Source of the DNA: Paramacrobiotus metropolitanus | Taxonomy: Eukaryota > Tardigrada > Eutardigrada > Parachela > Macrobiotidae | DNA: 64,000 nucleotides | Direction: 5' to 3' | NCBI RefSeq assembly: GCF_019649055.1 | Contig: NW_026570266.1 | Span: forward strand, 62,001-126,000 | In this document: one piece after another, positions 1 to 64,000 of the stretch | Numbering within the stretch: position 1 is the stretch's first letter | How the letters are laid out: each line of letters opens with the position of its first letter | Notes under the pieces: generated by a model | The model's database searches: none | Told to the model about the DNA's origin: nothing | What the model saw: the letters and a program-made list of their open reading frames with translations, nothing else | Position numbers and translations under genes: made by a program

Positions 1-3000
1 CAGCAATTACAATTACGCTTTAACTATTGCCAATAAAAGAAAATTTAATTGCTTACTTTAAAAGTAAGCACGGAAATGCCGCTTACTCAAGAAGTTCACG
101 GTAATCCCTCCACCACCTTATACATATGACGAAAACTAATACTTTACAGAAGAACTGGTAATCGATCCCAAACTGGCTGAACGCCGGAACAAGCAACAGC
201 CAAAACACCAGCGCAAATTTAAAAACTGTAGCGATAACAGAGTTAAAAACTGTAGCGTTAAATACTGTAGTAACAAGCTGTAGCGTATAGTGTACATGTG
301 CACACCGGTATGCGTTTTCTCTTTCCACGTTATGCGCCAAATCCACAATCATTCTCTAAAACCTGCAGTAAATTTGTACGATATAAAAGGAATGGAATAG
401 CCGTTGAAGGATTACGTTATCTAATTATCCTTTATCTAGTTATCCTCGAAGTTTCTTGACGTAGTTAATAAAAAGTCAGTCTCGATAAACGAGTTATTTT
501 TCAGTGAGCGCAAGTCACCAATAGGTAATGCGTAAACCTGCAGGAAAAAACTGCTGGGGTAAATTGCACGGCTTTGGGCGACAAACATTAAATTGCACTT
601 TTTCCCACATTGAACGGATTTAGGTACTTAGTATCCAGCCCAATAGTTTCTGATTTTCCTGTGGTCAATTATCGTTTTGGATCGAACGCATTGGAAACAT
701 GCTCGCATCGGTATTCACTGCACGAGCACCTACCGCAAAAAATTATCGCTGCAAAAAGGTTCGGGGCATCCATTGTGTTTCGTTCGTTGATCGACATAGA
801 TGCAACTGATACAAGTGAACTGGACCAACATCAAATCGAAAGCGCATATGGCAGATTTACTTTGAAAGCTGTAAGTTCAGCGGGCGCACTTTCATCGGTT
901 ATTCGACGCGCTAATCTCGTTTGTCCATCAGTCATGCAAAACCTGCTTTCAACCAGCAAAACCTTGATGCACAAATGCAGCGGAGCAAATTGTAAATTAG
1001 TACAGCTGAAATGGTGTGATTCCATGCGGACGCATTAATTTTAATGCGAACGTAACCGTACAAGTACACGGTACACACCGTTTGCAATTTAAAAATACAT
1101 TCTTCTCATCTACATGTTAAGATAATCTTGCTGTAGCAAAGCAGTACATCGGACGTCTAGGAAACAATCTTCTTCTTGTGTTATGGGTAAGAATTTGCGA
1201 AAATGGGTAAATATTTACGAACAGAAAATGTGGAATACGGCATTGTACAGAAAAAAGTTATCCGGGCACAACCATTTTTCCTTTATTTGTCTATTTTTCT
1301 TTTTCCTTTTTGATATCTCCTATTAATTTATCCATTTTTCCTTTATTCACTCCATAATGCGCCAAATATTATTAACTGTATACATATTATGCGAATTTAA
1401 AATTTATGATATTATGATATTGTTATTTTAAAAAAGTAATACCTGAACACTGAATTAAAATAAGTTGAATTTTGTTATTTGTCGATACTGTCATTCAGAT
1501 ACATTTATTTATTCATCAGCCCTCAAAATTCATGCTGGCCCCTTATTAAGCTGCTACTGCTCATAATTATCTGCGTTTCTGCGTCAGATTATTGATTTTA
1601 TATACTCGTAGTAAAGTTCAACAGTAAGTTGTACTGAAGAAACACAATAAATTGTATTGAGGAAACTGGTGCTTTTGTGAATTGTTTGTTTAAGGTGATG
1701 GTCAACGCCCACAGCGGCGACCTGGATGGTTATTGCATCCAACCAAGTAAGCAGCGGAGAAACGCTCGTCTCGTTCCTGTCCATGACATTACCAGTCAGT
1801 TTATCCGAAATCGGCCGAAGATGTTACACATATTATTCCCCTTAGTCTTCCGTACGATGACAGTCCGGGTACCGGTTACGGTCGAACACCCTGATGTTGA
1901 CCTTTCCAGCGGATGGGACGATCCGCTGAAAAGATCAACAACCAGAGTAGTCGATCCAGTGCCATCCGTTCCAGCCCAGTGACGATACAGACCGTGCACA
2001 GCGCGAGCACCTGCGCCTTCACCGAAATTAATTGGACCTGCTCGCGAAGACAGGATTTACGATGTCCTGTGCCGCCCGGCCTACCACAACGATCACGGTC
2101 TCAACTACATGCACCATATTCCAAATTCTGCGTTCATTAGTGCATCCTTGTGTAAGAAGCCATTCCAAATGTAGCAATGTAGCCTTGTTTGAGAGTTTCA
2201 TGATATCTGAATGCTTAACCATTACAAGCGCACAAGTCCTACCGCTGACGTCAGCAAGCTCTCCATGCTGCACAATAACTAACACCGCATCACCGCTCCC
2301 GGCGGTGGGGTGCTCCTTCGGCAGCTTGCTCGTAGTATTCGACGACCTAACCACCGGAAACGGGGACCAACCGGTTCATGCTAGCGGAGCAAGTGTGCCG
2401 CCAAAAGCCTGAGAATTTGAAAGTAACTGCATGGGCGCATCATCATGCGGCATCTCAATTTTATTATAGCGATCCCTATATAAAGGCGGTCTACGGACTA
2501 CGTGCCATGTCTCATATTTCGCATATGACTACAATATCATTTGTCGTAAATATCTCGAAGTGATCCAGAAATACTAGAAACTGTACATTACTCCCTTCCT
2601 TGTGTAACGAAGAATACACTTTCGCGAGCTTTAATGTTCAAAGGAACGTCCGCTGAAATTACGAAGACCGTCTTCCTCGCAGAATTAATTATAAATATTT
2701 TAGCAACCTATAAAGTGCAAGCATTTCTCAATTTAATATGCATAATAAAATACCTATGTACATCAAAAGTTTTACAGCGGTAAAAATAATGTCAGCTTTT
2801 GATTTAGCGGCTGTCGTACGCGCAATTGTGGAATGTGAACCGAAACGATTTTAAACAAAAACAAGTAAAAGGTTTAAAGGTCAACTATGAGATACAATTG
2901 TGGCTGTCGCCGAAGAATGGGGCAACTTGCCGAGATAAACTGAAAAAACTTAAGTTTGTTTTCGAACACTTAATAACTTGATCAGCTCTGCTACGTCGAG

Positions 3001-3195
3001 AAAAAGTTCAGTAAAAGTAATAAAAATCCTGTAGCGGTAAACAAAAGTACAAACTGTCTGCTACATTTTCTCACTATTACACTATGGAAATACCAATTAT
3101 ACGAAACATACGTCAGCGAAAATTCACAGTTCATGAACCGCGGAAAATAAACCGTTCTGTATGCAACACATACAGCCGGACCTCAGTTAAAAAGT
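1..3195. other. intergenic, no confident gene
   Basis: Mostly AT-rich sequence with short ORFs that resemble nothing I know. The segment at about 1680-2412 on the plus strand is more GC-rich than its surroundings and could hold exons. One reading frame at about 1980-2170 gives a protein-like stretch containing REDRIYDVLC and NDHGLNYMHH, but I found no convincing start or splice pair and do not recognise a family. I see no RNA gene or mobile-element end here. Confidence 0.3.
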
Positions 3196-3771
3196 CTAAG
3201 ATAACCCGTCGTTCAAACGGCGAGTATGCTTTTTCTGCTCATGGGACAGCTTGGCCTCGGCAGTGTTAAAGGTCATCGCGCAGCCATCTTTTCCGCACCG
3301 ATACAGCCGCAATATCGGACACATATGTTGGCGCAGCTCTACATCATTCCCGAACGCCACGCAGCAGTCTTTGCAGGTGTGTACCGTATGGGCCGATTCC
3401 GTCCGTTTCCGCTTGATGCCTCCGCCGGAGTGGGTAGCATCCTCATTCGGCAGCGCCGCCCATGACACTGTCTTCTTGGGACGAGGAATTTCCGGGGATT
3501 TTTGGTTAACGCTGGGATCGCCCTGGTCTTCGCTGGACGGTGTGGGGCTTTTGATGGCAACAGGATGGATGGCGAGCGCTGTTACCGCAGCAGATATCAG
3601 TGGAGGAACGGCAGCTACCTGGCTGTCCATCCCAGTTTTCGCGGCAATATCGACGGCCGGAAGCGGATTCGGTGCTGCTGAAGAAGGAGTGTCCACCTGC
3701 GGAGCAGGCGCGACGTCCGCTGCGCCATCGAAAACCGCCGCGGGATTCCTACAAACAGCATCCGCTGTCAT
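3196..3771 (-). CDS. small C2H2-type zinc-finger protein, 191 aa
   Basis: An uninterrupted ATG-to-stop frame of 191 codons. Residues 1-95 are Ala/Pro/Val-rich and probably disordered. Residues ~98-125 carry a basic patch (RPKKTVSWA, IKRKRTE) that could be a nuclear localisation signal. The C-terminal third contains two zinc-finger-like motifs: CKDC followed after 12 residues by H and then C (HMC), and CGKDGC followed by TF, then HEQKKH. The first has an unusual H-C ending, so it may be a degenerate or C2HC finger. The role is probably nucleic-acid binding in the nucleus, but partner and target cannot be read from the sequence. No intron is needed to explain the frame. No close neighbour gene suggests a pathway. 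Confidence 0.6.
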   Translation of the reverse strand: MTADAVCRNPAAVFDGAADVAPAPQVDTPSSAAPNPLPAVDIAAKTGMDSQVAAVPPLISAAVTALAIHPVAIKSPTPSSEDQGDPSVNQKSPEIPRPKKTVSWAALPNEDATHSGGGIKRKRTESAHTVHTCKDCCVAFGNDVELRQHMCPILRLYRCGKDGCAMTFNTAEAKLSHEQKKHTRRLNDGLS

Positions 3772-4384
3772 ACGTTGAAACGGCCAATTTACTTCATTTT
3801 AACTAAACCCACACAATATGGCCGGCAGAAATGTGAACCATAGGAAAATAATTTGCGGAAATGCTGACGGTAATATTTTTGGCAGGCAGAAATACCGTAG
3901 TATTGACTGAAGCAGCGTTCTTTAATGCTAGTATATTTTTTTTGGCTCCTGAGTATTTGTGAGCTTCTTATGATGCGTACAACTGGACTGATACTGCCAA
4001 ACTATTTATTCCAAAGCATTTGCATTTGTCATAACTCATTCACGCTGTCATAACTCGTTTAGTCTACGCTCCATGAACCGGTACGTAGAATTTCTGAGTC
4101 GGCACTCCAGAGCGAATTTCCCACTAGTAAATTCAATCATTTCGGAAAACTTTCAGTTTAAAATTAATGTACATTGATAATGTCGGCTTATGGAAATGCA
4201 TGTCAAAGCGACAAATTTTGAAAACAAAATCACAAGATGCGCTTCAATAGCAATTTACACTCACTCAGCAACGATGACCGGAAGTATCCCAGGGCCAACA
4301 TTCGGAACCTAGAAGGCCAAAGTACCGTGAAGTTCTCTTGGTTTGCCCTGCGATCACAGCGTTCACCGGCGACAAGCTACTTAC
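3772..4384. other. intergenic, nothing recognised
   Basis: AT-rich sequence upstream of the zinc-finger gene (which is on the minus strand), so its promoter should lie here. I see no clear TATA or initiator motif and no repeat structure. Confidence 0.3.
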
Positions 4385-4496
4385 CGTCAACTGATTCAGC
4401 TCTGCCACCACACTGCCATGTTCAACAAATAAGCCGTGCACCGCCGCGTTGATCCCCAACAGCTTGGTGTAGCGCTCCGTCAGCTCCGCACTATCC
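4385..4496 (-). CDS. isolated internal exon, helical segment of an unrecognised gene
   Basis: A 112-nt block on the minus strand is bounded by a good acceptor (attaacag at its 5' side) and an excellent donor (GTAAGT at its 3' side). Read from the second base it is open and encodes about 37 residues containing SAELTERYTKLLGINAAVHG and VVAELNQLT. The pattern is amphipathic, like a coiled coil or helical bundle. The GC content is well above the flanks. I could not find partner exons with confidence. The coiled-coil exons at 6974-7457 end in a stop upstream of it, so this is probably a different gene or an alternative 3' part. Confidence 0.4.
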
Positions 4497-6973
4497 CTGT
4501 TAATAACATTTATATGGAAAGACAGTTTCATATGTTTCGGATGAGTGGCTCACAGATAACCGCATATGATTCACAGGAGTGCATGTCGGTTCATGCAAAC
4601 CGCTTACAGCGCTGACTGATAACGCCTAGGCAGTCATAACTTTATCTCGTTCGTAACGAGTAGCGTCGTGGTTCGGCAAATTTTGTTCGAAAATACTAAA
4701 CCTAACTTCAGCTGCCAACTGCCAAGCACCTGTCGGCATCTGGTTAAAACACATAAATCAGCATTTTTACTGGCCAAAGCTTTTACTGGCCTAAGGTTTT
4801 GACACTTTATATAATATTGTTATGTTCTACACTAAATATTTTTTCTTCATTCTAATCAGTGAAAACGAAAATGCTGAAGTTGATACGCGCTCATGCATCG
4901 TCATCGTGAAAAACTGTGAAAATATGGTGATCAGCCGGTGCACTTTCCGGTCTCCCCATTGTGCGCGTTCGATTGCGCAAGTACGTACGGTAATTACAAT
5001 GCGTTGCGGGGCTTCCGAGTTCCGACCGTATTACGAGAATCCTACTCTATTAAATAGTATATGGATAAGCCAATGTAAAACACTACGCAGAAAACCTCTA
5101 TAAATCTTGATGTACCTTAAAAGTTAAAAGATAGATTCTTCTTCGTTTTTTTGGTTATTAATAATTAGTCATGAAACCTGCCTCTAACCAGTAATTATGC
5201 ATAAGGCGCAGTATGCACCATTATGCATCTGCATATACGTATACTACATAATTTTATGTATATAGATATATGTTGGTAGCACTTCATAAATATTACATTA
5301 ATCACCTTCACAGATCTAGAGAGCGATCTGTGTAGACTACGTACAGAGAATACGCACAATAACCGAGGTATGACTTTCGAACTACTGTATTTTGGAAGCA
5401 GCTAAAAAATGAGTAGATACCGTAAATGAAAGTCGGCATGTGTAATTTTTCACACGCGCTATGAAATACTAACCGATTACGTTAATTACTTGAAAACTTA
5501 ATGGCCTGTATCTGTAAATTAAACCGATTTCTAATCATGGTAAGTACAAAACCGAAACGGTCCGCTTTTATCTACAGTAAATACTGCTAAATTCTAAAAC
5601 AACTGCATGTTTATAATTTGTGATAAGTGCAAAACTGAATTATTCCAAAAGCCTAAATACCTGGTATACCGGCGGCAAAGTCAAACTCGTTTAACTAAAT
5701 ACAGCTCGATATATTGATACTTAACATATGTACCTATATTAGTATTAATAGTATATGGCTATATGTGTACTATATATAGTATGTATGTACACACTAACAG
5801 TGCACTTGCAGCATATAAAAAAAACCGCCGAAGTACTGTAATACTTTGTTTATTTCCATTTTTCCTATTTTTATTCATTAATTATATGATTAATTCACAG
5901 AAGACATTAAACAGTTAATGGCTGACCTCCCACAGCAGACGCGCACGGTCGCGTACATGATAATATTACTGTTATCAAAAAAGTCTCTTATCAGGATTTC
6001 ACACGGGGTCGCGTCGCAACGGCTGACTGCGCCATACAGTTCAATTGCGCGCGGCAAAATTGTCAGTGTGATGAAAACTCAAAACTTGATATTTCACTCG
6101 ATCGCAAGCTTCATACCGCACTGCACCACTAAATCTTGATTTCACTTGTTTTTACGTTTCCAAATAAATAATTATCGGCGGCAGCTCACATGGAACTATT
6201 TAATTTATTGGGATAACAACCGGGAGCATCAGGCTGTGTCATTGCGTCTTTAGGCAAAGATTTTGAAATCGTCTGAATAGTGCAGCCGCATTTTATTACG
6301 AACTGATGCCTGCCTACGATGCTCGTATTTCTTTTCTTTGGTGAATTGTTGCACGGTTATTGTGCGTATTGCACTGTTATGAATCCCTGAATGCTTCTCA
6401 ATCAAGCCGCACGTTAAAATTTTAATGCTAATCAAGCCAGAATTGGAGTGGATGGTTTGTACAAACCATCCACGCAGAAACTCGGCAGCTGTCTGCACAA
6501 TGCAGTGAGCAAAAAAGTTCTTTTTCCAGGAAAGGATGAATGCCATTTTGCCCAAACTGTGATTAATTAACTGTTCGATGCCAGTGTCATTTCTGTATCA
6601 GCCGAAAACTGTTGCCACATATATACATACACCACAACAACCGAATCCAGATCGCCCTGCTGAATAATTAAGAAAAGCGCCGAAACAAATGAATCCGCAC
6701 AAGCGCATTAAGATTGCTAGTATCGTACTACAGAATACATATAACGGATAACATAATATTTAGAATACAACCGCAATTAATTCATAAACGATTGGGGGCA
6801 GGAGGGCACAATTTGTACCGACAAAATTATTACGTTATGTCGGATTACGACAAAACTTCCAGGACAAATTTTGTCTTTTTCTAGACAAAAAAACACTGAT
6901 TTAAGGGTGATTGTGATTCATACGTTTCCCGTCTGAGTTAACGTCTAAATACATGTACCGATATTACTATGAT
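4497..6973. other. intergenic, nothing recognised
   Basis: AT-rich sequence with only short, low-complexity ORFs on both strands. Apart from the palindrome listed separately at 6448-6473 I see no gene, RNA or transposon end. Confidence 0.3.
6448..6473. repeat. perfect 26-bp palindrome
   Basis: Each arm is 13 bp (GTGGATGGTTTGT and its reverse complement) with no spacer. It lies in otherwise unremarkable sequence. It could be a binding site for a dimeric protein or the collapsed ends of a small inverted-repeat element. There is no flanking target duplication that I can see. Confidence 0.6.
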
Positions 6974-7457
6974 TCATATTTTTATTATTGATGGGGTATA
7001 ACGTTTCTCCTCCGCGAATCGCGTCTCCGTCAATCGCAAACGATCCTCCAGATCCTGGATCTTACGCTGCTGCTCATTAATCAGGCCGTTTTTTGGCGGT
7101 GATGACGGTCTTCAGTTTTTCCAGCGAGGCCATCTGCTCTTGGACGATCTTAGTGCAGTCAGTGACCTTCAGCTGCAGCTGCTGGATCTTTTCTGCAAAT
7201 ACCGATTCAGGTTTACACATAAAAGCATAGACTGAAACGGATACACAGGTCGCGAAGGACATACGTTGGTCATTTTCTTTCTCCAGTGTTCTCTTCTGCT
7301 TTAACTCCTGATACTCCTGTGGATCAAGAATTGTATCTAAGTAGGAGCCATGGTTAACGATAATATGCCAGAATGTATAGCCCTACCTTATCCCAGATCG
7401 TTTTTGCCTTATCCATTCCTTTAAAAAACTGCTCTTCGTCTTTGCTACCTGATTTGC
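6974..7457 (-). pseudogene. 3' exons of a coiled-coil protein gene, frame broken at an A6 run
   Basis: Three minus-strand exons join in phase: 7457-7387, 7316-7265 and 7192 onward, each with GT-AG borders (donors GTAGGG and GTATGT, acceptors ending cctag, ccacag and tttgcag). They encode an acidic/basic helical protein with heptad-like runs (KSGSKDEEQFFKGMDKAKT, EYQELKQKRTLEKENDQ, KIQQLQLKV, MASLEKLKTV). In the last exon the frame meets a stop at 7077-7079 straight after a run of six A residues. Dropping one A lets the frame run on through INEQQRKIQDLEDRLRLTE to a stop at 6974-6976, which is clearly still coiled-coil sequence. So the gene is either mutated here or the assembly has one extra base in a homopolymer. 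The upstream exons are not identified. Confidence 0.5.
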
Positions 7458-8454
7458 CTAGGAAGTAAGCGGTTTTTTTGAATGCGGGTATGATTAGTAT
7501 AGCGTCTCAAAATCCGCTATCCTTTAGCGCTATCCTTTACAGATTACGATTCCTTTAAAAGCGCAGAACAGATAGGAAAGTAGTCACTTCATGGTGCGGT
7601 ACTGTCAGGCCCACCTAGTTATTGAACATTGACTGAATTAGATGTATACGAATTTGTAAACAAATGCAACAGCTCACGGACCAGTATTTAAAAAATAACC
7701 AGTAATCAAAAAATGTAACCAGTAATAAATAACCCGTAAATGAAAAATATTACCAATAAATCAATAATTATCAGCAAAACAAAACAATGAAAATCACCAT
7801 GTCCCATAATTAAAAATATTTTCTGCAACACATTTCTGGATGCTTCACGGATCTCTTGGAGGATGCCGGTGGCACGTTCTTTGCGACATATGGCAGTTAT
7901 TGGGTTTCCGTTTATGTACTATTACGTTGTAATACTACTACATAATGTTAATTTATGTAGTATTACATTGTACAGTTGCATACCGAAGAGGCCAATTTAA
8001 CTTTGCTAAGAACAAGTTTCCCTGACTTTCCTTTTTTCCCGGATTTTCTTTTCTGTTCATATAAATGAAAATTTTGAAAATAATTATCAAGTACGGTTTT
8101 AATACTAGATAGGTAGCGGGTTTTTGGTTAGCCAGGGAAACTTATAATTGCTTACGCATACCGCCAATAATCGTTCGATGGTGAATACATGCTAAACCGT
8201 ACAATATTTTCTCAGATTTCTACGAAATCAAAAATTTTATAAAAATTAGAAGTTGGAGTTAGTCATGAACTCATGATATACTGAACGGGTAGAAGGGATG
8301 ATGAATCATAATTAAAGAAACAGTATAGGCACGCGGAAGGCGAAAGAACAAGTGTAGTAGACTGATCGAGCAGTTAATCACTTGAATTAAGCATGATTAG
8401 TACGTACTGTTCATTCCGTGTGGCGGATGCGGTTCGCCGGTTGCAGCTGTGAAC
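7458..8454. other. intergenic or upstream intron, nothing recognised
   Basis: AT-rich sequence. It may contain the upstream introns or exons of the coiled-coil gene, but I could not identify any. The last 8 bases (8447-8454, CTGTGAAC) are the left target-site duplication of the hAT-type element. Confidence 0.3.
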
Positions 8455-9143
8455 TAGGGTTGTTAATGGTGCGATTTGGTGCGGTGCAGTGAAGTCACGG
8501 TGCAATTTTTAAGTATAACCGCACCACCGACAACGGTGTATCTACAAAATTTTCACCGCCGGTGCGGTGCGGACATGAAAATTTCACCGCGGTGCATTTC
8601 ACCGCACCGCATCGCACGGCACCGGTGTGCACCGTTCACAACCAATTCGGTGTGCACCGGAAAAGTTTGTAATTATAGAACCACTTTTATTACTTTTCGC
8701 TAGCCACACGCTTTACTTGTTAACTTAGTACAACTAACGTTAGTGACAGTGCTTATTGTAAACAACATAACAGCAACATACATGTAGGAGAAGAGGCTAC
8801 AGTAAAATCGCATCCTTGATCCTTGTTACATGCAGAAGTCTAACAGCTAACTGCATCGGACATGTATGAGAAATACAGAGAGTTAATATTACATCGTAAT
8901 CGCATTCATTTAAAACTTGCGCATTCGTTTTCTTTTCTCTTTTGGACCCAGTTACGATACCACCGGTGAATCGGCAATTTCACCGGTGCGGAACCGTGTA
9001 CATTTTTTGCCGCACCGACTTAATGCGGTGTAACTTTTCTTCAAAATTTTCACCGCCGTCATGAATATTTTGCCAAAATTTCACCGCGATTTTTCGAAAT
9101 TTCACCGGTGCACCGGTAAAAAATTCCACCGTTAACAACCCTA
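8455..9143. mobile_element. hAT-type non-autonomous DNA transposon (MITE), complete
   Basis: The 689-bp element starts TAGGGTTGTTAATGGTG and ends with its reverse complement (16 of 17 positions match, TAGGGTTGTTAACGGTG). It is flanked on both sides by the same 8-bp sequence CTGTGAAC (8447-8454 and 9144-9151). An 8-bp duplication and TAGGGTTG-like termini are typical of hAT transposons. The internal sequence has no transposase frame, so it must be moved in trans. It is packed near both ends with short motifs of the type CACCG/CGGTG, forming many subterminal repeats, the usual site of hAT transposase binding. The perfect target duplication suggests a fairly recent insertion. Confidence 0.88.
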
Positions 9144-9615
9144 CTGTGAACCAAGCGGCTAAGCAATATTGTACACCGAAGGGTGTGGCTGGCTATCTGT
9201 TAATTAACATGGACGCCGATGTGGTCTGAAATCTGTCTGAATGGTCGGCAAAACGAGGCGAGAAGAATGTGCACCATCAGCCAGATGCATGCTCAATATT
9301 CATGTTAATTAAACGGTTCACTGGTTATACTTGGATGGAGATTAATGTTGTCTTTGCGAGAGAAGGAAAAAATATTACTTTGAATGAGAAACGGGATTAC
9401 CAATGTACTTACATCCCTTGCGAAGCTGTTAAACAAGCAGATTATAGGTGATCAAAATTACAACACGCTAATTGCAGTTTGTTAAACCTTAATTCTGTTT
9501 AATTCCTCATGCATATCTGTAATATTGTCATACCACTTCACTCTCTGTAAAATTAATGTGTTAAATTCTTCTGTAGCTTTGCCATTGTCACTTATTGTTT
9601 CTTAAATTCTTACAA

Positions 9616-9928
9616 TTAGTAAACCGTTAAAAAGCCATACTTGTAGCGAAAGCATTCACCAAATAATTTATCTTCAGCCCTGGTGGTATGCGGCAGCATT
9701 TTGCCGCCCACTTTGCGAAAGAAATTCTTGAACAGACTGCAACACTTTTGCTTTTCCAGTTCAGACAAACTGCCGTAATTCAGGTGTTGGTACAGGTCAA
9801 GCAGTTCGATCGGAAAACAGTGCTGCTCAACGAAGTGTGAAAAAAAAAACAGATGAATGCCCGTCTGCATGTTTAGTGCACCAGTGACGTCAACCAGGTC
9901 ATCCCATGTGGCGTCATTTGGCTCTGCA
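9616..9928 (-). CDS. probable terminal exon of an unrecognised protein
   Basis: The minus-strand frame runs from a likely acceptor (ctgtctgtgcag) at about 9929 to a stop at 9616 and encodes ~104 residues. The frame is also open upstream to an ATG at 9969, giving 117 aa. The sequence is protein-like (TWDDLVDVTGALNMQTGIHL, IELLDLYQHLNYGSLSELEK, FKNFFRKVGG) and globular, with evenly spaced hydrophobic residues and no membrane segment. I do not recognise the family. No other exon was located, so this may be part of a larger gene or a remnant. Confidence 0.4.
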
Positions 9929-9969
9929 CAGACAGTCGGAAACCCTGACTGCTGAGCCGCTGAGCCCAC

Positions 9970-12900
9970 GTCTGCCAGTACACATCAGTGTGTGCTTTTT
10001 CGTTTATGCACCGCTAGCAGTAAAATTTAAAAAAATATCGAAGAGTAATTGTTTTTGGCACACCGCATTCACATTTTGCTGTCAGACAATCACCCGGAAA
10101 TTCACACCCGATGCTTTGTGGAAAAGGGATTTAGCGACGGGAAAGGGATCTATGCATAAAAGCTTTTCCAAAAGCGGTTAATTTCCAATCCAGACTATCT
10201 TTAAAAGTAAATTGATAAATTCATCTACTCTGTACACCTGAAGCGATTTTTTTTGGTTTTTCGCTTTACTGGTTTTTTAAACTTTATTTTCTCGTCTTCA
10301 ATAATCAACCAATAATTACGAGCCCATTCTAGCGCAGCTGAGCTATTCGTATAGGTAAAGCGTTTCGGTTGGTTGTGAACAATACGTTTTTCATAATATT
10401 ACTACCGAAGTCTACCGTCCAGAAATTGGGAAGCTGCATGGTTTAGTATCTGACCAATGAGCAGTTGTATTTGTTCCCCAAGCACCCTCTTCATTCCTAA
10501 TTTGTGCTGCTATCGGAAAAACAAATAACCATTTTGTCGCTGCTTCTCGAAGTGTGGGCGGCACGTTTCATGCAAATAACGAAATTGTCGCAGGAAAACC
10601 ATGGGATAGATTTCCAGAAACCTTCAGCATTAATTTTTTGGAGAATTCCTTCAGCCTAACCGAACACAAACTACATAAATGAAATTTTCCAATAATTATT
10701 CTATAGTATTAGTAAAAATACTGGTACAACATGTTGGGTGAGTTTCTGAGAAAACAAAAGAAAAAAAAACAAGGAAAAAAGTTTTTGGAGCGACTTCTCA
10801 CCTTTGGAAATTGGGATGAAAGTCAACCGTGACCGCCACACATATTCCGAGAGTCATAATACACGAATGCACACAGCGGTAACTTGTTAAGAAACAACAA
10901 ATATTTTTTTTCAAAAAAATCACCACGTACGAACTGCGTCCGGATTTAATTGTAAAACTAGCTGTAGAGTCTGAGTGTAGACCTCCTAAAATCTGTACAG
11001 CTAATAGGCGTCTTACCTGCCATCCTGGATCCTCAGCCGCGAAAGTGGACTGTTAAAGCGCGAAATGTAATCCGGGACATAAGAATTCTTAAAATGCGAA
11101 GATCGGGTAATGGAAATCACAAAACTGGAATTCACAAAAACTGTTTGGTGTCAACACGAGCAAGATTATTATTATCTGTGTCTATGGAAATTATTTGGTA
11201 CCGTATCTGTGCATGGATCAGCTGGTGAGTGTCAGCTGCATCGGAATATTCAAAAGCGTAGAGCGTGAGAAGCGGTTACGACTGTAGCAGCCTTTCGAGA
11301 CAGGGTAGTGAGAAGACAGAGAGTTCATTCGCAGAGCCCAGACGCATTCCTCAGACACGTGCTTGCTGTCTAGCATGGGCAGTTGTCAAGTCCTTCCAGC
11401 GTCGTTTATTATTCTGTTATCCGTATCGCCCCGCCTTAATGGGTTTGTGCCTTTGTGGTTTGGCGCTTGTAGTCACAGACCTGTCAGGTCTAGTATTGGA
11501 TGTCGCCATCATCATGTCGGTTTGGAGTTTTTCGACTCTGCCTCTCTTGACACCGCACTGTACAAACGATTTTTCTGTCTGTTAGCTGAATACCATGTTT
11601 TACCAGTTATTCACCGTGCGTCACTAGAGTCGGAAGAATTTTAATTACACAGTCATTCGATTTTTGTAATATTCAAGGGTAACCTTAGGGTGTTCTTTGA
11701 ATTCCTTCTTTCCGTTTTACCGTATAGCGAAACAGTTGTATTGAAGAAGAAAAATCATCCTTAAAACTTTAACGATTAAACTTTAATGAAACTGAATAAA
11801 ATACGCTTGAGTCCTTATTACCGATTACGGCATGAAACTGACGGAATTCTGCATTCCGCCAGTTTTGTTGTTGCCATAATTTCTAGCGCTGGGCTGGCAA
11901 TTCGCGGTAGGTCACTACAAGTGACCTACCGCGTTTAATTTTTGAACTATTTTTAGCAGGATACACCTGAATACGGGCACAACAAAGTGAACAAACCAAA
12001 TACAACAATGTCACTGCAATCGCAAAATGCGGCCAACAGCGCGAAATATTGGAACAAAGAAAAAAAAATAAGGTTAGCTTAATGTATTCAGATGGACTAA
12101 AGCGGTCAGATCAGGATTCAGTGTTGCGGATACGCCTCGAACGACATACGAACAATAATTTTCATCTTGGACTTTGAAGTATGTACGAAAAAATACTTTA
12201 GGGCGCGCACGACGGGGTCTCATAACGTTGTTGTAATGATTGTGATTTATTATGGACCACTGATAACATAGACATTATGCAACACTACGCTGTGAAAAAA
12301 ACCTGTCCATTTTGTCGAAAATTGCGATTTATGTATCAGCTGGACGTTATCAGGCGGCGCCGAATATATCTTGCGTGAACGGATAGGGCAAAGTGTGCAG
12401 ACGATTTCTTTGATGCAGTCAGTCATAACAAACATTTGCCGCTCCACGTAAAATCGTTGGCTATGCAGCCGATGCCACTGTTATCGTCTTGATAAATGAT
12501 AATCGAGTACTCGTCGAGATCCAGAGACACAACAACAAGTCAACAGCCGTGACCATGTGTAAAGATAAATTACTTTAATTTGCAGATGGATGTCAACAGT
12601 TTAAGACATTTTGTCCGTCCGGGCAGGACCGGATTGGCATTGCCACGTGGATCCGTACACGGTACAGTCCACGTGACCGATTGGCAACCCACGACATTCA
12701 CTATACATACCAAAAAATTACAAGAAAAATTGTGTCTTTAATGTTATTTTGAAAATATGCAGAAAAACAATGCGTTTAGCAAATGTCTATTTGAATAATC
12801 CAATAAAAGGCAGAAAAATAAACCTCATTAATAAAAGATTTCACTTGTTCTAAGTATTTCAGATTCTTTTTTAAAATTAACCTTGATTGTTTAATTGCGT

Positions 12901-13483
12901 TTAAAGATTTTTTTTCTAATTTTAAGTGTCTTCCACCTCCCGGTCATGAATAACATTTCCCGGTAAGGAAGAGGATTATTACAACTAAAATCATGCATTA
13001 AACATATCGTGGTGCTCACCAAAGCTCCGGCTCAACAAAAGTTGTGGTTCTGCTTTTTACTGCAATCTGTTTTTGAGTTTGTTCCTGCAAAATTTGTTTG
13101 CCGGTTGCACGAACTACATAAAAAACACCTTATAGTGTTTCTTGCTTGTGAAGGTTTTGAGTTTCCTAGTTGCTGCGTATTCGATATACTTACTAACTCT
13201 GGAAACGTCTTTGACCCGTTTGACGAAAAACAGTTCGCGGGCTTGCTGGGACCAGACTATCACAATTCACAAACTAAGTGTGGCCGGGTCAAAAGTTATA
13301 TCCACAGAAACAATAACCTGCCGCTGACGGCCAAAGGGTTAAATTTCCTTTCAGGAGTGTTGACGAAGAAACAAGGAGAGACAAGCCAGATCCTTGCATG
13401 GATATACATTTTGTTTTATCGACAACAGCCAGTATACATAACAACAAGCCTGCGCTGGTTTACACTAATAAAAATGATCGAAT
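9970..13483. other. long intergenic region, nothing recognised
   Basis: About 3.5 kb of AT-rich sequence. Several ORFs of 60-160 codons occur on both strands (for example 13009-13494 on plus, starting GTG), but they are biased in composition, lack plausible starts and resemble no family. One perfect hairpin is listed separately at 11903-11933. Confidence 0.3.
11903..11933. repeat. perfect hairpin, 14-bp arms and 3-nt loop
   Basis: CGCGGTAGGTCACT is followed after ACA by its exact reverse complement. The GC-rich stem stands out in AT-rich flanks. It could be a short fold-back transposon remnant or a structured RNA, but nothing else supports either. Confidence 0.55.
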
Positions 13484-14330
13484 TTAAACATTAAAAAAGC
13501 ATCCAAAATCGTTATAGCCACTCGTGGCCTTCGGACGTGCAGGCAGTGTACCAAAAACAGCTGCAGTATTTCCACGGATTACACCTAAACTGAATCGTTG
13601 TCTTAAAAAGGCGGTAGATCGAGGTTCGCCGGTAACTTCACGGATCTTTCTGCCGACGAAACGGATCAGCTCAGCAAAAGGCATTCCGAAAGTTCCGAAC
13701 GTCTCGACTGCCAGCGGGTAAAACAGATATCCCATTTCTTCGATAAAATCGTATGTCCGACGCTTGCTTGCTTCGGCCAGTTGCGCTACACTTCCCGCTT
13801 TCTTCGAGCTGGCATGCACATGAGACACCGCCACAGTATCCCAGCAAGTCGCGTCCCACACAAGCGCTTTACCATCCCGCACAGGAATCAAGGTCATGCC
13901 GTCTGGCCGCTTGTTATTGCGTGCAGACAATCCCACCGGTTCGCTTTGGCAAGGATAACCCGCAATCTCCAAGCACCGTTTAACTTCGCTGTTCAGTTCG
14001 ACGTGCCGCGACCATCTACTTTTACTGCTTGAACAGGACAGTCCATGGTGGCCGTTAATTTCCACATGGCTCCCACAATTCACGCAGTCGTGTTCCTCTA
14101 CAACAGGTAGCCCAAAACGTAGAGCGATGCCCACTCTAACTTCCTCGTCTCGCAGGAATGTACGCAGATTATGTGCTGGGAGGGCATTTAACCAAGCGCC
14201 AGAGTCGCGGTGCAGGGCAGCCAGTAATACGGCCTTTTCCGTTTTATTCGTGGCAGCTAACCTCAACGAGGATACGACACGGTCTATCGGTGGTCGATCC
14301 CATGTTCACTGGAACTTTCTGTTCTCTTCG
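13484..14330 (-). pseudogene. 5'-truncated mobile-element protein, RT-associated C-terminal region
   Basis: A minus-strand frame of about 280 codons matches, in my memory, the C-terminal part of reverse-transcriptase-bearing mobile-element proteins that are widespread in invertebrate genomes. It carries the typical series SGAWLNALP, then VGIALRFGLPV, a zinc-binding-like cluster (CVNC, then HGLSC), then SRHVELN, RPDGMTLIP, LVWDATCWDT, FYPLAVETFG and STAFLRQRFSLGVIRGNTAAVFGTLP. The D in RPDG and the D in VWDAT are spaced like the core of a PD-(D/E)xK nuclease fold, which is inference. The frame is still recognisable upstream of the first ATG (WDRPPIDRVVSS) but meets a TGA just before it, and no RT domain follows, so this is a truncated copy. 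Confidence 0.6.
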
Positions 14331-14636
14331 ATATACATTTTGCTTCTGAATGCTTCAAGCTTAGCGGCGGTAGATAACCAGGTTTATTTCTGCGGTCTTT
14401 AGGGAAATGAACATTTCTACTGGCACGACGGATATCCCTAGAAGACGGATATTGCTAGAAGGTATGACGATAAATGCAGCTTAACCGAGGTTTTTTGTTA
14501 GGCTCCGGTTACATGTAATTTGTAGAGGATTCAAATGATTTTTTTGTAGCCCTTCTCCCGCACAGGTAGCGGTAGAATGCGGTCCGCAGATATTTTATGC
14601 TACATCATGCAGCCTTTACCAGTACGATACGATAAA

Positions 14637-15205
14637 GAAAGCATGGAAATCCTTACAACGCTTATCAAACTGGCGCTGGGATTTTTCATTAGCTGTGGGC
14701 CCGCGCTGAAGCCATAGCTGGGCCCTGTACTCAACGGATACATATACATACAGTAATCGGCGGAAGGGTGCGAGAAAGCTCGGAATGTGTACCAACGCCG
14801 GCTGTATTCGGCTAAAAATTGGTACTACTTCGTGGGAACAGATGGAGCCATTGCCGGTGCCGCGATTCAAACACACCGTCTGCGTTATCAAGAACAGGAA
14901 ATACGACTGCGGTGGCAAGATTACCGAAGAACTGCATGCTGTTGCATTGGAGGTTTACGATACACTAGGAGCTGATGGAGCCAGATGGAGATGGAGCCAT
15001 TGCCGGTGCCGCGATTCAAACACACCGCCTGCGTTATCAAGAACAGGAAATACGACTGCGGTGGCAAGATTACCGAAGAACTGCATGCTGTGCATTGGAG
15101 GTTTACGATACACTAGGCGACACAGGATGGTTGACTGTCAACTTAGCGCCCAGGATGCTGGATTGCTATTGGACTGGGCGGTTACCAGGGAGTCTGAGCA
15201 AGTAA
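14637..15205 (+). pseudogene. kelch-repeat gene relic with frameshifts
   Basis: The plus strand encodes pieces of kelch beta-propeller repeats: AWKSLQRLSNWRW, then YIHTVIGGRVRESSEC, then SWEQMEPLPVPRFKHTVCV with the YDCGG and LEVYDTLG that complete a blade. The pieces lie in more than one frame. Frame is lost between the VIGG segment and the SWEQM segment, and again in the second copy of the duplicated block (one base missing after HAV, at about 15091). Kelch repeats normally form substrate-binding propellers, often in BTB-kelch ubiquitin ligase adaptors. Here no N-terminal partner domain is visible. The most likely reading is a decayed fragment of a kelch gene. Confidence 0.5.
14841..15117 (+). 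repeat. tandem duplication of a kelch-coding block
   Basis: Two copies of the same block lie almost end to end: 14841-14969 (129 bp) and 14990-15117 (128 bp), separated by 20 bp that partly repeat the junction. I see only a single base substitution (CGTCTG versus CGCCTG) and one missing T in the second copy. The near identity points to a recent duplication of a segment coding for one kelch blade. Confidence 0.85.
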
Positions 15206-15904
15206 TAACCGCCCTTGCTGTCAATCTGGATGGCGACATCCCCTCAGCCATCACCGACTAAAGCGCCTCTTACATCACGTGCAAACATCTCTGGTTTCTC
15301 AAGTGATGCACGTTTTATTTCTCATGTGAAAGTGTACAAGTGACATCTGGCAACATGAATGGAAGTAAAGCCGTCAGGGAAGGCTCCCGTTTTCTCCGAT
15401 GCGTACTTGAACTGCGTCTCCATAATATAGTGAATGTTTAACTTTCCCGCGACGGTACACCAAGCAGCGCGAGCCTTTTTTTGAAAACATGTGTTTGTTG
15501 AGAGCGTTAGCTCGGTGATTTGCAGGAAAACTATACACTCTAATCGGCAGTTAGCAGACGGCAACAAAATTCCTTGAAGCTGCAAAAGTTATTGACGTAG
15601 TTGTTCGTGTGCTTAAATCAGTAAGAGAAAACAAAAAGAAGCAGAACTTCATCGTTCACGTATCTTTATTTTGTGAATTATTCTCATTTTCGAACGATGA
15701 TCTTACCACCGGCAACTGGATTTGTGTTCCTTTCATCGCTTGTATTTCTTTTAAGAGACTTCTACGCCACACTACATCACAAAAGCACGCAGGCATTACG
15801 CCGAAGCGGTACATGATGCACATCCAAACAATACACTCGGTCAGCCGCAGCGATATACCGGGCAGTTGGAGGTGGTCGGACAGGAACAGTCCCACCATGG
15901 AATA
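15206..15904. other. intergenic, nothing recognised
   Basis: No convincing gene. Short antisense frames (for example 15322-15585, minus) exist without recognisable domains or splice context. Confidence 0.3.
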
Positions 15905-16055
15905 TGGGAACACCTATCCGTAGAATAACAGGCGATGTGCGATCAGCAAGACTAACCTAATATTATTTAAGTAGCTCTGATGGGAACACCGATCGGTAGT
16001 CTAACGGGCAAAGGGCGATCAGCAAGACTAACCAAATATTAATAAGTCGCTCTGA
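15905..16055. repeat. two-copy direct repeat of about 76 bp
   Basis: Copy one (15905-15980) and copy two (15981-16055) are directly adjacent. They share TGGGAACACC at the start, GCGATCAGCAAGACTAACC in the middle and GCTCTGA at the end, with several substitutions between. It is an older local duplication with no coding content. Confidence 0.7.
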
Positions 16056-16371
16056 TATTGTTTTGTCCGCATAATCCGTTTGGACGCATAATCCGCAGCA
16101 TTCACAGTTGCTGCATACAATGATACGCGCAAGCATTCGAGGCAGAAAATAACGGTAACTTGGTAACCCTTCCTTAGTGCTTGAAACAAAGCATCTAACT
16201 ACAAGAATAATTCTGAATACTTGCTAGTATGATGCGAATATGACCAAAAACAGCAATTACAGCATACAGAAAACAGCATCGATTACGGTTGCACTGCGAA
16301 TCCTAGCAACATACAGTATCCGGTCCGGTTCATTATAGTATTATCGATCACGGATGTTTCGGTTATGCAAA

Positions 16372-16400
16372 TATATTTAAGCGTATATACTGGGCTCAGT
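16372..16400 (+). promoter_or_regulatory. candidate core promoter (TATA plus TCAGT initiator) for the F-box gene at 16.6 kb
   Basis: TATATTTAA at 16372-16380 is followed by TCAGT at 16396-16400. The A of the initiator lies 26 bases after the first T of the TATA box, the spacing expected for an RNA polymerase II core promoter of the arthropod-like TATA/Inr type. The first ATG of the downstream F-box gene is at 16633, leaving a leader of about 235 nt. Confidence 0.35.
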
Positions 16401-16632
16401 CACAGAGCACTTTTAGAGCGAGCTTCCTCGCTATCCACTATGCGGGTTCCAGGCGCAAAGGCCAAAGAAATAAGCTAGTTTAAAATTTTTTCCGCTATGG
16501 GACTAAACCTGTTTTTCGCGTTTTAGGTATGCTGTTTTCGTACGTCCTTTCTCTGTTTTGAGCTTTGAAGAAGCTTGTAGCAACCTTTTTGTTACGTTTC
16601 CAGATTTTTTCCACTTGGTAAATTCTCACAAA

Positions 16633-18324
16633 ATGGCGGGAGCTTCACAGAAAATCACCGGCGACTATGCATCATGTTCTTTTGACGATTTACCTGAGGA
16701 ATCTGTACTGCACATCTTCGGCTTCCTGGATATCATCGATCTCTCCAACTGCGCAGTGTAAGTGCCGGCGGTATTTGGTAAACCAATCGGCTACTTAATT
16801 ACTGCGAATATAAGAGGTCTGCGTGCTCGAAGAAGCGTTAAATTTACTGGCATGGCATGCGAAAACAGCTGAAGAAATACTGTAAGCGTAAGAAATACGG
16901 TTATTTGATTGCGTAACTACGAGTACAGACTGCACATATTTTACTGAATATTGCTCGTCCATGCTACGGGTACCGCAAACGAAAAGGTCGCCTGCCAATT
17001 TCTTGGACAGGTTCAGGGCAACAAATTGTGCCCCGACTCGCTCAACCAACAGTTTTATTGCAGTGTCTGCAAGCGTTGGCGATACCTAAACCGAACTTTT
17101 GACCTGCAAAAGACCGTCATCTTCGATCTCGACAAGTGGAAAATGCGCACTCCGTGGGCGATGAGTCCCCGACCACTCGTTTCCGAAGACATAGATCCGG
17201 GAGTGCGTTACCTGTGGGAGAAGCAAGAACACACATGGCGCCGACAACTGGTCCAACGCCACCTAACGCCAAAAACCCGCAATGTCATTTTCCGCCGCCC
17301 AACTGGAGCGCCAGCTCCTGAGCCACGTTGGTACCGTTTCTGTTGGACAGATCCGCAGGAAAATGAAGTGTCTCTGGACCGACCGGTGTGGTGGAAATAC
17401 TATTGCTCCGATATTCAAGGCGTGGTGCAGGACATTTTGCGGTATTCTTCGGACTGTGGGATGGAGGTTGCCGGAGGATATGTGGTCACACTGCAGGACG
17501 TCCATCTGTGCGCTGACGAGCTGCAACAGTGTAATTTCGGGCGGTTTGTGAAGGCGGTCAAGTTGGAGCGCGTCACCATGCGCTGCCATTTATCTTCTGG
17601 ATGGTTCTCATCGCTGGTTCGACTATCACAGGTAACTTAGCCGATATCTAAAGTTTTTTAACAGGATGACCTTTATTCCTCTTCTTACGTTGTAGTATTT
17701 GGTGTTGCATTTATAACCTTAACTAGATAATACGTGGTTGCGAAATGAAAATCGTTTTTGTTGACAGGTTATTCTGACTCTGTTTATCGAGAACGCCGCT
17801 GTGTCAAACGGGAACGGATCGCGGTCGTCGGAAGCCCACCAACTGCCTCAAGATGACGATTACACAACGTTTGAGTTCTTTAGCCGATTCGTGCCGGTAA
17901 CCTTCACAGCCGAAGAAGAAGATTTTATCGCAAATAAATTGCTCTCCGAAGATACCATTGGCTTTGTATTGGCATACTTTTTATACGAGTACGTAACGAT
18001 GACAACGTACTCGTTAACCAAGCTTTTGCAGCTTTTTCATGGTGTTAACATTACTTTGGCGCTTTAATGTAAAACGCAGTAAGAGATTTTCAGGCTTTTA
18101 TGGTGCATCTGCTTTGTAGGTGCGCGGAAATGCCGGAAGACGTCGAGCTGGACGTACATTCACCAATAAATTCCTTGGGCTTAACGCTAGACCGTATCCG
18201 CACATTCCCTCGCTGGCTACAGTATCTCATGCTGCAGTTGCTGAAGGATCCCTCCCTATCCGTCTATCCCGTCGACTGTCGAGCGAATCGGGCTAAGAAA
18301 CTGGCAGCTGATGTTGTTATTTGA
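16633..18324 (+). CDS. F-box protein, family A (copy 1)
   Basis: Four exons join in phase with GT-AG borders: 16633-16757, 17064-17631, 17768-17992 and 18094-18324. The N-terminus is a canonical F-box: FDDLPEESVLHIFGFLDIID, then SNCAV across the first intron to VCKRWRYL. F-box proteins bind Skp1 and recruit substrates to SCF ubiquitin ligases. The remaining ~340 residues are a family-specific substrate domain (EPRWYRFCW, VVTLQDVHLCADELQQC, EEEDFIANKLLS, LGLTLDRIRTFPRWLQYL) that I cannot assign to WD40, LRR or kelch. The same architecture appears in the minus-strand gene at 29.4-31.6 kb. The start at 16633 is the first ATG in frame. A candidate TATA/Inr promoter lies 235 bp upstream. The frame is intact, so the gene is probably functional. 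Confidence 0.75.
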
Positions 18325-18880
18325 TTAATAAATCTGAATTTCTTGCCGTTGTTCTTCGCGAGATGTGAGCTAAGTGATAATTATTGCCTGTATTTGAGTA
18401 CCGTATATGTAAAAACTATCATTGTATTGTAGATATGTAGATCATTGATGTACAGTATGTACGGTATATGAGTACTGACAATAAGCGCTCTGTCAATTGA
18501 ACTGTATGAGCACCCGGAAAGCTCAGCACGTATTTTCCACTACTCCGACAAACTGCTCTGTTATGCTCTTATCAGTTATCGTAAATAAAAATTGCATAAA
18601 ATCGAAGACTAAAAGTGTCAATTTCAATATCGAAAACAGAACGTTTTGAACTTCTACCGTACTATGAAACTACCAAGTACCAACCAGTTAACTGGCATCA
18701 AGTTTAATTTTGAAGACCGACATCTGTGACATTTTTTGACGGAACTAATTGTGGTAGCGTTGCGCGTTGAAAAATTAATAATACTAAAAAATTAATAATA
18801 CAGTTCAGTGATGCTTGATCAAAGTATTACAGAGGATGTACGAAACATGTCAGCCTTGTATGATATCGCTTCCTTCTGCA
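18325..18880. other. short intergenic region between convergent genes
   Basis: The plus-strand F-box gene ends at 18324 and the minus-strand family-B gene ends at 18881, so this 556-bp AT-rich gap must contain both 3' ends. Nothing else is recognised. Confidence 0.4.
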
Positions 18881-21800
18881 TCAGACGTTGTAGTGTCCGT
18901 CCAGTATGTGAGCGGCTAAAGGACACAGCATGGTCGCATCAAGTTCTCGCAAGTCCACGCCATCCCACCACTCTTCACCACATTTCGGGTGGAAGCTGCT
19001 AAACCTACCGAATAAAAACCTTAATATGACGGTAAACGAGCATAGCGTTATCAACCGTAAATTCATCTGCATACTGACAGTTTAAGAAACAAACGAATTC
19101 CAGTCCATTCGTCAGGATATGGCAGTGTCCGCACCCAGCGCGAATGCACCGACGTAACCTTTTCACATATGGCCTGAGTAACGACCGGGCAGTGGTCGTT
19201 GAAGGCGGCGAGGAGCCGTCGGCGATGCTCGGTGGTCGTTTCCGTAGAGCGGAAGCGCAGACACGGAACGAGCACATGTAAGCGGTCTGTATAATTTCTG
19301 AGAGTTTTTTCGTACTCCTGCCATGATCCTGTCTGCTGAAACAGTTTACTCAGCAGGGAGTAATCGCCGCAAAAATCAGATGCGTCGTAGTGAATTAGCA
19401 CCAACTCGTCACACACTCTCAGCAAAGTCGACACGGTCTTGCATTCAATTTGGTCATCACTGGGGTATTGGTCCAGACCAAGCAGAGCGCTTTGCCGAAA
19501 ACCGACGGAATCCTGAGCGTTCTTTGCGATTATTTTTTCCAGATGAATGTTTTTGACTGTTAGAATGTGGCAGGTAACTTCCTGGAGGTAAGATAAAATA
19601 TTGCTGAATGAGCTGGCGCGTCCTGCCTTTTCAATAAAGGACACCGTTCGAGTAGAATGAGAAATGGTCCGATCCAACATTTGTATGCATTTCAATTCCA
19701 GAATTTGGTTTTCAAAAGAATAGTTCTCGTTTCCGGGCACCCACAGGCTGAGCAGTCGGATGTCGAATACAACATGCTGGTTGCTGGCTTTGTTGTCAAG
19801 CAAAAGCGCCCAGAGCGCGCAAACCCTGTTCATTAGTAAGATAACGGTCAGCCGCTGCATAACGGAAACAAACAAACCATTAAATTACGGTACCAAACCT
19901 GTGTGGTTACGGTCAAGCGGATTCCCAAACACTTATCGTGTTTGTGTTTTTTTTTATTGCATCCCGTAGAAATTATTTTAAATATTCTGAGTGTATTTTA
20001 GTTTTATGACGCATCAAAAAATCCATCATTTTCTCTTAGCCAAGCTTTGAAAGCAAAGAACACACACTATATGCTTTTTTATTCTGACATTCACGGAACA
20101 ACGCAGCAAAAAGCCTGCGCTTGTAGGCATTTATGGAAAAAGATTACAACGTACTTATAGAAAAAGTTGGCGTTCTTACACTGGCTGTATAAGATCTACA
20201 ACCACGAAGCATACCGTCCGCCGAGGTATATGGTCGAAATGATCGATTTCACGGAGTTCGGAGCGCGGTACAACCTGCGGAACCCGACGAGAATTGCTGC
20301 CCGTGCCAAGAAAAAGATCGGAGAAGGGACGCTGGCTATGCGACTAAAGAATATCTTTGAGCGCATACAAAAAGTTAACATGCAGATACTCAGTGCTGAT
20401 GGTGTGGGATTTTTCAAATTTGCTCTCCGAACTGTTGATCTGTCCTGACAATTCTTTTTTTTGTTTAGCTTATTACCGACCAGACGTTGAAGTCCCGTTT
20501 AGCGGGTCTGCTCCTGATGTAATAATAATAATAATAATAATGATGCATTAACGCTTAGAATTTCCGCAACCGGATGTTGTGGGCATGCCGCACTACAGAA
20601 AAATTTTTCTAACCTTGGGCGTTGATTGTTGTTGAATTTGTATTTTCGCAGCAACACCAAAACGAAACTGACTGACTGTACTGTACAAAGTGTTTAATAT
20701 GCACTATACACCACGAAAAGGTTTTCAGAAATGCACGAAAACCATAGTTTCGTTAGACGCGTAAGGCTCTAGTACCATATACCGACATAATTCTAATAAT
20801 ATTATTTTGTAAGTATCGGCATTAATTAATAATAAGAATTAAATAGGCATTTTTACTGATTATAAGGTACAATAATTTTTGTCCTGCTAACGAAAGTCTG
20901 CAGCTTGCTTACCGAATTGTAGTTAACCGAGTAACGGTATCCAGATTAAAGAGAATACAAGCCATGACTGGATGTGGAAGATCAGTAATGTTTACCTCTT
21001 CCGCTTCGACATCTGCAAATTAAAATGTAGTGGAACAATTCCACGGCAAATCAACGCTGTAGTTTCAGCTAGCTTAACATAATACGGTAATTGCGAATGA
21101 TGTATGCTTGGCCTAGATTTCACTTACCATGTTGAAGCGAATCGAGATCCATGATATTCGCCAGTCGCGATTGGTGCTCGGTAAGATAATTTTGATACGC
21201 TTCCTTCAGTGAATTCTCGTTCCAGAACATACTGTGTCCAGAATAATCACCATGAATTTCAGCGCAAATAAATGTCACCGTATCAGTTCCGGCTCGAATA
21301 AACATACGACCACTGAGACTGAACTGAAAATTCGGGCTCGCCCCCTTGTGCCGCCCAGCACAGTAGAAAAACAAGTGGTGCGCGTCCACGAATCGTTCAA
21401 ATTCACATGTGCTACTGCACAAACTGTTACTACTTCCCAACGCTATCTGGCATGTCCGCGCAGCAAACTTGGGCAGCAGGTTAATACCATGCAACATTTG
21501 CGCCCTCTCAAAGCGGACTACATGTTTGCGGTAGAGGAACCCGTTGGTACGTCCAAGGAAACTTGGTTCTTTATCCGGATTCGGCATGGATAGCGTCAGT
21601 TGACTAATATGCGCAACACAGTATCCTGCTTGATTTCCGTAGGGACCGTACAGACTGATAAGGTAAAAAAAGTGGCAGATGTATTCATATATGATTCCTG
21701 TTCGGAAAATCGTAGGACCACCATCGCCATCCCGCATCGCTATGTGCAGGAAATTGCCGGGGAACGACTTCCAGGGGGGTTGGAAATTGTGGGGCCAAAG

Positions 21801-21995
21801 ATGCTTGCAGTGGATTCATTGGGCACTGGTGGTGGTGGCATCGAAGTCAATGTAGAAGTAGTCCCCGTCAATATCCTGAACGTACCCCAGCCACCATTGG
21901 TCGTTGTCCCGCCGAACTAGCACCGTATTCCCGTAGTTGACATCCCGCGCACCCGATTGAAGTTCACGAAGATACCGTGATAATAGCAATTTCAT
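18881..21995 (-). pseudogene. Tudor-like/F-box protein, family B (copy 1), with an in-frame TGA
   Basis: Minus-strand exons are 21995-21128, 21012-20913, 19825-19079 and 19004-18881, all phase-compatible. Exon 1 starts MKLLLSRYLRELQ and holds a small beta-barrel-like module (VNYGNTVLVRRDNDQWWLGY, then DIDGDYFYIDFD) resembling Tudor/SH3-like chromatin readers. A domain follows containing FICAEIHGDYSGHSMFWNE. Exon 2 is an F-box (ITDLPHPVMACILFNLD, then RLTTIR), completed by VCALW at the start of exon 3. Exons 3-4 form a ~290-aa family-specific C-terminus. At 21816-21818 a TGA replaces a Trp that is TGG in the plus-strand paralogue, and the frame continues normally afterwards. The copy is therefore a recent pseudogene, a polymorphic null or a sequencing error. 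A LINE tail sits in intron 2. Confidence 0.7.
20167..20541 (+). mobile_element. 3' end of a non-LTR retrotransposon (LINE) in an intron
   Basis: The plus-strand frame to 20448 ends with a pattern typical of the C-terminus of LINE reverse-transcriptase proteins: RYNLRNPTR, then a small hydrophobic/aromatic series and FKFALR just before the stop. About 70 bp downstream the sequence closes with a short (TAA)n run (about 20519-20541), as seen at the 3' ends of several LINE clades. The upstream part is missing (5' truncation). It lies antisense in intron 2 of the family-B F-box gene. Confidence 0.45.
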
Positions 21996-22325
21996 GGTGA
22001 TCGGAAAATGTATGCCGAGCCTAATATTTTTGCATTCGAGGAATAAAAAGATAACTGATGAATAAGACCGCGGTTTTGCCACCGGCGGCCTAAGAGAACA
22101 CTCCCGGATATATGATCTCAGTTGAGGCTGTCTTTCAGGCAAAATTAGAGAAAGACGTCTCGGTTCTCGACAACGAAATGAAGCAATGCCACTAGAATAT
22201 ACAAAGCCAAGAAAAGAATATCTAAGTAGGTCACGTAGCCCCACCCCAGGTATATTCTGATGGCTTTGGGTAAAGCCATTATAGAGTATACGCACCTGTC
22301 CTTGGATTTTCTGGTCTAACACGCT

Positions 22326-23935
22326 TGTGACCGGCAAAAATGTCCCCCCTGTCCCCCCGGACATTTTTGCCGTGTCCCCCCTGCCACCATCGCCAAAATG
22401 GTAACCCTTTGGCCAGAATGGTGACTTGGGGGACCTACCACGGAAAGCTGATTTTCAGGTCAATCGATGACCTCTGGCAAACTACCACCAGCGTTACCAC
22501 AGCGTTACCAGTCAAAAAAACCGGAAACGCTGTCCACTGAAGCGACAGCGGTGTCGGGCATGGGGGACATTATTGCCGGAGTAAATTACCATGTGTCCGG
22601 TATGGGGGACAATATTGCCGGAGTGAATAACTTGGTGTCCGGTATGTGGGACATTATTGCCGGGGGGAATTACTAGGTGTCCGTTATGGGGGACATTATT
22701 GCCGGAGTGAATAACTAGGTGTCCGGTATGGGGGACATTATTGCCGGAGTGAATAACTAGGTGTCCGGTATGGGGGACATTATTGCCCGAGTGAATAACT
22801 AGGTGTCCGGTATGGGGGACATTATTGCCGGAGTGAATTACTAGGTGTCCGGTATGGGGGACATTATTGCCGGAAAGAAATTAGTGGTGTCGGGCATGGG
22901 GGACATTATTGCCGGAAAGAAATTAGTGGTGTCCGGCATGGGGGACATTATTGCCGGAACGAAATTAGTGGTGTCGGGCATGGGGGACATTATTGCCGGA
23001 ACGAATTTAGTGGTGTCCGGCATGGGGGACATTATTGCCGGAACGAAATTAGTGGTGTCCGGCATGGGGGACATTATTGCCGGAACGAAATTAGTGGTGT
23101 CGGGCATGGGGGACATTATTGCGGGAACAAAGTTACTAGTATCGGGCATGGGGGACATTATTGCGGGAACAAAATTACTAGCATCGGGCATGAGGGACAT
23201 TATTGCCGGAACGAAATTAGTGGTGTCCGGCATGGGGGACATTGTTGCGGGAACAAAATTAGTGGTGTCCGGCATGGGGGACATTATTGCCGGAACGAAA
23301 TTAGTGGTGTCGGGCATGGGGGACATTGTTGCGGGAACAAAATTAGTGGTGTCCGGCATGGGGGACATTATTGCCGGAACGAAATTAGTGGTGTCGGGCA
23401 TGGGGGACATTATTGCGGGAACAAAGTTACTAGTATCGGGCATGGGGGACATTATTGCGGGAACAAAATTACTAGCATCGGGCATGAGGGACATTATTGC
23501 CGGAACGAATTTAGTGGTGTCCGGCATGGGGGACATTATTGCCGGAACGAAATTAGTGGTGTCGGGCATGGGGGACATTGTTGCGGGAACAAAATTAGTG
23601 GTGTCCGGCATGGGGGACATTATTGCCGGAACGAAATTAGTGGTGTCGGGCATGGGGGACATTGTTGCGGGAACAAAATTACTAGTATCGGGCATGAGGG
23701 ACATTATTGCCGGAACGAATTTAGTGGTGTACGGTATGGGTGACATTATTGCCGGAACGAATTTAGTGGTGTCAGGAATGGGGGACATTATTGCCGGATT
23801 GAATAGTGATGAATTACTAGGTGTTCGGTAAGGGGGGCATTTTTGCTGGAGTGCATTACTAGGTGTCCGGTAAGGGGGACATTATTGCCGGAGTGACTTA
23901 CTTGGTGTCCGGTAAGGGGACATTATTTACTGAAC
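22326..23935 (+). repeat. 42-bp minisatellite array A with ~225-bp end module
   Basis: A unique module (about 22326-22550) starts at TGTGACCGG and begins with a perfect hairpin (14-bp arms CGGCAAAAATGTCC and its complement, 22332-22372). It is followed by roughly 33 tandem units of 42 bp sharing GGGGGACATTATTGCCGG. Early and late units end GTGAATAACTAG, and the central ones end in ACGAAATTAGTG variants. Because 42 is divisible by 3, the central part is open on both strands (peptide VVSGMGDIIAGTKL on plus, MSPMPDTTNFVPAI on minus). The end module recurs twice, inverted, in array B, so the whole unit behaves like a dispersed element. The array begins ~330 bp upstream of the family-B start codon at 21995. 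Confidence 0.85.
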
Positions 23936-24729
23936 GAGATTAATGGTTTGAAGGTTAAGAATGGACTGGATTATATCAGGTTGAGTGTGATCACAGCTGT
24001 GTTATAATTCAGTTTGAGGAGCATTTCTGAATCATGCAGTCGTGCGATTAGTACTTCTATGTCATGTCAGTTGCTTAATCTTTAATGGCGCTTAAACATA
24101 AGTCGTCAAATTTTTTGCGGCAGCCACTGTCTTAAAATTTCGTATAACTAAGAAAAGTACTGTAATAGAATAACCTATACGCTGGCTGTATTTTGGTCCA
24201 CCAAAAGATAACTAAAAATTCAGAAGTGCTGAAGTGTAATTAACGTTATTTCCGGTCAACTATAACATTATTTTAATCCGAAAAAGTCTGCAATTATCAC
24301 GGTGTCGGTGGCGGTGCGTTTCGCTTTAAACTAGCCTATAAATCACTTAGGCAACATACGAAGTTAACACAGCTTTGTTACAACCAAAGCAGTTCCTTCC
24401 GGCTTTCTGTTATTCTTCTTGCCCCTTATAGGTGTGAAACTTTATTTCAAACCTAGCATTATTAGATCCGGATGTTTTGCTTGATCAGTAGGGAATAAAA
24501 GCGCAATTAACTGGATCAAGAATTGTGGCTCTGATGTGTTTATAACGGCCAATATTAGTCCATTTATTATAGAACTGGTAGTGACGTCGTTCGGTCGTTA
24601 TCTTCTCTCTGCTATGCTGCCTATGCACACACTTCGCTGAACGCCTTGTAAGTTTTACGCTTCCGCAAGTCCCACTCTGAGATTCAACTCGTACGGGGGC
24701 TACCGTAATTATGTGTGTGGTTTAATTTA
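23936..24729. other. intergenic, nothing recognised
   Basis: AT-rich sequence between minisatellite array A and the small palindromic element. No gene seen. Confidence 0.3.
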
Positions 24730-24833
24730 CTGTGTTGTCGAGTCAACTTGGCACCTTTTCGTACAGTGAGTTATGCGCTAAGCGGATATGACTCACTGCA
24801 AAAAAAAGGTGCCAAGTTGACTCGACAACACAG
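24730..24833. mobile_element. 104-bp palindromic MITE with TA target site (Tc1/mariner-like)
   Basis: Perfect terminal inverted repeats of 30 bp (outer ends CTGTGTTGTCGAGTC and CACAG) enclose a short centre that has its own inverted motif (CAGTGAGT and ACTCACTG). A TA dinucleotide flanks each end (24728-24729 and 24834-24835), matching the TA duplication of Tc1/mariner elements. The element has no coding capacity. The perfect arms suggest recent mobilisation, or gene-conversion-like maintenance of the hairpin. Confidence 0.75.
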
Positions 24834-25308
24834 TATATTTTGCGTGTTGAGCTTTGTCAGCTTAGTTTTATAAAATTTCGTGCAGAACCTATTTATTTTA
24901 CCTTTCTGCAACCATTTAACTGAACTGCAAGGCGGCTGCAACGAAAAGTGGTTAGTGTATCGTATTGCGTCAAATGCAGTTCCTGCGAACTTTTACACAT
25001 GGAGCAAAATGTGTGCTCACATAAATGAAAATTGTTTGCTTAAAAATTCCCACTGCTGCACTCTTTTATTTGCTATATTTTTACGAAATTATGGGTCAGT
25101 AAAGAGCACTTGGACCGCCCGCGCTGGCTGTTAGATCAACGTTAATGTTACAACAACAAAAAAAGCAACCTCAAACAATGTAGGAGTCAATTAAAATAGA
25201 AGTATAAATGTTATTACTTAACTGCACCAGGGCAACCAGGAACGTGTATATGAGCACAATAAACAGACTATTGCCATTACAGCGCGTTTAATTGTTGCGC
25301 AAAACGGT

Positions 25309-25636
25309 CTACAGTGTCTCCTCCGGTGACACGTCATACTGCGTGGGCAGCGTCACCTTCGCGCCGTCGACACCCTCCTCCAACTGCCGGCGCCGCATTT
25401 CCTCGCAGGAAAAGAACCCCTGATATTTCGCCTGGAGTTCCTTAGCGTAGTTGTCCGCCGCGACAAAGTTATAGATAATAAAGATGGCTAGCACGATGAA
25501 CCCCACGCCAAAGGCGATGAGGGGCCATTTGATGTCCTCTGCTTGACTGTGGCCGAGCTTAATATTCTTGGGGACCACTCCAGTTATGCCGCCGATCAGA
25601 TTGCTGGCCAACACCAGCAACAAGCAGTAGTTGTAG
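25309..25636 (-). CDS. terminal exon of a small membrane protein
   Basis: The minus-strand exon starts after a strong acceptor (tgttcgccttccgcag) at 25637-25638 and ends at a TAG stop at 25309. The frame is also open slightly upstream but has no ATG. It encodes about 108 residues. A first hydrophobic stretch contains CLLLVLASNLIGGITGVV. After a short polar loop comes a second, clear membrane helix (PLIAFGVGFIVLAIFIIYNF). The cytosolic-type tail is charged (YAKELQAKYQGFFSCEEMRR, ending PTQYDVSPEETL). It is probably a two-pass small membrane protein whose 5' exon(s) I did not find. I do not recognise the family. Confidence 0.5.
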
Positions 25637-25665
25637 CTGCGGAAGGCGAACAGCACGGGGTACAA

Positions 25666-26546
25666 ACGGGCAGTTAGTTCCGGTGGTCAGGGCTTTCACT
25701 GACCTTTAATTTTGTGTAAATACAGTATTTATGCAGCTGTTAGTTTCTGCTGCCAGTCGGTGCTAGATCCTTGTTTTTAATTTTAAAAAACCATGGAGTT
25801 GTATGACTCCAGTTTGTAATCCCAAAAGTTTTCGCTACCTCCATAACTGAATATTGCAACGTCGAAATTTGTTGGTGCCTCCTGTTTTTGCTTGTGAGTA
25901 AAAACTGGAAACTGAACCACCCTTGTGTCTTTTAAATTAAAAAATTTAATGTAAACGAATGCAAAAATATCCGCTTCGAAATTCATGCAATGATTAAGTC
26001 ATTGGTTTAATAATTTTGCTTGAAGTCGTTTCAGAAATTTTACTTTAATGTTATCGGACTTCACTAGCAATGTTATTCATACGAGTATTTTCTTTCAAAA
26101 ACTTTTTCTTTTTTAGAGACCAGAAAAAAACTGCCGGCACAAAATTCGTCCACTTGTTTTACCACACCACAGCTTGCCCGGCATAAACTCGTGGCGGGCG
26201 TATTGACATTGGTCTAAAAGGACCTTGAAATTGTTCAATTTTTCCCGGCAAAAAGTGCATTTGTTTCCTTACTATGATCTTACTGCAACCGAAACTTAAA
26301 GTTATGGCAATAGCGACCGGTTGTAGAATCTGGCTAGGTGTATCCGTAAAAGCAACGCTGTATCAGCATTTACATAAAGCTTAAGTGCATAATCCTAAAT
26401 CTGAAAATCCTAAATCCTGTATCAAACAACCCAAAAGATAAAGCATGACGTATACTGTCACGGAGGAGGAAATAAATATAAATATCTATTGGAACGCGCG
26501 CGCTGCTCCCTCACTGAATGTGTTTACATATCAGTATCACATAGCG
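25666..26546. other. intergenic or upstream intron, nothing recognised
   Basis: AT-rich sequence. It may hold the first exon of the small membrane protein, but I see no convincing candidate. Confidence 0.3.
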
Positions 26547-28310
26547 GACACCTATGAGTAGTAATTCACTCCGGCAATAATGTCCCCCATACCGGACACC
26601 TAGTTATTCACTCCGGCAATAATGTCCCCCATACCGGACACATAGTTATTCACTCCGGCAATAATGTCCCCCATACCGGACACCTAGTAATTGACTCCGG
26701 CAATAATGTCCCCCATGCCCGACACCGCTGTCGCTTCAGTGGACAGCGTTTCCGGTTTTTTTGACTGGTAACGCTGTGGTAACGCTGGTGCCAGAGGTCA
26801 TCGATTGACCTGAAAATCAGCTTTCCGTGGTAGGTCCCCCAAGTCACCATTCTGGCCAAAGGGTTACCATTTTGGCGATGGTGGCAGGGGGGACACGGCA
26901 AAAATGTCCGGGGGGAGAGGGGGGACATTTTTGCCGGTCACACCCGACACCAAAAATTTCGTTCCGGCAATAATGTCCCCCATGCCGGACACCACTAAAT
27001 TCGTTCCGGCAATAATGTCCCTCATGCCCGATACTAGTAATTTTGTTCCCGCAATAATGTCCCCCATGCCCGACACCACTAATTTCGTTCCGGCAATAAT
27101 GTCCCCCATGCCGGACACCACTAAATTCGTTCCGGCAATAATGTCCCTCATGCCCGATGCTAGTAATTTTGTTCCCGCAATAATGTCCCCTATGCCCGAT
27201 ACTAGTAACTTTGTTCCCGCAATAATGTCCCCCATGCCCGACACCACTAATTTCGTTCCGGCAATAACGTCCCCCATGCCGGACACCACTAAATTCGTTG
27301 CGGCAATAATTTCACCCATACCGGACACCACTAATTTTGTTCAGGCAATAATGTCCCCCATGCCGGACACCAATAAATTCGTTCCGGCAATAATGTCCCT
27401 CATGCCCGATGCTAGTAATTTTGTTCCCGCAATAATGTCCCCCATGCCCGATACTAGTAACTTTGTTCCCGCAATAATGTCCCCCATGCGCGACACCACT
27501 AATTTCGTTCCGGCAATAATGTCCCCCATGCCGGACACCACTAATTTCGTTCCGGCAATAATGTCCCCCATGCCGGACACCACTAAATTCGTTCCGGCAA
27601 TAATGTCCCCCATGCCCGACACCACTAATTTCGTTCCGGCAATAATGTCCCCCATGCCGGACACCACTAATTTCTTTCCGGCAATAATGTCCCCCATGCC
27701 GGACACCTAGCTATTTACTCCGGCAATAAGGTCCCCCATACCGGACACCTAGTAATTCACTCCGGCAATAATGTCCCCCATACCGGACACCTAGTTATTC
27801 ACTCGGGCAATAATGTCCCCCATACCGGACACCTAGTTATTCACTCCGGCAATAATGTCCCCCATACCGGACACCTAGTAATTCACTCGGGCAATAATGT
27901 CCCCCATACCGGACACCTAGTTATTCACTCCGGCAATAATGTCCCCCATAACGGACACCTAGTAATTCCCCCCGGCAATAATGTCCCACATACCGGACAC
28001 CAAGTTATTCACTCCGGCGATATTGTCCCCCATACCGGACACATGGTAATTTACTCCGGCAATAATGTCCCCCATGCCCGACACCGCTGTCGCTTCAGTG
28101 GACAGCGTTTCCGGTTTTTTTGACTGGTAACGCTGTGGTAACGCTGGTGGTAGTTTGCCAGAGGTCATCGATTGACCTGAAAATCAGCTTTCCGTGGTAG
28201 GTCCCCCAAGTCACCATTCTGGCCAAAGGGTTACCATTTTGGCGATGGTGGCAGGGGGGACACGGCAAAAATGTCCGGGGGGACAGGGGGGACATTTTTG
28301 CCGGTCACAC
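26547..28310 (-). repeat. 42-bp minisatellite array B, inverted relative to array A, two end modules
   Basis: Same 42-bp unit as array A but in reverse orientation. From left to right it holds about 4 units (26547-26725), an end module (about 26725-26940, lacking 8 bp present in the other copies), about 27 units (26943-28085) and a second end module (28085-28310). All three modules in the window encode the same spurious peptide in the reverse frame (TFLPCPPCHHRQNG), so they are nearly identical. The arrangement is two elements in tandem, pointing toward array A across 2.6 kb. Confidence 0.85.
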
Positions 28311-29431
28311 ACGCTCCTGTCTTTTGACTGGCCCATTTTGGCTGGGTGTGGCGGTGAGTGTGACCTAAGTGCAGCATTCTACAGTGAATTTAGTGATAGC
28401 GCCTACCGGTAACACAGCGTCCCAAATGCTACGTTTTAGCACAGATTACGTACGAGTACGTAGTGCGTAGATTTTCTCAGGTGGGACAGAGTTTAAGACA
28501 GAAATGCCTTCTGTATTACCTAATTCCTATAATTGGATCTTTCATTAATTTGGTTTGACGCCACTGCTATTCCAGAACCGCATCAGATAACTTTTACGGC
28601 AACGAGTAACGCATATTTAACTGTGGAACATTCTTGGTTGTTTAAATTAAATATCGTATGAAAAAGGAATTCATAAGAAATTATATTAAATATTCGTATT
28701 TAGTTAGCTAAATTTTAATTTGCTTTTATGTAGCAAGAGTTTTCGACAGTTGGCGTTCTGATACGCTATGGCTGTTGTTAATTTAGCTTTTTGGTAAAAT
28801 TTCTCACCGGTTTTCTCACAACCGGCTAAATTAGGGTCAAAGAATTCAGCATAAATACGATTGTGACCATTTTAACGGACCGTTTATCGATAATTATTTG
28901 ATAATGTTTAAGTTTAATCTATTATGCGTGCTGAAGTAATGTCAAACGAAATATTTTATATAGCCTTTTGTACTTACAAGTTAGAATAACCCAATAAAAT
29001 AAAATCCACATTTTATAGTATTACAGCGGTTGCTATTTATTGATAATAGGTATTCGAAAAAAATGTTGTTGGCCAGCTTCAACTATTGGAACGAGATAAA
29101 CTGCCCACAAACGAGTACTAGAAATTCTAAACACTGAGAGCATTTCCAGAAGCAATAGTAATGTGAATCATCGCATAGTGACGTAAATGACGTCCATTGT
29201 GCAGCAAATGGATGGAAACCGTTCAAGCTGTTCCCAAAAATAATGGTTAGACGGGTCAAATGGTTTTTAAAAAGACAGGACAGAACATTAAGTATGATTG
29301 TACTACTCCAGATAAGTTCCCAAAACAAACTTTTTTCGATATGCGTAAAACATTTAGCCACCTTGAGCACTGTGTGGTGAATCGTAGTGAATCATTATCA
29401 GGATTTGTGGCATCAAAGTTCCAGAGCGATC
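28311..29431. other. intergenic, nothing recognised
   Basis: AT-rich sequence between array B and the 3' end of the minus-strand F-box gene. No gene seen. Confidence 0.3.
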
Positions 29432-31547
29432 CTAGTAGTGGCCACTTGGGTTGTAGTCGTTGGGGTCGTATGGCCACGTCCCAAACGAGCCATCCTTCAA
29501 CAGTTCCAGCAAGGTACGCTGCACCCAGCGTGGATAGCCCTGGAACTGATTCAGCGACAGACCCAGACAGTTAAGCGGCGGCGTGCAGCGTCCGGGAAAG
29601 ACGAAGCGTCGCGTTTTTCCATAACTACGAATCATCATCAATACTTCAAATTATGCCATTGGAGAATTAACTGACAGCGATATTCCAAGGCGCACGTCAA
29701 ACTCTCAAGCCCAGACCTCCACCACGATCTAATAATAAGAGGTGTTACAATTATAAAAAACAGTAACACCACATTATTGGTGTTATTGTTTTCTATAATT
29801 GCGCATGCACTACTGCTTATAAAAAAGGAAATCACTATAACCACCCATGTTTAAACTATAATAATAATAAACTATAATAATATTAAATTCTAACATGTGG
29901 TAATCAATCACCCTAATTTTCACATAGAAATGCAATAATTAATAATAATTAGTGGAATTCTATAACTATCACAATCCAGATAATGCGAAAATTTAATTGC
30001 TTTTTAACATACGTGAACAAGTAAGCTGCTAGTGTGTCGCCAATGGCTTCCGATGATTGCAGTTTTTTCTCGATGAATGCCTCATCATCGGCGGAAATAG
30101 TCGGAAGAAATTGTGCAAAGAAATCGTAAAATAGGATCTCCATTTTCGCCGTTGAAGAATGTTGAATCGGAAACTGACCGTTAATCTTAACCACGAGCAC
30201 GTCTTTCACCGTGGCACGAAACACAACCTCCCGATTGCGGAAGAACTGACTTTTAATGTGGCAACGCAAATCCACGTTGTCAAGACGAACGCCTTTCATG
30301 AAGGGGCGGAGACAGCTCTCCAGGTCAGTAACACTCAAATGCACGTTCTGCAAAGTCAGTACCAGATCGTTTAGTTCTTCTGCGGGGTCCACGTCTGCAA
30401 CAAGAACAACTTCGTTAGGCACACCGAACGCAGCCATTTCGCTCTAACCGGCGTATCGAAAATCGACCGAAGTGAATAGTGAATTTGAGCTAAAGCCATT
30501 TTATGATACAGGACTAGTATTTCTTTAAGGCGGAAATTGAATTTCTAAATTTCTTAATCCATTTTTTAAAATCGTAGAAAGCTAAAGCGCGCTTTCCTTT
30601 TTCATTTAGAAGGAAGTACAAGTATGCGAAAAGTCTCAGTCTGGCAACGAGCAGTTTTGGTACCATTTCGGCCACGAAATGTCCGTAAAAAGAAATGTCA
30701 TGATACCATTTGAATTAGGACATTCCGTTTTACGGACATTTAGTTGTCTCCCGATCAGAAGTCTTCCAAGCGAAGTGCGCTACGAACTGTCTCGCGACGA
30801 CTTGTCACGTAGCCTTTACGAATGCACGAAAAGTGAGTGAATCGCAGTGTACTGAGTGTACGTATACAGAATCAAAGAAAACCGATCATTTGGTACGTGT
30901 ACTTAGTACCACTAGATGGTCAGCCAAAATTGCAACTAACCCAAATTAATCCACCCGAATTTATTGAAGTAATGCTGGAAGATCTGAAATACTTCCGTTC
31001 TCACGTCCGTGAAGAAATATTGCCAGAAATCCACATCTGATTTCTCCCAGTGACACCACTTTTCCTCCGGCGCCGGTGAGCCACGCGCTCGCCGCAAGAT
31101 CAAATGGCGGGTGCGTCCAGACAGGAAACGGCGCAGCAGGGTCAGCCGCGGTAGTCGTAAGGCTTCCACTGGCAGCAGTGGCATGGAGACCGGCCGATAA
31201 CTCATCCATTTCTCCGCTTGGATAATGACAGTGTTCTGTAGGGAAACAGTCTGAAATTTCTCGATAATCCGGTTCCATCTTCGACAAACTCTGAAAGCCA
31301 CAACTGATAGTTTAAAAATATGCGGGTTTAGAAATTTTTATCTGGCGCTGCTTTGCAGCAGAACTGCAATAATACTATCTGACAAAAATATTATAGATAT
31401 GGGGAACAATTGACTTGCCACATACGCTGAGGAGTTGCTGATGTCGAAGATATCTAGAAAGGAAAAAACTCGCAGCATTAATTCGTCGGGCAGATAGTGG
31501 AAGAAGCACGGCTGTACAGCATCTTGTGGCGAGAATTCTTCCGCCAT
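29432..31547 (-). CDS. F-box protein, family A (copy 2)
   Basis: Minus-strand exons: about 31547-31426 (an in-frame ATG also lies at 31580), 31290 to about 30970, about 30445-30013, and 29624-29432. The F-box reads FHYLPDELMLRVFSFLDIFD, then SNSSA, then VCRRWNRII after intron 1. The remainder matches family A copy 1: SPAPEEKW, LVLTLQNVHL, DEAFIEKKLQSSEAIGDTLA, LGLSLNQF and YPRWVQRTLLELLKD. The third intron uses GTATGT and a phase-2 join. The exon 2/exon 3 junction is uncertain because no clean donor-acceptor pair preserves the frame, and a small frame problem there is possible. It differs from copy 1 in lacking the intron in the middle of exon 3. Predicted role: substrate adaptor of an SCF ubiquitin ligase. 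Confidence 0.65.
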
Positions 31548-31580
31548 TCTATAGTGGTACTTAGTCACAATGATTGCCAA

Positions 31581-32977
31581 CGCAAAGTATCAGAAACTGG
31601 TATCTTACAGGGTGGCTCTCTTTTTTTTGTTAACAAAATTTGCAGTATGACTGGTTTGTGCAAATAAGAACACCGAACAAAAATGTGAAAGTACTCAGGT
31701 ACGTTCGCAAAACGGTGCGATTTTTGTGCGTTTAAGTGCCCAAGAAAATCGACATTTGACAAATATAGTACGCGAAGTGAATGTGGCCCGGATAAGGGAA
31801 AACAACCTGGCGAAGACAATGGCACGGTGTTTCTTTCTTTATGTGAATGAGATCTACTGTAGCATTTTGCTTGGTCCGGTTTTTTGTAATGTTAACGGTT
31901 ACGGATGTCGTAGTTATGCAGAAGCCTTTCCTCATTGTCTTTCCCCATTGATAGGTCACCTATCAAGGTCACTCACAGAATAGTCATAGAGCAAGGCTAA
32001 ATGGCGCTGTTCTGGTTTCGGGTGCAACTGCCAAACTCAGAATAGGTTTATAATTTTCAGGTCTTGGACTGATTGTGCTATTCACGGTGCAGTAGCTCGA
32101 TATATTGAAACGTCTTCGCTCGATTCTGTGCTTTTTATAAGACGACAAGCTGTTGCTCACTGATCACTGCTTCGCTATTTTTCCAAAAATTTCAGTTTGA
32201 TTGGTTCTCAATTTTGACATAAAGGAGGAAACCGGAGAGCACCGGCGCCAATACACCCGAGTGTACCATCGAGGGAGCTGAAGAAAAGGACGGCGTTATT
32301 TTATATCGAATTAAAAAAGATTAAAAGAAATTAAATCCTCACCCTCACTCATTAAAAGAAACTAAATCCAATTCACGTTTTCAGTTTCTGCTTCTAGAAC
32401 AGCTAAATGGCTTTTAAGTTTTAACCAAACCACGATGGAGCAATTACCTGGTTGAATTTCCGGGGAAGAAACAAACTTCTTAATAGCAGCGGTTTTGGTT
32501 AATCTCTTGTTTGACTGGATCATATTAGCCGTAACGCTATGACTCACACTGCTAAAACAATACTTTTTACTGTTTACTGTTGATTATTATTACGCTTCTC
32601 ATTTTGGGTGACCTCTATCACGAGGCGTACATGTAAATTCTCTCACTACCATGTTTGAATAGAAAATTAGCACAATCGCTCAACCCCGCTGCACGGCCCC
32701 GTTTTTGTTTTCAGATCTGTTACGTGCTGGCTATGATCCGGTTACTTCATGACCAGGTCCTATCTTTCATCCGGATTGGATGCCAATACTACTCGAAAAT
32801 GGTGCGACTGTTTGACAGACAGGCACAATTCGATAACTTTAGGAAACTGAAAATTTAATACTTATGCGCCAGGTGCCTGTGGCAAGTTCTTAACGTTATT
32901 AAATTTGTCTTCCGTTGTTATTTTTAACGGACTGCTTAGTGCTTACGGCTTCTCAGTACATCACATTTCCTGTCATT
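31581..32977. other. divergent intergenic region
   Basis: This lies between the 5' ends of the minus-strand family-A gene and the plus-strand interrupted family-B gene, so both promoters should be here. I see no definite core promoter. Short ORFs on both strands look random. Confidence 0.35.
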
Positions 32978-33071
32978 ATGAACGCGACACCGCGGTACTT
33001 CCGCCAGTTGAATGTGCGTGCTCGCGAGGTGAACTACGGGAACACGGTGCTGGTGCAGCGCGACAACGGTC
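32978..33071 (+). pseudogene. 5' fragment of family-B Tudor-like/F-box gene, cut by the retrotransposon
   Basis: The plus strand opens with an ATG and encodes MNATPRYFRQL, then VNYGNTVLVQRDNG, exactly parallel to the start of the family-B copy at 21995. The coding sequence is broken in the codon after RDNG by the 24-kb element. It resumes in frame at 57149, giving NGQWWLGY across the empty site. As assembled, this first exon cannot be joined to the rest except by transcription through the whole element. Confidence 0.8.
33068..33071. repeat. left target-site duplication (GGTC)
   Basis: GGTC at 33068-33071 abuts the left LTR, and the same GGTC at 57145-57148 abuts the right LTR. Removing one copy and the element restores the host reading frame exactly. 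A 4-bp duplication falls within the 4-6 bp range of Ty3/Gypsy integrases. Confidence 0.9.
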
Positions 33072-33440
33072 TATCACCGTGGACTGTGAAAGAGTCCAGG
33101 ACAGAAGCCCAGACTGACAGGACTCTGTGGAATGTAGAACGTGTCGTACAAGGGAAGAAATGCGCAACGCACGATATCCAGACTACGTTATACAATTTAA
33201 TAATGTCTCCGATCGAGAACCAAAACACACTGACGTTCAATACACTCAGAGAGCCAAATTCCACCTGCTCTCGACAACTCTAATACACTGCGCAGCAGTG
33301 AACACAATGAACGGCAGTAGCCGACCAATCAGAGAAGCGCTGCGTCACAGACGGCAATTCCCCACGGAGTAGTGCAACGAAGCACTCCCGTAGCGCCAGT
33401 AGCGTCACGCAGGTGGACGCAAGGGAGCCATCGCCTCACA
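33072..33440 (-). repeat. 3' LTR, 369 bp
   Basis: In element orientation it begins TGTGAGGCG and ends CACGGTGATA, so the termini are TG...TA instead of the usual TG...CA. It reads the same base for base as 56776-57144 by eye. It contains an inverted CCAAT box (GATTGG in element orientation) and an ATTAAA that could serve as the polyadenylation signal. No TATA box stands out. The sequence immediately upstream (element orientation, CCCAGAGGCA) is only a weak polypurine tract. Confidence 0.93.
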
Positions 33441-34209
33441 TGCCTCTGGGTGGGAGGCTGAGCTCCGTCGAAGCTCGATCCATTCCATTCCGCTCCGATC
33501 GGTGGTCTGTGCGCGCTCTCGTAAAAAAAAACATCAAATCTCTTATTCCTTCTTATATCACATGATTCCAAATGCACAATGTGAATAAAGAGATCTGTAT
33601 AAAAATACTATTCCATTTAAACAGATCAACAGTTAAAAACAGATCAACAAAAGTGGTTAAATGAAACATGTAGACTAGGATCCTCCACTCGACTTGCATA
33701 GGTCACAGGTATCCTGTCCACCGCTTTTCCGCATCTCTTTAGCCGATTCCGCTCCATCTTGAGCATGTTGCGCAGCTTTGTGCGACTTTCATCACATCCG
33801 CTTGTAGGAATAAGGTGCGTATCGAATGTACGTCTTAGGAATACTGCTTCAGCTTTGGAATAGTTGCGTATCAATTGTACGACTTTATAATGAGATCCGG
33901 TTAAGTCATGGAGGGACATCATATAGACAAGCGAAGTTCGCTTCCTCCCTAGTAAGATCATCCTTCTGATCATGGATGTGCGACATCATCTGTTTCGTTC
34001 AGCGTAAGTCATGGAGGAACTTAGCCATCTTTCAATCGGCTTTCAAGCCCAGCTCAGCTTGCCTCCCTGGTAAAGTTCATTGCGTCGCACAATCCATCTC
34101 TTCAACCTTTTTCAGAGAGCCGGCCAAGTGTACCGTAACTACTCTTAACTGAGATGAGTCGATCTATAGGGATGCCGACATAAGCCGTAGCAACTCCCAA
34201 TAATCAGCT
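33441..34209 (-). other. 3' untranslated region of the element
   Basis: 769 bp between the ORF6 stop and the 3' LTR. A 109-codon minus-strand frame (33644-33973) exists but has no recognisable motif and is probably chance. No envelope-like sequence (signal peptide, membrane anchor) is present. Confidence 0.6.
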
Positions 34210-37191
34210 TTACTGATCCATCATCTCGTTCGACCCATCTCCATCGCCTCTGTCGCTCCGTGGACGTTTTCGACCTTGCCCCGGCTGGTTTCTGTCAGAT
34301 GTTCGATCAACTGGTTCTGCTGATCCAGCTGGCACGTCTTCATCCGCTTGAACACGTAAGGCGATGTGACGCGGACCACGACCTTTCACTTGTCGTGAAC
34401 GTTTGATCGCGTCCAAACGATGTCGTGCATCGTTCTCTTCACGTTGCAAGTTCCGATTCTGAGGATCTTCCGCCAATCGTTGTCGGGCATCCTCGTACTG
34501 ATTTCGGATGTTCTGGTTTCGAGCAGCTCGTCTGCCCGGTGTATTCGGAACTTGTGCCGATGTCGGTTGTTTCGGTCCCTTCCATACCAGGTGATCTTTG
34601 ATATATTCACGGACTCGATCTTTCGGCTCGATATACGGCGTGTCCATGGTATCGCGAATACGATTGAGCCGCTCCTGGTACTGTGCTTCATGTATCTCAT
34701 GGAGATTACAATCATCAAACCGTTTCTTGCAGATCGCCAGTTCGTCGTTTGCTTTACGTGCGATCGCATGATGTCTCGCTGGCATCCCTAGTTTAGCAAC
34801 CTTTTCCCGGTACACAGGCGGAACTTCCCCCTTCGTAAAGTTCGAAAACAACTGATTCTGTGTAGGAAAATGGCCCAATCTCGCAGCAAAGACCTTCTGA
34901 CCGAAAACTCGCGATTTGTAGTCGGTAGGGTCAACCGTCAGTCCAATGGCTGCTCGTGCCGCAAGTACCTTGAATGCCGGATTCACGTTACGTAGCACAA
35001 ATTGTGCCACATAGATACTTCTCTCTTTGATCTCTTGGTAATGGAACTGTGTAAATCCCGTATTGTCGATCGTATCCAATGGAACTTCCCATAAGCTCAA
35101 GTCGAGGAGACTCGGTAAGCCACATTGTCGGATTGGTGTATAACACACCATCGCAGATTCGGTGGTGATCTCCAGGCGACCGAGGTTGCTCTCTCTGAGA
35201 TCCGTTTCGTAGTTAGAATCCCGTAGAAATTCACGAAGGTTATGGAGCTGCGCATGTATCATCACTGACTGCTCCGATTCAATTTCCAGTCCAAAGTAGC
35301 GACAGATTTCCGCTCTTTGGGTTTCAATATCATCCATATCATACATTTTACTGATCAACCTGCGTCGTGAATTATCAAAGCGAGAACGATCTCTCCGGTG
35401 ACCATCTTCGCGTCGTCGTTCTGGTCGTTCCTGTTGACGTTTCGATTGATATCGATTCTGCGGTTCCTGACGGCGGTTCTGCGATTCATGAGGGCCTTCC
35501 TGCTCACGTCGCGCCGTACTGGCTGATGTAGACGGTTCAAGATCGCGGTCCAATACCACATTTCTTCTGTGGACAACATTGTCAGTTGATGATGTTTCCA
35601 TCGGTTCGTCTTCGTCCATCGTCACAATCAATGGTTCTACCATATGGACCACTGATTTCACTTTCGGTTGTTTCGGTGGAGTATCATCGCGTTTTCCACT
35701 CGAAGTCCGTTTATGATTGATCGGGAAACCGGCAAAGTAATTCATGTCTTCCTGCCATCCCTTATCGTATGGGCTGCGACTTCGGGCAGGTCCCGCTAAG
35801 GTTACTTCTCGTCGTTCAGGTGTGAACCCTCTGACTTTCGGGTGACAGAAACCAACTCCCATCGGTATCTGTTGGCGTGGTTCATCCCTGCGCGTTTCAT
35901 CTTGACGAGGTTCATCTCGTCGCCGGTTATCTGGTACATGGCGACGATGTGCGCTGGTCTCAATCACTTGATCTCCGTGTCGCACCCATGATCTGCCGCC
36001 TCGGTAATCGTAATCGCGCGAGCGTGATCTATCATCTCTTTCGTTATGATAGTCACGAGTCCTTTCGCGGGAGCGTTCCCTTGACCTTTCCTTTCGAGAG
36101 TCGTAATTTCGTTCATGTGAATACTCTCGTGATCTCTGATGTTCTCTTCTCACTGGTGATCGAGGTCTTTGGAAACCTTCATCGCGCCGAAAACTTTGAA
36201 ACGCTTTCATCACGTCCCGTTCCATCTCGTGTGTCTTTCGAGCTTCTTCGGTCATCTTTTCAATCAACAATTTGGCATCAGGTTTAGGTGCTTCACCTCT
36301 CTCCAATCTCATCTTCTCGCGTACAAGGACTTCAAATAAACTTGCGCGAATTTTCGACGGTTCCTTAATCAGTTCATCGATCTGGAGGATGGTGGCCTTC
36401 ACCCTAGCCTCCGCTTCATCCGCGTTCAGTTGAGCCACGGGAATAGGAACTTTGCCCTGCACCGACCTTTCTCGGTAATCCTGGGCTGCCCGTTGTTCGG
36501 CACGTTTTCTACTGTCTTCCAGATCCTTCTGTCGTTTCTCCTCCATCATCTTTGCTTGATCCGCCTCAAACTTTTTGCGGAAAGCGTCGCATAAGTCATC
36601 TTGTGGAGGTTCGTACGTAGCGTCCCAGCCGATCTCGCCATTCTTGATCGCTCGTCGATATCGATCTTCGATCAGCATCTTTTCTCGTGGTGGAACTGTC
36701 TTCCATGCCTCTGCTGATGTTATGGCTCGGAAAACATCTTTATTCCCGCGAATAGCTTCAGTATATGCCACCAGAGTTCGATTGGGTTCTTTGAAGATGC
36801 AGAACCAGCAAGGATAATCTCCTTTTTCAACCTTGTTGTTTCTGATACAGTCCGGACATTTAGAGTTATAGCCCGTGAACGGATCAATCCACGGTTTTGG
36901 CTGGTTTGCAGCAGGTGCGGTCGCAAGTTGAGATCGCGGGGGTGCCGGCTGACTTCGCACATTCGTAGGTGCGGCTTGATTCTTCGCAGCTATCGGTTGA
37001 CTACCTTGTGGTGCAGGTGCTGCCTGACTTGTGGATGGCGCTACCTGACTTCGTGTAGATGCCGGTGTCGCTTGGTTTTTTCCGGTTGTAGATCGGGCCT
37101 GGTTACTCGCGGCTGCTGCTGGTGCTGCTTGATTTCTCACTGCCGGTGCCGCCGCTTGAGTGTTCGACTTGGTCGGACCTTTTTCCGACAT
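34210..37191 (-). CDS. retrotransposon ORF6, 993 aa, RS-rich protein with zinc-ribbon-like motif
   Basis: Complete ATG-to-stop frame and the last gene of the element. Residues ~1-100 are Ala/Pro/Gln-rich with degenerate repeats of the type RNQAAP. Residues 112-131 carry four cysteines as CPDC and CWFC, a zinc-ribbon-like pair. Residues ~145-190 (AEAWKTVPPREKMLIEDRYR) faintly resemble the third helix of an HMG box. A charged helical stretch follows, then an Arg/Ser-rich segment at ~340-400 (KERSRERSRERTRD), as in RS-domain RNA-processing proteins. Residues ~625-900 look globular, and the C-terminus is basic. It has no signal peptide or membrane helix, so it is not an envelope. A good splice acceptor (ccttaacattgcag) sits 13 nt upstream of the ATG. 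Function is unknown; nuclear nucleic-acid binding is inferred. Confidence 0.8.
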   Translation of the reverse strand: MSEKGPTKSNTQAAAPAVRNQAAPAAAASNQARSTTGKNQATPASTRSQVAPSTSQAAPAPQGSQPIAAKNQAAPTNVRSQPAPPRSQLATAPAANQPKPWIDPFTGYNSKCPDCIRNNKVEKGDYPCWFCIFKEPNRTLVAYTEAIRGNKDVFRAITSAEAWKTVPPREKMLIEDRYRRAIKNGEIGWDATYEPPQDDLCDAFRKKFEADQAKMMEEKRQKDLEDSRKRAEQRAAQDYRERSVQGKVPIPVAQLNADEAEARVKATILQIDELIKEPSKIRASLFEVLVREKMRLERGEAPKPDAKLLIEKMTEEARKTHEMERDVMKAFQSFRRDEGFQRPRSPVRREHQRSREYSHERNYDSRKERSRERSRERTRDYHNERDDRSRSRDYDYRGGRSWVRHGDQVIETSAHRRHVPDNRRRDEPRQDETRRDEPRQQIPMGVGFCHPKVRGFTPERREVTLAGPARSRSPYDKGWQEDMNYFAGFPINHKRTSSGKRDDTPPKQPKVKSVVHMVEPLIVTMDEDEPMETSSTDNVVHRRNVVLDRDLEPSTSASTARREQEGPHESQNRRQEPQNRYQSKRQQERPERRREDGHRRDRSRFDNSRRRLISKMYDMDDIETQRAEICRYFGLEIESEQSVMIHAQLHNLREFLRDSNYETDLRESNLGRLEITTESAMVCYTPIRQCGLPSLLDLSLWEVPLDTIDNTGFTQFHYQEIKERSIYVAQFVLRNVNPAFKVLAARAAIGLTVDPTDYKSRVFGQKVFAARLGHFPTQNQLFSNFTKGEVPPVYREKVAKLGMPARHHAIARKANDELAICKKRFDDCNLHEIHEAQYQERLNRIRDTMDTPYIEPKDRVREYIKDHLVWKGPKQPTSAQVPNTPGRRAARNQNIRNQYEDARQRLAEDPQNRNLQREENDARHRLDAIKRSRQVKGRGPRHIALRVQADEDVPAGSAEPVDRTSDRNQPGQGRKRPRSDRGDGDGSNEMMDQ

Positions 37192-37571
37192 CTTCGGTTT
37201 TAATCTGCAATGTTAAGGCATGTCAAATTATCATTTCGTAACCATCTCCCGATCATTCTTATCATCCTTTACGCCTAAGTTAGGCTACTTCCGTACTGAG
37301 CTGAGACCTTCCTAGCTCATGACGACATTTTTAACGCTGTAACATGGTGACCTTTCCATGTTATCAGTTCTAAGCTCATTCGCCTATTTGACTGATGTGG
37401 TTATCTCATCTTCTCATCTCGTGTAGCACATTCGCTAAGTCATCTCAACCATCTGTTTCAACGTTTTTCCTCTCGGTTATTTCAACTTTTCGCTTTCGCT
37501 AAACTGATATGATGCTGTTTCTTCTGTGATATGTGGTGGACCTTCCTGACCGCATATCACGCATCTCGTGT
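37192..37571 (-). promoter_or_regulatory. ORF5-ORF6 spacer with splice acceptor before ORF6
   Basis: The 380-bp spacer is untranslated. At its ORF6 side, element orientation shows CTTAAC (branch-point-like), then ATTGCAG, with the exon starting at 37204 and the ORF6 ATG at 37191. Combined with the donor upstream of gag (55371-55373), this would give a short leader spliced to ORF6, the strategy retroviruses use for genes downstream of pol. Confidence 0.5.
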
Positions 37572-40500
37572 TCACTTTTTTGCTGATGTGTCAGCCGAAT
37601 CCACTGTCTCAGTCGCTGCTGACACCGTATCTCCAGTTTCTGCTGGTTTCATTTGAGCGTCGCCGGCTGTGGGCTCGGCCGATGCTGGCTGTTGCGATTC
37701 CAAGACAACTTCCTGAGATGCCGGGATGTTCGCTGAATCCACGATGTCCTTCTTAGGGGTATCTTCTGGAAGCTCCTCGGGTTTTGAGAAGATACGCTTG
37801 TTCTTAATCTCAAGAAGGTTATCATCGAGGAGGCTTTCCACCGCTTGTCTGATCACAGCGCGATCTCTTTCGATGTTATAGATTCCCAGCTCGTAGTTCA
37901 CGGCAAAGAAGTTCGATAGATCGTCCCATGTAACTCCCATCGATCCGCCAAGTCTCGGCATTGCCGCGTCGGTAATGGCGATTTTCCAATACTTCAGTTC
38001 CATCTTCAGTCGTGGATGAAGTGTTGGTTGTGGCAGGTAATATGACCATCTGTTAGAGTCCGAGTAACAAAAGCCCAACTTTCCTTCCTTGTAGGCCCTC
38101 TTGGTCATCCTGTCAAAGCTCACACCAGATAGTTTCAAGACTCGGTTGGCACAGATTGTCGTTCTAAGATCTTTTTGAGTCATCGTCTGGAATGGCTCTC
38201 TCGCCAAGATGCGCTTCAGTTCGCACCAAGCGTGGTTCTGATTATCCAATGGAATTCCGAGCATGTAGTCGCGATCTTCTGACGTCGACTCTTTTTCATC
38301 GATTAAGAGCTTCGGAATTGAACTAGATGAGGACTTCGTCGATTTCGGTTCGTTTCTCTGGGTGGGAGCTGAGTCCGTCTCATCATCTTTCGACGCTTCT
38401 TCGGCCGCTATTCCCTCTTCTTGGGAAGTTAGATCGGTTTTCGACTTGCCGCCGCTGGTATTAGCCTGTTTCGATAATGGCAACAGCGATGTCTGTTGTC
38501 TCCGACGGCGCATATCTTCAAGTTCCGCTTCAGTCTGTGCAGTCAACTTGTCCATGGGAGTTACGGCCTTCGTTTTCTCACCAGGTGACTGTTGGCTCGT
38601 CGTAGCTACCTCTCCAGATGTCGGAGGTGCGTCATGTTCCTTGTCCGATCCATAAGCAAGTTCCATTATACCCTTCGGTGTTAATGATTCCTTCAACTTG
38701 TCTGCCTTGATCTTTTCCCTGGCAGCCCGCTTTTGATCTCCCTTCTGTAGCATCACATTCAACATGGGAGTTTCCGGATCATTTCGTTGAGGAATTGGAA
38801 GTTTTTCCATAACTTCGCTGGACGAGAAGTTGCAATAATCATGTATGTCCTCCGGTATAAATCCCAACATGGTATATCTGATCGGAGATCCTTCGTAAGC
38901 ATTGGTAGTGAGGAGTTTACCCTCTTGGAGCATCTGCGTCAACGGCGTCTCAGTGCTCGCTTCGATCTCCGCGATCCGACCCATACCATCCTGCCATAAT
39001 GCATTCATGTATTGGCTGATACGGTGTCGAGTAGATCCCACCGGACTTCTCAAGCCCACAATGGCTACTTCGATCTGTCTTCTTTTATTGGCGTGTGGTT
39101 CGAATAGCTTTTTGTCGATTCCTTTAGTCCTGACTAACTTCGATTTACAACGCCAATCGAGATGTTTCTTAACCAATTGACCCGAATTCAGGGCAAAATC
39201 GATTATCGTATCCAGCTTTGATGGGGTTAAACGTCGGTGTCGCTTATTCAACCATTCTTTAACGCGTTGTCGGAATCTTACTGTCACCGAGGTATCCCCT
39301 CGCGTGCGAAATGTAGCCATAGCGAAATTGTTAGCCTCAATCAGATCATTCTCTGTTAAGGTATCGTCATCATCCCCCAATTCCTCGAAGTCAGGAAAGG
39401 GTTCTTCATCTTCTGGTTCAGAATATTCCAAGTCGCTATTACCCTGTCTCCTGGTATATTGTGCTAATCCGACTTCATCGACGCGTCGAACTGCCGCAGG
39501 TTTAGACTTCTTCTTAGCGCTTTTCTTCTTGGCGCTTTTCTTCTGTTTCGCTAGCGCTGCTTGTTTCTGTTTTTCCAGAGTTGCTTCGAGACTGTTTGGT
39601 GCCGCTTTCAGCTCTCCCGTCTGACTTCGTGTAGCCCGAACCGGAATGTTGGGCTTCGACTTCGAAGCAACCGTCGATGTACTTGGACGACTTGCCCCTG
39701 ATGCTGTCGACTCGCGGGACGTTTCGCGTTTCCCTTTTTCCTTCTGTGCTTTCTCTCGACGTTCTTTTTGAGTCGATGCTGCCATGATCTCTCCCATATT
39801 GATCGCCCTCTTTATTGCGATCGATTTCGGTTTCTTTTCTTCAGGCGATGTTGCTGATTGTATAACACCTTTTTTCGGTGTGGTCGTCGACGATTTCAAG
39901 CTCTCATCGATTTCGAGGACTTCATCATCCTCTTCTGATTCCTCGCTCACGATCTCTTCATCATCAGATGGGGAATGGTCCTTCCTTTTTCCCGCTTTAC
40001 GTTTCTGATCTTTCTGAGATTTCCCTTTGGACTTTTCCGTTCCCGTCTTTCCGGGTTTATCAGTCCCTTTGTCTGATTTCTCCGATTTCTTTGACTTTGT
40101 ATCAGTTTTAGACGAGCTTGGTTTCGACTCCTCTTTAGACGATTTCGATTTAGATTCGTCTTTAGACGATCTTGGCGCTGGATCATCGTCTTCTGAGTCT
40201 TCCTGAACCGTATCTTCCTCGTCGTCATCTTCCTCCTCTTCAAATTCTGCAGGTGGGTGACATCGATCACAATTCGCATCGTTGCATGCCTTGTGATCTG
40301 CTCCCATCATGACCGCGATCGCTCGTTGCATCGATCGTCTGGGGTTATTTTCATCAACTGGTTCATCTTCCATCTGAGGAGCATTATCGCCCGATGGAGC
40401 ATCTTCGGCTTCCATCTGCTCCTCACCTGCACCTTCACCGGCAAAACTTTCCTCTTCAGCCTGTTTGGATTGGACATAAATTTCATGGATTTCGGCCGCT

Positions 40501-41519
40501 GCCTGAAGGTGCTTCTTCGGAGTCTCCATCTCATAGACCATATGGTACTGCGGTGTATAAACTCGAGTACAAAGTTGGCCATCTTCAGTATATGTAACTG
40601 TCACTCTGACGTAGGCTCCGTCGTCGGCGGCTCGATGACTCATAATATTCAAAACTCCATTCCTGTTGGCGTGAACATCTTTTTTCTTGTCTTCTGGCAA
40701 CATGTTGTACAGATTCGCCAGCGCTCTTTCGTTCTCCATTTTAGCGTATTCCCTTTCTTCCCTCGATGTAAACCAGGGTGCGAATGGGACGGGATCCCCC
40801 GAAATAGGATCGACGATCTCGGCGATCATCACTATCGGCAGTCCAACCGTGCAGTGGAGTCCCAATTTGAAAACTCTACAAGTCAGTTCCTGGTACAAGT
40901 AGGTCGTGTCATATGCCTCTTTCGGCATCCTTTGACCATTTGACTCGATCCCCTCTTTCAGCCGATGTCGCTCAACTGCCAACATCTCTCCATCAGTTGC
41001 GTACATATACGCAAAGTGGTCGTCATGTGTTCCCACTCGTACGCAGATCCAAGCCTTCTCTTTCACAGCGATTGGCGTGATCAGTTGTCTTAGCGCTTGA
41101 ATGAGGATTCGTGGGTTTGCACGATCTTCCTCGCGCGCAATCTTGAGTAGTGCCCCCTGCACCTCATCTCTCGACTGCTTCGTGATCTGATTTCTGATTT
41201 CCGTCGGTGTAGTGGGGTGATATGAGGGAATCTCCTCTTTCGTGTCCTTATCGAGAAGGTGGGCAGTAACCTTGTACGGAATTCCTTCTGATCTCGAATA
41301 TGTCGCCGTATATGCCCTAATCTGTGGTATGATCATCGGAGTTCCCGCCGGTGGTTGCGGCAGTTGAGTCAAGCTCTTCCCTGCCGGTACAGCAATTTGC
41401 TGCTCCTTCGATGGTTCCTTACTCACCGAGGGTTTCACTGGAACTACCGATGTCTCTTGTGTCTTCGGCGGTTCCTTGCTCGCCGTGGACTTCACTGGTA
41501 CTACAGACTTTTCCTGCAC
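37572..41519 (-). CDS. retrotransposon ORF5, 1315 aa, with linker-histone-like winged-helix segments
   Basis: The long open frame has no ATG near its start (the first codon of the open stretch is GTG), which supports it being the continuation of ORF4. Residues ~60-350 form a possible globular domain. Residues ~420-600 are acidic then Lys/Ser-rich, and 660-675 are KKSAKKKSAKKKSKPAA, like histone H1 tails. Three later segments, ~816-890 (SPVGSTRHRISQYM, MLQEGKLL), ~1098-1165 (RAYKEGKLGF) and ~1178-1245 (GVTWDDLSNFF, IRQAVESLLDDNLLEI), have the pattern of H1/H5 globular domains: G-S/T, an amphipathic helix, then a leucine-rich helix and G-x-L. A weaker one lies at ~745-800. This similarity is by eye only. 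The likely role is chromatin or nucleic-acid binding. Confidence 0.78.
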   Translation of the reverse strand: MQEKSVVPVKSTASKEPPKTQETSVVPVKPSVSKEPSKEQQIAVPAGKSLTQLPQPPAGTPMIIPQIRAYTATYSRSEGIPYKVTAHLLDKDTKEEIPSYHPTTPTEIRNQITKQSRDEVQGALLKIAREEDRANPRILIQALRQLITPIAVKEKAWICVRVGTHDDHFAYMYATDGEMLAVERHRLKEGIESNGQRMPKEAYDTTYLYQELTCRVFKLGLHCTVGLPIVMIAEIVDPISGDPVPFAPWFTSREEREYAKMENERALANLYNMLPEDKKKDVHANRNGVLNIMSHRAADDGAYVRVTVTYTEDGQLCTRVYTPQYHMVYEMETPKKHLQAAAEIHEIYVQSKQAEEESFAGEGAGEEQMEAEDAPSGDNAPQMEDEPVDENNPRRSMQRAIAVMMGADHKACNDANCDRCHPPAEFEEEEDDDEEDTVQEDSEDDDPAPRSSKDESKSKSSKEESKPSSSKTDTKSKKSEKSDKGTDKPGKTGTEKSKGKSQKDQKRKAGKRKDHSPSDDEEIVSEESEEDDEVLEIDESLKSSTTTPKKGVIQSATSPEEKKPKSIAIKRAINMGEIMAASTQKERREKAQKEKGKRETSRESTASGASRPSTSTVASKSKPNIPVRATRSQTGELKAAPNSLEATLEKQKQAALAKQKKSAKKKSAKKKSKPAAVRRVDEVGLAQYTRRQGNSDLEYSEPEDEEPFPDFEELGDDDDTLTENDLIEANNFAMATFRTRGDTSVTVRFRQRVKEWLNKRHRRLTPSKLDTIIDFALNSGQLVKKHLDWRCKSKLVRTKGIDKKLFEPHANKRRQIEVAIVGLRSPVGSTRHRISQYMNALWQDGMGRIAEIEASTETPLTQMLQEGKLLTTNAYEGSPIRYTMLGFIPEDIHDYCNFSSSEVMEKLPIPQRNDPETPMLNVMLQKGDQKRAAREKIKADKLKESLTPKGIMELAYGSDKEHDAPPTSGEVATTSQQSPGEKTKAVTPMDKLTAQTEAELEDMRRRRQQTSLLPLSKQANTSGGKSKTDLTSQEEGIAAEEASKDDETDSAPTQRNEPKSTKSSSSSIPKLLIDEKESTSEDRDYMLGIPLDNQNHAWCELKRILAREPFQTMTQKDLRTTICANRVLKLSGVSFDRMTKRAYKEGKLGFCYSDSNRWSYYLPQPTLHPRLKMELKYWKIAITDAAMPRLGGSMGVTWDDLSNFFAVNYELGIYNIERDRAVIRQAVESLLDDNLLEIKNKRIFSKPEELPEDTPKKDIVDSANIPASQEVVLESQQPASAEPTAGDAQMKPAETGDTVSAATETVDSADTSAKK

Positions 41520-43024
41520 CTTCGGCGGTTCCTCGCCGTGGGCTTCACTGGTACCGGCATCTCTTTTTCTTTCGGCGGTTCCTTACTCGCCGTCGACTTT
41601 TTAGTCTGATGTCCCTTCTCCGTTGATTTAGGACTTGTCGTCTGCGATCTATTCCGTTTGACGCTACCGCGAGATGAATCGGCCGTTGAGCTTTCTCGTG
41701 ATCTCGCTCTTTGTTCGATAGCTTCATCAATTCGTTTCTTCTGTTCTTTTAAATCCGCATCTGTCATCTCTTCAACTGGCTTCGCAGTTGATGTGCTGGG
41801 TTTAGGTACGCCGCTCGTCACAGGTTGCATCTGTGATGGGCCGGCTACGATGGGCTCGGGCGGTGCAACTTCTTCGGGAAACTTCTCGATCCATCTGAGA
41901 ATCTTCTCGATCATTTCTGGCCACGGCCTTTTTATTAACGCTTGATGATATGTTTTCATCGTGGCAACTCTAATTCCGAGGTCTGTCCGTATTTCCTGAA
42001 CCTTCTTTTTCCGATCCTTAAGCACCATGTGTCCCGAGTCAGTTACGGCCATCTTCTCTATCATGTATCCGTAGAGGAGTTGCTCATCGTTCACTCTTTC
42101 ATGCATCCGATAGAGATCCCGACACAGACGGTTAAAATTGTGAATAGCCCTCCGTTCATCTGCGGTGAGTTCTTCCACCGCTCCTATAATCATGTTAAGC
42201 CGATCATCGTCTTCACTGACATTCACCGCCAATCTTGGTACATATCTGGAGGGTGAACCTGGAGGACTTATTGTCATCGTCTCCAACTGCGGGCCTAATG
42301 GGGGCAACATTCCTCGTGGTCGAGGTGAATTACGATTTCCATGTCGCGATCTTCCGCCTCTTTGGTTCGGAGATCGTCTGTTGAATCTGTTAAACGGTTG
42401 ATTTCCTCTCATAGGTGGTGTCTCACTCTGTTCAGGAAACAGTGATGGGAAAGATGGTGCTGGCGCCCTTCCGCCACGCACCGATCCTGGCGGCGATCCG
42501 CCGATTGCTCCGCCATGTCGCACTGGTGCTGACATTGGGCCTCCGAATCCGTGATGTCGGATAGGCGACGCGGACATTCCGCCAAGTCCCCCGTGCCGGA
42601 CAGGTGTGGACGGCATCCGGCCAAATCCCGTCGGAAAATTGGGTACTGGCGGTGGTCCCATCGGCATTTGCACAGTTCCATACATTGGTGGAGTCTGTGT
42701 TCCGGGAAACAGTTGAAATGGGTCGTTTTGTACCGGATATTGAGTTGGTCCGGCCGGATGGCCGTACGTCAACCAATTCTGTGTGCTCTGATAATTCGTA
42801 GGGTCCTGGTACGGATAGTATGCCTGGACACCGCCCGCGTAGACCGTTTGATCTCCCTGTCCCGGTTCGTTCTGCGCCATTCCTGCAGACGATGTGGACT
42901 TGTTTCCGTAATAAGTGCCTTGGCTACGATCGCCTTCCATTCTTATCGGCGTCGATGCTTTTAACGGATTTCCGATGCTTTCCGAGTCGGAATTCTCTGA
43001 ATTTTGTCGTTCCAACCTTTCCAT
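41501..43024 (-). CDS. retrotransposon ORF4, 507 aa, probably the N-terminal half of a split ORF4/5
   Basis: The ATG at 43024 lies 113 nt after the pol stop. In element orientation the approach reads tgttatagcag, a possible splice acceptor. Residues 1-240 are Pro/Gly/Gln-rich (TPVRHGGLGG, SPIRHHGFGG, APVRHGG repeats) with RGG-type basic patches. Residues ~245-390 are helical (LTADERRAIHNFNRLCRDLY, WPEMIEKILRWIEKFPEE). The tail has the repeat VPVK, then TASKEPPK, that continues into ORF5. The frame ends just after a repeat unit that lacks 4 bases found in its neighbours (at about 41532). Restoring frame there would merge it with ORF5 into one protein of about 1,820 residues. No membrane segment. 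Confidence 0.75.
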   Translation of the reverse strand: MERLERQNSENSDSESIGNPLKASTPIRMEGDRSQGTYYGNKSTSSAGMAQNEPGQGDQTVYAGGVQAYYPYQDPTNYQSTQNWLTYGHPAGPTQYPVQNDPFQLFPGTQTPPMYGTVQMPMGPPPVPNFPTGFGRMPSTPVRHGGLGGMSASPIRHHGFGGPMSAPVRHGGAIGGSPPGSVRGGRAPAPSFPSLFPEQSETPPMRGNQPFNRFNRRSPNQRGGRSRHGNRNSPRPRGMLPPLGPQLETMTISPPGSPSRYVPRLAVNVSEDDDRLNMIIGAVEELTADERRAIHNFNRLCRDLYRMHERVNDEQLLYGYMIEKMAVTDSGHMVLKDRKKKVQEIRTDLGIRVATMKTYHQALIKRPWPEMIEKILRWIEKFPEEVAPPEPIVAGPSQMQPVTSGVPKPSTSTAKPVEEMTDADLKEQKKRIDEAIEQRARSRESSTADSSRGSVKRNRSQTTSPKSTEKGHQTKKSTASKEPPKEKEMPVPVKPTARNRRRCRKSL

Positions 43025-43137
43025 TAACTTTTATTACCTGCTATAACAATGAAACAATATCCGTTAGCCAGTTTACAACGGTTAGCTTTTACACCTCCCC
43101 AACTCCTGTGCATGCATCATAACGCCCTTTTTTAATC

Positions 43138-46100
43138 TTATTTTGTGTTTTTGCGCCCTTTAGTTATCCGATCAAGAAGTCCCTCTTCGGCGGCGTCTTT
43201 ATCAGCTCCTTGTCGCGTTAGGAATTCCGTAGGAGTGGGTTTCGACTTTGTCTTTTTGACCTTCCTTTGCTCGATAGCAGCGGCGATATCGCTTGCCAGC
43301 TGTGCGGCTGTTGCTCTCACTGCTTCGAGCTGCTGTTGCCTATCAGCAGCAGCAGAGTGTGGTTTGAAAGAGACTTTCAAATCATGCTCTGTTAGTTCAG
43401 TCCCCTTCGACTGATCTTTTGGAGGGTCAGCCAAATTTTCGGTAGCAGTGCGTGGTTTGAAAGAAGACTGTTGAATCAAGTCTTCTTTAAAAGCACGATC
43501 TGCTAGTTCAGCATCTTTCTGCTGGTTATTAATGTTGGTAGCAGTGCGTGGTTTGAAAGACTGTTTCAAAGTACGGTCTGCTACGGTGACATCATTATCG
43601 TTGCTTGCCAGTTCGGCAACTTCCGCTAAGTTGCCAGCTTGTTTGCTCAACTTGATGGTTACTGCCGTTTCAAAATCCTTATCCTGTTTCTTCGATCTTC
43701 CTCGTCTCTTTTTCTTCGTCTCTTTTATGTCTTCTGATGATTGAGGTAGCGTTGAGCGTGGTTTGAAAGAAGCGCGCTCTGCTATGTCGACACCATCGGT
43801 AGCAGATCGTAGTTCAAAAGCATCTTTTGGGCCGCGGTCTGCCTCGGTCTCCATCTCATCTACTCCGGTAGCAGATCGTGGTTCACGCTCTGATATTCCT
43901 TCATTGTCCTCTCGTTCTTCCGTTAAAGGTGGGTGCCACGGTTTTAATCGGTCGATAGAGACGATTTTCAGGTCGGCTTCTTTTATCGGGTTCATTTCGA
44001 TGACTTCAACTTCGTTCGGTCGTGGGAAGCTGAGAATTTTCCAAACCTTATCGTACTTTTTCTTGAAGTCCGATTGAACTTCCTTTTTCCCTTGTTTCGT
44101 ATCTTTGGGAAGTCGGATAAGTACGAAGTCGCCGATTTTGAAGTTCGGCTCCGATTTCTTCTTATTATAGATCTCAGCGTTCTTTTCATATGCGTCCCTT
44201 ATATTGCATCTGGCAACTTCTTCAGCGAATATCAGATTCTTTTTCATGGTCTCCACCCACTCGTCTGGAGTACCATAGTCATCTGGTAAATTCGTTTTTG
44301 TCACCACGTCCTCCGGCATAGTCATCTCTCTTCCATGTAGCATATAATATGCCGAGTAGCCGGTTGTGGCATGTACCACTCTATTCATCCCCGAAATGAC
44401 ATATGGGAGGTACTTGTTAAATTTCCGTTCATTTCCCGCTTTCATGTACTGTGCAAGACCATCTCCGATGATCTGCATCTGTCTTTCGACTTGGCCTTGG
44501 CCTTCAGGATGATATGCCGTTCCAAACGTGTGTTTGATTTTAAACACGTTGGTGACTTTCGATAACACTTCCGCTGTGAAATGTCTTCCACGATCCGTGT
44601 GTAAGATATGCGGTGCTCCATGTACCAATATCACATGTTTTACGAAGACTTTGGCAAACTCTTTCGCTGTTGCCGTCTTCATCGGTACTGCTATCACATA
44701 TTTCGTCAGCTGGTCGATAAACACCGCAATATACTTGTATGCCCGTTTCTTCGTCGGTAATAGAGGTCCTTTCAGGTCCGCATATACTCGGAAGAAAGGA
44801 TGTCCCACTTTGATCTCTTGCAGCTTTCCAGGTGGGCATTTCCTCGGTGTCTTGGTGAACTGACATCCTTGACATGCGAGTATATAATTCTTGGCGTCCG
44901 TGCTCATTCTGTCCCAGTAATAGCGCAGTCTTATTGCTGCTAGCGTCTTTTCATAGCCAAGATGACCTGCTGCTTTCTCATCATGCAGCGCATGGATGAT
45001 CGCCCGTCTCATGGACAGTGGTACGACGTATGACCTTTCTAATCTCCCTTTATTATCTTTTATTCGGTACAAGATTCCATTCCACAACTGGTAATGAACT
45101 TCATATTTCGATCTCGTTTGGGCATCTGCTAAGTGTTCAAGTTCATCGATGATCATTGCGAGGTGAGGATCTTTCAGCTGCTTATTTCGAAGCTGCAAGT
45201 TCGAGTCATCCTCTTCTTCCTCATCTCCTTGCAAGTTGACGATGCGAACAGTTGCGGTGCTGAGATCGTTCCAGTCGGTGATGATTTTGCATCGCGGTAA
45301 CGGTTTATGACGGTTATCCTTCTTTTTAGGGAATCTCAGCAGTTTGATCGGGCATTCAGTTAGAGCTCGTACACGGTTAATGTTGATCGTTGATTCCGCC
45401 GGCTCATTCGCCGTAGCCGGATCATCTTTTACTCGCTTCTCTCGCTCTTCGGCCATCTGTACAAACAGTTGCCACACTTCAACTGCCGGTTCTTTTATGT
45501 CATACTCTTTCTTTATATCTTCGAAGTTCGGAATCTCATCGAATTCTTCATCGTGGCATGTCGGACCTTCGATTGGTGCCCTCGATAGTGCATCCGCGTT
45601 GTCGCAGTACTTTCCCGGTTTGTACTCGATTTTGAACTGATGACCTTGTAACGCCATCGCCCATCTCGTGAGTCGCGGATTCATGCCAACTTTATTCGTT
45701 TCTGATCTCAGTAAATTCGTTAATGCCTGATGATCCGTTCGTACGGTGAACTCGGAGTAATCGATGTACGATTTGAACTTTCTGACGGCGAACACGACCG
45801 CCAGGCACTCCCATTCAGTTACACCGTAGTTCCGTTCAGCGCCGTGTAGGACACGGCTCGCGTAGGCAATTGGATGACCTTCTTGCGATAGTACGGCTCC
45901 AATTCCTTCTTTGCTCGCGTCGCATTCGATCACTGTTGGCTTAGCTGGTTCAAATTTCGCTAAGACCGGACCTTCACATAGCAACTTTTTCAAATTTTCA
46001 AACTCCTTCGTATGAACTTCGGTCCAGTCTTTTCGTACATGCTTGTCGTTTCGCAGCAGCTCATACAAGTGACAGGTCTGCTGTGCATATCCAGCTATGA

Positions 46101-49100
46101 ACTTCCGATAGTAGTTTGCTAATCCGAGGAATGATCTCAGCTGTCGTTCGGTCTGGGGTCGCTTAAATTCTGATACTGCGGTGATCTTTTCGGGATCCAT
46201 GCGAACTCCATCTTCACTGAGTATGTGATCCAGGAATCCCATCTGCCGCATTCCAAATTCGCATTTCGTCGGTTTAATGGTAAAACCTGCTTCAACCAAG
46301 CTTTGAAGGACATTCCTCATATTCTGCAGGAAGATCTCCCAAGTTTTTCCGGCGAAAATGACATCGTCGATGTATCCAAAGACGCAGCCCTTTCGCTTTG
46401 CCTTGGATAGGACTTTGTCCATGCACAGTTGAAACGTTGCAGGTCCATTGCATACTCCGAATGGCATCCTTTTAAACCGATACATGCCATCTTGCGTTAC
46501 GAAAGTCGTTTTATTAATCGATTCTGGATCCATCGGTATCTGCCAGAATCCACTTTGCAGATCCATTTTCCCGTAATACTTATTGCCTGCACATGCATCT
46601 AGCAGCTCATCTGGATTCGGTAGCGGATAATTGTTTTTCTTCGTTAATTTGTTCAACATAATATAATTGACGCAGAATCTTGTGCCCATCGTTCCGTCAC
46701 CGTTCTTTTTCGCAGCCAGCACGACTGGGAAACTCCAATCGGCATCTGATGGCTCGATGACGTCCTGCGCCAACATCTCCTCGATGTGCTTTGTTATGAA
46801 TTCGCGACCTGTCCAGCTCGTTCTGGCGGGATTGCAGTTTACTGGTTTCGCATCCCCCGTGTCAATTACATGGGTGATCCCTTTTACATCGCCATACGGT
46901 TTTTTTGATGTGGGAAGCACCTTCCAGAACTCCCAGAATGCATTATACACATCGTTTTTCTGAGCTTGTGTGAGGTCAGGTCCGAGTTTCAAATTTCCGA
47001 TGATCTTTGTCAGCTCAGCTTTCGTAGTATCATCGACTTCGGGATCGAATAGGACGTTCCTTACTGTGCTAGTATTGATCTGGACGTTCTCCATGTGATC
47101 GTATGGCTCAACGTAGCCGAGAAACTGACCCTTCTTAACAACTTGCCGTTTAATGCTGTGGTTAGCGATGACCAGATCAAAGTGCCTTCCTCTATGATCG
47201 GTCACTCCTGCTAACGGTTGAACATCAGTTTCCACTTGAAAAACAGGCGTGAACATCAGCTTCTCTTTAGCTGGTACGAATCGTCCCATTCTGACTTTTA
47301 CACGGGTGCAGACAGAAGGTTTTAAGAGGATCCGTTGATCACTGTAGACTCTAATGGTCTCTCTGTCTAATTTCATCCTCTGCACTTTTGTTCTTCTTAC
47401 TTTGATGTCCTGTTCCTTTTCTTCATCAACTTCGTCATCTTCGTCGAGATCGAGGAGATCCTCTTGTTCTGAGAGATCATTTACACCTGAGTCTTCTGAA
47501 GTTGTTGAGTTGTCACTTGAGCTTGTCCAATCTGAATTTGAGTCGCTGCTCTCATCTTCAGCTGCAACGCTCTTGTCAAGTGGTCGCTCATCAACTTCAT
47601 CTTCCTCAGATGAAAGGTCACCTTCGTCACCTTGAGAATCGCTAAGTTTTTTCGTTTTCAAATTTTTGAGCAGAGGTTTGCCCGTTTCCTTTGCCTTTTT
47701 TCCATATTTCGCTGCGATTCTCGGATGACTACGCGCTACTCGCACTTTCGGTAATGACCTTTGTTCGGCTGAAATCGATCTCCGATCATCTGGAACTGTT
47801 CCCTCGAGCTGATCGATCTCTTCCAAACTCATCAATCTGCTGTTCTCGACCGGTGGACCTTCCTCACCCGTGTCGCATACATTTTCATCTCTTTTTGCTT
47901 CTGTTACTGGGTCTTGTTGCCCCGCAGAGATCTTTTCGAGCTCCTCTTGGAACTTTTTCCACATTGCTCCCTTTTCTGAGATCATCTGCGAGATCTCAAA
48001 AGCTGTTGGTGATCTCTCGTCATCTGCTGCGATCATCTCCTCATCTGTATCCTCCTCATATCCGATGGGCCTTTTATTCCCAATGAAGACACAGTTCGCG
48101 TTTAGGTTTTCGGTGAGGAGTTCGTTTTTTGGGTTCATCTCGTATATGCACCATTTATCATTTCCTCGTTGGGGGTACTCATCTCCATCTGGAGTTGGTG
48201 CGAAAGTCACTTTCTTCTTGACCGGGTGACCCGCTACTTCATCTTCTCTTCTTTTCCGATATACTTTTAACTCAAGTATGTCTTTTTCTGGCAATGGAGG
48301 GAATTCTGCTTCAAGTTCTTTCCAATACCGCTCAAAGGATTCTTCATCTCCCCTCTCCGATACTTTATAGAACCTTTCGAACAGCTCGTATACTGGTGTA
48401 CCAAGTCCAGTTGGGAAGATTATCGTTGTGCCCTCTCCCTTATAGAGGTGATTAACGCGGAAGTCCCAGAAGAGATCCTCTCTGGCCTTTTCCCACATGA
48501 TTCCTTCATCGAACACCTCGACTATTTCTCGATTAAGTTTCAATTGGAGCTGCTTAACTTTCGGGTCTGATCTCCCTAAGTTCGCAATCGAGCTATCGAC
48601 CGTGTTATCCCAATGAAGTAAGGATCTTCCCCTTGTTAAGATGAAGTTTCGAACGCAAGATAGCCATTCCTTATATCGCTGCCAATGGTAGCGCTCGATG
48701 TGCTGATTCCACATTGAGTTTGTTCTACTAATACTTTTCACTTCCTTCTGGACATGGTTTTTCGTCTCTTCGATTGCCGCATTACAGCTTGGCCAATCTC
48801 TGAGATCATCTTGATAAGCATCCCGACGACATTCCTCACATCTCCCTTGAGGTTGCACTCGACACGGGTTCTCATTGTAACCGTGATGACAACTGCTAAT
48901 ACGTTCTTCCAGTGTCATTTTATCGAGGCAAGCGAACGGGTTACTAGTGTCGTCGATTTCCTTATTCGAAAACTCATGATTCAATGTCCGTTTGATCTCA
49001 TCAGATGAGATTTCGATGATCTCCGGTTGTTTTTCGGTTCGATGATCTCTCAGCTGTTCAATCGCTCCATCTCGTATCTCGCTTAAGAGTATCTGTTCAT

Positions 49101-50217
49101 CTAGTGTCATCTTTTTTGGAGGGTCTAGTTCCTTTTCGAACTTCTTGTCGTTCCAAACTTGGGCAACTTTTATTCCCAGTGCCTCTGGTACTGGGATAGA
49201 CTTTGCCCACTCCATTCCCGGTACGAGAGATCGTTTCGATTCAGCAGCTGCTTCCTTTTGTATGGCTGCGATCTGCTCCATAGTTAACGGAGTTTCATCG
49301 TTCATTCCCAGTGCCTCTGGTATTGGGATAACATCTTTATCCGCTACTTTTCGGTCAGCTTTCGTCGTTCCCTGTGCCTCTGGTACTGGGAGAACGACGT
49401 TTGCCCGTTCTTTCGGTTTAACTGATGATCTCCTTAATCGGGTCGCGATCTCCATTTGGATGGCTGCCATCTTTTCGATTGTTGACAGCTGAGCAAGTGA
49501 ACCTCCCCTTCGTTGGTTCATCATCTGCTTTCCCAGTGCCTCTGGTACTGGGATAGCCTTTTGATCCGGTTTAGCTGCTTTTACAAGTCCGGTGACCTTT
49601 CCGGCTTGAACTTTGACAGCTGATTTCGGCTCATCTTCAACTTCCTCCTCTCCATGATTATCGATCAGGACGAACTTTGTCGCCAGAAAATCATGTCCCA
49701 GTAGAACTTGTGCATCATCCGTTTTAGGTCGTACGTAGAAGGAATGTTGACTGGTTCGTTTCCGCAATGTCACCGGTGCTACGCAATAATGTGTCACGTT
49801 GAAGCCTGATGTGCCGCTAATTCCATTAATCCTCACCAATCGATCTGGTGGGAGCGGTAACACGTGGAGCCCGTTCTTTTCACAAAACGGTCGGCTGATC
49901 AGCGATGTTTCCGCGCCGGTGTCCAACATCGCTAGGACCTTTATGTCACCAATTTTCACCTCGTGTGTGTACGCTTCGATCCTTTTCGGTAAATTGTGCT
50001 TCGATCCATTTTGCACTTTAAGCGTGCGGATAGTACATTTAACTGGTATCAGCGATACAGATCCTGGATCCATATCGACTGCTGAAGATGGCACCTGCTC
50101 CTTCGCTAAGGTGTTATTCTGCTTCAATATCGAACTCAGATGATCGATTCTATGTGGGACATCGGTTCGGATATCGTAAAATTGTCTCTTCTTTCCATCT
50201 TTTGAGCTTTTTATCAT
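43138..50217 (-). CDS. pol: Pol polyprotein (protease, reverse transcriptase, RNase H, integrase), 2359 aa
   Basis: The start ATG overlaps the ORF2 stop (ATGA). Aspartic protease: catalytic DTGAETSLI at ~99, flap partner VLLGHDFL at ~171. A spacer with four copies of PVPEALG-type motifs lies at ~222, 277, 298 and 342, followed by acidic disordered sequence. Reverse transcriptase ~1140-1330: KMDLQSGFWQ, FGVCNGPATFQ, YIDD at ~1281 and FLGLANYYRKF. RNase H ~1425-1560: ECDASKEG, TEWECLAV, RTDHQALT, DALSR. Integrase: zinc site (H-x-H ending CQGC) ~1742-1782, catalytic D (YADLKGP) ~1811, D (HTDRG) ~1874, E (QGQVERQ) ~1909, then a GDFVLIRL C-terminal barrel. A long tail carries about five degenerate SFKPRSAT repeats. 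All catalytic residues are present. It is roughly twice the length of a usual Gypsy Pol, with the extra length in the spacer and tail. Confidence 0.95.
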   Translation of the reverse strand: MIKSSKDGKKRQFYDIRTDVPHRIDHLSSILKQNNTLAKEQVPSSAVDMDPGSVSLIPVKCTIRTLKVQNGSKHNLPKRIEAYTHEVKIGDIKVLAMLDTGAETSLISRPFCEKNGLHVLPLPPDRLVRINGISGTSGFNVTHYCVAPVTLRKRTSQHSFYVRPKTDDAQVLLGHDFLATKFVLIDNHGEEEVEDEPKSAVKVQAGKVTGLVKAAKPDQKAIPVPEALGKQMMNQRRGGSLAQLSTIEKMAAIQMEIATRLRRSSVKPKERANVVLPVPEAQGTTKADRKVADKDVIPIPEALGMNDETPLTMEQIAAIQKEAAAESKRSLVPGMEWAKSIPVPEALGIKVAQVWNDKKFEKELDPPKKMTLDEQILLSEIRDGAIEQLRDHRTEKQPEIIEISSDEIKRTLNHEFSNKEIDDTSNPFACLDKMTLEERISSCHHGYNENPCRVQPQGRCEECRRDAYQDDLRDWPSCNAAIEETKNHVQKEVKSISRTNSMWNQHIERYHWQRYKEWLSCVRNFILTRGRSLLHWDNTVDSSIANLGRSDPKVKQLQLKLNREIVEVFDEGIMWEKAREDLFWDFRVNHLYKGEGTTIIFPTGLGTPVYELFERFYKVSERGDEESFERYWKELEAEFPPLPEKDILELKVYRKRREDEVAGHPVKKKVTFAPTPDGDEYPQRGNDKWCIYEMNPKNELLTENLNANCVFIGNKRPIGYEEDTDEEMIAADDERSPTAFEISQMISEKGAMWKKFQEELEKISAGQQDPVTEAKRDENVCDTGEEGPPVENSRLMSLEEIDQLEGTVPDDRRSISAEQRSLPKVRVARSHPRIAAKYGKKAKETGKPLLKNLKTKKLSDSQGDEGDLSSEEDEVDERPLDKSVAAEDESSDSNSDWTSSSDNSTTSEDSGVNDLSEQEDLLDLDEDDEVDEEKEQDIKVRRTKVQRMKLDRETIRVYSDQRILLKPSVCTRVKVRMGRFVPAKEKLMFTPVFQVETDVQPLAGVTDHRGRHFDLVIANHSIKRQVVKKGQFLGYVEPYDHMENVQINTSTVRNVLFDPEVDDTTKAELTKIIGNLKLGPDLTQAQKNDVYNAFWEFWKVLPTSKKPYGDVKGITHVIDTGDAKPVNCNPARTSWTGREFITKHIEEMLAQDVIEPSDADWSFPVVLAAKKNGDGTMGTRFCVNYIMLNKLTKKNNYPLPNPDELLDACAGNKYYGKMDLQSGFWQIPMDPESINKTTFVTQDGMYRFKRMPFGVCNGPATFQLCMDKVLSKAKRKGCVFGYIDDVIFAGKTWEIFLQNMRNVLQSLVEAGFTIKPTKCEFGMRQMGFLDHILSEDGVRMDPEKITAVSEFKRPQTERQLRSFLGLANYYRKFIAGYAQQTCHLYELLRNDKHVRKDWTEVHTKEFENLKKLLCEGPVLAKFEPAKPTVIECDASKEGIGAVLSQEGHPIAYASRVLHGAERNYGVTEWECLAVVFAVRKFKSYIDYSEFTVRTDHQALTNLLRSETNKVGMNPRLTRWAMALQGHQFKIEYKPGKYCDNADALSRAPIEGPTCHDEEFDEIPNFEDIKKEYDIKEPAVEVWQLFVQMAEEREKRVKDDPATANEPAESTININRVRALTECPIKLLRFPKKKDNRHKPLPRCKIITDWNDLSTATVRIVNLQGDEEEEDDSNLQLRNKQLKDPHLAMIIDELEHLADAQTRSKYEVHYQLWNGILYRIKDNKGRLERSYVVPLSMRRAIIHALHDEKAAGHLGYEKTLAAIRLRYYWDRMSTDAKNYILACQGCQFTKTPRKCPPGKLQEIKVGHPFFRVYADLKGPLLPTKKRAYKYIAVFIDQLTKYVIAVPMKTATAKEFAKVFVKHVILVHGAPHILHTDRGRHFTAEVLSKVTNVFKIKHTFGTAYHPEGQGQVERQMQIIGDGLAQYMKAGNERKFNKYLPYVISGMNRVVHATTGYSAYYMLHGREMTMPEDVVTKTNLPDDYGTPDEWVETMKKNLIFAEEVARCNIRDAYEKNAEIYNKKKSEPNFKIGDFVLIRLPKDTKQGKKEVQSDFKKKYDKVWKILSFPRPNEVEVIEMNPIKEADLKIVSIDRLKPWHPPLTEEREDNEGISEREPRSATGVDEMETEADRGPKDAFELRSATDGVDIAERASFKPRSTLPQSSEDIKETKKKRRGRSKKQDKDFETAVTIKLSKQAGNLAEVAELASNDNDVTVADRTLKQSFKPRTATNINNQQKDAELADRAFKEDLIQQSSFKPRTATENLADPPKDQSKGTELTEHDLKVSFKPHSAAADRQQQLEAVRATAAQLASDIAAAIEQRKVKKTKSKPTPTEFLTRQGADKDAAEEGLLDRITKGRKNTK

Positions 50218-51587
50218 CTCACACCCCTTTTTCTTTGCAGCTTTTCATCGTTGATGATCTTTTCGGTTTCGTTTGGTTGCCCCTTCGCAACTTCTGAGTG
50301 ATCTTTGATCACCTCAGAGATGGTCTGATGCAATGTGGCATCATCTGATTTATCGCGCAGATGCTCAATGATCTCATCTGTGATCTGATCAGCTCGTTTT
50401 AATTCATCTTCTTCGCTGTCTTTCAGCTGATCTGGTGATCTTTCATATGTGACCATCTCATATCCCTTTTGGGTCATCCAATCGATCACCTTTGCCGATA
50501 TTTCATTGTTCGTTTTAGTCGGATCGGTTTGTGAAGACATCCCATCTGTTCGAGCTGGCGATTTATCATTGGGATCTTTCTGTAGCGCTTCGGTTAAGTC
50601 CCGTGACCTTTCAGCTCGTTTTATTGCAAATCCACCATCTGGCAGTTTCTGTAACGGAACTTTTTCTCCGTAATTTGACGGTTTATCAGCTGGGGGAGCA
50701 TTTCGATTCTGATCAGCGAGTGTCGCTTTATATTCGATCTCGTTGAACACTGGGACAGGGTTCATTGACCCTTGAGCTGGTTTCCCGGTAACCAACTCAT
50801 CGAGACGTTTTCTCTGGAACTGAGTCCGCAACTGCTGCATGTCCCAGTAATCTTCTTTTGACATTCTCGCTTTCTGAGATGCTTTCGGCGAAACAGGTAT
50901 CCACATGCCGTGGTTCCCATCAGGTCGATATGCCACCTTTTGCCAGTTTTGCTTCCGCTGCAGCATCTCTGCATCATCCAGTGAGTCATCGGAGATCTGT
51001 TGTGCTTGTTCGCCCTCTTTAAGCTGCACTTTTCGCAGCGTCAGTTCCTTTGCCTGACCTGTTGCAACGATCTTTTGGTCGTCGCTTTTAGCGTTAGCAC
51101 TTGCTCCACGATCTCTCATTTGTGCGGAAGATGGTGACAGGTCATTTCCCTGTTTACGAAGATGCTCTCGGAACTTGGCATGCTGCTCCTCCGCTTCTTT
51201 TTCTTTCATCTTCTTCTTCAAATTCGCTTTTCGGATGATCTCATTTCGTTGAGCACGCCGTTCTTTCAACTTTTCGGCGCTACATTTCCCGTTGTTATTC
51301 GGCTGATCACCAGCAGTACCATTCTGCTGTGGTTTCGCAGTTCCATTCTGCGCAGGTGGTCCTTTCTTCACCTGTGTTGGCATCTTTTGAGCCATCTCAC
51401 TCACAGTACCATTCTGTGGTGACTTCGCAGTACCATTCTGCGGAAGTGGCCTTTTGTCCACTTGTGATGGCATCTTATGAACCATCTCTTTCAGTTGATA
51501 TGACGGCATCTTATTAGCCGTCTCGCCTACAGTCCGATTCTGTGGCTGTGGTACTTTGCCCACTAACGATGGCATCTTATTAGCCAT
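50214..51587 (-). CDS. retrotransposon ORF2, 457 aa, Gag C-terminal extension reached by -1 frameshift
   Basis: The frame lies in -1 phase after gag and is open upstream of its first ATG (51587) through the gag stop to the slippery heptamer GGGAAAC at 51680-51686. It is therefore most likely made as a Gag-ORF2 fusion rather than from its own start. The N-terminal 100 residues contain alternating repeats of NKMPS and QNGTA. Residues ~105-165 are highly charged helical (ERRAQRNEIIRKANLKKKMK). The rest is hydrophilic and probably disordered, with no known domain. The stop overlaps the pol start as ATGA, so Pol may be made by termination-reinitiation. I saw no canonical slippery heptamer in the 11-codon ORF2/pol overlap. 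Confidence 0.75.
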   Translation of the reverse strand: MANKMPSLVGKVPQPQNRTVGETANKMPSYQLKEMVHKMPSQVDKRPLPQNGTAKSPQNGTVSEMAQKMPTQVKKGPPAQNGTAKPQQNGTAGDQPNNNGKCSAEKLKERRAQRNEIIRKANLKKKMKEKEAEEQHAKFREHLRKQGNDLSPSSAQMRDRGASANAKSDDQKIVATGQAKELTLRKVQLKEGEQAQQISDDSLDDAEMLQRKQNWQKVAYRPDGNHGMWIPVSPKASQKARMSKEDYWDMQQLRTQFQRKRLDELVTGKPAQGSMNPVPVFNEIEYKATLADQNRNAPPADKPSNYGEKVPLQKLPDGGFAIKRAERSRDLTEALQKDPNDKSPARTDGMSSQTDPTKTNNEISAKVIDWMTQKGYEMVTYERSPDQLKDSEEDELKRADQITDEIIEHLRDKSDDATLHQTISEVIKDHSEVAKGQPNETEKIINDEKLQRKRGVR

Positions 51588-51622
51588 CTCCTTCGCAGTC
51601 CGATTCTGCGTTCCTCCTTTAT

Positions 51623-51686
51623 CCGGTGGTTTCGGTTCGGGGAGATCAGCAGGCTCACCGGCGCCTACTGATCTTGATCGTTTCCC
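51623..51686 (-). promoter_or_regulatory. -1 programmed ribosomal frameshift signal with H-type pseudoknot (gag/ORF2)
   Basis: In element orientation the slippery heptamer G GGA AAC (51686-51680) is in the gag frame. After a 5-nt spacer comes a 12-bp stem (AGATCAGTAGGC with GCCTGCTGATCT, one G-U pair; 51674-51663 and 51654-51643) with an 8-nt loop. Six loop bases (CCGGTG, 51661-51656) pair perfectly with CACCGG downstream (51628-51623), making an H-type pseudoknot. The gag stop codon (51667-51665) lies inside stem 1. Slipping by -1 enters a frame that stays open into ORF2. This is the classical retroviral arrangement. An upstream GGGAAAT (51728-51722) cannot work because -1 slippage there meets TGA at once. 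Confidence 0.85.
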
Positions 51687-54600
51687 TGGTCCAGTACCTG
51701 CTGTTGCTGCTGGACTTGCTCATTTCCCTGGCCGCCGCCGGGGAAGTTCGCGCCGCCGCCGGCGTTATTCTGGCCGCCGCCGCCACCATTGTTATTGGCG
51801 CGTCCGTTGCCGCCGCCATTCGCGTTGCCGAATCCGCCGCGTCCGTTGCCGCGACCTCGTTCGCGGAAGCCACCTCTTCCTCCGCCGTTATAACCGCCGC
51901 CGCCACCATTTCCTTGGCCGGCGCCGCCGCCGTTCCCCTGTTTGAACGCGGCCCATCGCGCAACCAGGTCGTAGCCGTTCGCTACTGCTTGCCGCCAGCC
52001 GCCTTGAGCTCGCAGCCGTTCCCATTCTCGGGTGGCGAATAAGTTCGGGTTCCGGTTTGGTGGCATGCCAGCAAACATGCAGTTCTGTGCATCGAGGTTA
52101 CCGAATCCACAATTTTGGCACAGCTGCACTCCCTGGGCGATCCATCCATCAATTTGACCGAATTTCCATTCCGTTCGGGAACCCTGCGGCTGCTGATAGT
52201 TGCCGCGATTCTGCTGATAGTTCCCTTGTCGGTTATTGGGCTGATAGTTGCCCTGCCCCTGATTTCGGTTAAAGTTGCCATTGCGTTGGACACCGTTCCA
52301 GTTTCCATTTCCATTTCCGTAATTGGACCTTCCTTGCTGTTGGGGCACCCCTCCCTTCAGGGGACTCGGCATTACATTTGCCGGGGCCATTGGCCTTGCC
52401 TGCGCCTGCGCTTGTATCGCGGCGACCATGGCGTACGAGATCGGCTGCCCAGTTTGGCTATCGATGAATGTCATCTCCTTGCGCGTTGGAGATGGCGATC
52501 TCGTCTGATAACGAACTGGAGACGGTGTGGCTGCATATTGCCTCTGTGCCATCTCGACCTGTCCCGAGCGGATGGTCACGTAATCCGGTTGATTACGTTG
52601 ACCTTCGACCACCTTGTATTTATCTTCGCCAGCTGCCCAAGATCGGAAGAAGTCCTTGATCTCTTTTGGCGTTCTGAACCTCTTCGTTTTCAGTGCCTTA
52701 TAGAGATCGTTATCAACTCTGCATCCGTCGATAAGGAATGCAACCGCTTGCAATTCGGTGATAGCTTTCTTAGCTTTGAACTTCATGATCGCTTGGTAAA
52801 ACTGCTCAAGCGTCTCTTTTCCAGGTCTGAATTTCCTGTTCATGGCTTCACGTAAGCCAAGGACTTCCTCGTTTCGATCTCCAAATTCATCTCTGAACTT
52901 GTTTAGCCATTCGGTGACTGTGTAGACTTCCTCTTCGGCCTCTTCGATGTCTCTTTCGCCGTCGAACCAGATCTTTGCTGGTCCTCTGACGGCACTGGCG
53001 ATGTCGATCAGTATCTGATCATCAGTCATATCATATGTTCGTTGCGTTTCTTTCACCAATCTGATCCATCCGCTTACCGCATCGCGGTTACCGTCAAAGG
53101 TCGCAAGATCGGTTTTGCGGCCCATGTTCTTGATGGATCTGTTGAATTCCCGTTGCCCTCGATCTTCATTTCGATCATTTCGTTGATATCGTTCGTTTCT
53201 GTCATTTCGATCATTTCGATAATCCCCAAAGTATCTGCCGTCATGTTCGTCTCGAGGTGATCGTGCATCTTGGTTAACTCCATCTTTAACTGCCGTTTCA
53301 ATGGGCTGTTGAAACTGTGAGGGGTCGTCTGAGCTCATATGAGGTTGGCGACTACCCGACGGATTCCTATTATCCGAAGTCTCCCCATCCTTTTCCGCTT
53401 TGAAGCCTCCTGTGCCGCCGCCCGTTCGTAGCGGCATCTCAAAGTGGAAGCTCCCGCCCGCTTCTTGTGCCTTACTGTAGCTGGGCGGGGGCGTATCAGC
53501 CGTATCCCTTTTTCCACTTCCTCTTTGCAGGAGTAACTCTTCCCTGTGCTTGTTTGTTACCTGCAGACCTTTATTCTCATCTTCGAGGCGTTTAACTCGA
53601 AGACTGAGCTGCTCGTTCTCCTTTTTCAATTGATCTCGCTCCTGCTTGAGCATGTGGGCGAAGTTCTGCCGCTGAATCGTTTCGTCGTTCAACTCTTTTT
53701 CATCTGTTTTCCTCTGTTGAATCTGCTCAATCAGCTGGTTCATTTGCTGCTCCAGTTGCGCATATGCATCAGCTGCCGATTTCAGATGAGTTCTCGATTG
53801 AGTAACTTCATTTTTGTGAGTCATCGCCGTTTGTGTCATATCGACTAGTTCCGTGTTGAGCTTGATGTTTTCATCTGTCAGCTCACGGATCTTTCTCTGA
53901 TGTTCTTTGCTCTCCAACTCGACTTTGGTCACTTTCGTATCCAATCGTCTCGCTTCCTCTTCCCATCTTTGGCCCCATTCGGCCGCTTTCTGACCAGCTT
54001 CTTTGAGCTGTTCATTCTCTTCGGTGACCTGCTTGATCTCATCTTTAAGTCGTTCCCCTTCGGTAGCTAAGAGCTCTCTCAGGTCTTGAGCCACTTTGAG
54101 AGCATCATCGGCTCGTTTCTGATGATCCTCCGATTCCTTTTGAAGCGTTTCAATGTTCTCATCTTTTAACTTCAAATCGTTCCTGAGTTTGAACATGTCC
54201 TTATTCACCGTCGATAACCGTTTGGTCGCTTCAGCCAGTTTGGTCGCATATTCACTTCGTTTTTCCTCGGCTTCATCTGCCTTTTTGCGCATTTCATCAC
54301 ACTGATCTTTCAATTCGGCTATGTGCCGTGACCTTTCAGCTGTCTCTTCGGACATACTCTCGTTGAGTCCGTTTACGGCTATGTAGCCTTCCATTTCTCT
54401 GTCATCAGCGACTTTTATCGATTCTTCAGCGATCTGTTTTTGTCGTTCATATCGAACTTTCCATTCATCTGCTGAGCTCTCAAGAGCACCTTGTTGCTGT
54501 TCCAAGTCGTAGATACGCGACTGCAGGGATCCCAGTTGAGTTCGGTATTTCTGTTTTTTCTTGATGACCTGGGCCTCTTTTTCTTCCAATAAAGTTTCCA

Positions 54601-55348
54601 GCTCTCGGACTCGTCGTTTCAGATTTGAGGTAGGGCTGTTCGGAGATGGAGATCGTACATTGACGATCTTCCCTGTCTGATTCCGTTCGATCAAACTTTC
54701 GGGGATGTCCTCAAAGGATGTCACTCCCTGAGCTCGATCAGCTTCCTTCATGGCTGTTTTAAACGACATGTTCAATGTCATCTCGTCGTCGGTGAAGTAC
54801 AATTCTTCGTTCTCGCGATTGGAGATCATCTCATCAGATGCCATTGGGCTCTCGAAGAGATCCTCGTTTCCGGTTTCATCTCCAAGTGTGAGATCGTCTA
54901 GCCTGAGTTCATTGAGATCATCTGATGTGATCTTTGGCTGCTCGGTGAGATCGTTTTTAACCAGGTTCTCCTTCTTATCCTGGTCTGATATATCCTTTTG
55001 CGATGTCGGATCCATCTCCGCAGCTTTTTCCAAGTTCGTTCCTTCTTTGGTGACTTCCTGGTTCACCTCGCTGCTTCCCGCCGCAGACGCGGGAGATCGT
55101 TTGAGATCGTCGCTGGAGCTCTCCTGAGCTGACACTGCTTCGAGTGCCTTCTGGTATGTTGCTTCCGACCCACGTGAATCTTTCTTCACGGGGACTTTCG
55201 GTGCTCGAGTATTTCGATCATGTGCAACTGGGCGTGAGAACGGGTATAAGTCCTTCTTATACGGGTTATGTGCACCTTGCTGTGACCCGTGAGAGCTACG
55301 GCTCCCCTGACTGCTGTTGGATGTTGGTTCGGTTGGTTCTTTATCCAT
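51665..55348 (-). CDS. gag: Gag polyprotein with long coiled coil, about 1227 aa
   Basis: The frame is open from 55393 (GTG), but the first ATG is at 55348 (MDKEPTEPTS), 23 nt after a splice-donor-like CAG|GTGCGT. Numbered from 55393: residues 1-250 are polar and disordered; ~258-615 are an almost unbroken coiled coil (LETLLEEKEAQVIKKKQKYR, ENEQLSLRVKRLEDENK); ~755-930 are the Ty3/Gypsy capsid domain (LATFDGNRDAVSGWIRLV, KIWFDGE, FYQAIMKFKAKK, AVAFLIDGC); then a Gln/Asn-rich segment with a small cysteine cluster (CQNC, then QNC) and a Gly-rich RGG tail that probably binds RNA. No standard CCHC zinc knuckle is seen. A coiled coil of ~350 residues in Gag is unusual and suggests a different assembly or trafficking mode. 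Translation past the stop uses the frameshift signal. Confidence 0.9.
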   Translation of the reverse strand: MDKEPTEPTSNSSQGSRSSHGSQQGAHNPYKKDLYPFSRPVAHDRNTRAPKVPVKKDSRGSEATYQKALEAVSAQESSSDDLKRSPASAAGSSEVNQEVTKEGTNLEKAAEMDPTSQKDISDQDKKENLVKNDLTEQPKITSDDLNELRLDDLTLGDETGNEDLFESPMASDEMISNRENEELYFTDDEMTLNMSFKTAMKEADRAQGVTSFEDIPESLIERNQTGKIVNVRSPSPNSPTSNLKRRVRELETLLEEKEAQVIKKKQKYRTQLGSLQSRIYDLEQQQGALESSADEWKVRYERQKQIAEESIKVADDREMEGYIAVNGLNESMSEETAERSRHIAELKDQCDEMRKKADEAEEKRSEYATKLAEATKRLSTVNKDMFKLRNDLKLKDENIETLQKESEDHQKRADDALKVAQDLRELLATEGERLKDEIKQVTEENEQLKEAGQKAAEWGQRWEEEARRLDTKVTKVELESKEHQRKIRELTDENIKLNTELVDMTQTAMTHKNEVTQSRTHLKSAADAYAQLEQQMNQLIEQIQQRKTDEKELNDETIQRQNFAHMLKQERDQLKKENEQLSLRVKRLEDENKGLQVTNKHREELLLQRGSGKRDTADTPPPSYSKAQEAGGSFHFEMPLRTGGGTGGFKAEKDGETSDNRNPSGSRQPHMSSDDPSQFQQPIETAVKDGVNQDARSPRDEHDGRYFGDYRNDRNDRNERYQRNDRNEDRGQREFNRSIKNMGRKTDLATFDGNRDAVSGWIRLVKETQRTYDMTDDQILIDIASAVRGPAKIWFDGERDIEEAEEEVYTVTEWLNKFRDEFGDRNEEVLGLREAMNRKFRPGKETLEQFYQAIMKFKAKKAITELQAVAFLIDGCRVDNDLYKALKTKRFRTPKEIKDFFRSWAAGEDKYKVVEGQRNQPDYVTIRSGQVEMAQRQYAATPSPVRYQTRSPSPTRKEMTFIDSQTGQPISYAMVAAIQAQAQARPMAPANVMPSPLKGGVPQQQGRSNYGNGNGNWNGVQRNGNFNRNQGQGNYQPNNRQGNYQQNRGNYQQPQGSRTEWKFGQIDGWIAQGVQLCQNCGFGNLDAQNCMFAGMPPNRNPNLFATREWERLRAQGGWRQAVANGYDLVARWAAFKQGNGGGAGQGNGGGGGYNGGGRGGFRERGRGNGRGGFGNANGGGNGRANNNGGGGGQNNAGGGANFPGGGQGNEQVQQQQQVLDQGNDQDQ

Positions 55349-56763
55349 TGTGATCGGATAACTGTGACGCACCTGTTGATTTTGCTCACACACACGTTAT
55401 AATGAGATCGTTTTAGGTCCCTGAGATCGCTTTTTAGCTGAACTACTTCGATCAAGTTCGATTTTAAAGGTCACTTTTTTGACAAAAAGATCGAGAGGTT
55501 TGCCTCAGAAATGATCTCCTTCAGCTGCTAATATCGATTAAACTGCTAGGAAGATCGTTCGAAGTTCGTATTCGGTTAAATTAGATGATCTCAGGTCATC
55601 TATAAAGGTCACTATCTGATCTGATCTGATCTCAAAGGTCACTGATGATCTCGAGATGATCGATCTCCGAGATGGTCACTTTTCCGTCAACTCAGTTCAA
55701 TTAAAAACAGCTTCCTTTAACTGAAATTAGATTGTTTACGATGAGAGGAGATCGTTTTAACTGATGAAAGATCGTTGGGAGATCGTTTTAGATCGATCTG
55801 ATCCGATGTCAAGATCACCGAGGATCTCGAGATGATCGATCTCTGAGGTGGTCACTTTTTGGTCACTTCAATTCAATTAAAACTAACTTCCTTTAGCTAA
55901 ATTTAGATCGTTTCCAATGAAAAGAGATCGATCTCACTGCTGGGAGATCGTTAGGAGATCGTTTTAGATCGTTTTTACCGTTGAAAATTTTGACCAATCA
56001 GCGTCCGTTTAACTGACCAATCACGTGTGCCCGTTGAAATTTTCTGACCTGCCTGACGTCACAGGTCGACGGCCAGACTTGCGCGCCGTGTGCAAAAGCT
56101 ACGCCTACGTCTAGCTCAGCTCAATACGGACCAATGAAAATTGCGCTTTCTACACTTCAGCCAATCCGATAATTAATACGGTTTTTTACCTGTCTACCGT
56201 TCCGATCCCGCGAAAAGATGATCCAGATGATCCAGATGATCCAGATGATCTTCTCTACAGTCCGATCCCGCGCAGCCGTATTCCGCACGGTTGTGGCGCC
56301 TTCCTGTCCGACCTAATCTGCCTTCTGCTGGGCTTGTCAGGCCTACCAGCAGGTCGCTCTACAACCAATTTGATGGATCGCGTAAACTGACTCTTGGCAC
56401 CTCCTTCGGTGCTGCCAACTCGTGGCTTCTCGGCTCTTGTGCCCGACAGCCTTGACCCCAACAAGAGGTGCCCGCTGCCTAGCAGAGGAAACAGTACAAG
56501 TTCTCCGACAGGAGAGGTCTTGCGCCGCAGCCTTCTGCCGTCTGATTCGATGTGCATGACGAGTTCTCCTACAGGAGACTCTCTAGTCGGTGCTGCTTTT
56601 AGAGCTGATAATCCGATGAGTGCGCCTTGCTTCAGATGAGGAAAAACCAGTGCCTTACTGGTGAAATGAGATCAGGTTGATCCAGATCAATGTGGCCGTT
56701 CGCCAAACAGATAATCGTGGCCGTTCGCCAAACAGATGACAACTCAGAAACCGTCTGTTCACG
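55349..56763 (-). promoter_or_regulatory. element leader (5' untranslated region), GATC-rich, with splice donor
   Basis: About 1.4 kb between primer site and gag. A splice donor CAG|GTGCGT (exon end 55373) lies just upstream of the gag ATG. From about 55490 to 55980 GATC occurs about 26 times where about 2 are expected. Two tandem copies of a ~176-bp unit start at about 55647 and 55823. A 9-bp tandem repeat (GATGATCCA, about 3.5 copies) lies at 56217-56250. A CRE-like TGACGTCA palindrome is at 56054-56061. In retroelements this region normally holds packaging and dimerisation signals, which is the likely use here. Confidence 0.65.
55647..55998 (-). repeat. tandem 176-bp GATC-rich leader repeat, two diverged copies
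   Basis: Both copies share GATCTCGAGATGATCGATCT near their start, then GGTCACTTTT, TCAATTAAAA, CTTCCTTTA and GAGATCGTTTTAGATCG at matching spacing. They differ by scattered substitutions, so the duplication is older than this insertion and is probably a property of the element family. Confidence 0.75.
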
Positions 56764-56775
56764 GCTCTGCTACCA
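56764..56775 (-). other. primer binding site, initiator Met-tRNA type
   Basis: Directly after the 5' LTR (no spacer, element orientation) comes TGGTAGCAGAGC. Its complement GCTCTGCTACCA matches the 3' end, CCA included, of animal initiator methionine tRNA (12 nt for the fly-type sequence as I recall it). This sets the boundary of the 5' LTR independently of the LTR comparison. Confidence 0.85.
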
Positions 56776-57144
56776 TATCACCGTGGACTGTGAAAGAGTC
56801 CAGGACAGAAGCCCAGACTGACAGGACTCTGTGGAATGTAGAACGTGTCGTACAAGGGAAGAAATGCGCAACGCACGATATCCAGACTACGTTATACAAT
56901 TTAATAATGTCTCCGATCGAGAACCAAAACACACTGACGTTCAATACACTCAGAGAGCCAAATTCCACCTGCTCTCGACAACTCTAATACACTGCGCAGC
57001 AGTGAACACAATGAACGGCAGTAGCCGACCAATCAGAGAAGCGCTGCGTCACAGACGGCAATTCCCCACGGAGTAGTGCAACGAAGCACTCCCGTAGCGC
57101 CAGTAGCGTCACGCAGGTGGACGCAAGGGAGCCATCGCCTCACA
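56776..57144 (-). repeat. 5' LTR, 369 bp
   Basis: Same sequence as 33072-33440 with no difference that I could see. It drives the element from right to left, antisense to the host gene it interrupts. A frame starting with GTG in the LTR runs into the host exon without a stop, but has no ATG, so a fused host protein from the LTR is unlikely. Confidence 0.93.
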
Positions 57145-59719
57145 GGTCAATGGTGGCTAGGATACATTCAGGATATTGACGGCGACCAATTCTTCGTTGA
57201 CTTCGACTCGACCATCGTCAATGCTCAGTGGATTCATTCCAGCCAAGCCTGGCCGCACCAGTACCTCCCCGAGGTTATGTCATACGAGGGCTCCGATGTG
57301 CAGGTGGCGCTGCGTGATGCCAACCACGGACCGATGGTGGTTCAGCCGGCGACCGTTATCGAAGATCTGTCCGCAACGTTCTGCGTTGTGAGTCTGAATC
57401 AAGTTGGGCAGGACGTTCCAGAAAGTCGCCATGTCGTGCACAGACACGAGTTGGTGCATGGACTGCCCACGCCGGACGGAGACCTCAACTTTTTTGGAAG
57501 AACTACCGGGATCATGTTCCGGAAGCATGTCATTAATTTTCACCAAGCCCATCAGTTTCATGGCGTTGCTGGCCTTCCGAAATTTTTAATTAATACCTGT
57601 GTTTTTGTATTGGGAAGCGGCGATCTAAGTGATGCGGATTGTCAGTTTGAGGGAGGAAACGATGAGGATTCCTTTAGGTTTTGCTGTTATCAGAATCACC
57701 CGCACCGGCACACAATGTACACGTTCGACGTTGGCTGTCGCGTGTTTGTGCGAATGGAAAGCGATACGATCACTTTCATTTGTGCCGAAGTGCATGGTGA
57801 TGCAGCCGGGCGCAGCATGTTCTGGAACGAATATGCTCTGTACGAAGCCTGCCATAACTATCTTAGCGAACAACAGGCGGGGCCAGCCCGTATCAACGTT
57901 GCTTACGACTGCGTAGTGGTCATATCCCAGCATGGTAAGTGTTACAGTAGTTTAACCAAAAAGAGAAACACAGGAGTAGCCACACAATGATCCAAAAAAT
58001 TAAAATCATTATCTGTTAAACGTTTTTCACTTGTTAACTTGCACCGGAACCTTCAAGCGCGGTGGTATTCGGCTATAAACACCAAAACAATAATCGTGGT
58101 CTTGCTCTGACAGTACTTCAGGTATTTGGAATTTTACTGTAGTGTGCTTGCAGTTCTTCGACGTTTATCGCATTCTCAACAATATCGCTATATGAATTGG
58201 CGTGCGGGACGCCTTGGAGACACGGTATTCTTTACAGTGAGGTGTCGGATCATTTTTTTATTAATAATCGTGTACATGCTTGTGTTACGTTTTGCAAAAA
58301 CAACAATTATCACATGGTTAATTTTTGAAAAGTTTTTGCCAAGTGGAATACCGTGTTCATTTAGTCCGATGCGCTAATCCATATTGTAAAAGTAGAAGTG
58401 TCCGAAAGGTCAAAAACGTTGATGTGTACATATACGCGCAATAATAACCACAGAACACAGACCGCGCGTATTGTAGCCAAGCAAGAAAGGAGCTAATATA
58501 AAAGTAAGATGAGAAACGTTGTCAGGATATCATAGTTGATAAGTAGGTAATCCCCAGAACCCAGAATTACATAAATGTTTCTTTACAGATGTCGAAGAAA
58601 TGTGCATCAGTGAGCTTCCGCTTACATTACTGGCCGATATTCTCCTCAGTTTGGATAAAGTAATCCAGTTTTGGATTTGCCGGTAAACCAGCAGTTTTTC
58701 GGACACTATTAGTAGCATTATCAATAATTCAATATTATGTTGTTCCTGTTGCCAGAGATTTGCTTTCGATTAGGGTCTGTGTGCTTTGGAGTGTAGTCTT
58801 GAGAGACGATGCCGCTAACAGACACATTTTTCTCGATCTCCACCGATTGAGCGGACGGGGACGGAATGATGTGGATATGCCGGTTGAGGACTGTAACCTC
58901 GAATATAAACTAATAGCGATGCTGGACCGCGCTATTTCAAAGCATACGCGAACTGTGTCGCTTGTTGAAACAACACAGAAGAGTGATGATTTCTTATTCA
59001 CCAGCTCACTAACACCCCTCTTGTTGCTTGTCCGAAAAATCCTGAAAGCCAAGGGAATCCGCTTGCGCACGATTATCGCCAAAAACGGCTGCGATCGTGA
59101 TTTCGTCACCGGCTGTACCTTTCTGGGCCTACACAGGGATCCTCAGAGTGACAACTTTGCCTGTCGAACGCTGTCAGAAATGAGTGAAGTGTGCCAACAG
59201 TTGGTGTTGATCCAGTACAGCGCCTCGGATCCCACTGGCACCCTGCAGCTGTTGGACAACCTCTTTTGCCAGGCCGGATCGGCTTGGCCGGAAGGAAGCG
59301 AATCGCTGCGGTGGGTGCAGTACAAGGGACATCTGCATGTGACTGTTCCATTTCTGCGTCTCCGCTGCACTGAAACGCCTGCTGAGCAGTTGCGGCGCTT
59401 TTTAGCAGCGGTGAACGACAACTGCCCAGCGGCTAGTCCACGGGTGGCGACGAAGCTCAGTGGCATGCATGCGCGGTGGGTACGAACGCTGGCGTATCCC
59501 ACACAATGGACCGGCATCCGTATGTTTCTAAATCTGTAAGTAAGGATGGGTTCCTTTGATGACACAGAATGCGCATGCGTTGGTAACTGTTGCAGATTCA
59601 GCAGTTTCGGGGCGGACCAGGGTCCACACGCGTGGGATGAAGTGGATCTCAGAGATTTCGATCTATGGAGCCTAAGCACCTTGGCTGTGCATTTCCTGGA
59701 CGGTTGCTACAAACGCTGA
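57145..59719 (+). CDS. family-B Tudor-like/F-box protein, main part (interrupted gene)
   Basis: Continuation of the exon begun at 32978. Exons: 57149-57934, 58589-58682, 58775-59535 and 59596-59719, all GT-AG and in phase. The first completes a Tudor/SH3-like barrel (GQWWLGYIQDIDGDQFFVDF) and a ~200-aa domain (VFVRMESDTITFICAEVHGD). The second is the F-box (ISELPLTLLADILLSLDKV), completed by RVCVLW in the third. The C-terminal ~290 residues are family-specific (LVLIQYSASDPTG, MHARWVRTLAYPTQWTGIRM) and end DGCYKR. The predicted product is an SCF adaptor with a chromatin- or peptide-reading module. All exons are intact, so only the retrotransposon disables it. An allele without the insertion should encode a full protein of about 700 residues. 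Confidence 0.8.
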
Positions 59720-61592
59720 TGAGCTAATGTTGTTATTAATTAATCTTAAACTGAAGGAAATGGCTCGGGCTGCAATTAATGTTTTTACATTCATCTTTTT
59801 ATATTCAGGCGCACATCTTAATAACTCTCATAATCGTTAGACGTAAACTTCGAAAAAGTGAGCGAGTAGAGCGACTCTGTCCAATACCTGATAAAACGCT
59901 TTTAATATAATCATCTCGTACGACAAAGCTACTGCTGCATCAAATTCTTTTTTGCTTGTTTTTTTAGCAAAGATGGTATCGCTGCGTTACATCAAGTTTC
60001 AGATTTTTGCTATAATACTGACTTCACTACTGTACGGATTCAAATTATGCTGTTAAACTGACCTTCGATTTTCAGCCAAGCGTCTGTCTGAAAGCTGGAA
60101 ACATTCGCGATATTAAATTTGATTTAACTCTGTAATCAATCACAGTTGCTCTCCTTTTTAATCATTGTCACCAGCTGTGAAGATCGGAAATTCTGCAGCT
60201 CACCGTGATTGTCAGTATATACTTATGGGGTTATGGTAGCACTCAATGACCAGCACATTCTTAATTCCGTGGTTTCTCTTTAATTATCCCTGTTTCAAAA
60301 GAAACTAATGGATTCGGTTGCTACGATATCTAGTAATATTTTCGAGACATTCAATAACTGAAATTTTTTATTGACATTTCAATACCTGCCTCGAACTTCA
60401 CTTTACGAAATAACCTTTGTAAGATATTCGCGGTTGTGCCTGTACAACGACAGCTGCTAACAGGAATCAGAGCGGGTCTGTAGTTTGTTCCTGTTGATAC
60501 GAAACTCTGCAGATCACCTGCCACATGATGTCAGTTTTTGGAGAAATAAACGAATTGTGTCGCACAGTGCATACTGATGTTTATGTCTGAGTGAAGGACA
60601 CTGTTTGCATCCTCGCCTCGCTCGCCGATCAGCTACAGGTAACACCGGCCCGTACCTGAATGGAGTGGGTAAATATGTGTGCTTGGTCACGATGTATTTA
60701 GCTGCCGTCCTTGATTTGTGCTGTAGAATTCATGTTTTTCCTATGGAAATAAGTCACTTTTACTGCCTCCCTTTCCATAATTTTTGTGTTGCTCCGTTTT
60801 TTGCCATCAGACTTCCTTCTTTTTTTCCGTTCTTCTACATCCAGATTTATCTTTTGTTCGAGGACTGACAAGTATTTAGTTAGGTAAAGCTATTAGGGTG
60901 TGACTCTTTTCATTCCCTCGCACCCCCTTTTGGCTCTCGTCACCCCCTTATGACTGTGCGCTGCCTGCGAAACTCTCGGTACGAGTTCTGTCGGCACACC
61001 CCTGATTAAGAAAGCATTTGAGATCATCCGGAAGCGCAGGACACCGGAATTTCGTTTCCGCGCGTGCGGTAACAAAGGGATGGTCATAATTGTGGAATTT
61101 CGGCGATCGCATTTGCTGCGGAGCTCAGGAAATGAATCCCGAAGATGCTAAGTTCAATATAAAAAAAATAAGGCCGCATTTTAGTGATCAATAAGCCTTG
61201 CTTGGCGAATTTTTTTGCCGGTGTTGACAGGAACAGAATTGAAAGAGCCGCTGGTGGCAACAGTGTAAAAAATAAATTTAAAGGTACTACAATAGCTAAA
61301 AGGGCGTGTGGTGATGAGTGACAATAGTCAAAGAGGGTGTCTATTTCATTTAAAAAATGGGGGTGATTAATAGTCGACAGGTGGTGCAGGGGGTGACGAT
61401 AGCCATTTCCAATAGATTATATTGCCCATGCCAAAAATAAAATGTTGAATGGCTGCTAAAAGGGTGCCAAGAAAACTATACGCAAAAAAACTATGTCGGA
61501 AAGATGTGCCTTTAATTAATAAAAAAACGGGTGCAAAGGGATGCCCACCACAACTTGCGTAAAAAAACACAGCAGTAGATTAAGTAGGTAAT
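59720..61592. other. intergenic, nothing recognised
   Basis: About 1.9 kb of AT-rich sequence between convergent family-B copies. Small ORFs (such as 60605-60868, plus) have no recognisable features. Both 3' ends must lie here. Confidence 0.3.
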
Positions 61593-62499
61593 TCACAAGC
61601 CAAAAGAGCGAATATAACTGTATGCGAGTACCAGCAGACTCAAATTACAGCGAGAGATATTTTCAAACTTTCTCAAATTCAAATCACGCCAATAAAAGCC
61701 AGAATCGCTTCCCGGGCACGCTCCGTAGCTGCAACACAGAAATGTCGTTACGAGTGAAGTTACGTTTGTGTAAAAAACTGTGGTAAATAGGAATACAATT
61801 CGAGAAATCGGCGTAAAGATGCCCATTTTTTCCCGGTGTAAGAAGCATTTGTCAACCAGTGAGCATGTCGACGTCGCAGCTTGTCGATGATATCCGCGCT
61901 AACCGGCGGACAGTGGCGATTTAATTGGGCCTTGTACTGCAGCGTACTGACATCATCCCCTTCGCCCTTGCGAAAACGCATCAGGGGGATCGTGATGAAA
62001 ACAGGAAGCGCGCCGGGCTTCGTGGAGCAGTAGTTGGGCATTTCTGGTTTAAACCTCGGTAGATTAGAATAAGAGATACACACGGTAAAGTTGCTGACTA
62101 ACAACCGCTGACATACACCTATCAATGGCATCAGCTGGAAGCGGATTTTGGCCATCTCTTATCATCTCTGGACTGCTAAAGCTGAGCGTTCCCGCTTCTG
62201 GTACCCTCTCGATATAAACTTTGGCGTTTTTAACGATGACGACGGGTATTATCGGCTTCAAGCGCAACAGCTAGGTCACTGCTGACACAGCGTATTTCAG
62301 GTAGTCGGCGCGGTGCTGCATACTAACCAGTGCCAACGTTTTCGTCTTTTTGTTTATAACACGGTGCAGCAACATTCCGAGCCGGTAGCCTTCTGTCTCG
62401 GAGCGTTGTGGCAGCGTCGGACTGAGGGCGGTGAAATCGATAGTCATGTAAGGGGATTCCGCCGGGTCCTGCAGTATAAGGCTCCACAGTGCGCAAACT
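61593..62499 (-). pseudogene. family-B Tudor-like/F-box gene copy, decayed
   Basis: Two minus-strand exons match exons 3 and 4 of family B. Exon 3 (62499-61797) follows an acceptor (ttcactgcag) and reads VCALWSLILQDPAESPYMTI, then LLHRVINKKTKTLALV, VIVKNAKVYIERV and, in another frame, HWLTNASYTGKKWASLRRFL. Exon 4 (61728-61593) follows gtgttgcag. An in-frame TAG at 62271-62273 and a later frame change around 62130-62155 break the protein. No F-box exon or Tudor-like exon was found upstream, so the copy also appears 5'-incomplete. It is much more diverged than the other two copies, consistent with an old pseudogene. Confidence 0.6.
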
Positions 62500-63451
62500 C
62501 TGCAGTGAAAAGCAGACGTTAACGCCACTGCAGTGTGAGGGTAGCCTGGGTAGGTAATCGTAGACGTGTGTGAGATAAACTGTGTCTAAACGGCTTATTA
62601 TGTAGATACAGATATTAATGTATGTAGTGGCCAATACAGCATTCAGCCGACGTGCTATCGTCGCCAAAATATTTAGCCGGCATGGGAGCGGGCCACCGGC
62701 ATGTCGTCAAGGTTAGCGTCAAGGTTAGCGCCAAGGTTATACCGTGTATGGATTAGCATCGCAGTTGTGCTTGACGGCTTCCAATTTTAGCCTTCCTCAT
62801 TCTGGACGCAGAAATGCAGGACGGTTCTAATGTCGTACACGGGGCGCCACCATTACGGTACGGTGACGCCTTCTCAGGTTTTAATGCCGGTACGCACCAC
62901 CACCTGAGGAACAGCAACAGTGCCGCACTGGACGCGACAAACGCAGCACTATCGGCTTTCCAATGAAATTTTGGCCAGCTGGCATACTGGTCCGGAGAAC
63001 CGGCGAAAAGCTTGAGAATAGATACGAGGCTTGCTACCGTTTAATCGTTTACCTAGTAACCTATATATACGGTTTAACGTTTCCCTGCGTCATGATGTCC
63101 AGATAGCAGAAAATCATGGAAAGAATTTCCTGTAACACTGCACCGAGCACCAAGTCGTGATCTGCAAGAGTCATGGTTACCATCTTTTGTTTGGTTATAT
63201 ATTAATTATACTTTAAAAAAATTGATTCCGGTTCGGTGCTGTATAATGAGGTACAAATTCAATGAGTTTAGGATTACATATCCGCGATGAACTCAGATGA
63301 AGTTCCATCGTTCCATCGTAATATCTTACCCTTCGTACTCGTAGGAATCTTAAGCGTTTTCTTGAGTAATTTACTAGTCACTGCACGATTGTGTTTCTCT
63401 CAGACCAGCTCGCTAGAATGCCACGGGAATCTACAATAAGCCTGAAACAAG
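62500..63451. other. intergenic, nothing recognised
   Basis: No gene seen. Around 62709-62741 a 12-bp unit (GTTAGCGTCAAG type) is repeated about three times in tandem. Confidence 0.3.
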
Positions 63452-64000
63452 TCAAATCTTACTTGCAATAAAATCCGAGCAAGTTACTTGACGAAAGAGC
63501 GGTCTGAAGCAGTATCCAAAGATATAATTTTCGATGCCTTGTTTTATTTTCTTAGTAGTTTGTTTTCTCCAGCAGTTGCCAAATGAACATTGGATGGATT
63601 TTACATGTCGACACGGGATTTGCATAATAAGAAACATTAATTCTCCATCACTAATCCGTGCGAACAAACGATCGTGATATTCGTTCGGCGGCGGAAAGCC
63701 ATCACGGAATACGGCATGCACCATGGTAACAATGTTCCTCTCTTGAATCGCGTTCAGCAGGTCATTTACACTGCTCGAACGATAGACTACCTTTTTAAAG
63801 GGCATCCTGCAGATTCTATGAAGGTGGCGATCAAACGGCAGGCTGTGGATCAGCTGCCAGGCATGCACTATCTTTAGATCGGACATTTCGTCAACTGTGG
63901 ATGAACAGGCACCAACGACGACGCAGCACAGAAATTGACTTTCGTGGCTGCGGCTGCGCAGCAATTTTGCCGGGCGAAAAACGTACGGTCCGTCGTCTTC
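63452..64000 (-). CDS. unrecognised gene, partial, runs off the right edge
   Basis: The minus-strand frame is open from the window edge (DDGPYVFRPAKLLRSRSHES) to a stop at 63452, more than 180 codons. The in-frame ATG-like start at 63964 is probably internal. The sequence is protein-like with regular hydrophobic spacing (LKIVHAWQLIHSLPFDRHLH, VNDLLNAIQERNIVTMVHAV, HDRLFARISDGELMFLIMQ). The last ~50 residues are richer in basic residues and may be intron read-through. I do not recognise a family. Given its position it could belong to another tandemly arranged family gene, but no F-box motif is visible. Confidence 0.4.
   Translation of the reverse strand, partial: EDDGPYVFRPAKLLRSRSHESQFLCCVVVGACSSTVDEMSDLKIVHAWQLIHSLPFDRHLHRICRMPFKKVVYRSSSVNDLLNAIQERNIVTMVHAVFRDGFPPPNEYHDRLFARISDGELMFLIMQIPCRHVKSIQCSFGNCWRKQTTKKIKQGIENYIFGYCFRPLFRQVTCSDFIASKI

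Follow-up and report, generated by a model that had tools for sequence, protein, structure and literature searches.

In a 2019 review the Gypsy-like animal case of giant LTR elements is Burro, a planarian Ty3/Gypsy element with an internal region of over 20 kb, extra coding capacity and many copies. It specifies a 4,873 amino acid ORF1 polyprotein together with accessory ORFs, carries MATH, BIR, ankyrin and BCL2-like motifs, and is longer than 30 kb when the LTRs are counted (PMC6431247). The same review attributes the size of the plant Ogre elements largely to LTRs of 1.9-6.5 kb, the internal region being 11-13 kb (PMC6431247). Cer1 of Caenorhabditis elegans is an LTR element with a spliced accessory gene, CERV, which is needed for genomic RNA export; in related species the final acceptor reads TTTCAG or TTGCAG (PMC10309623).

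The element described here occupies the minus strand at 33072-57144 of the window, a stretch of 64,000 nucleotides from the 169.8 Mb genome of the tardigrade Paramacrobiotus metropolitanus, and measures 24,073 bp. It resembles Burro in having an internal region of more than 20 kb (here 23,335 bp), extra coding capacity and many copies, and differs from it in possessing four separate genes and LTRs of 369 bp; no MATH, BIR, ankyrin or BCL2 domains were found in Pfam scans of the element. In contrast to Ogre, it has a 23.3 kb internal region and extra genes after pol. Like Cer1 it carries accessory coding capacity, expressed by splicing in Cer1 and putatively so here; Cer1, however, has one accessory protein which shares sequence with Gag, and the likeness is one of layout, not of compared sequences. 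To the extent that the cited papers describe them, Burro, Ogre and Cer1 have size class or layout in common with our element, and not gene content. Among the literature matches listed, which took in few subscription journals or preprints, none described a giant LTR element from a tardigrade, or a retrotransposon with a gene for a linker-histone-like protein. The genome paper gives a repeat content of 29.75% for P. metropolitanus, and its main text holds no word starting with "transpos" or "retro" (PMC8277472).

Boundaries and insertion site

The ends of the element, with the noncoding features next to them, are as follows.

57145-57148, no strand assigned: target site duplication GGTC, upstream side
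56776-57144, minus strand: 5' LTR, 369 bp, TGTGAG...GTGATA, identical to the 3' LTR
56765-56775, minus strand: primer binding site TGGTAGCAGAG, directly after the 5' LTR
55618-55971, no strand assigned: two 176-bp direct repeats in the 5' leader
33441-34209, minus strand: 3' untranslated region, ending in CCCAGAGGCA before the LTR; same end in 10/10 aligned rows, including the window
33072-33440, minus strand: 3' LTR, 369 bp
33068-33071, no strand assigned: target site duplication GGTC, downstream side

The element is a giant LTR retrotransposon of Ty3/Gypsy type that inserted recently. An earlier note on this DNA had claimed complete LTRs, a target duplication and a primer site, and all three were found: the LTRs agree at 369/369 positions, the 4-bp GGTC flanks the element at both ends, and TGGTAGCAGAG follows the 5' LTR. 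Its assignment to the giant Ty3/Gypsy type is upheld by the length and by the protease, reverse transcriptase (RT), RNase H and integrase which lie in one open frame, and its claim of recent movement by the identical LTRs and the GGTC on both flanks. We take the primer binding site to be a match to initiator tRNA-Met; a vertebrate-type anticodon stem of that tRNA had no occurrence in the genome. At the place of a polypurine tract before the 3' LTR there is the conserved CCCAGAGGCA, with no long purine run.

The insertion site is a host exon. In silico removal of the element together with one GGTC restored an open host frame across the junction, so that the frame is whole again at the empty site, and a frame resembling the interrupted one is present at 21816-22454. 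The interrupted frame (32903-33071 with 57149-57990) belongs to a host gene family without a Pfam match, another member of which lies at 21120-22454. Elsewhere in the window, arrays of a 42-bp tandem repeat were noted at 22550-23942, 26559-26726 and 26946-28085, with the orientation reversed between the two sides of the stretch at about 24-26.5 kb; next to them, one coding stretch is present as an inverted copy (21816-22454, minus strand, and 26814 onward, plus strand). There is also an ORF at 13484-14305 on the minus strand, the end of which, judging by a motif, presumably resembles the C-terminal part of non-LTR retrotransposon proteins; it had no Pfam match at E 0.01.

Gag, Pol and the frameshift signal

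The element contains six long ORFs, the first three of which, with the signal between them, are these.

51665-55348, minus strand: ORF1, Gag-like, 1,227 amino acids from its ATG
51679-51686, minus strand: slippery heptamer GGGAAAC (+G) for a putative -1 frameshift into Pol; 8/8 rows, including the window
51623-51673, minus strand: 11-bp stem, 6 nt after the slippery site, with a possible pseudoknot CCGGTG/CACCGG
50214-51719, minus strand: N-terminal part of Pol (ORF B), with no known domain
43138-50244, minus strand: Pol (ORF C, 2,368 amino acids), with protease, RT, RNase H and integrase (Pfam)

Since B and C, and likewise D and E (see below), are in one frame in most other copies, and long frames occur elsewhere, the family has four genes, namely gag, pol, ORF3 and ORF4. 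ORF1 is built of a coiled-coil N-terminal half, a region judged by eye to be capsid-like, and a Gly/Gln-rich tail. As regards the capsid fold and zinc knuckle of a Gag, it gave only weak Pfam matches (E 2.2 or worse), and the capsid region had no match under E 0.15, and nothing convincing, in the PDB. ORF C possesses, in order, protease (residues 95-188), RT (1182-1338), RNase H (1407-1533) and integrase (1741-1913) domains; the Pfam scan of the other ORFs of the element revealed no match at E 0.1. The best-scoring Pol outside the host is a "K02A2.6-like" protein of the pseudoscorpion Cordylochernes scorpioides (approximately 39% identity over 58% of the query), and the named relatives include Gypsy-type Pols; a quick tree built on 53 of the 120 sequences, with no copia or BEL out-group included, gathers the tardigrade elements by themselves in one clade (SH-aLRT 100) without a supported sister.

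The element had also been called apparently intact, with open gag and pol. This does not hold for the window copy, in which Pol and ORF3 each shift frame, unlike most of the seven copies compared. The change in Pol lies at approximately 50.21-50.24 kb. Among the seven other copies (labelled by contig of the P. metropolitanus genome), C24, C115, C133, C6 and C167 read through the B/C junction in one Pol frame, and C76 and C196 do not. Elsewhere in the genome, frames spanning the RT stay open for about 3,000 amino acids. Because the assembly was made from Nanopore and Illumina reads (PMC8277472), an assembly error at the frame changes in Pol and ORF3 is possible.

The heptamer GGGAAAC sits in the Gag frame ahead of the Gag stop, and the -1 frame runs on into Pol. 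A script check recovered the 6-nt spacer, the 11-bp stem and the possible pseudoknot partner in the six copies that it caught, and the folding of this region beat all 200 shuffles (z -3.21) in a program which does not model pseudoknots. From these sequences we infer a -1 frameshift signal as the link between Gag and Pol.

ORF3 and ORF4

Downstream of pol lie two further genes.

37572-43024, minus strand: ORF3 (ORFs D and E), split in the window copy
41406-41599, no strand assigned: 57-bp tandem repeat with the ORF3 frame change of the window copy
38847-39101, minus strand: ORF3 module WH2, faintly linker-histone-like in a relative
38019-38249, minus strand: ORF3 module WH3, a predicted winged helix
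37758-38015, minus strand: ORF3 module WH4, faintly linker-histone-like in relatives
34210-37191, minus strand: ORF4, about 990 amino acids

ORF3 is one frame of approximately 1,630-1,850 amino acids in several other copies. In the window its frame changes at about 41.50-41.58 kb, inside the 57-bp repeat. Five of the seven other copies (C76, C24, C133, C6 and C167) are in one frame across the D/E point; C115 agrees over just a short match, beyond which its frame changes, and C196 does not agree. In ORF4, CxxC...CxxC pairs and a tract rich in RS/RE are accompanied by a conserved C-terminal part; all of these are kept in relatives 48-52% identical. Both ORF3 and ORF4 recur in divergent subfamilies. 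Searches with ORF E and ORF4, in each of which some 8,000 candidates were scored, returned relatives among P. metropolitanus proteins only (three and four, respectively, among those scored). The earlier note had regarded the gene content outside gag and pol as new, and this is borne out: no Pfam family was matched at its cut-off, and among the candidates scored neither ORF E nor ORF4 has a relative outside the species.

The structure models of ORF3 and ORF4 were poor overall (mean pLDDT 44.7 and 38.0). For ORF3, Foldseek gave 497 matches up to E 10, none of them under 0.001, and a second look at the fold with VIA-align covered mainly WH3; from the model, a winged helix is predicted for WH3 at least. 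The ORF4 model was too poor for a fold search, which gave no match under E 5.

The linker-histone model (PF00538) matched WH2 or WH4 in three of seven ORF3 proteins scanned, always below the cut-off: the best score, 21.7 bits (E 2.4e-4), did not reach the curated value of 22.4 bits. The window's own ORF E had no match to this model in the Pfam scan. WH2 and WH4, when cut out and scanned, gave weak and mixed Pfam matches, with the linker histone appearing in two of six members each (E 0.17 and 0.033). There are 61 matches to the model in the genome. At least 14 fall on module WH4, all under the cut-off, this count being a minimum from a comparison with 41 module places picked by contig; one (C33, 104.9 bits) appears to be a genuine H1, and seven others over the cut-off are not among the ORF3 places compared. 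When the four ORF3 modules were run as profiles against the sequences of the PDB, no linker histone came up, a result that argues against close kinship with H1. We regard the linker-histone reading of the modules as a lead. A separate observation concerns contigs C296, C42, C7, C37, C63 and C160, where linker-histone-like matches come in pairs with a spacing of about 590 bases, one over the Pfam cut-off, away from the compared ORF3 places; these are perhaps another repeated family with linker-histone-like domains.

The position of the two genes after pol, and the splice-like acceptors ahead of them, recall a retroviral env, as would be expected if the element were an endogenous retrovirus with ORF3 or ORF4 as its envelope gene. 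We consider this very improbable: none of the six window ORFs has a 19-residue stretch with a mean hydropathy above 1.6, on which grounds the envelope gene was rejected, and none matches a Pfam envelope family.

Copies of the family in the genome

A search of the genome with the LTR scored at least 40 places, out of 78 candidates. Besides the window's, nine LTR pairs lie 22.7-23.6 kb apart, start to start (C76, C196, C24, C115, C6, C133, C167 and two on C1); a shorter spacing, of 11.7-16.0 kb, is seen in five (C17, C6, C35, C265 and C1), and one pair on C1 is separated by 27.8 kb. Of seven other copies in which both ends were compared, five have a 4-bp duplication, exact in C76, C24, C133 and C6, and in C97 appearing after the boundary was moved by one base by eye; C115 and C167 have no exact target duplication. 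The two LTRs of a copy differ by no substitution in C6 and C97, one in C24 (over 268 bp, the 3' LTR being partial), two in C133, five in C115, four plus one gap column in C76, and four plus six gap columns in C167.

These copies bear on the question of whether the window element is a misassembly, or a short LTR element to which unrelated DNA has been joined. The Nanopore reads used in the published assembly (PMC8277472) and the two frame changes in the window copy could be cited in favour. However, copies that lie independently on other contigs repeat this gene order between LTRs at the spacing of 22.7-23.6 kb, most of those compared have 4-bp duplications, and the ORFs evolve as coding sequence. 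The earlier note had named both origins as what would overturn its reading; for the family, neither survives this evidence, and we hold them to be extremely improbable.

An RT fragment scored at least 107 places in the genome, out of 1,682 candidates. The last part of ORF3 had at least 151 matches (150 of 172 candidates scored), which fall by eye into about four similarity groups. A further copy, C97:70681-94692, is approximately 24.0 kb long with identical LTRs. Its RT is 98% identical to that of the window, whereas ORF3 is about 47% and ORF4 about 58% identical and the LTRs match only in short stretches; since the parts differ so much in identity, this comparison suggests that modules have been exchanged between the C97 and window subfamilies. 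In a second group, with RT about 93% identical, C103 has an ORF3 of 1,633 amino acids in one frame and an ORF4 of 916 amino acids; a search with this type of ORF4 gave at least 55 match rows at 50 loci.

Shorter relatives exist as well. C35:562755-578107 (15.4 kb between outer LTR ends), the one inspected among the five pairs 11.7-16.0 kb apart, contains RT, the end of Pol, an ORF3 remnant and the 3' region, and lacks ORF4; as the remnant is retained, we regard it as a deletion product. At C9:1907726 no ORF3 or ORF4 match was found in the 10 kb fetched, and the 3' region lies within about 5.3 kb of the RT, too close to accommodate both genes. Neither locus has both genes in full, and thus ORF3 and ORF4 are not kept by every copy; such shorter relatives may depend on the proteins of longer ones.

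Selection on the ORFs

The window ORFs were compared with seven copies in matching frames. The dN/dS ratios, somewhat lowered because stretches of more than 45% identity and codons without stops were used, were 0.09-0.14 for Gag, 0.20-0.36 and 0.10-0.20 for the B and C parts of Pol, 0.10-0.18 (0.43 in C24) and 0.13-0.25 for the D and E parts of ORF3, and 0.09-0.13 (0.53 in C196, over 96 codons) for ORF4 (ORF F). Across the six ORFs, 52-66% of substitutions fall at third codon positions. Purifying selection on ORF3 and ORF4 is comparable with that on Pol. From the ratios together with the third-position bias, they are genes selected for, and most simply the element's own.

The other way to see them is as passengers, without a role in the life cycle, of an ordinary gag-pol retrotransposon of about 15 kb. 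Consistent with this are the copies without all or most of ORF3 and ORF4 (C9:1907726 and C35), and the 62 of 107 scored RT places that have, for whatever reason, no scored accessory match downstream; at least 45 do have one, only the best candidates having been scored. Weighing more heavily with us are the Pol-like selection, the same ORF3-ORF4 order in at least three divergent groups (the window group, C97 and C103/C1), and the status of C35 as a deletion product, so that we think passenger genes unlikely here.

Putative expression strategy

Candidate expression signals were located in the leader and ahead of both accessory genes.

56653-56660, minus strand: CAGTAAGG, a candidate splice donor within a small hairpin of the leader (ACCAGT/ACTGGT); 9/9 rows, including the window
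43033-43055, minus strand: 3' splice-site-like motif GTTTCATTGTTATAG, then donor-like AGGTAA; 10/10 rows, including the window, two subfamilies
37298-37560, minus strand: three conserved hairpins between ORF3 and ORF4 (37526-37560, 37337-37366 and 37298-37318)
37203-37218, minus strand: 3' splice-site-like TTGCAG just before the ORF4 ATG

Upstream of ORF3, all ten rows, the window included, read GTTTCATT, then TTA.AG and AGGTAA, and in the nine rows that reach far enough the acceptor-like motif is followed by the ORF3 start AGTTAATGGA. TTGCAG or TTACAG stands 13-16 nt ahead of the ORF4 ATG in 10 of 11 copies, including the window; C167 lacks this acceptor AG. Four pairs in the hairpins between the genes vary on both sides, always in the related copies C103 and C1, and the third hairpin is invariant; the covariation is weak, its term being slightly unfavourable (+0.79). 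An Rfam scan of the element gave no match up to E 0.1.

Given the purifying selection, the recurrence in divergent subfamilies and the conserved acceptor-like motifs, we infer from the DNA that ORF3 and ORF4 are probably made from spliced mRNAs. The layout would be retrovirus-like: LTR, gag, -1 frameshift, pol, ORF3, ORF4, LTR. The full-length RNA would serve as genome and as gag-pol mRNA, with frameshifting at GGGAAAC giving Gag-Pol, and the donor in the 5' leader would be joined to the acceptors before ORF3 and ORF4 to give subgenomic mRNAs for two accessory proteins. ORF3 probably binds nucleic acid through its winged-helix modules. By analogy with CERV of Cer1, ORF4, with its CxxC pairs and RS/RE tract, probably acts on the element's own RNA, in splicing or nuclear export.

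A real element with functional extra ORFs might instead translate them without splicing, by reinitiation or internal entry, or as spliced fusions with Gag. Pointing this way are three gene models from the database (P0001-P0003), in each of which the Gag coiled coil is connected to ORF3, a second, donor-like CAGTAAGG inside gag at 53470-53477, and the case of Cer1, whose CERV has sequence in common with Gag (PMC10309623). However, no two of the models connect at the same point of ORF3, which looks like automatic chaining, and most or all of the aligned copies conserve the leader donor motif and the acceptor motifs beside the ATGs. We find these routes rather unlikely. A recent giant Ty3/Gypsy-type insertion with retrovirus-like layout, frameshifted Gag-Pol and spliced accessory genes is, taken together, the reading that we consider likely.

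A bolder proposal, which we advance as speculation and believe doubtful, is that this lineage reached the complexity of complex retroviruses without an envelope. ORF3 would be linker-histone-like and would condense the 24-kb cDNA or direct it to chromatin, ORF4 would be SR-like, act on the hairpins between ORF3 and ORF4 and export the unspliced genome, and the element would thereby escape the usual limit of about 10 kb.

Significance

Giant LTR retrotransposons with excess coding capacity have been described in very few lineages. The host tardigrade is described as easily cultured, and its genome and transcriptome data are published (PMC8277472, PMC11191345). The window family adds a further animal case. 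It is numerous in its genome, the selection on its two accessory genes can be measured and its candidate expression signals can be read, so that the growth of such elements and their use of accessory genes become testable.
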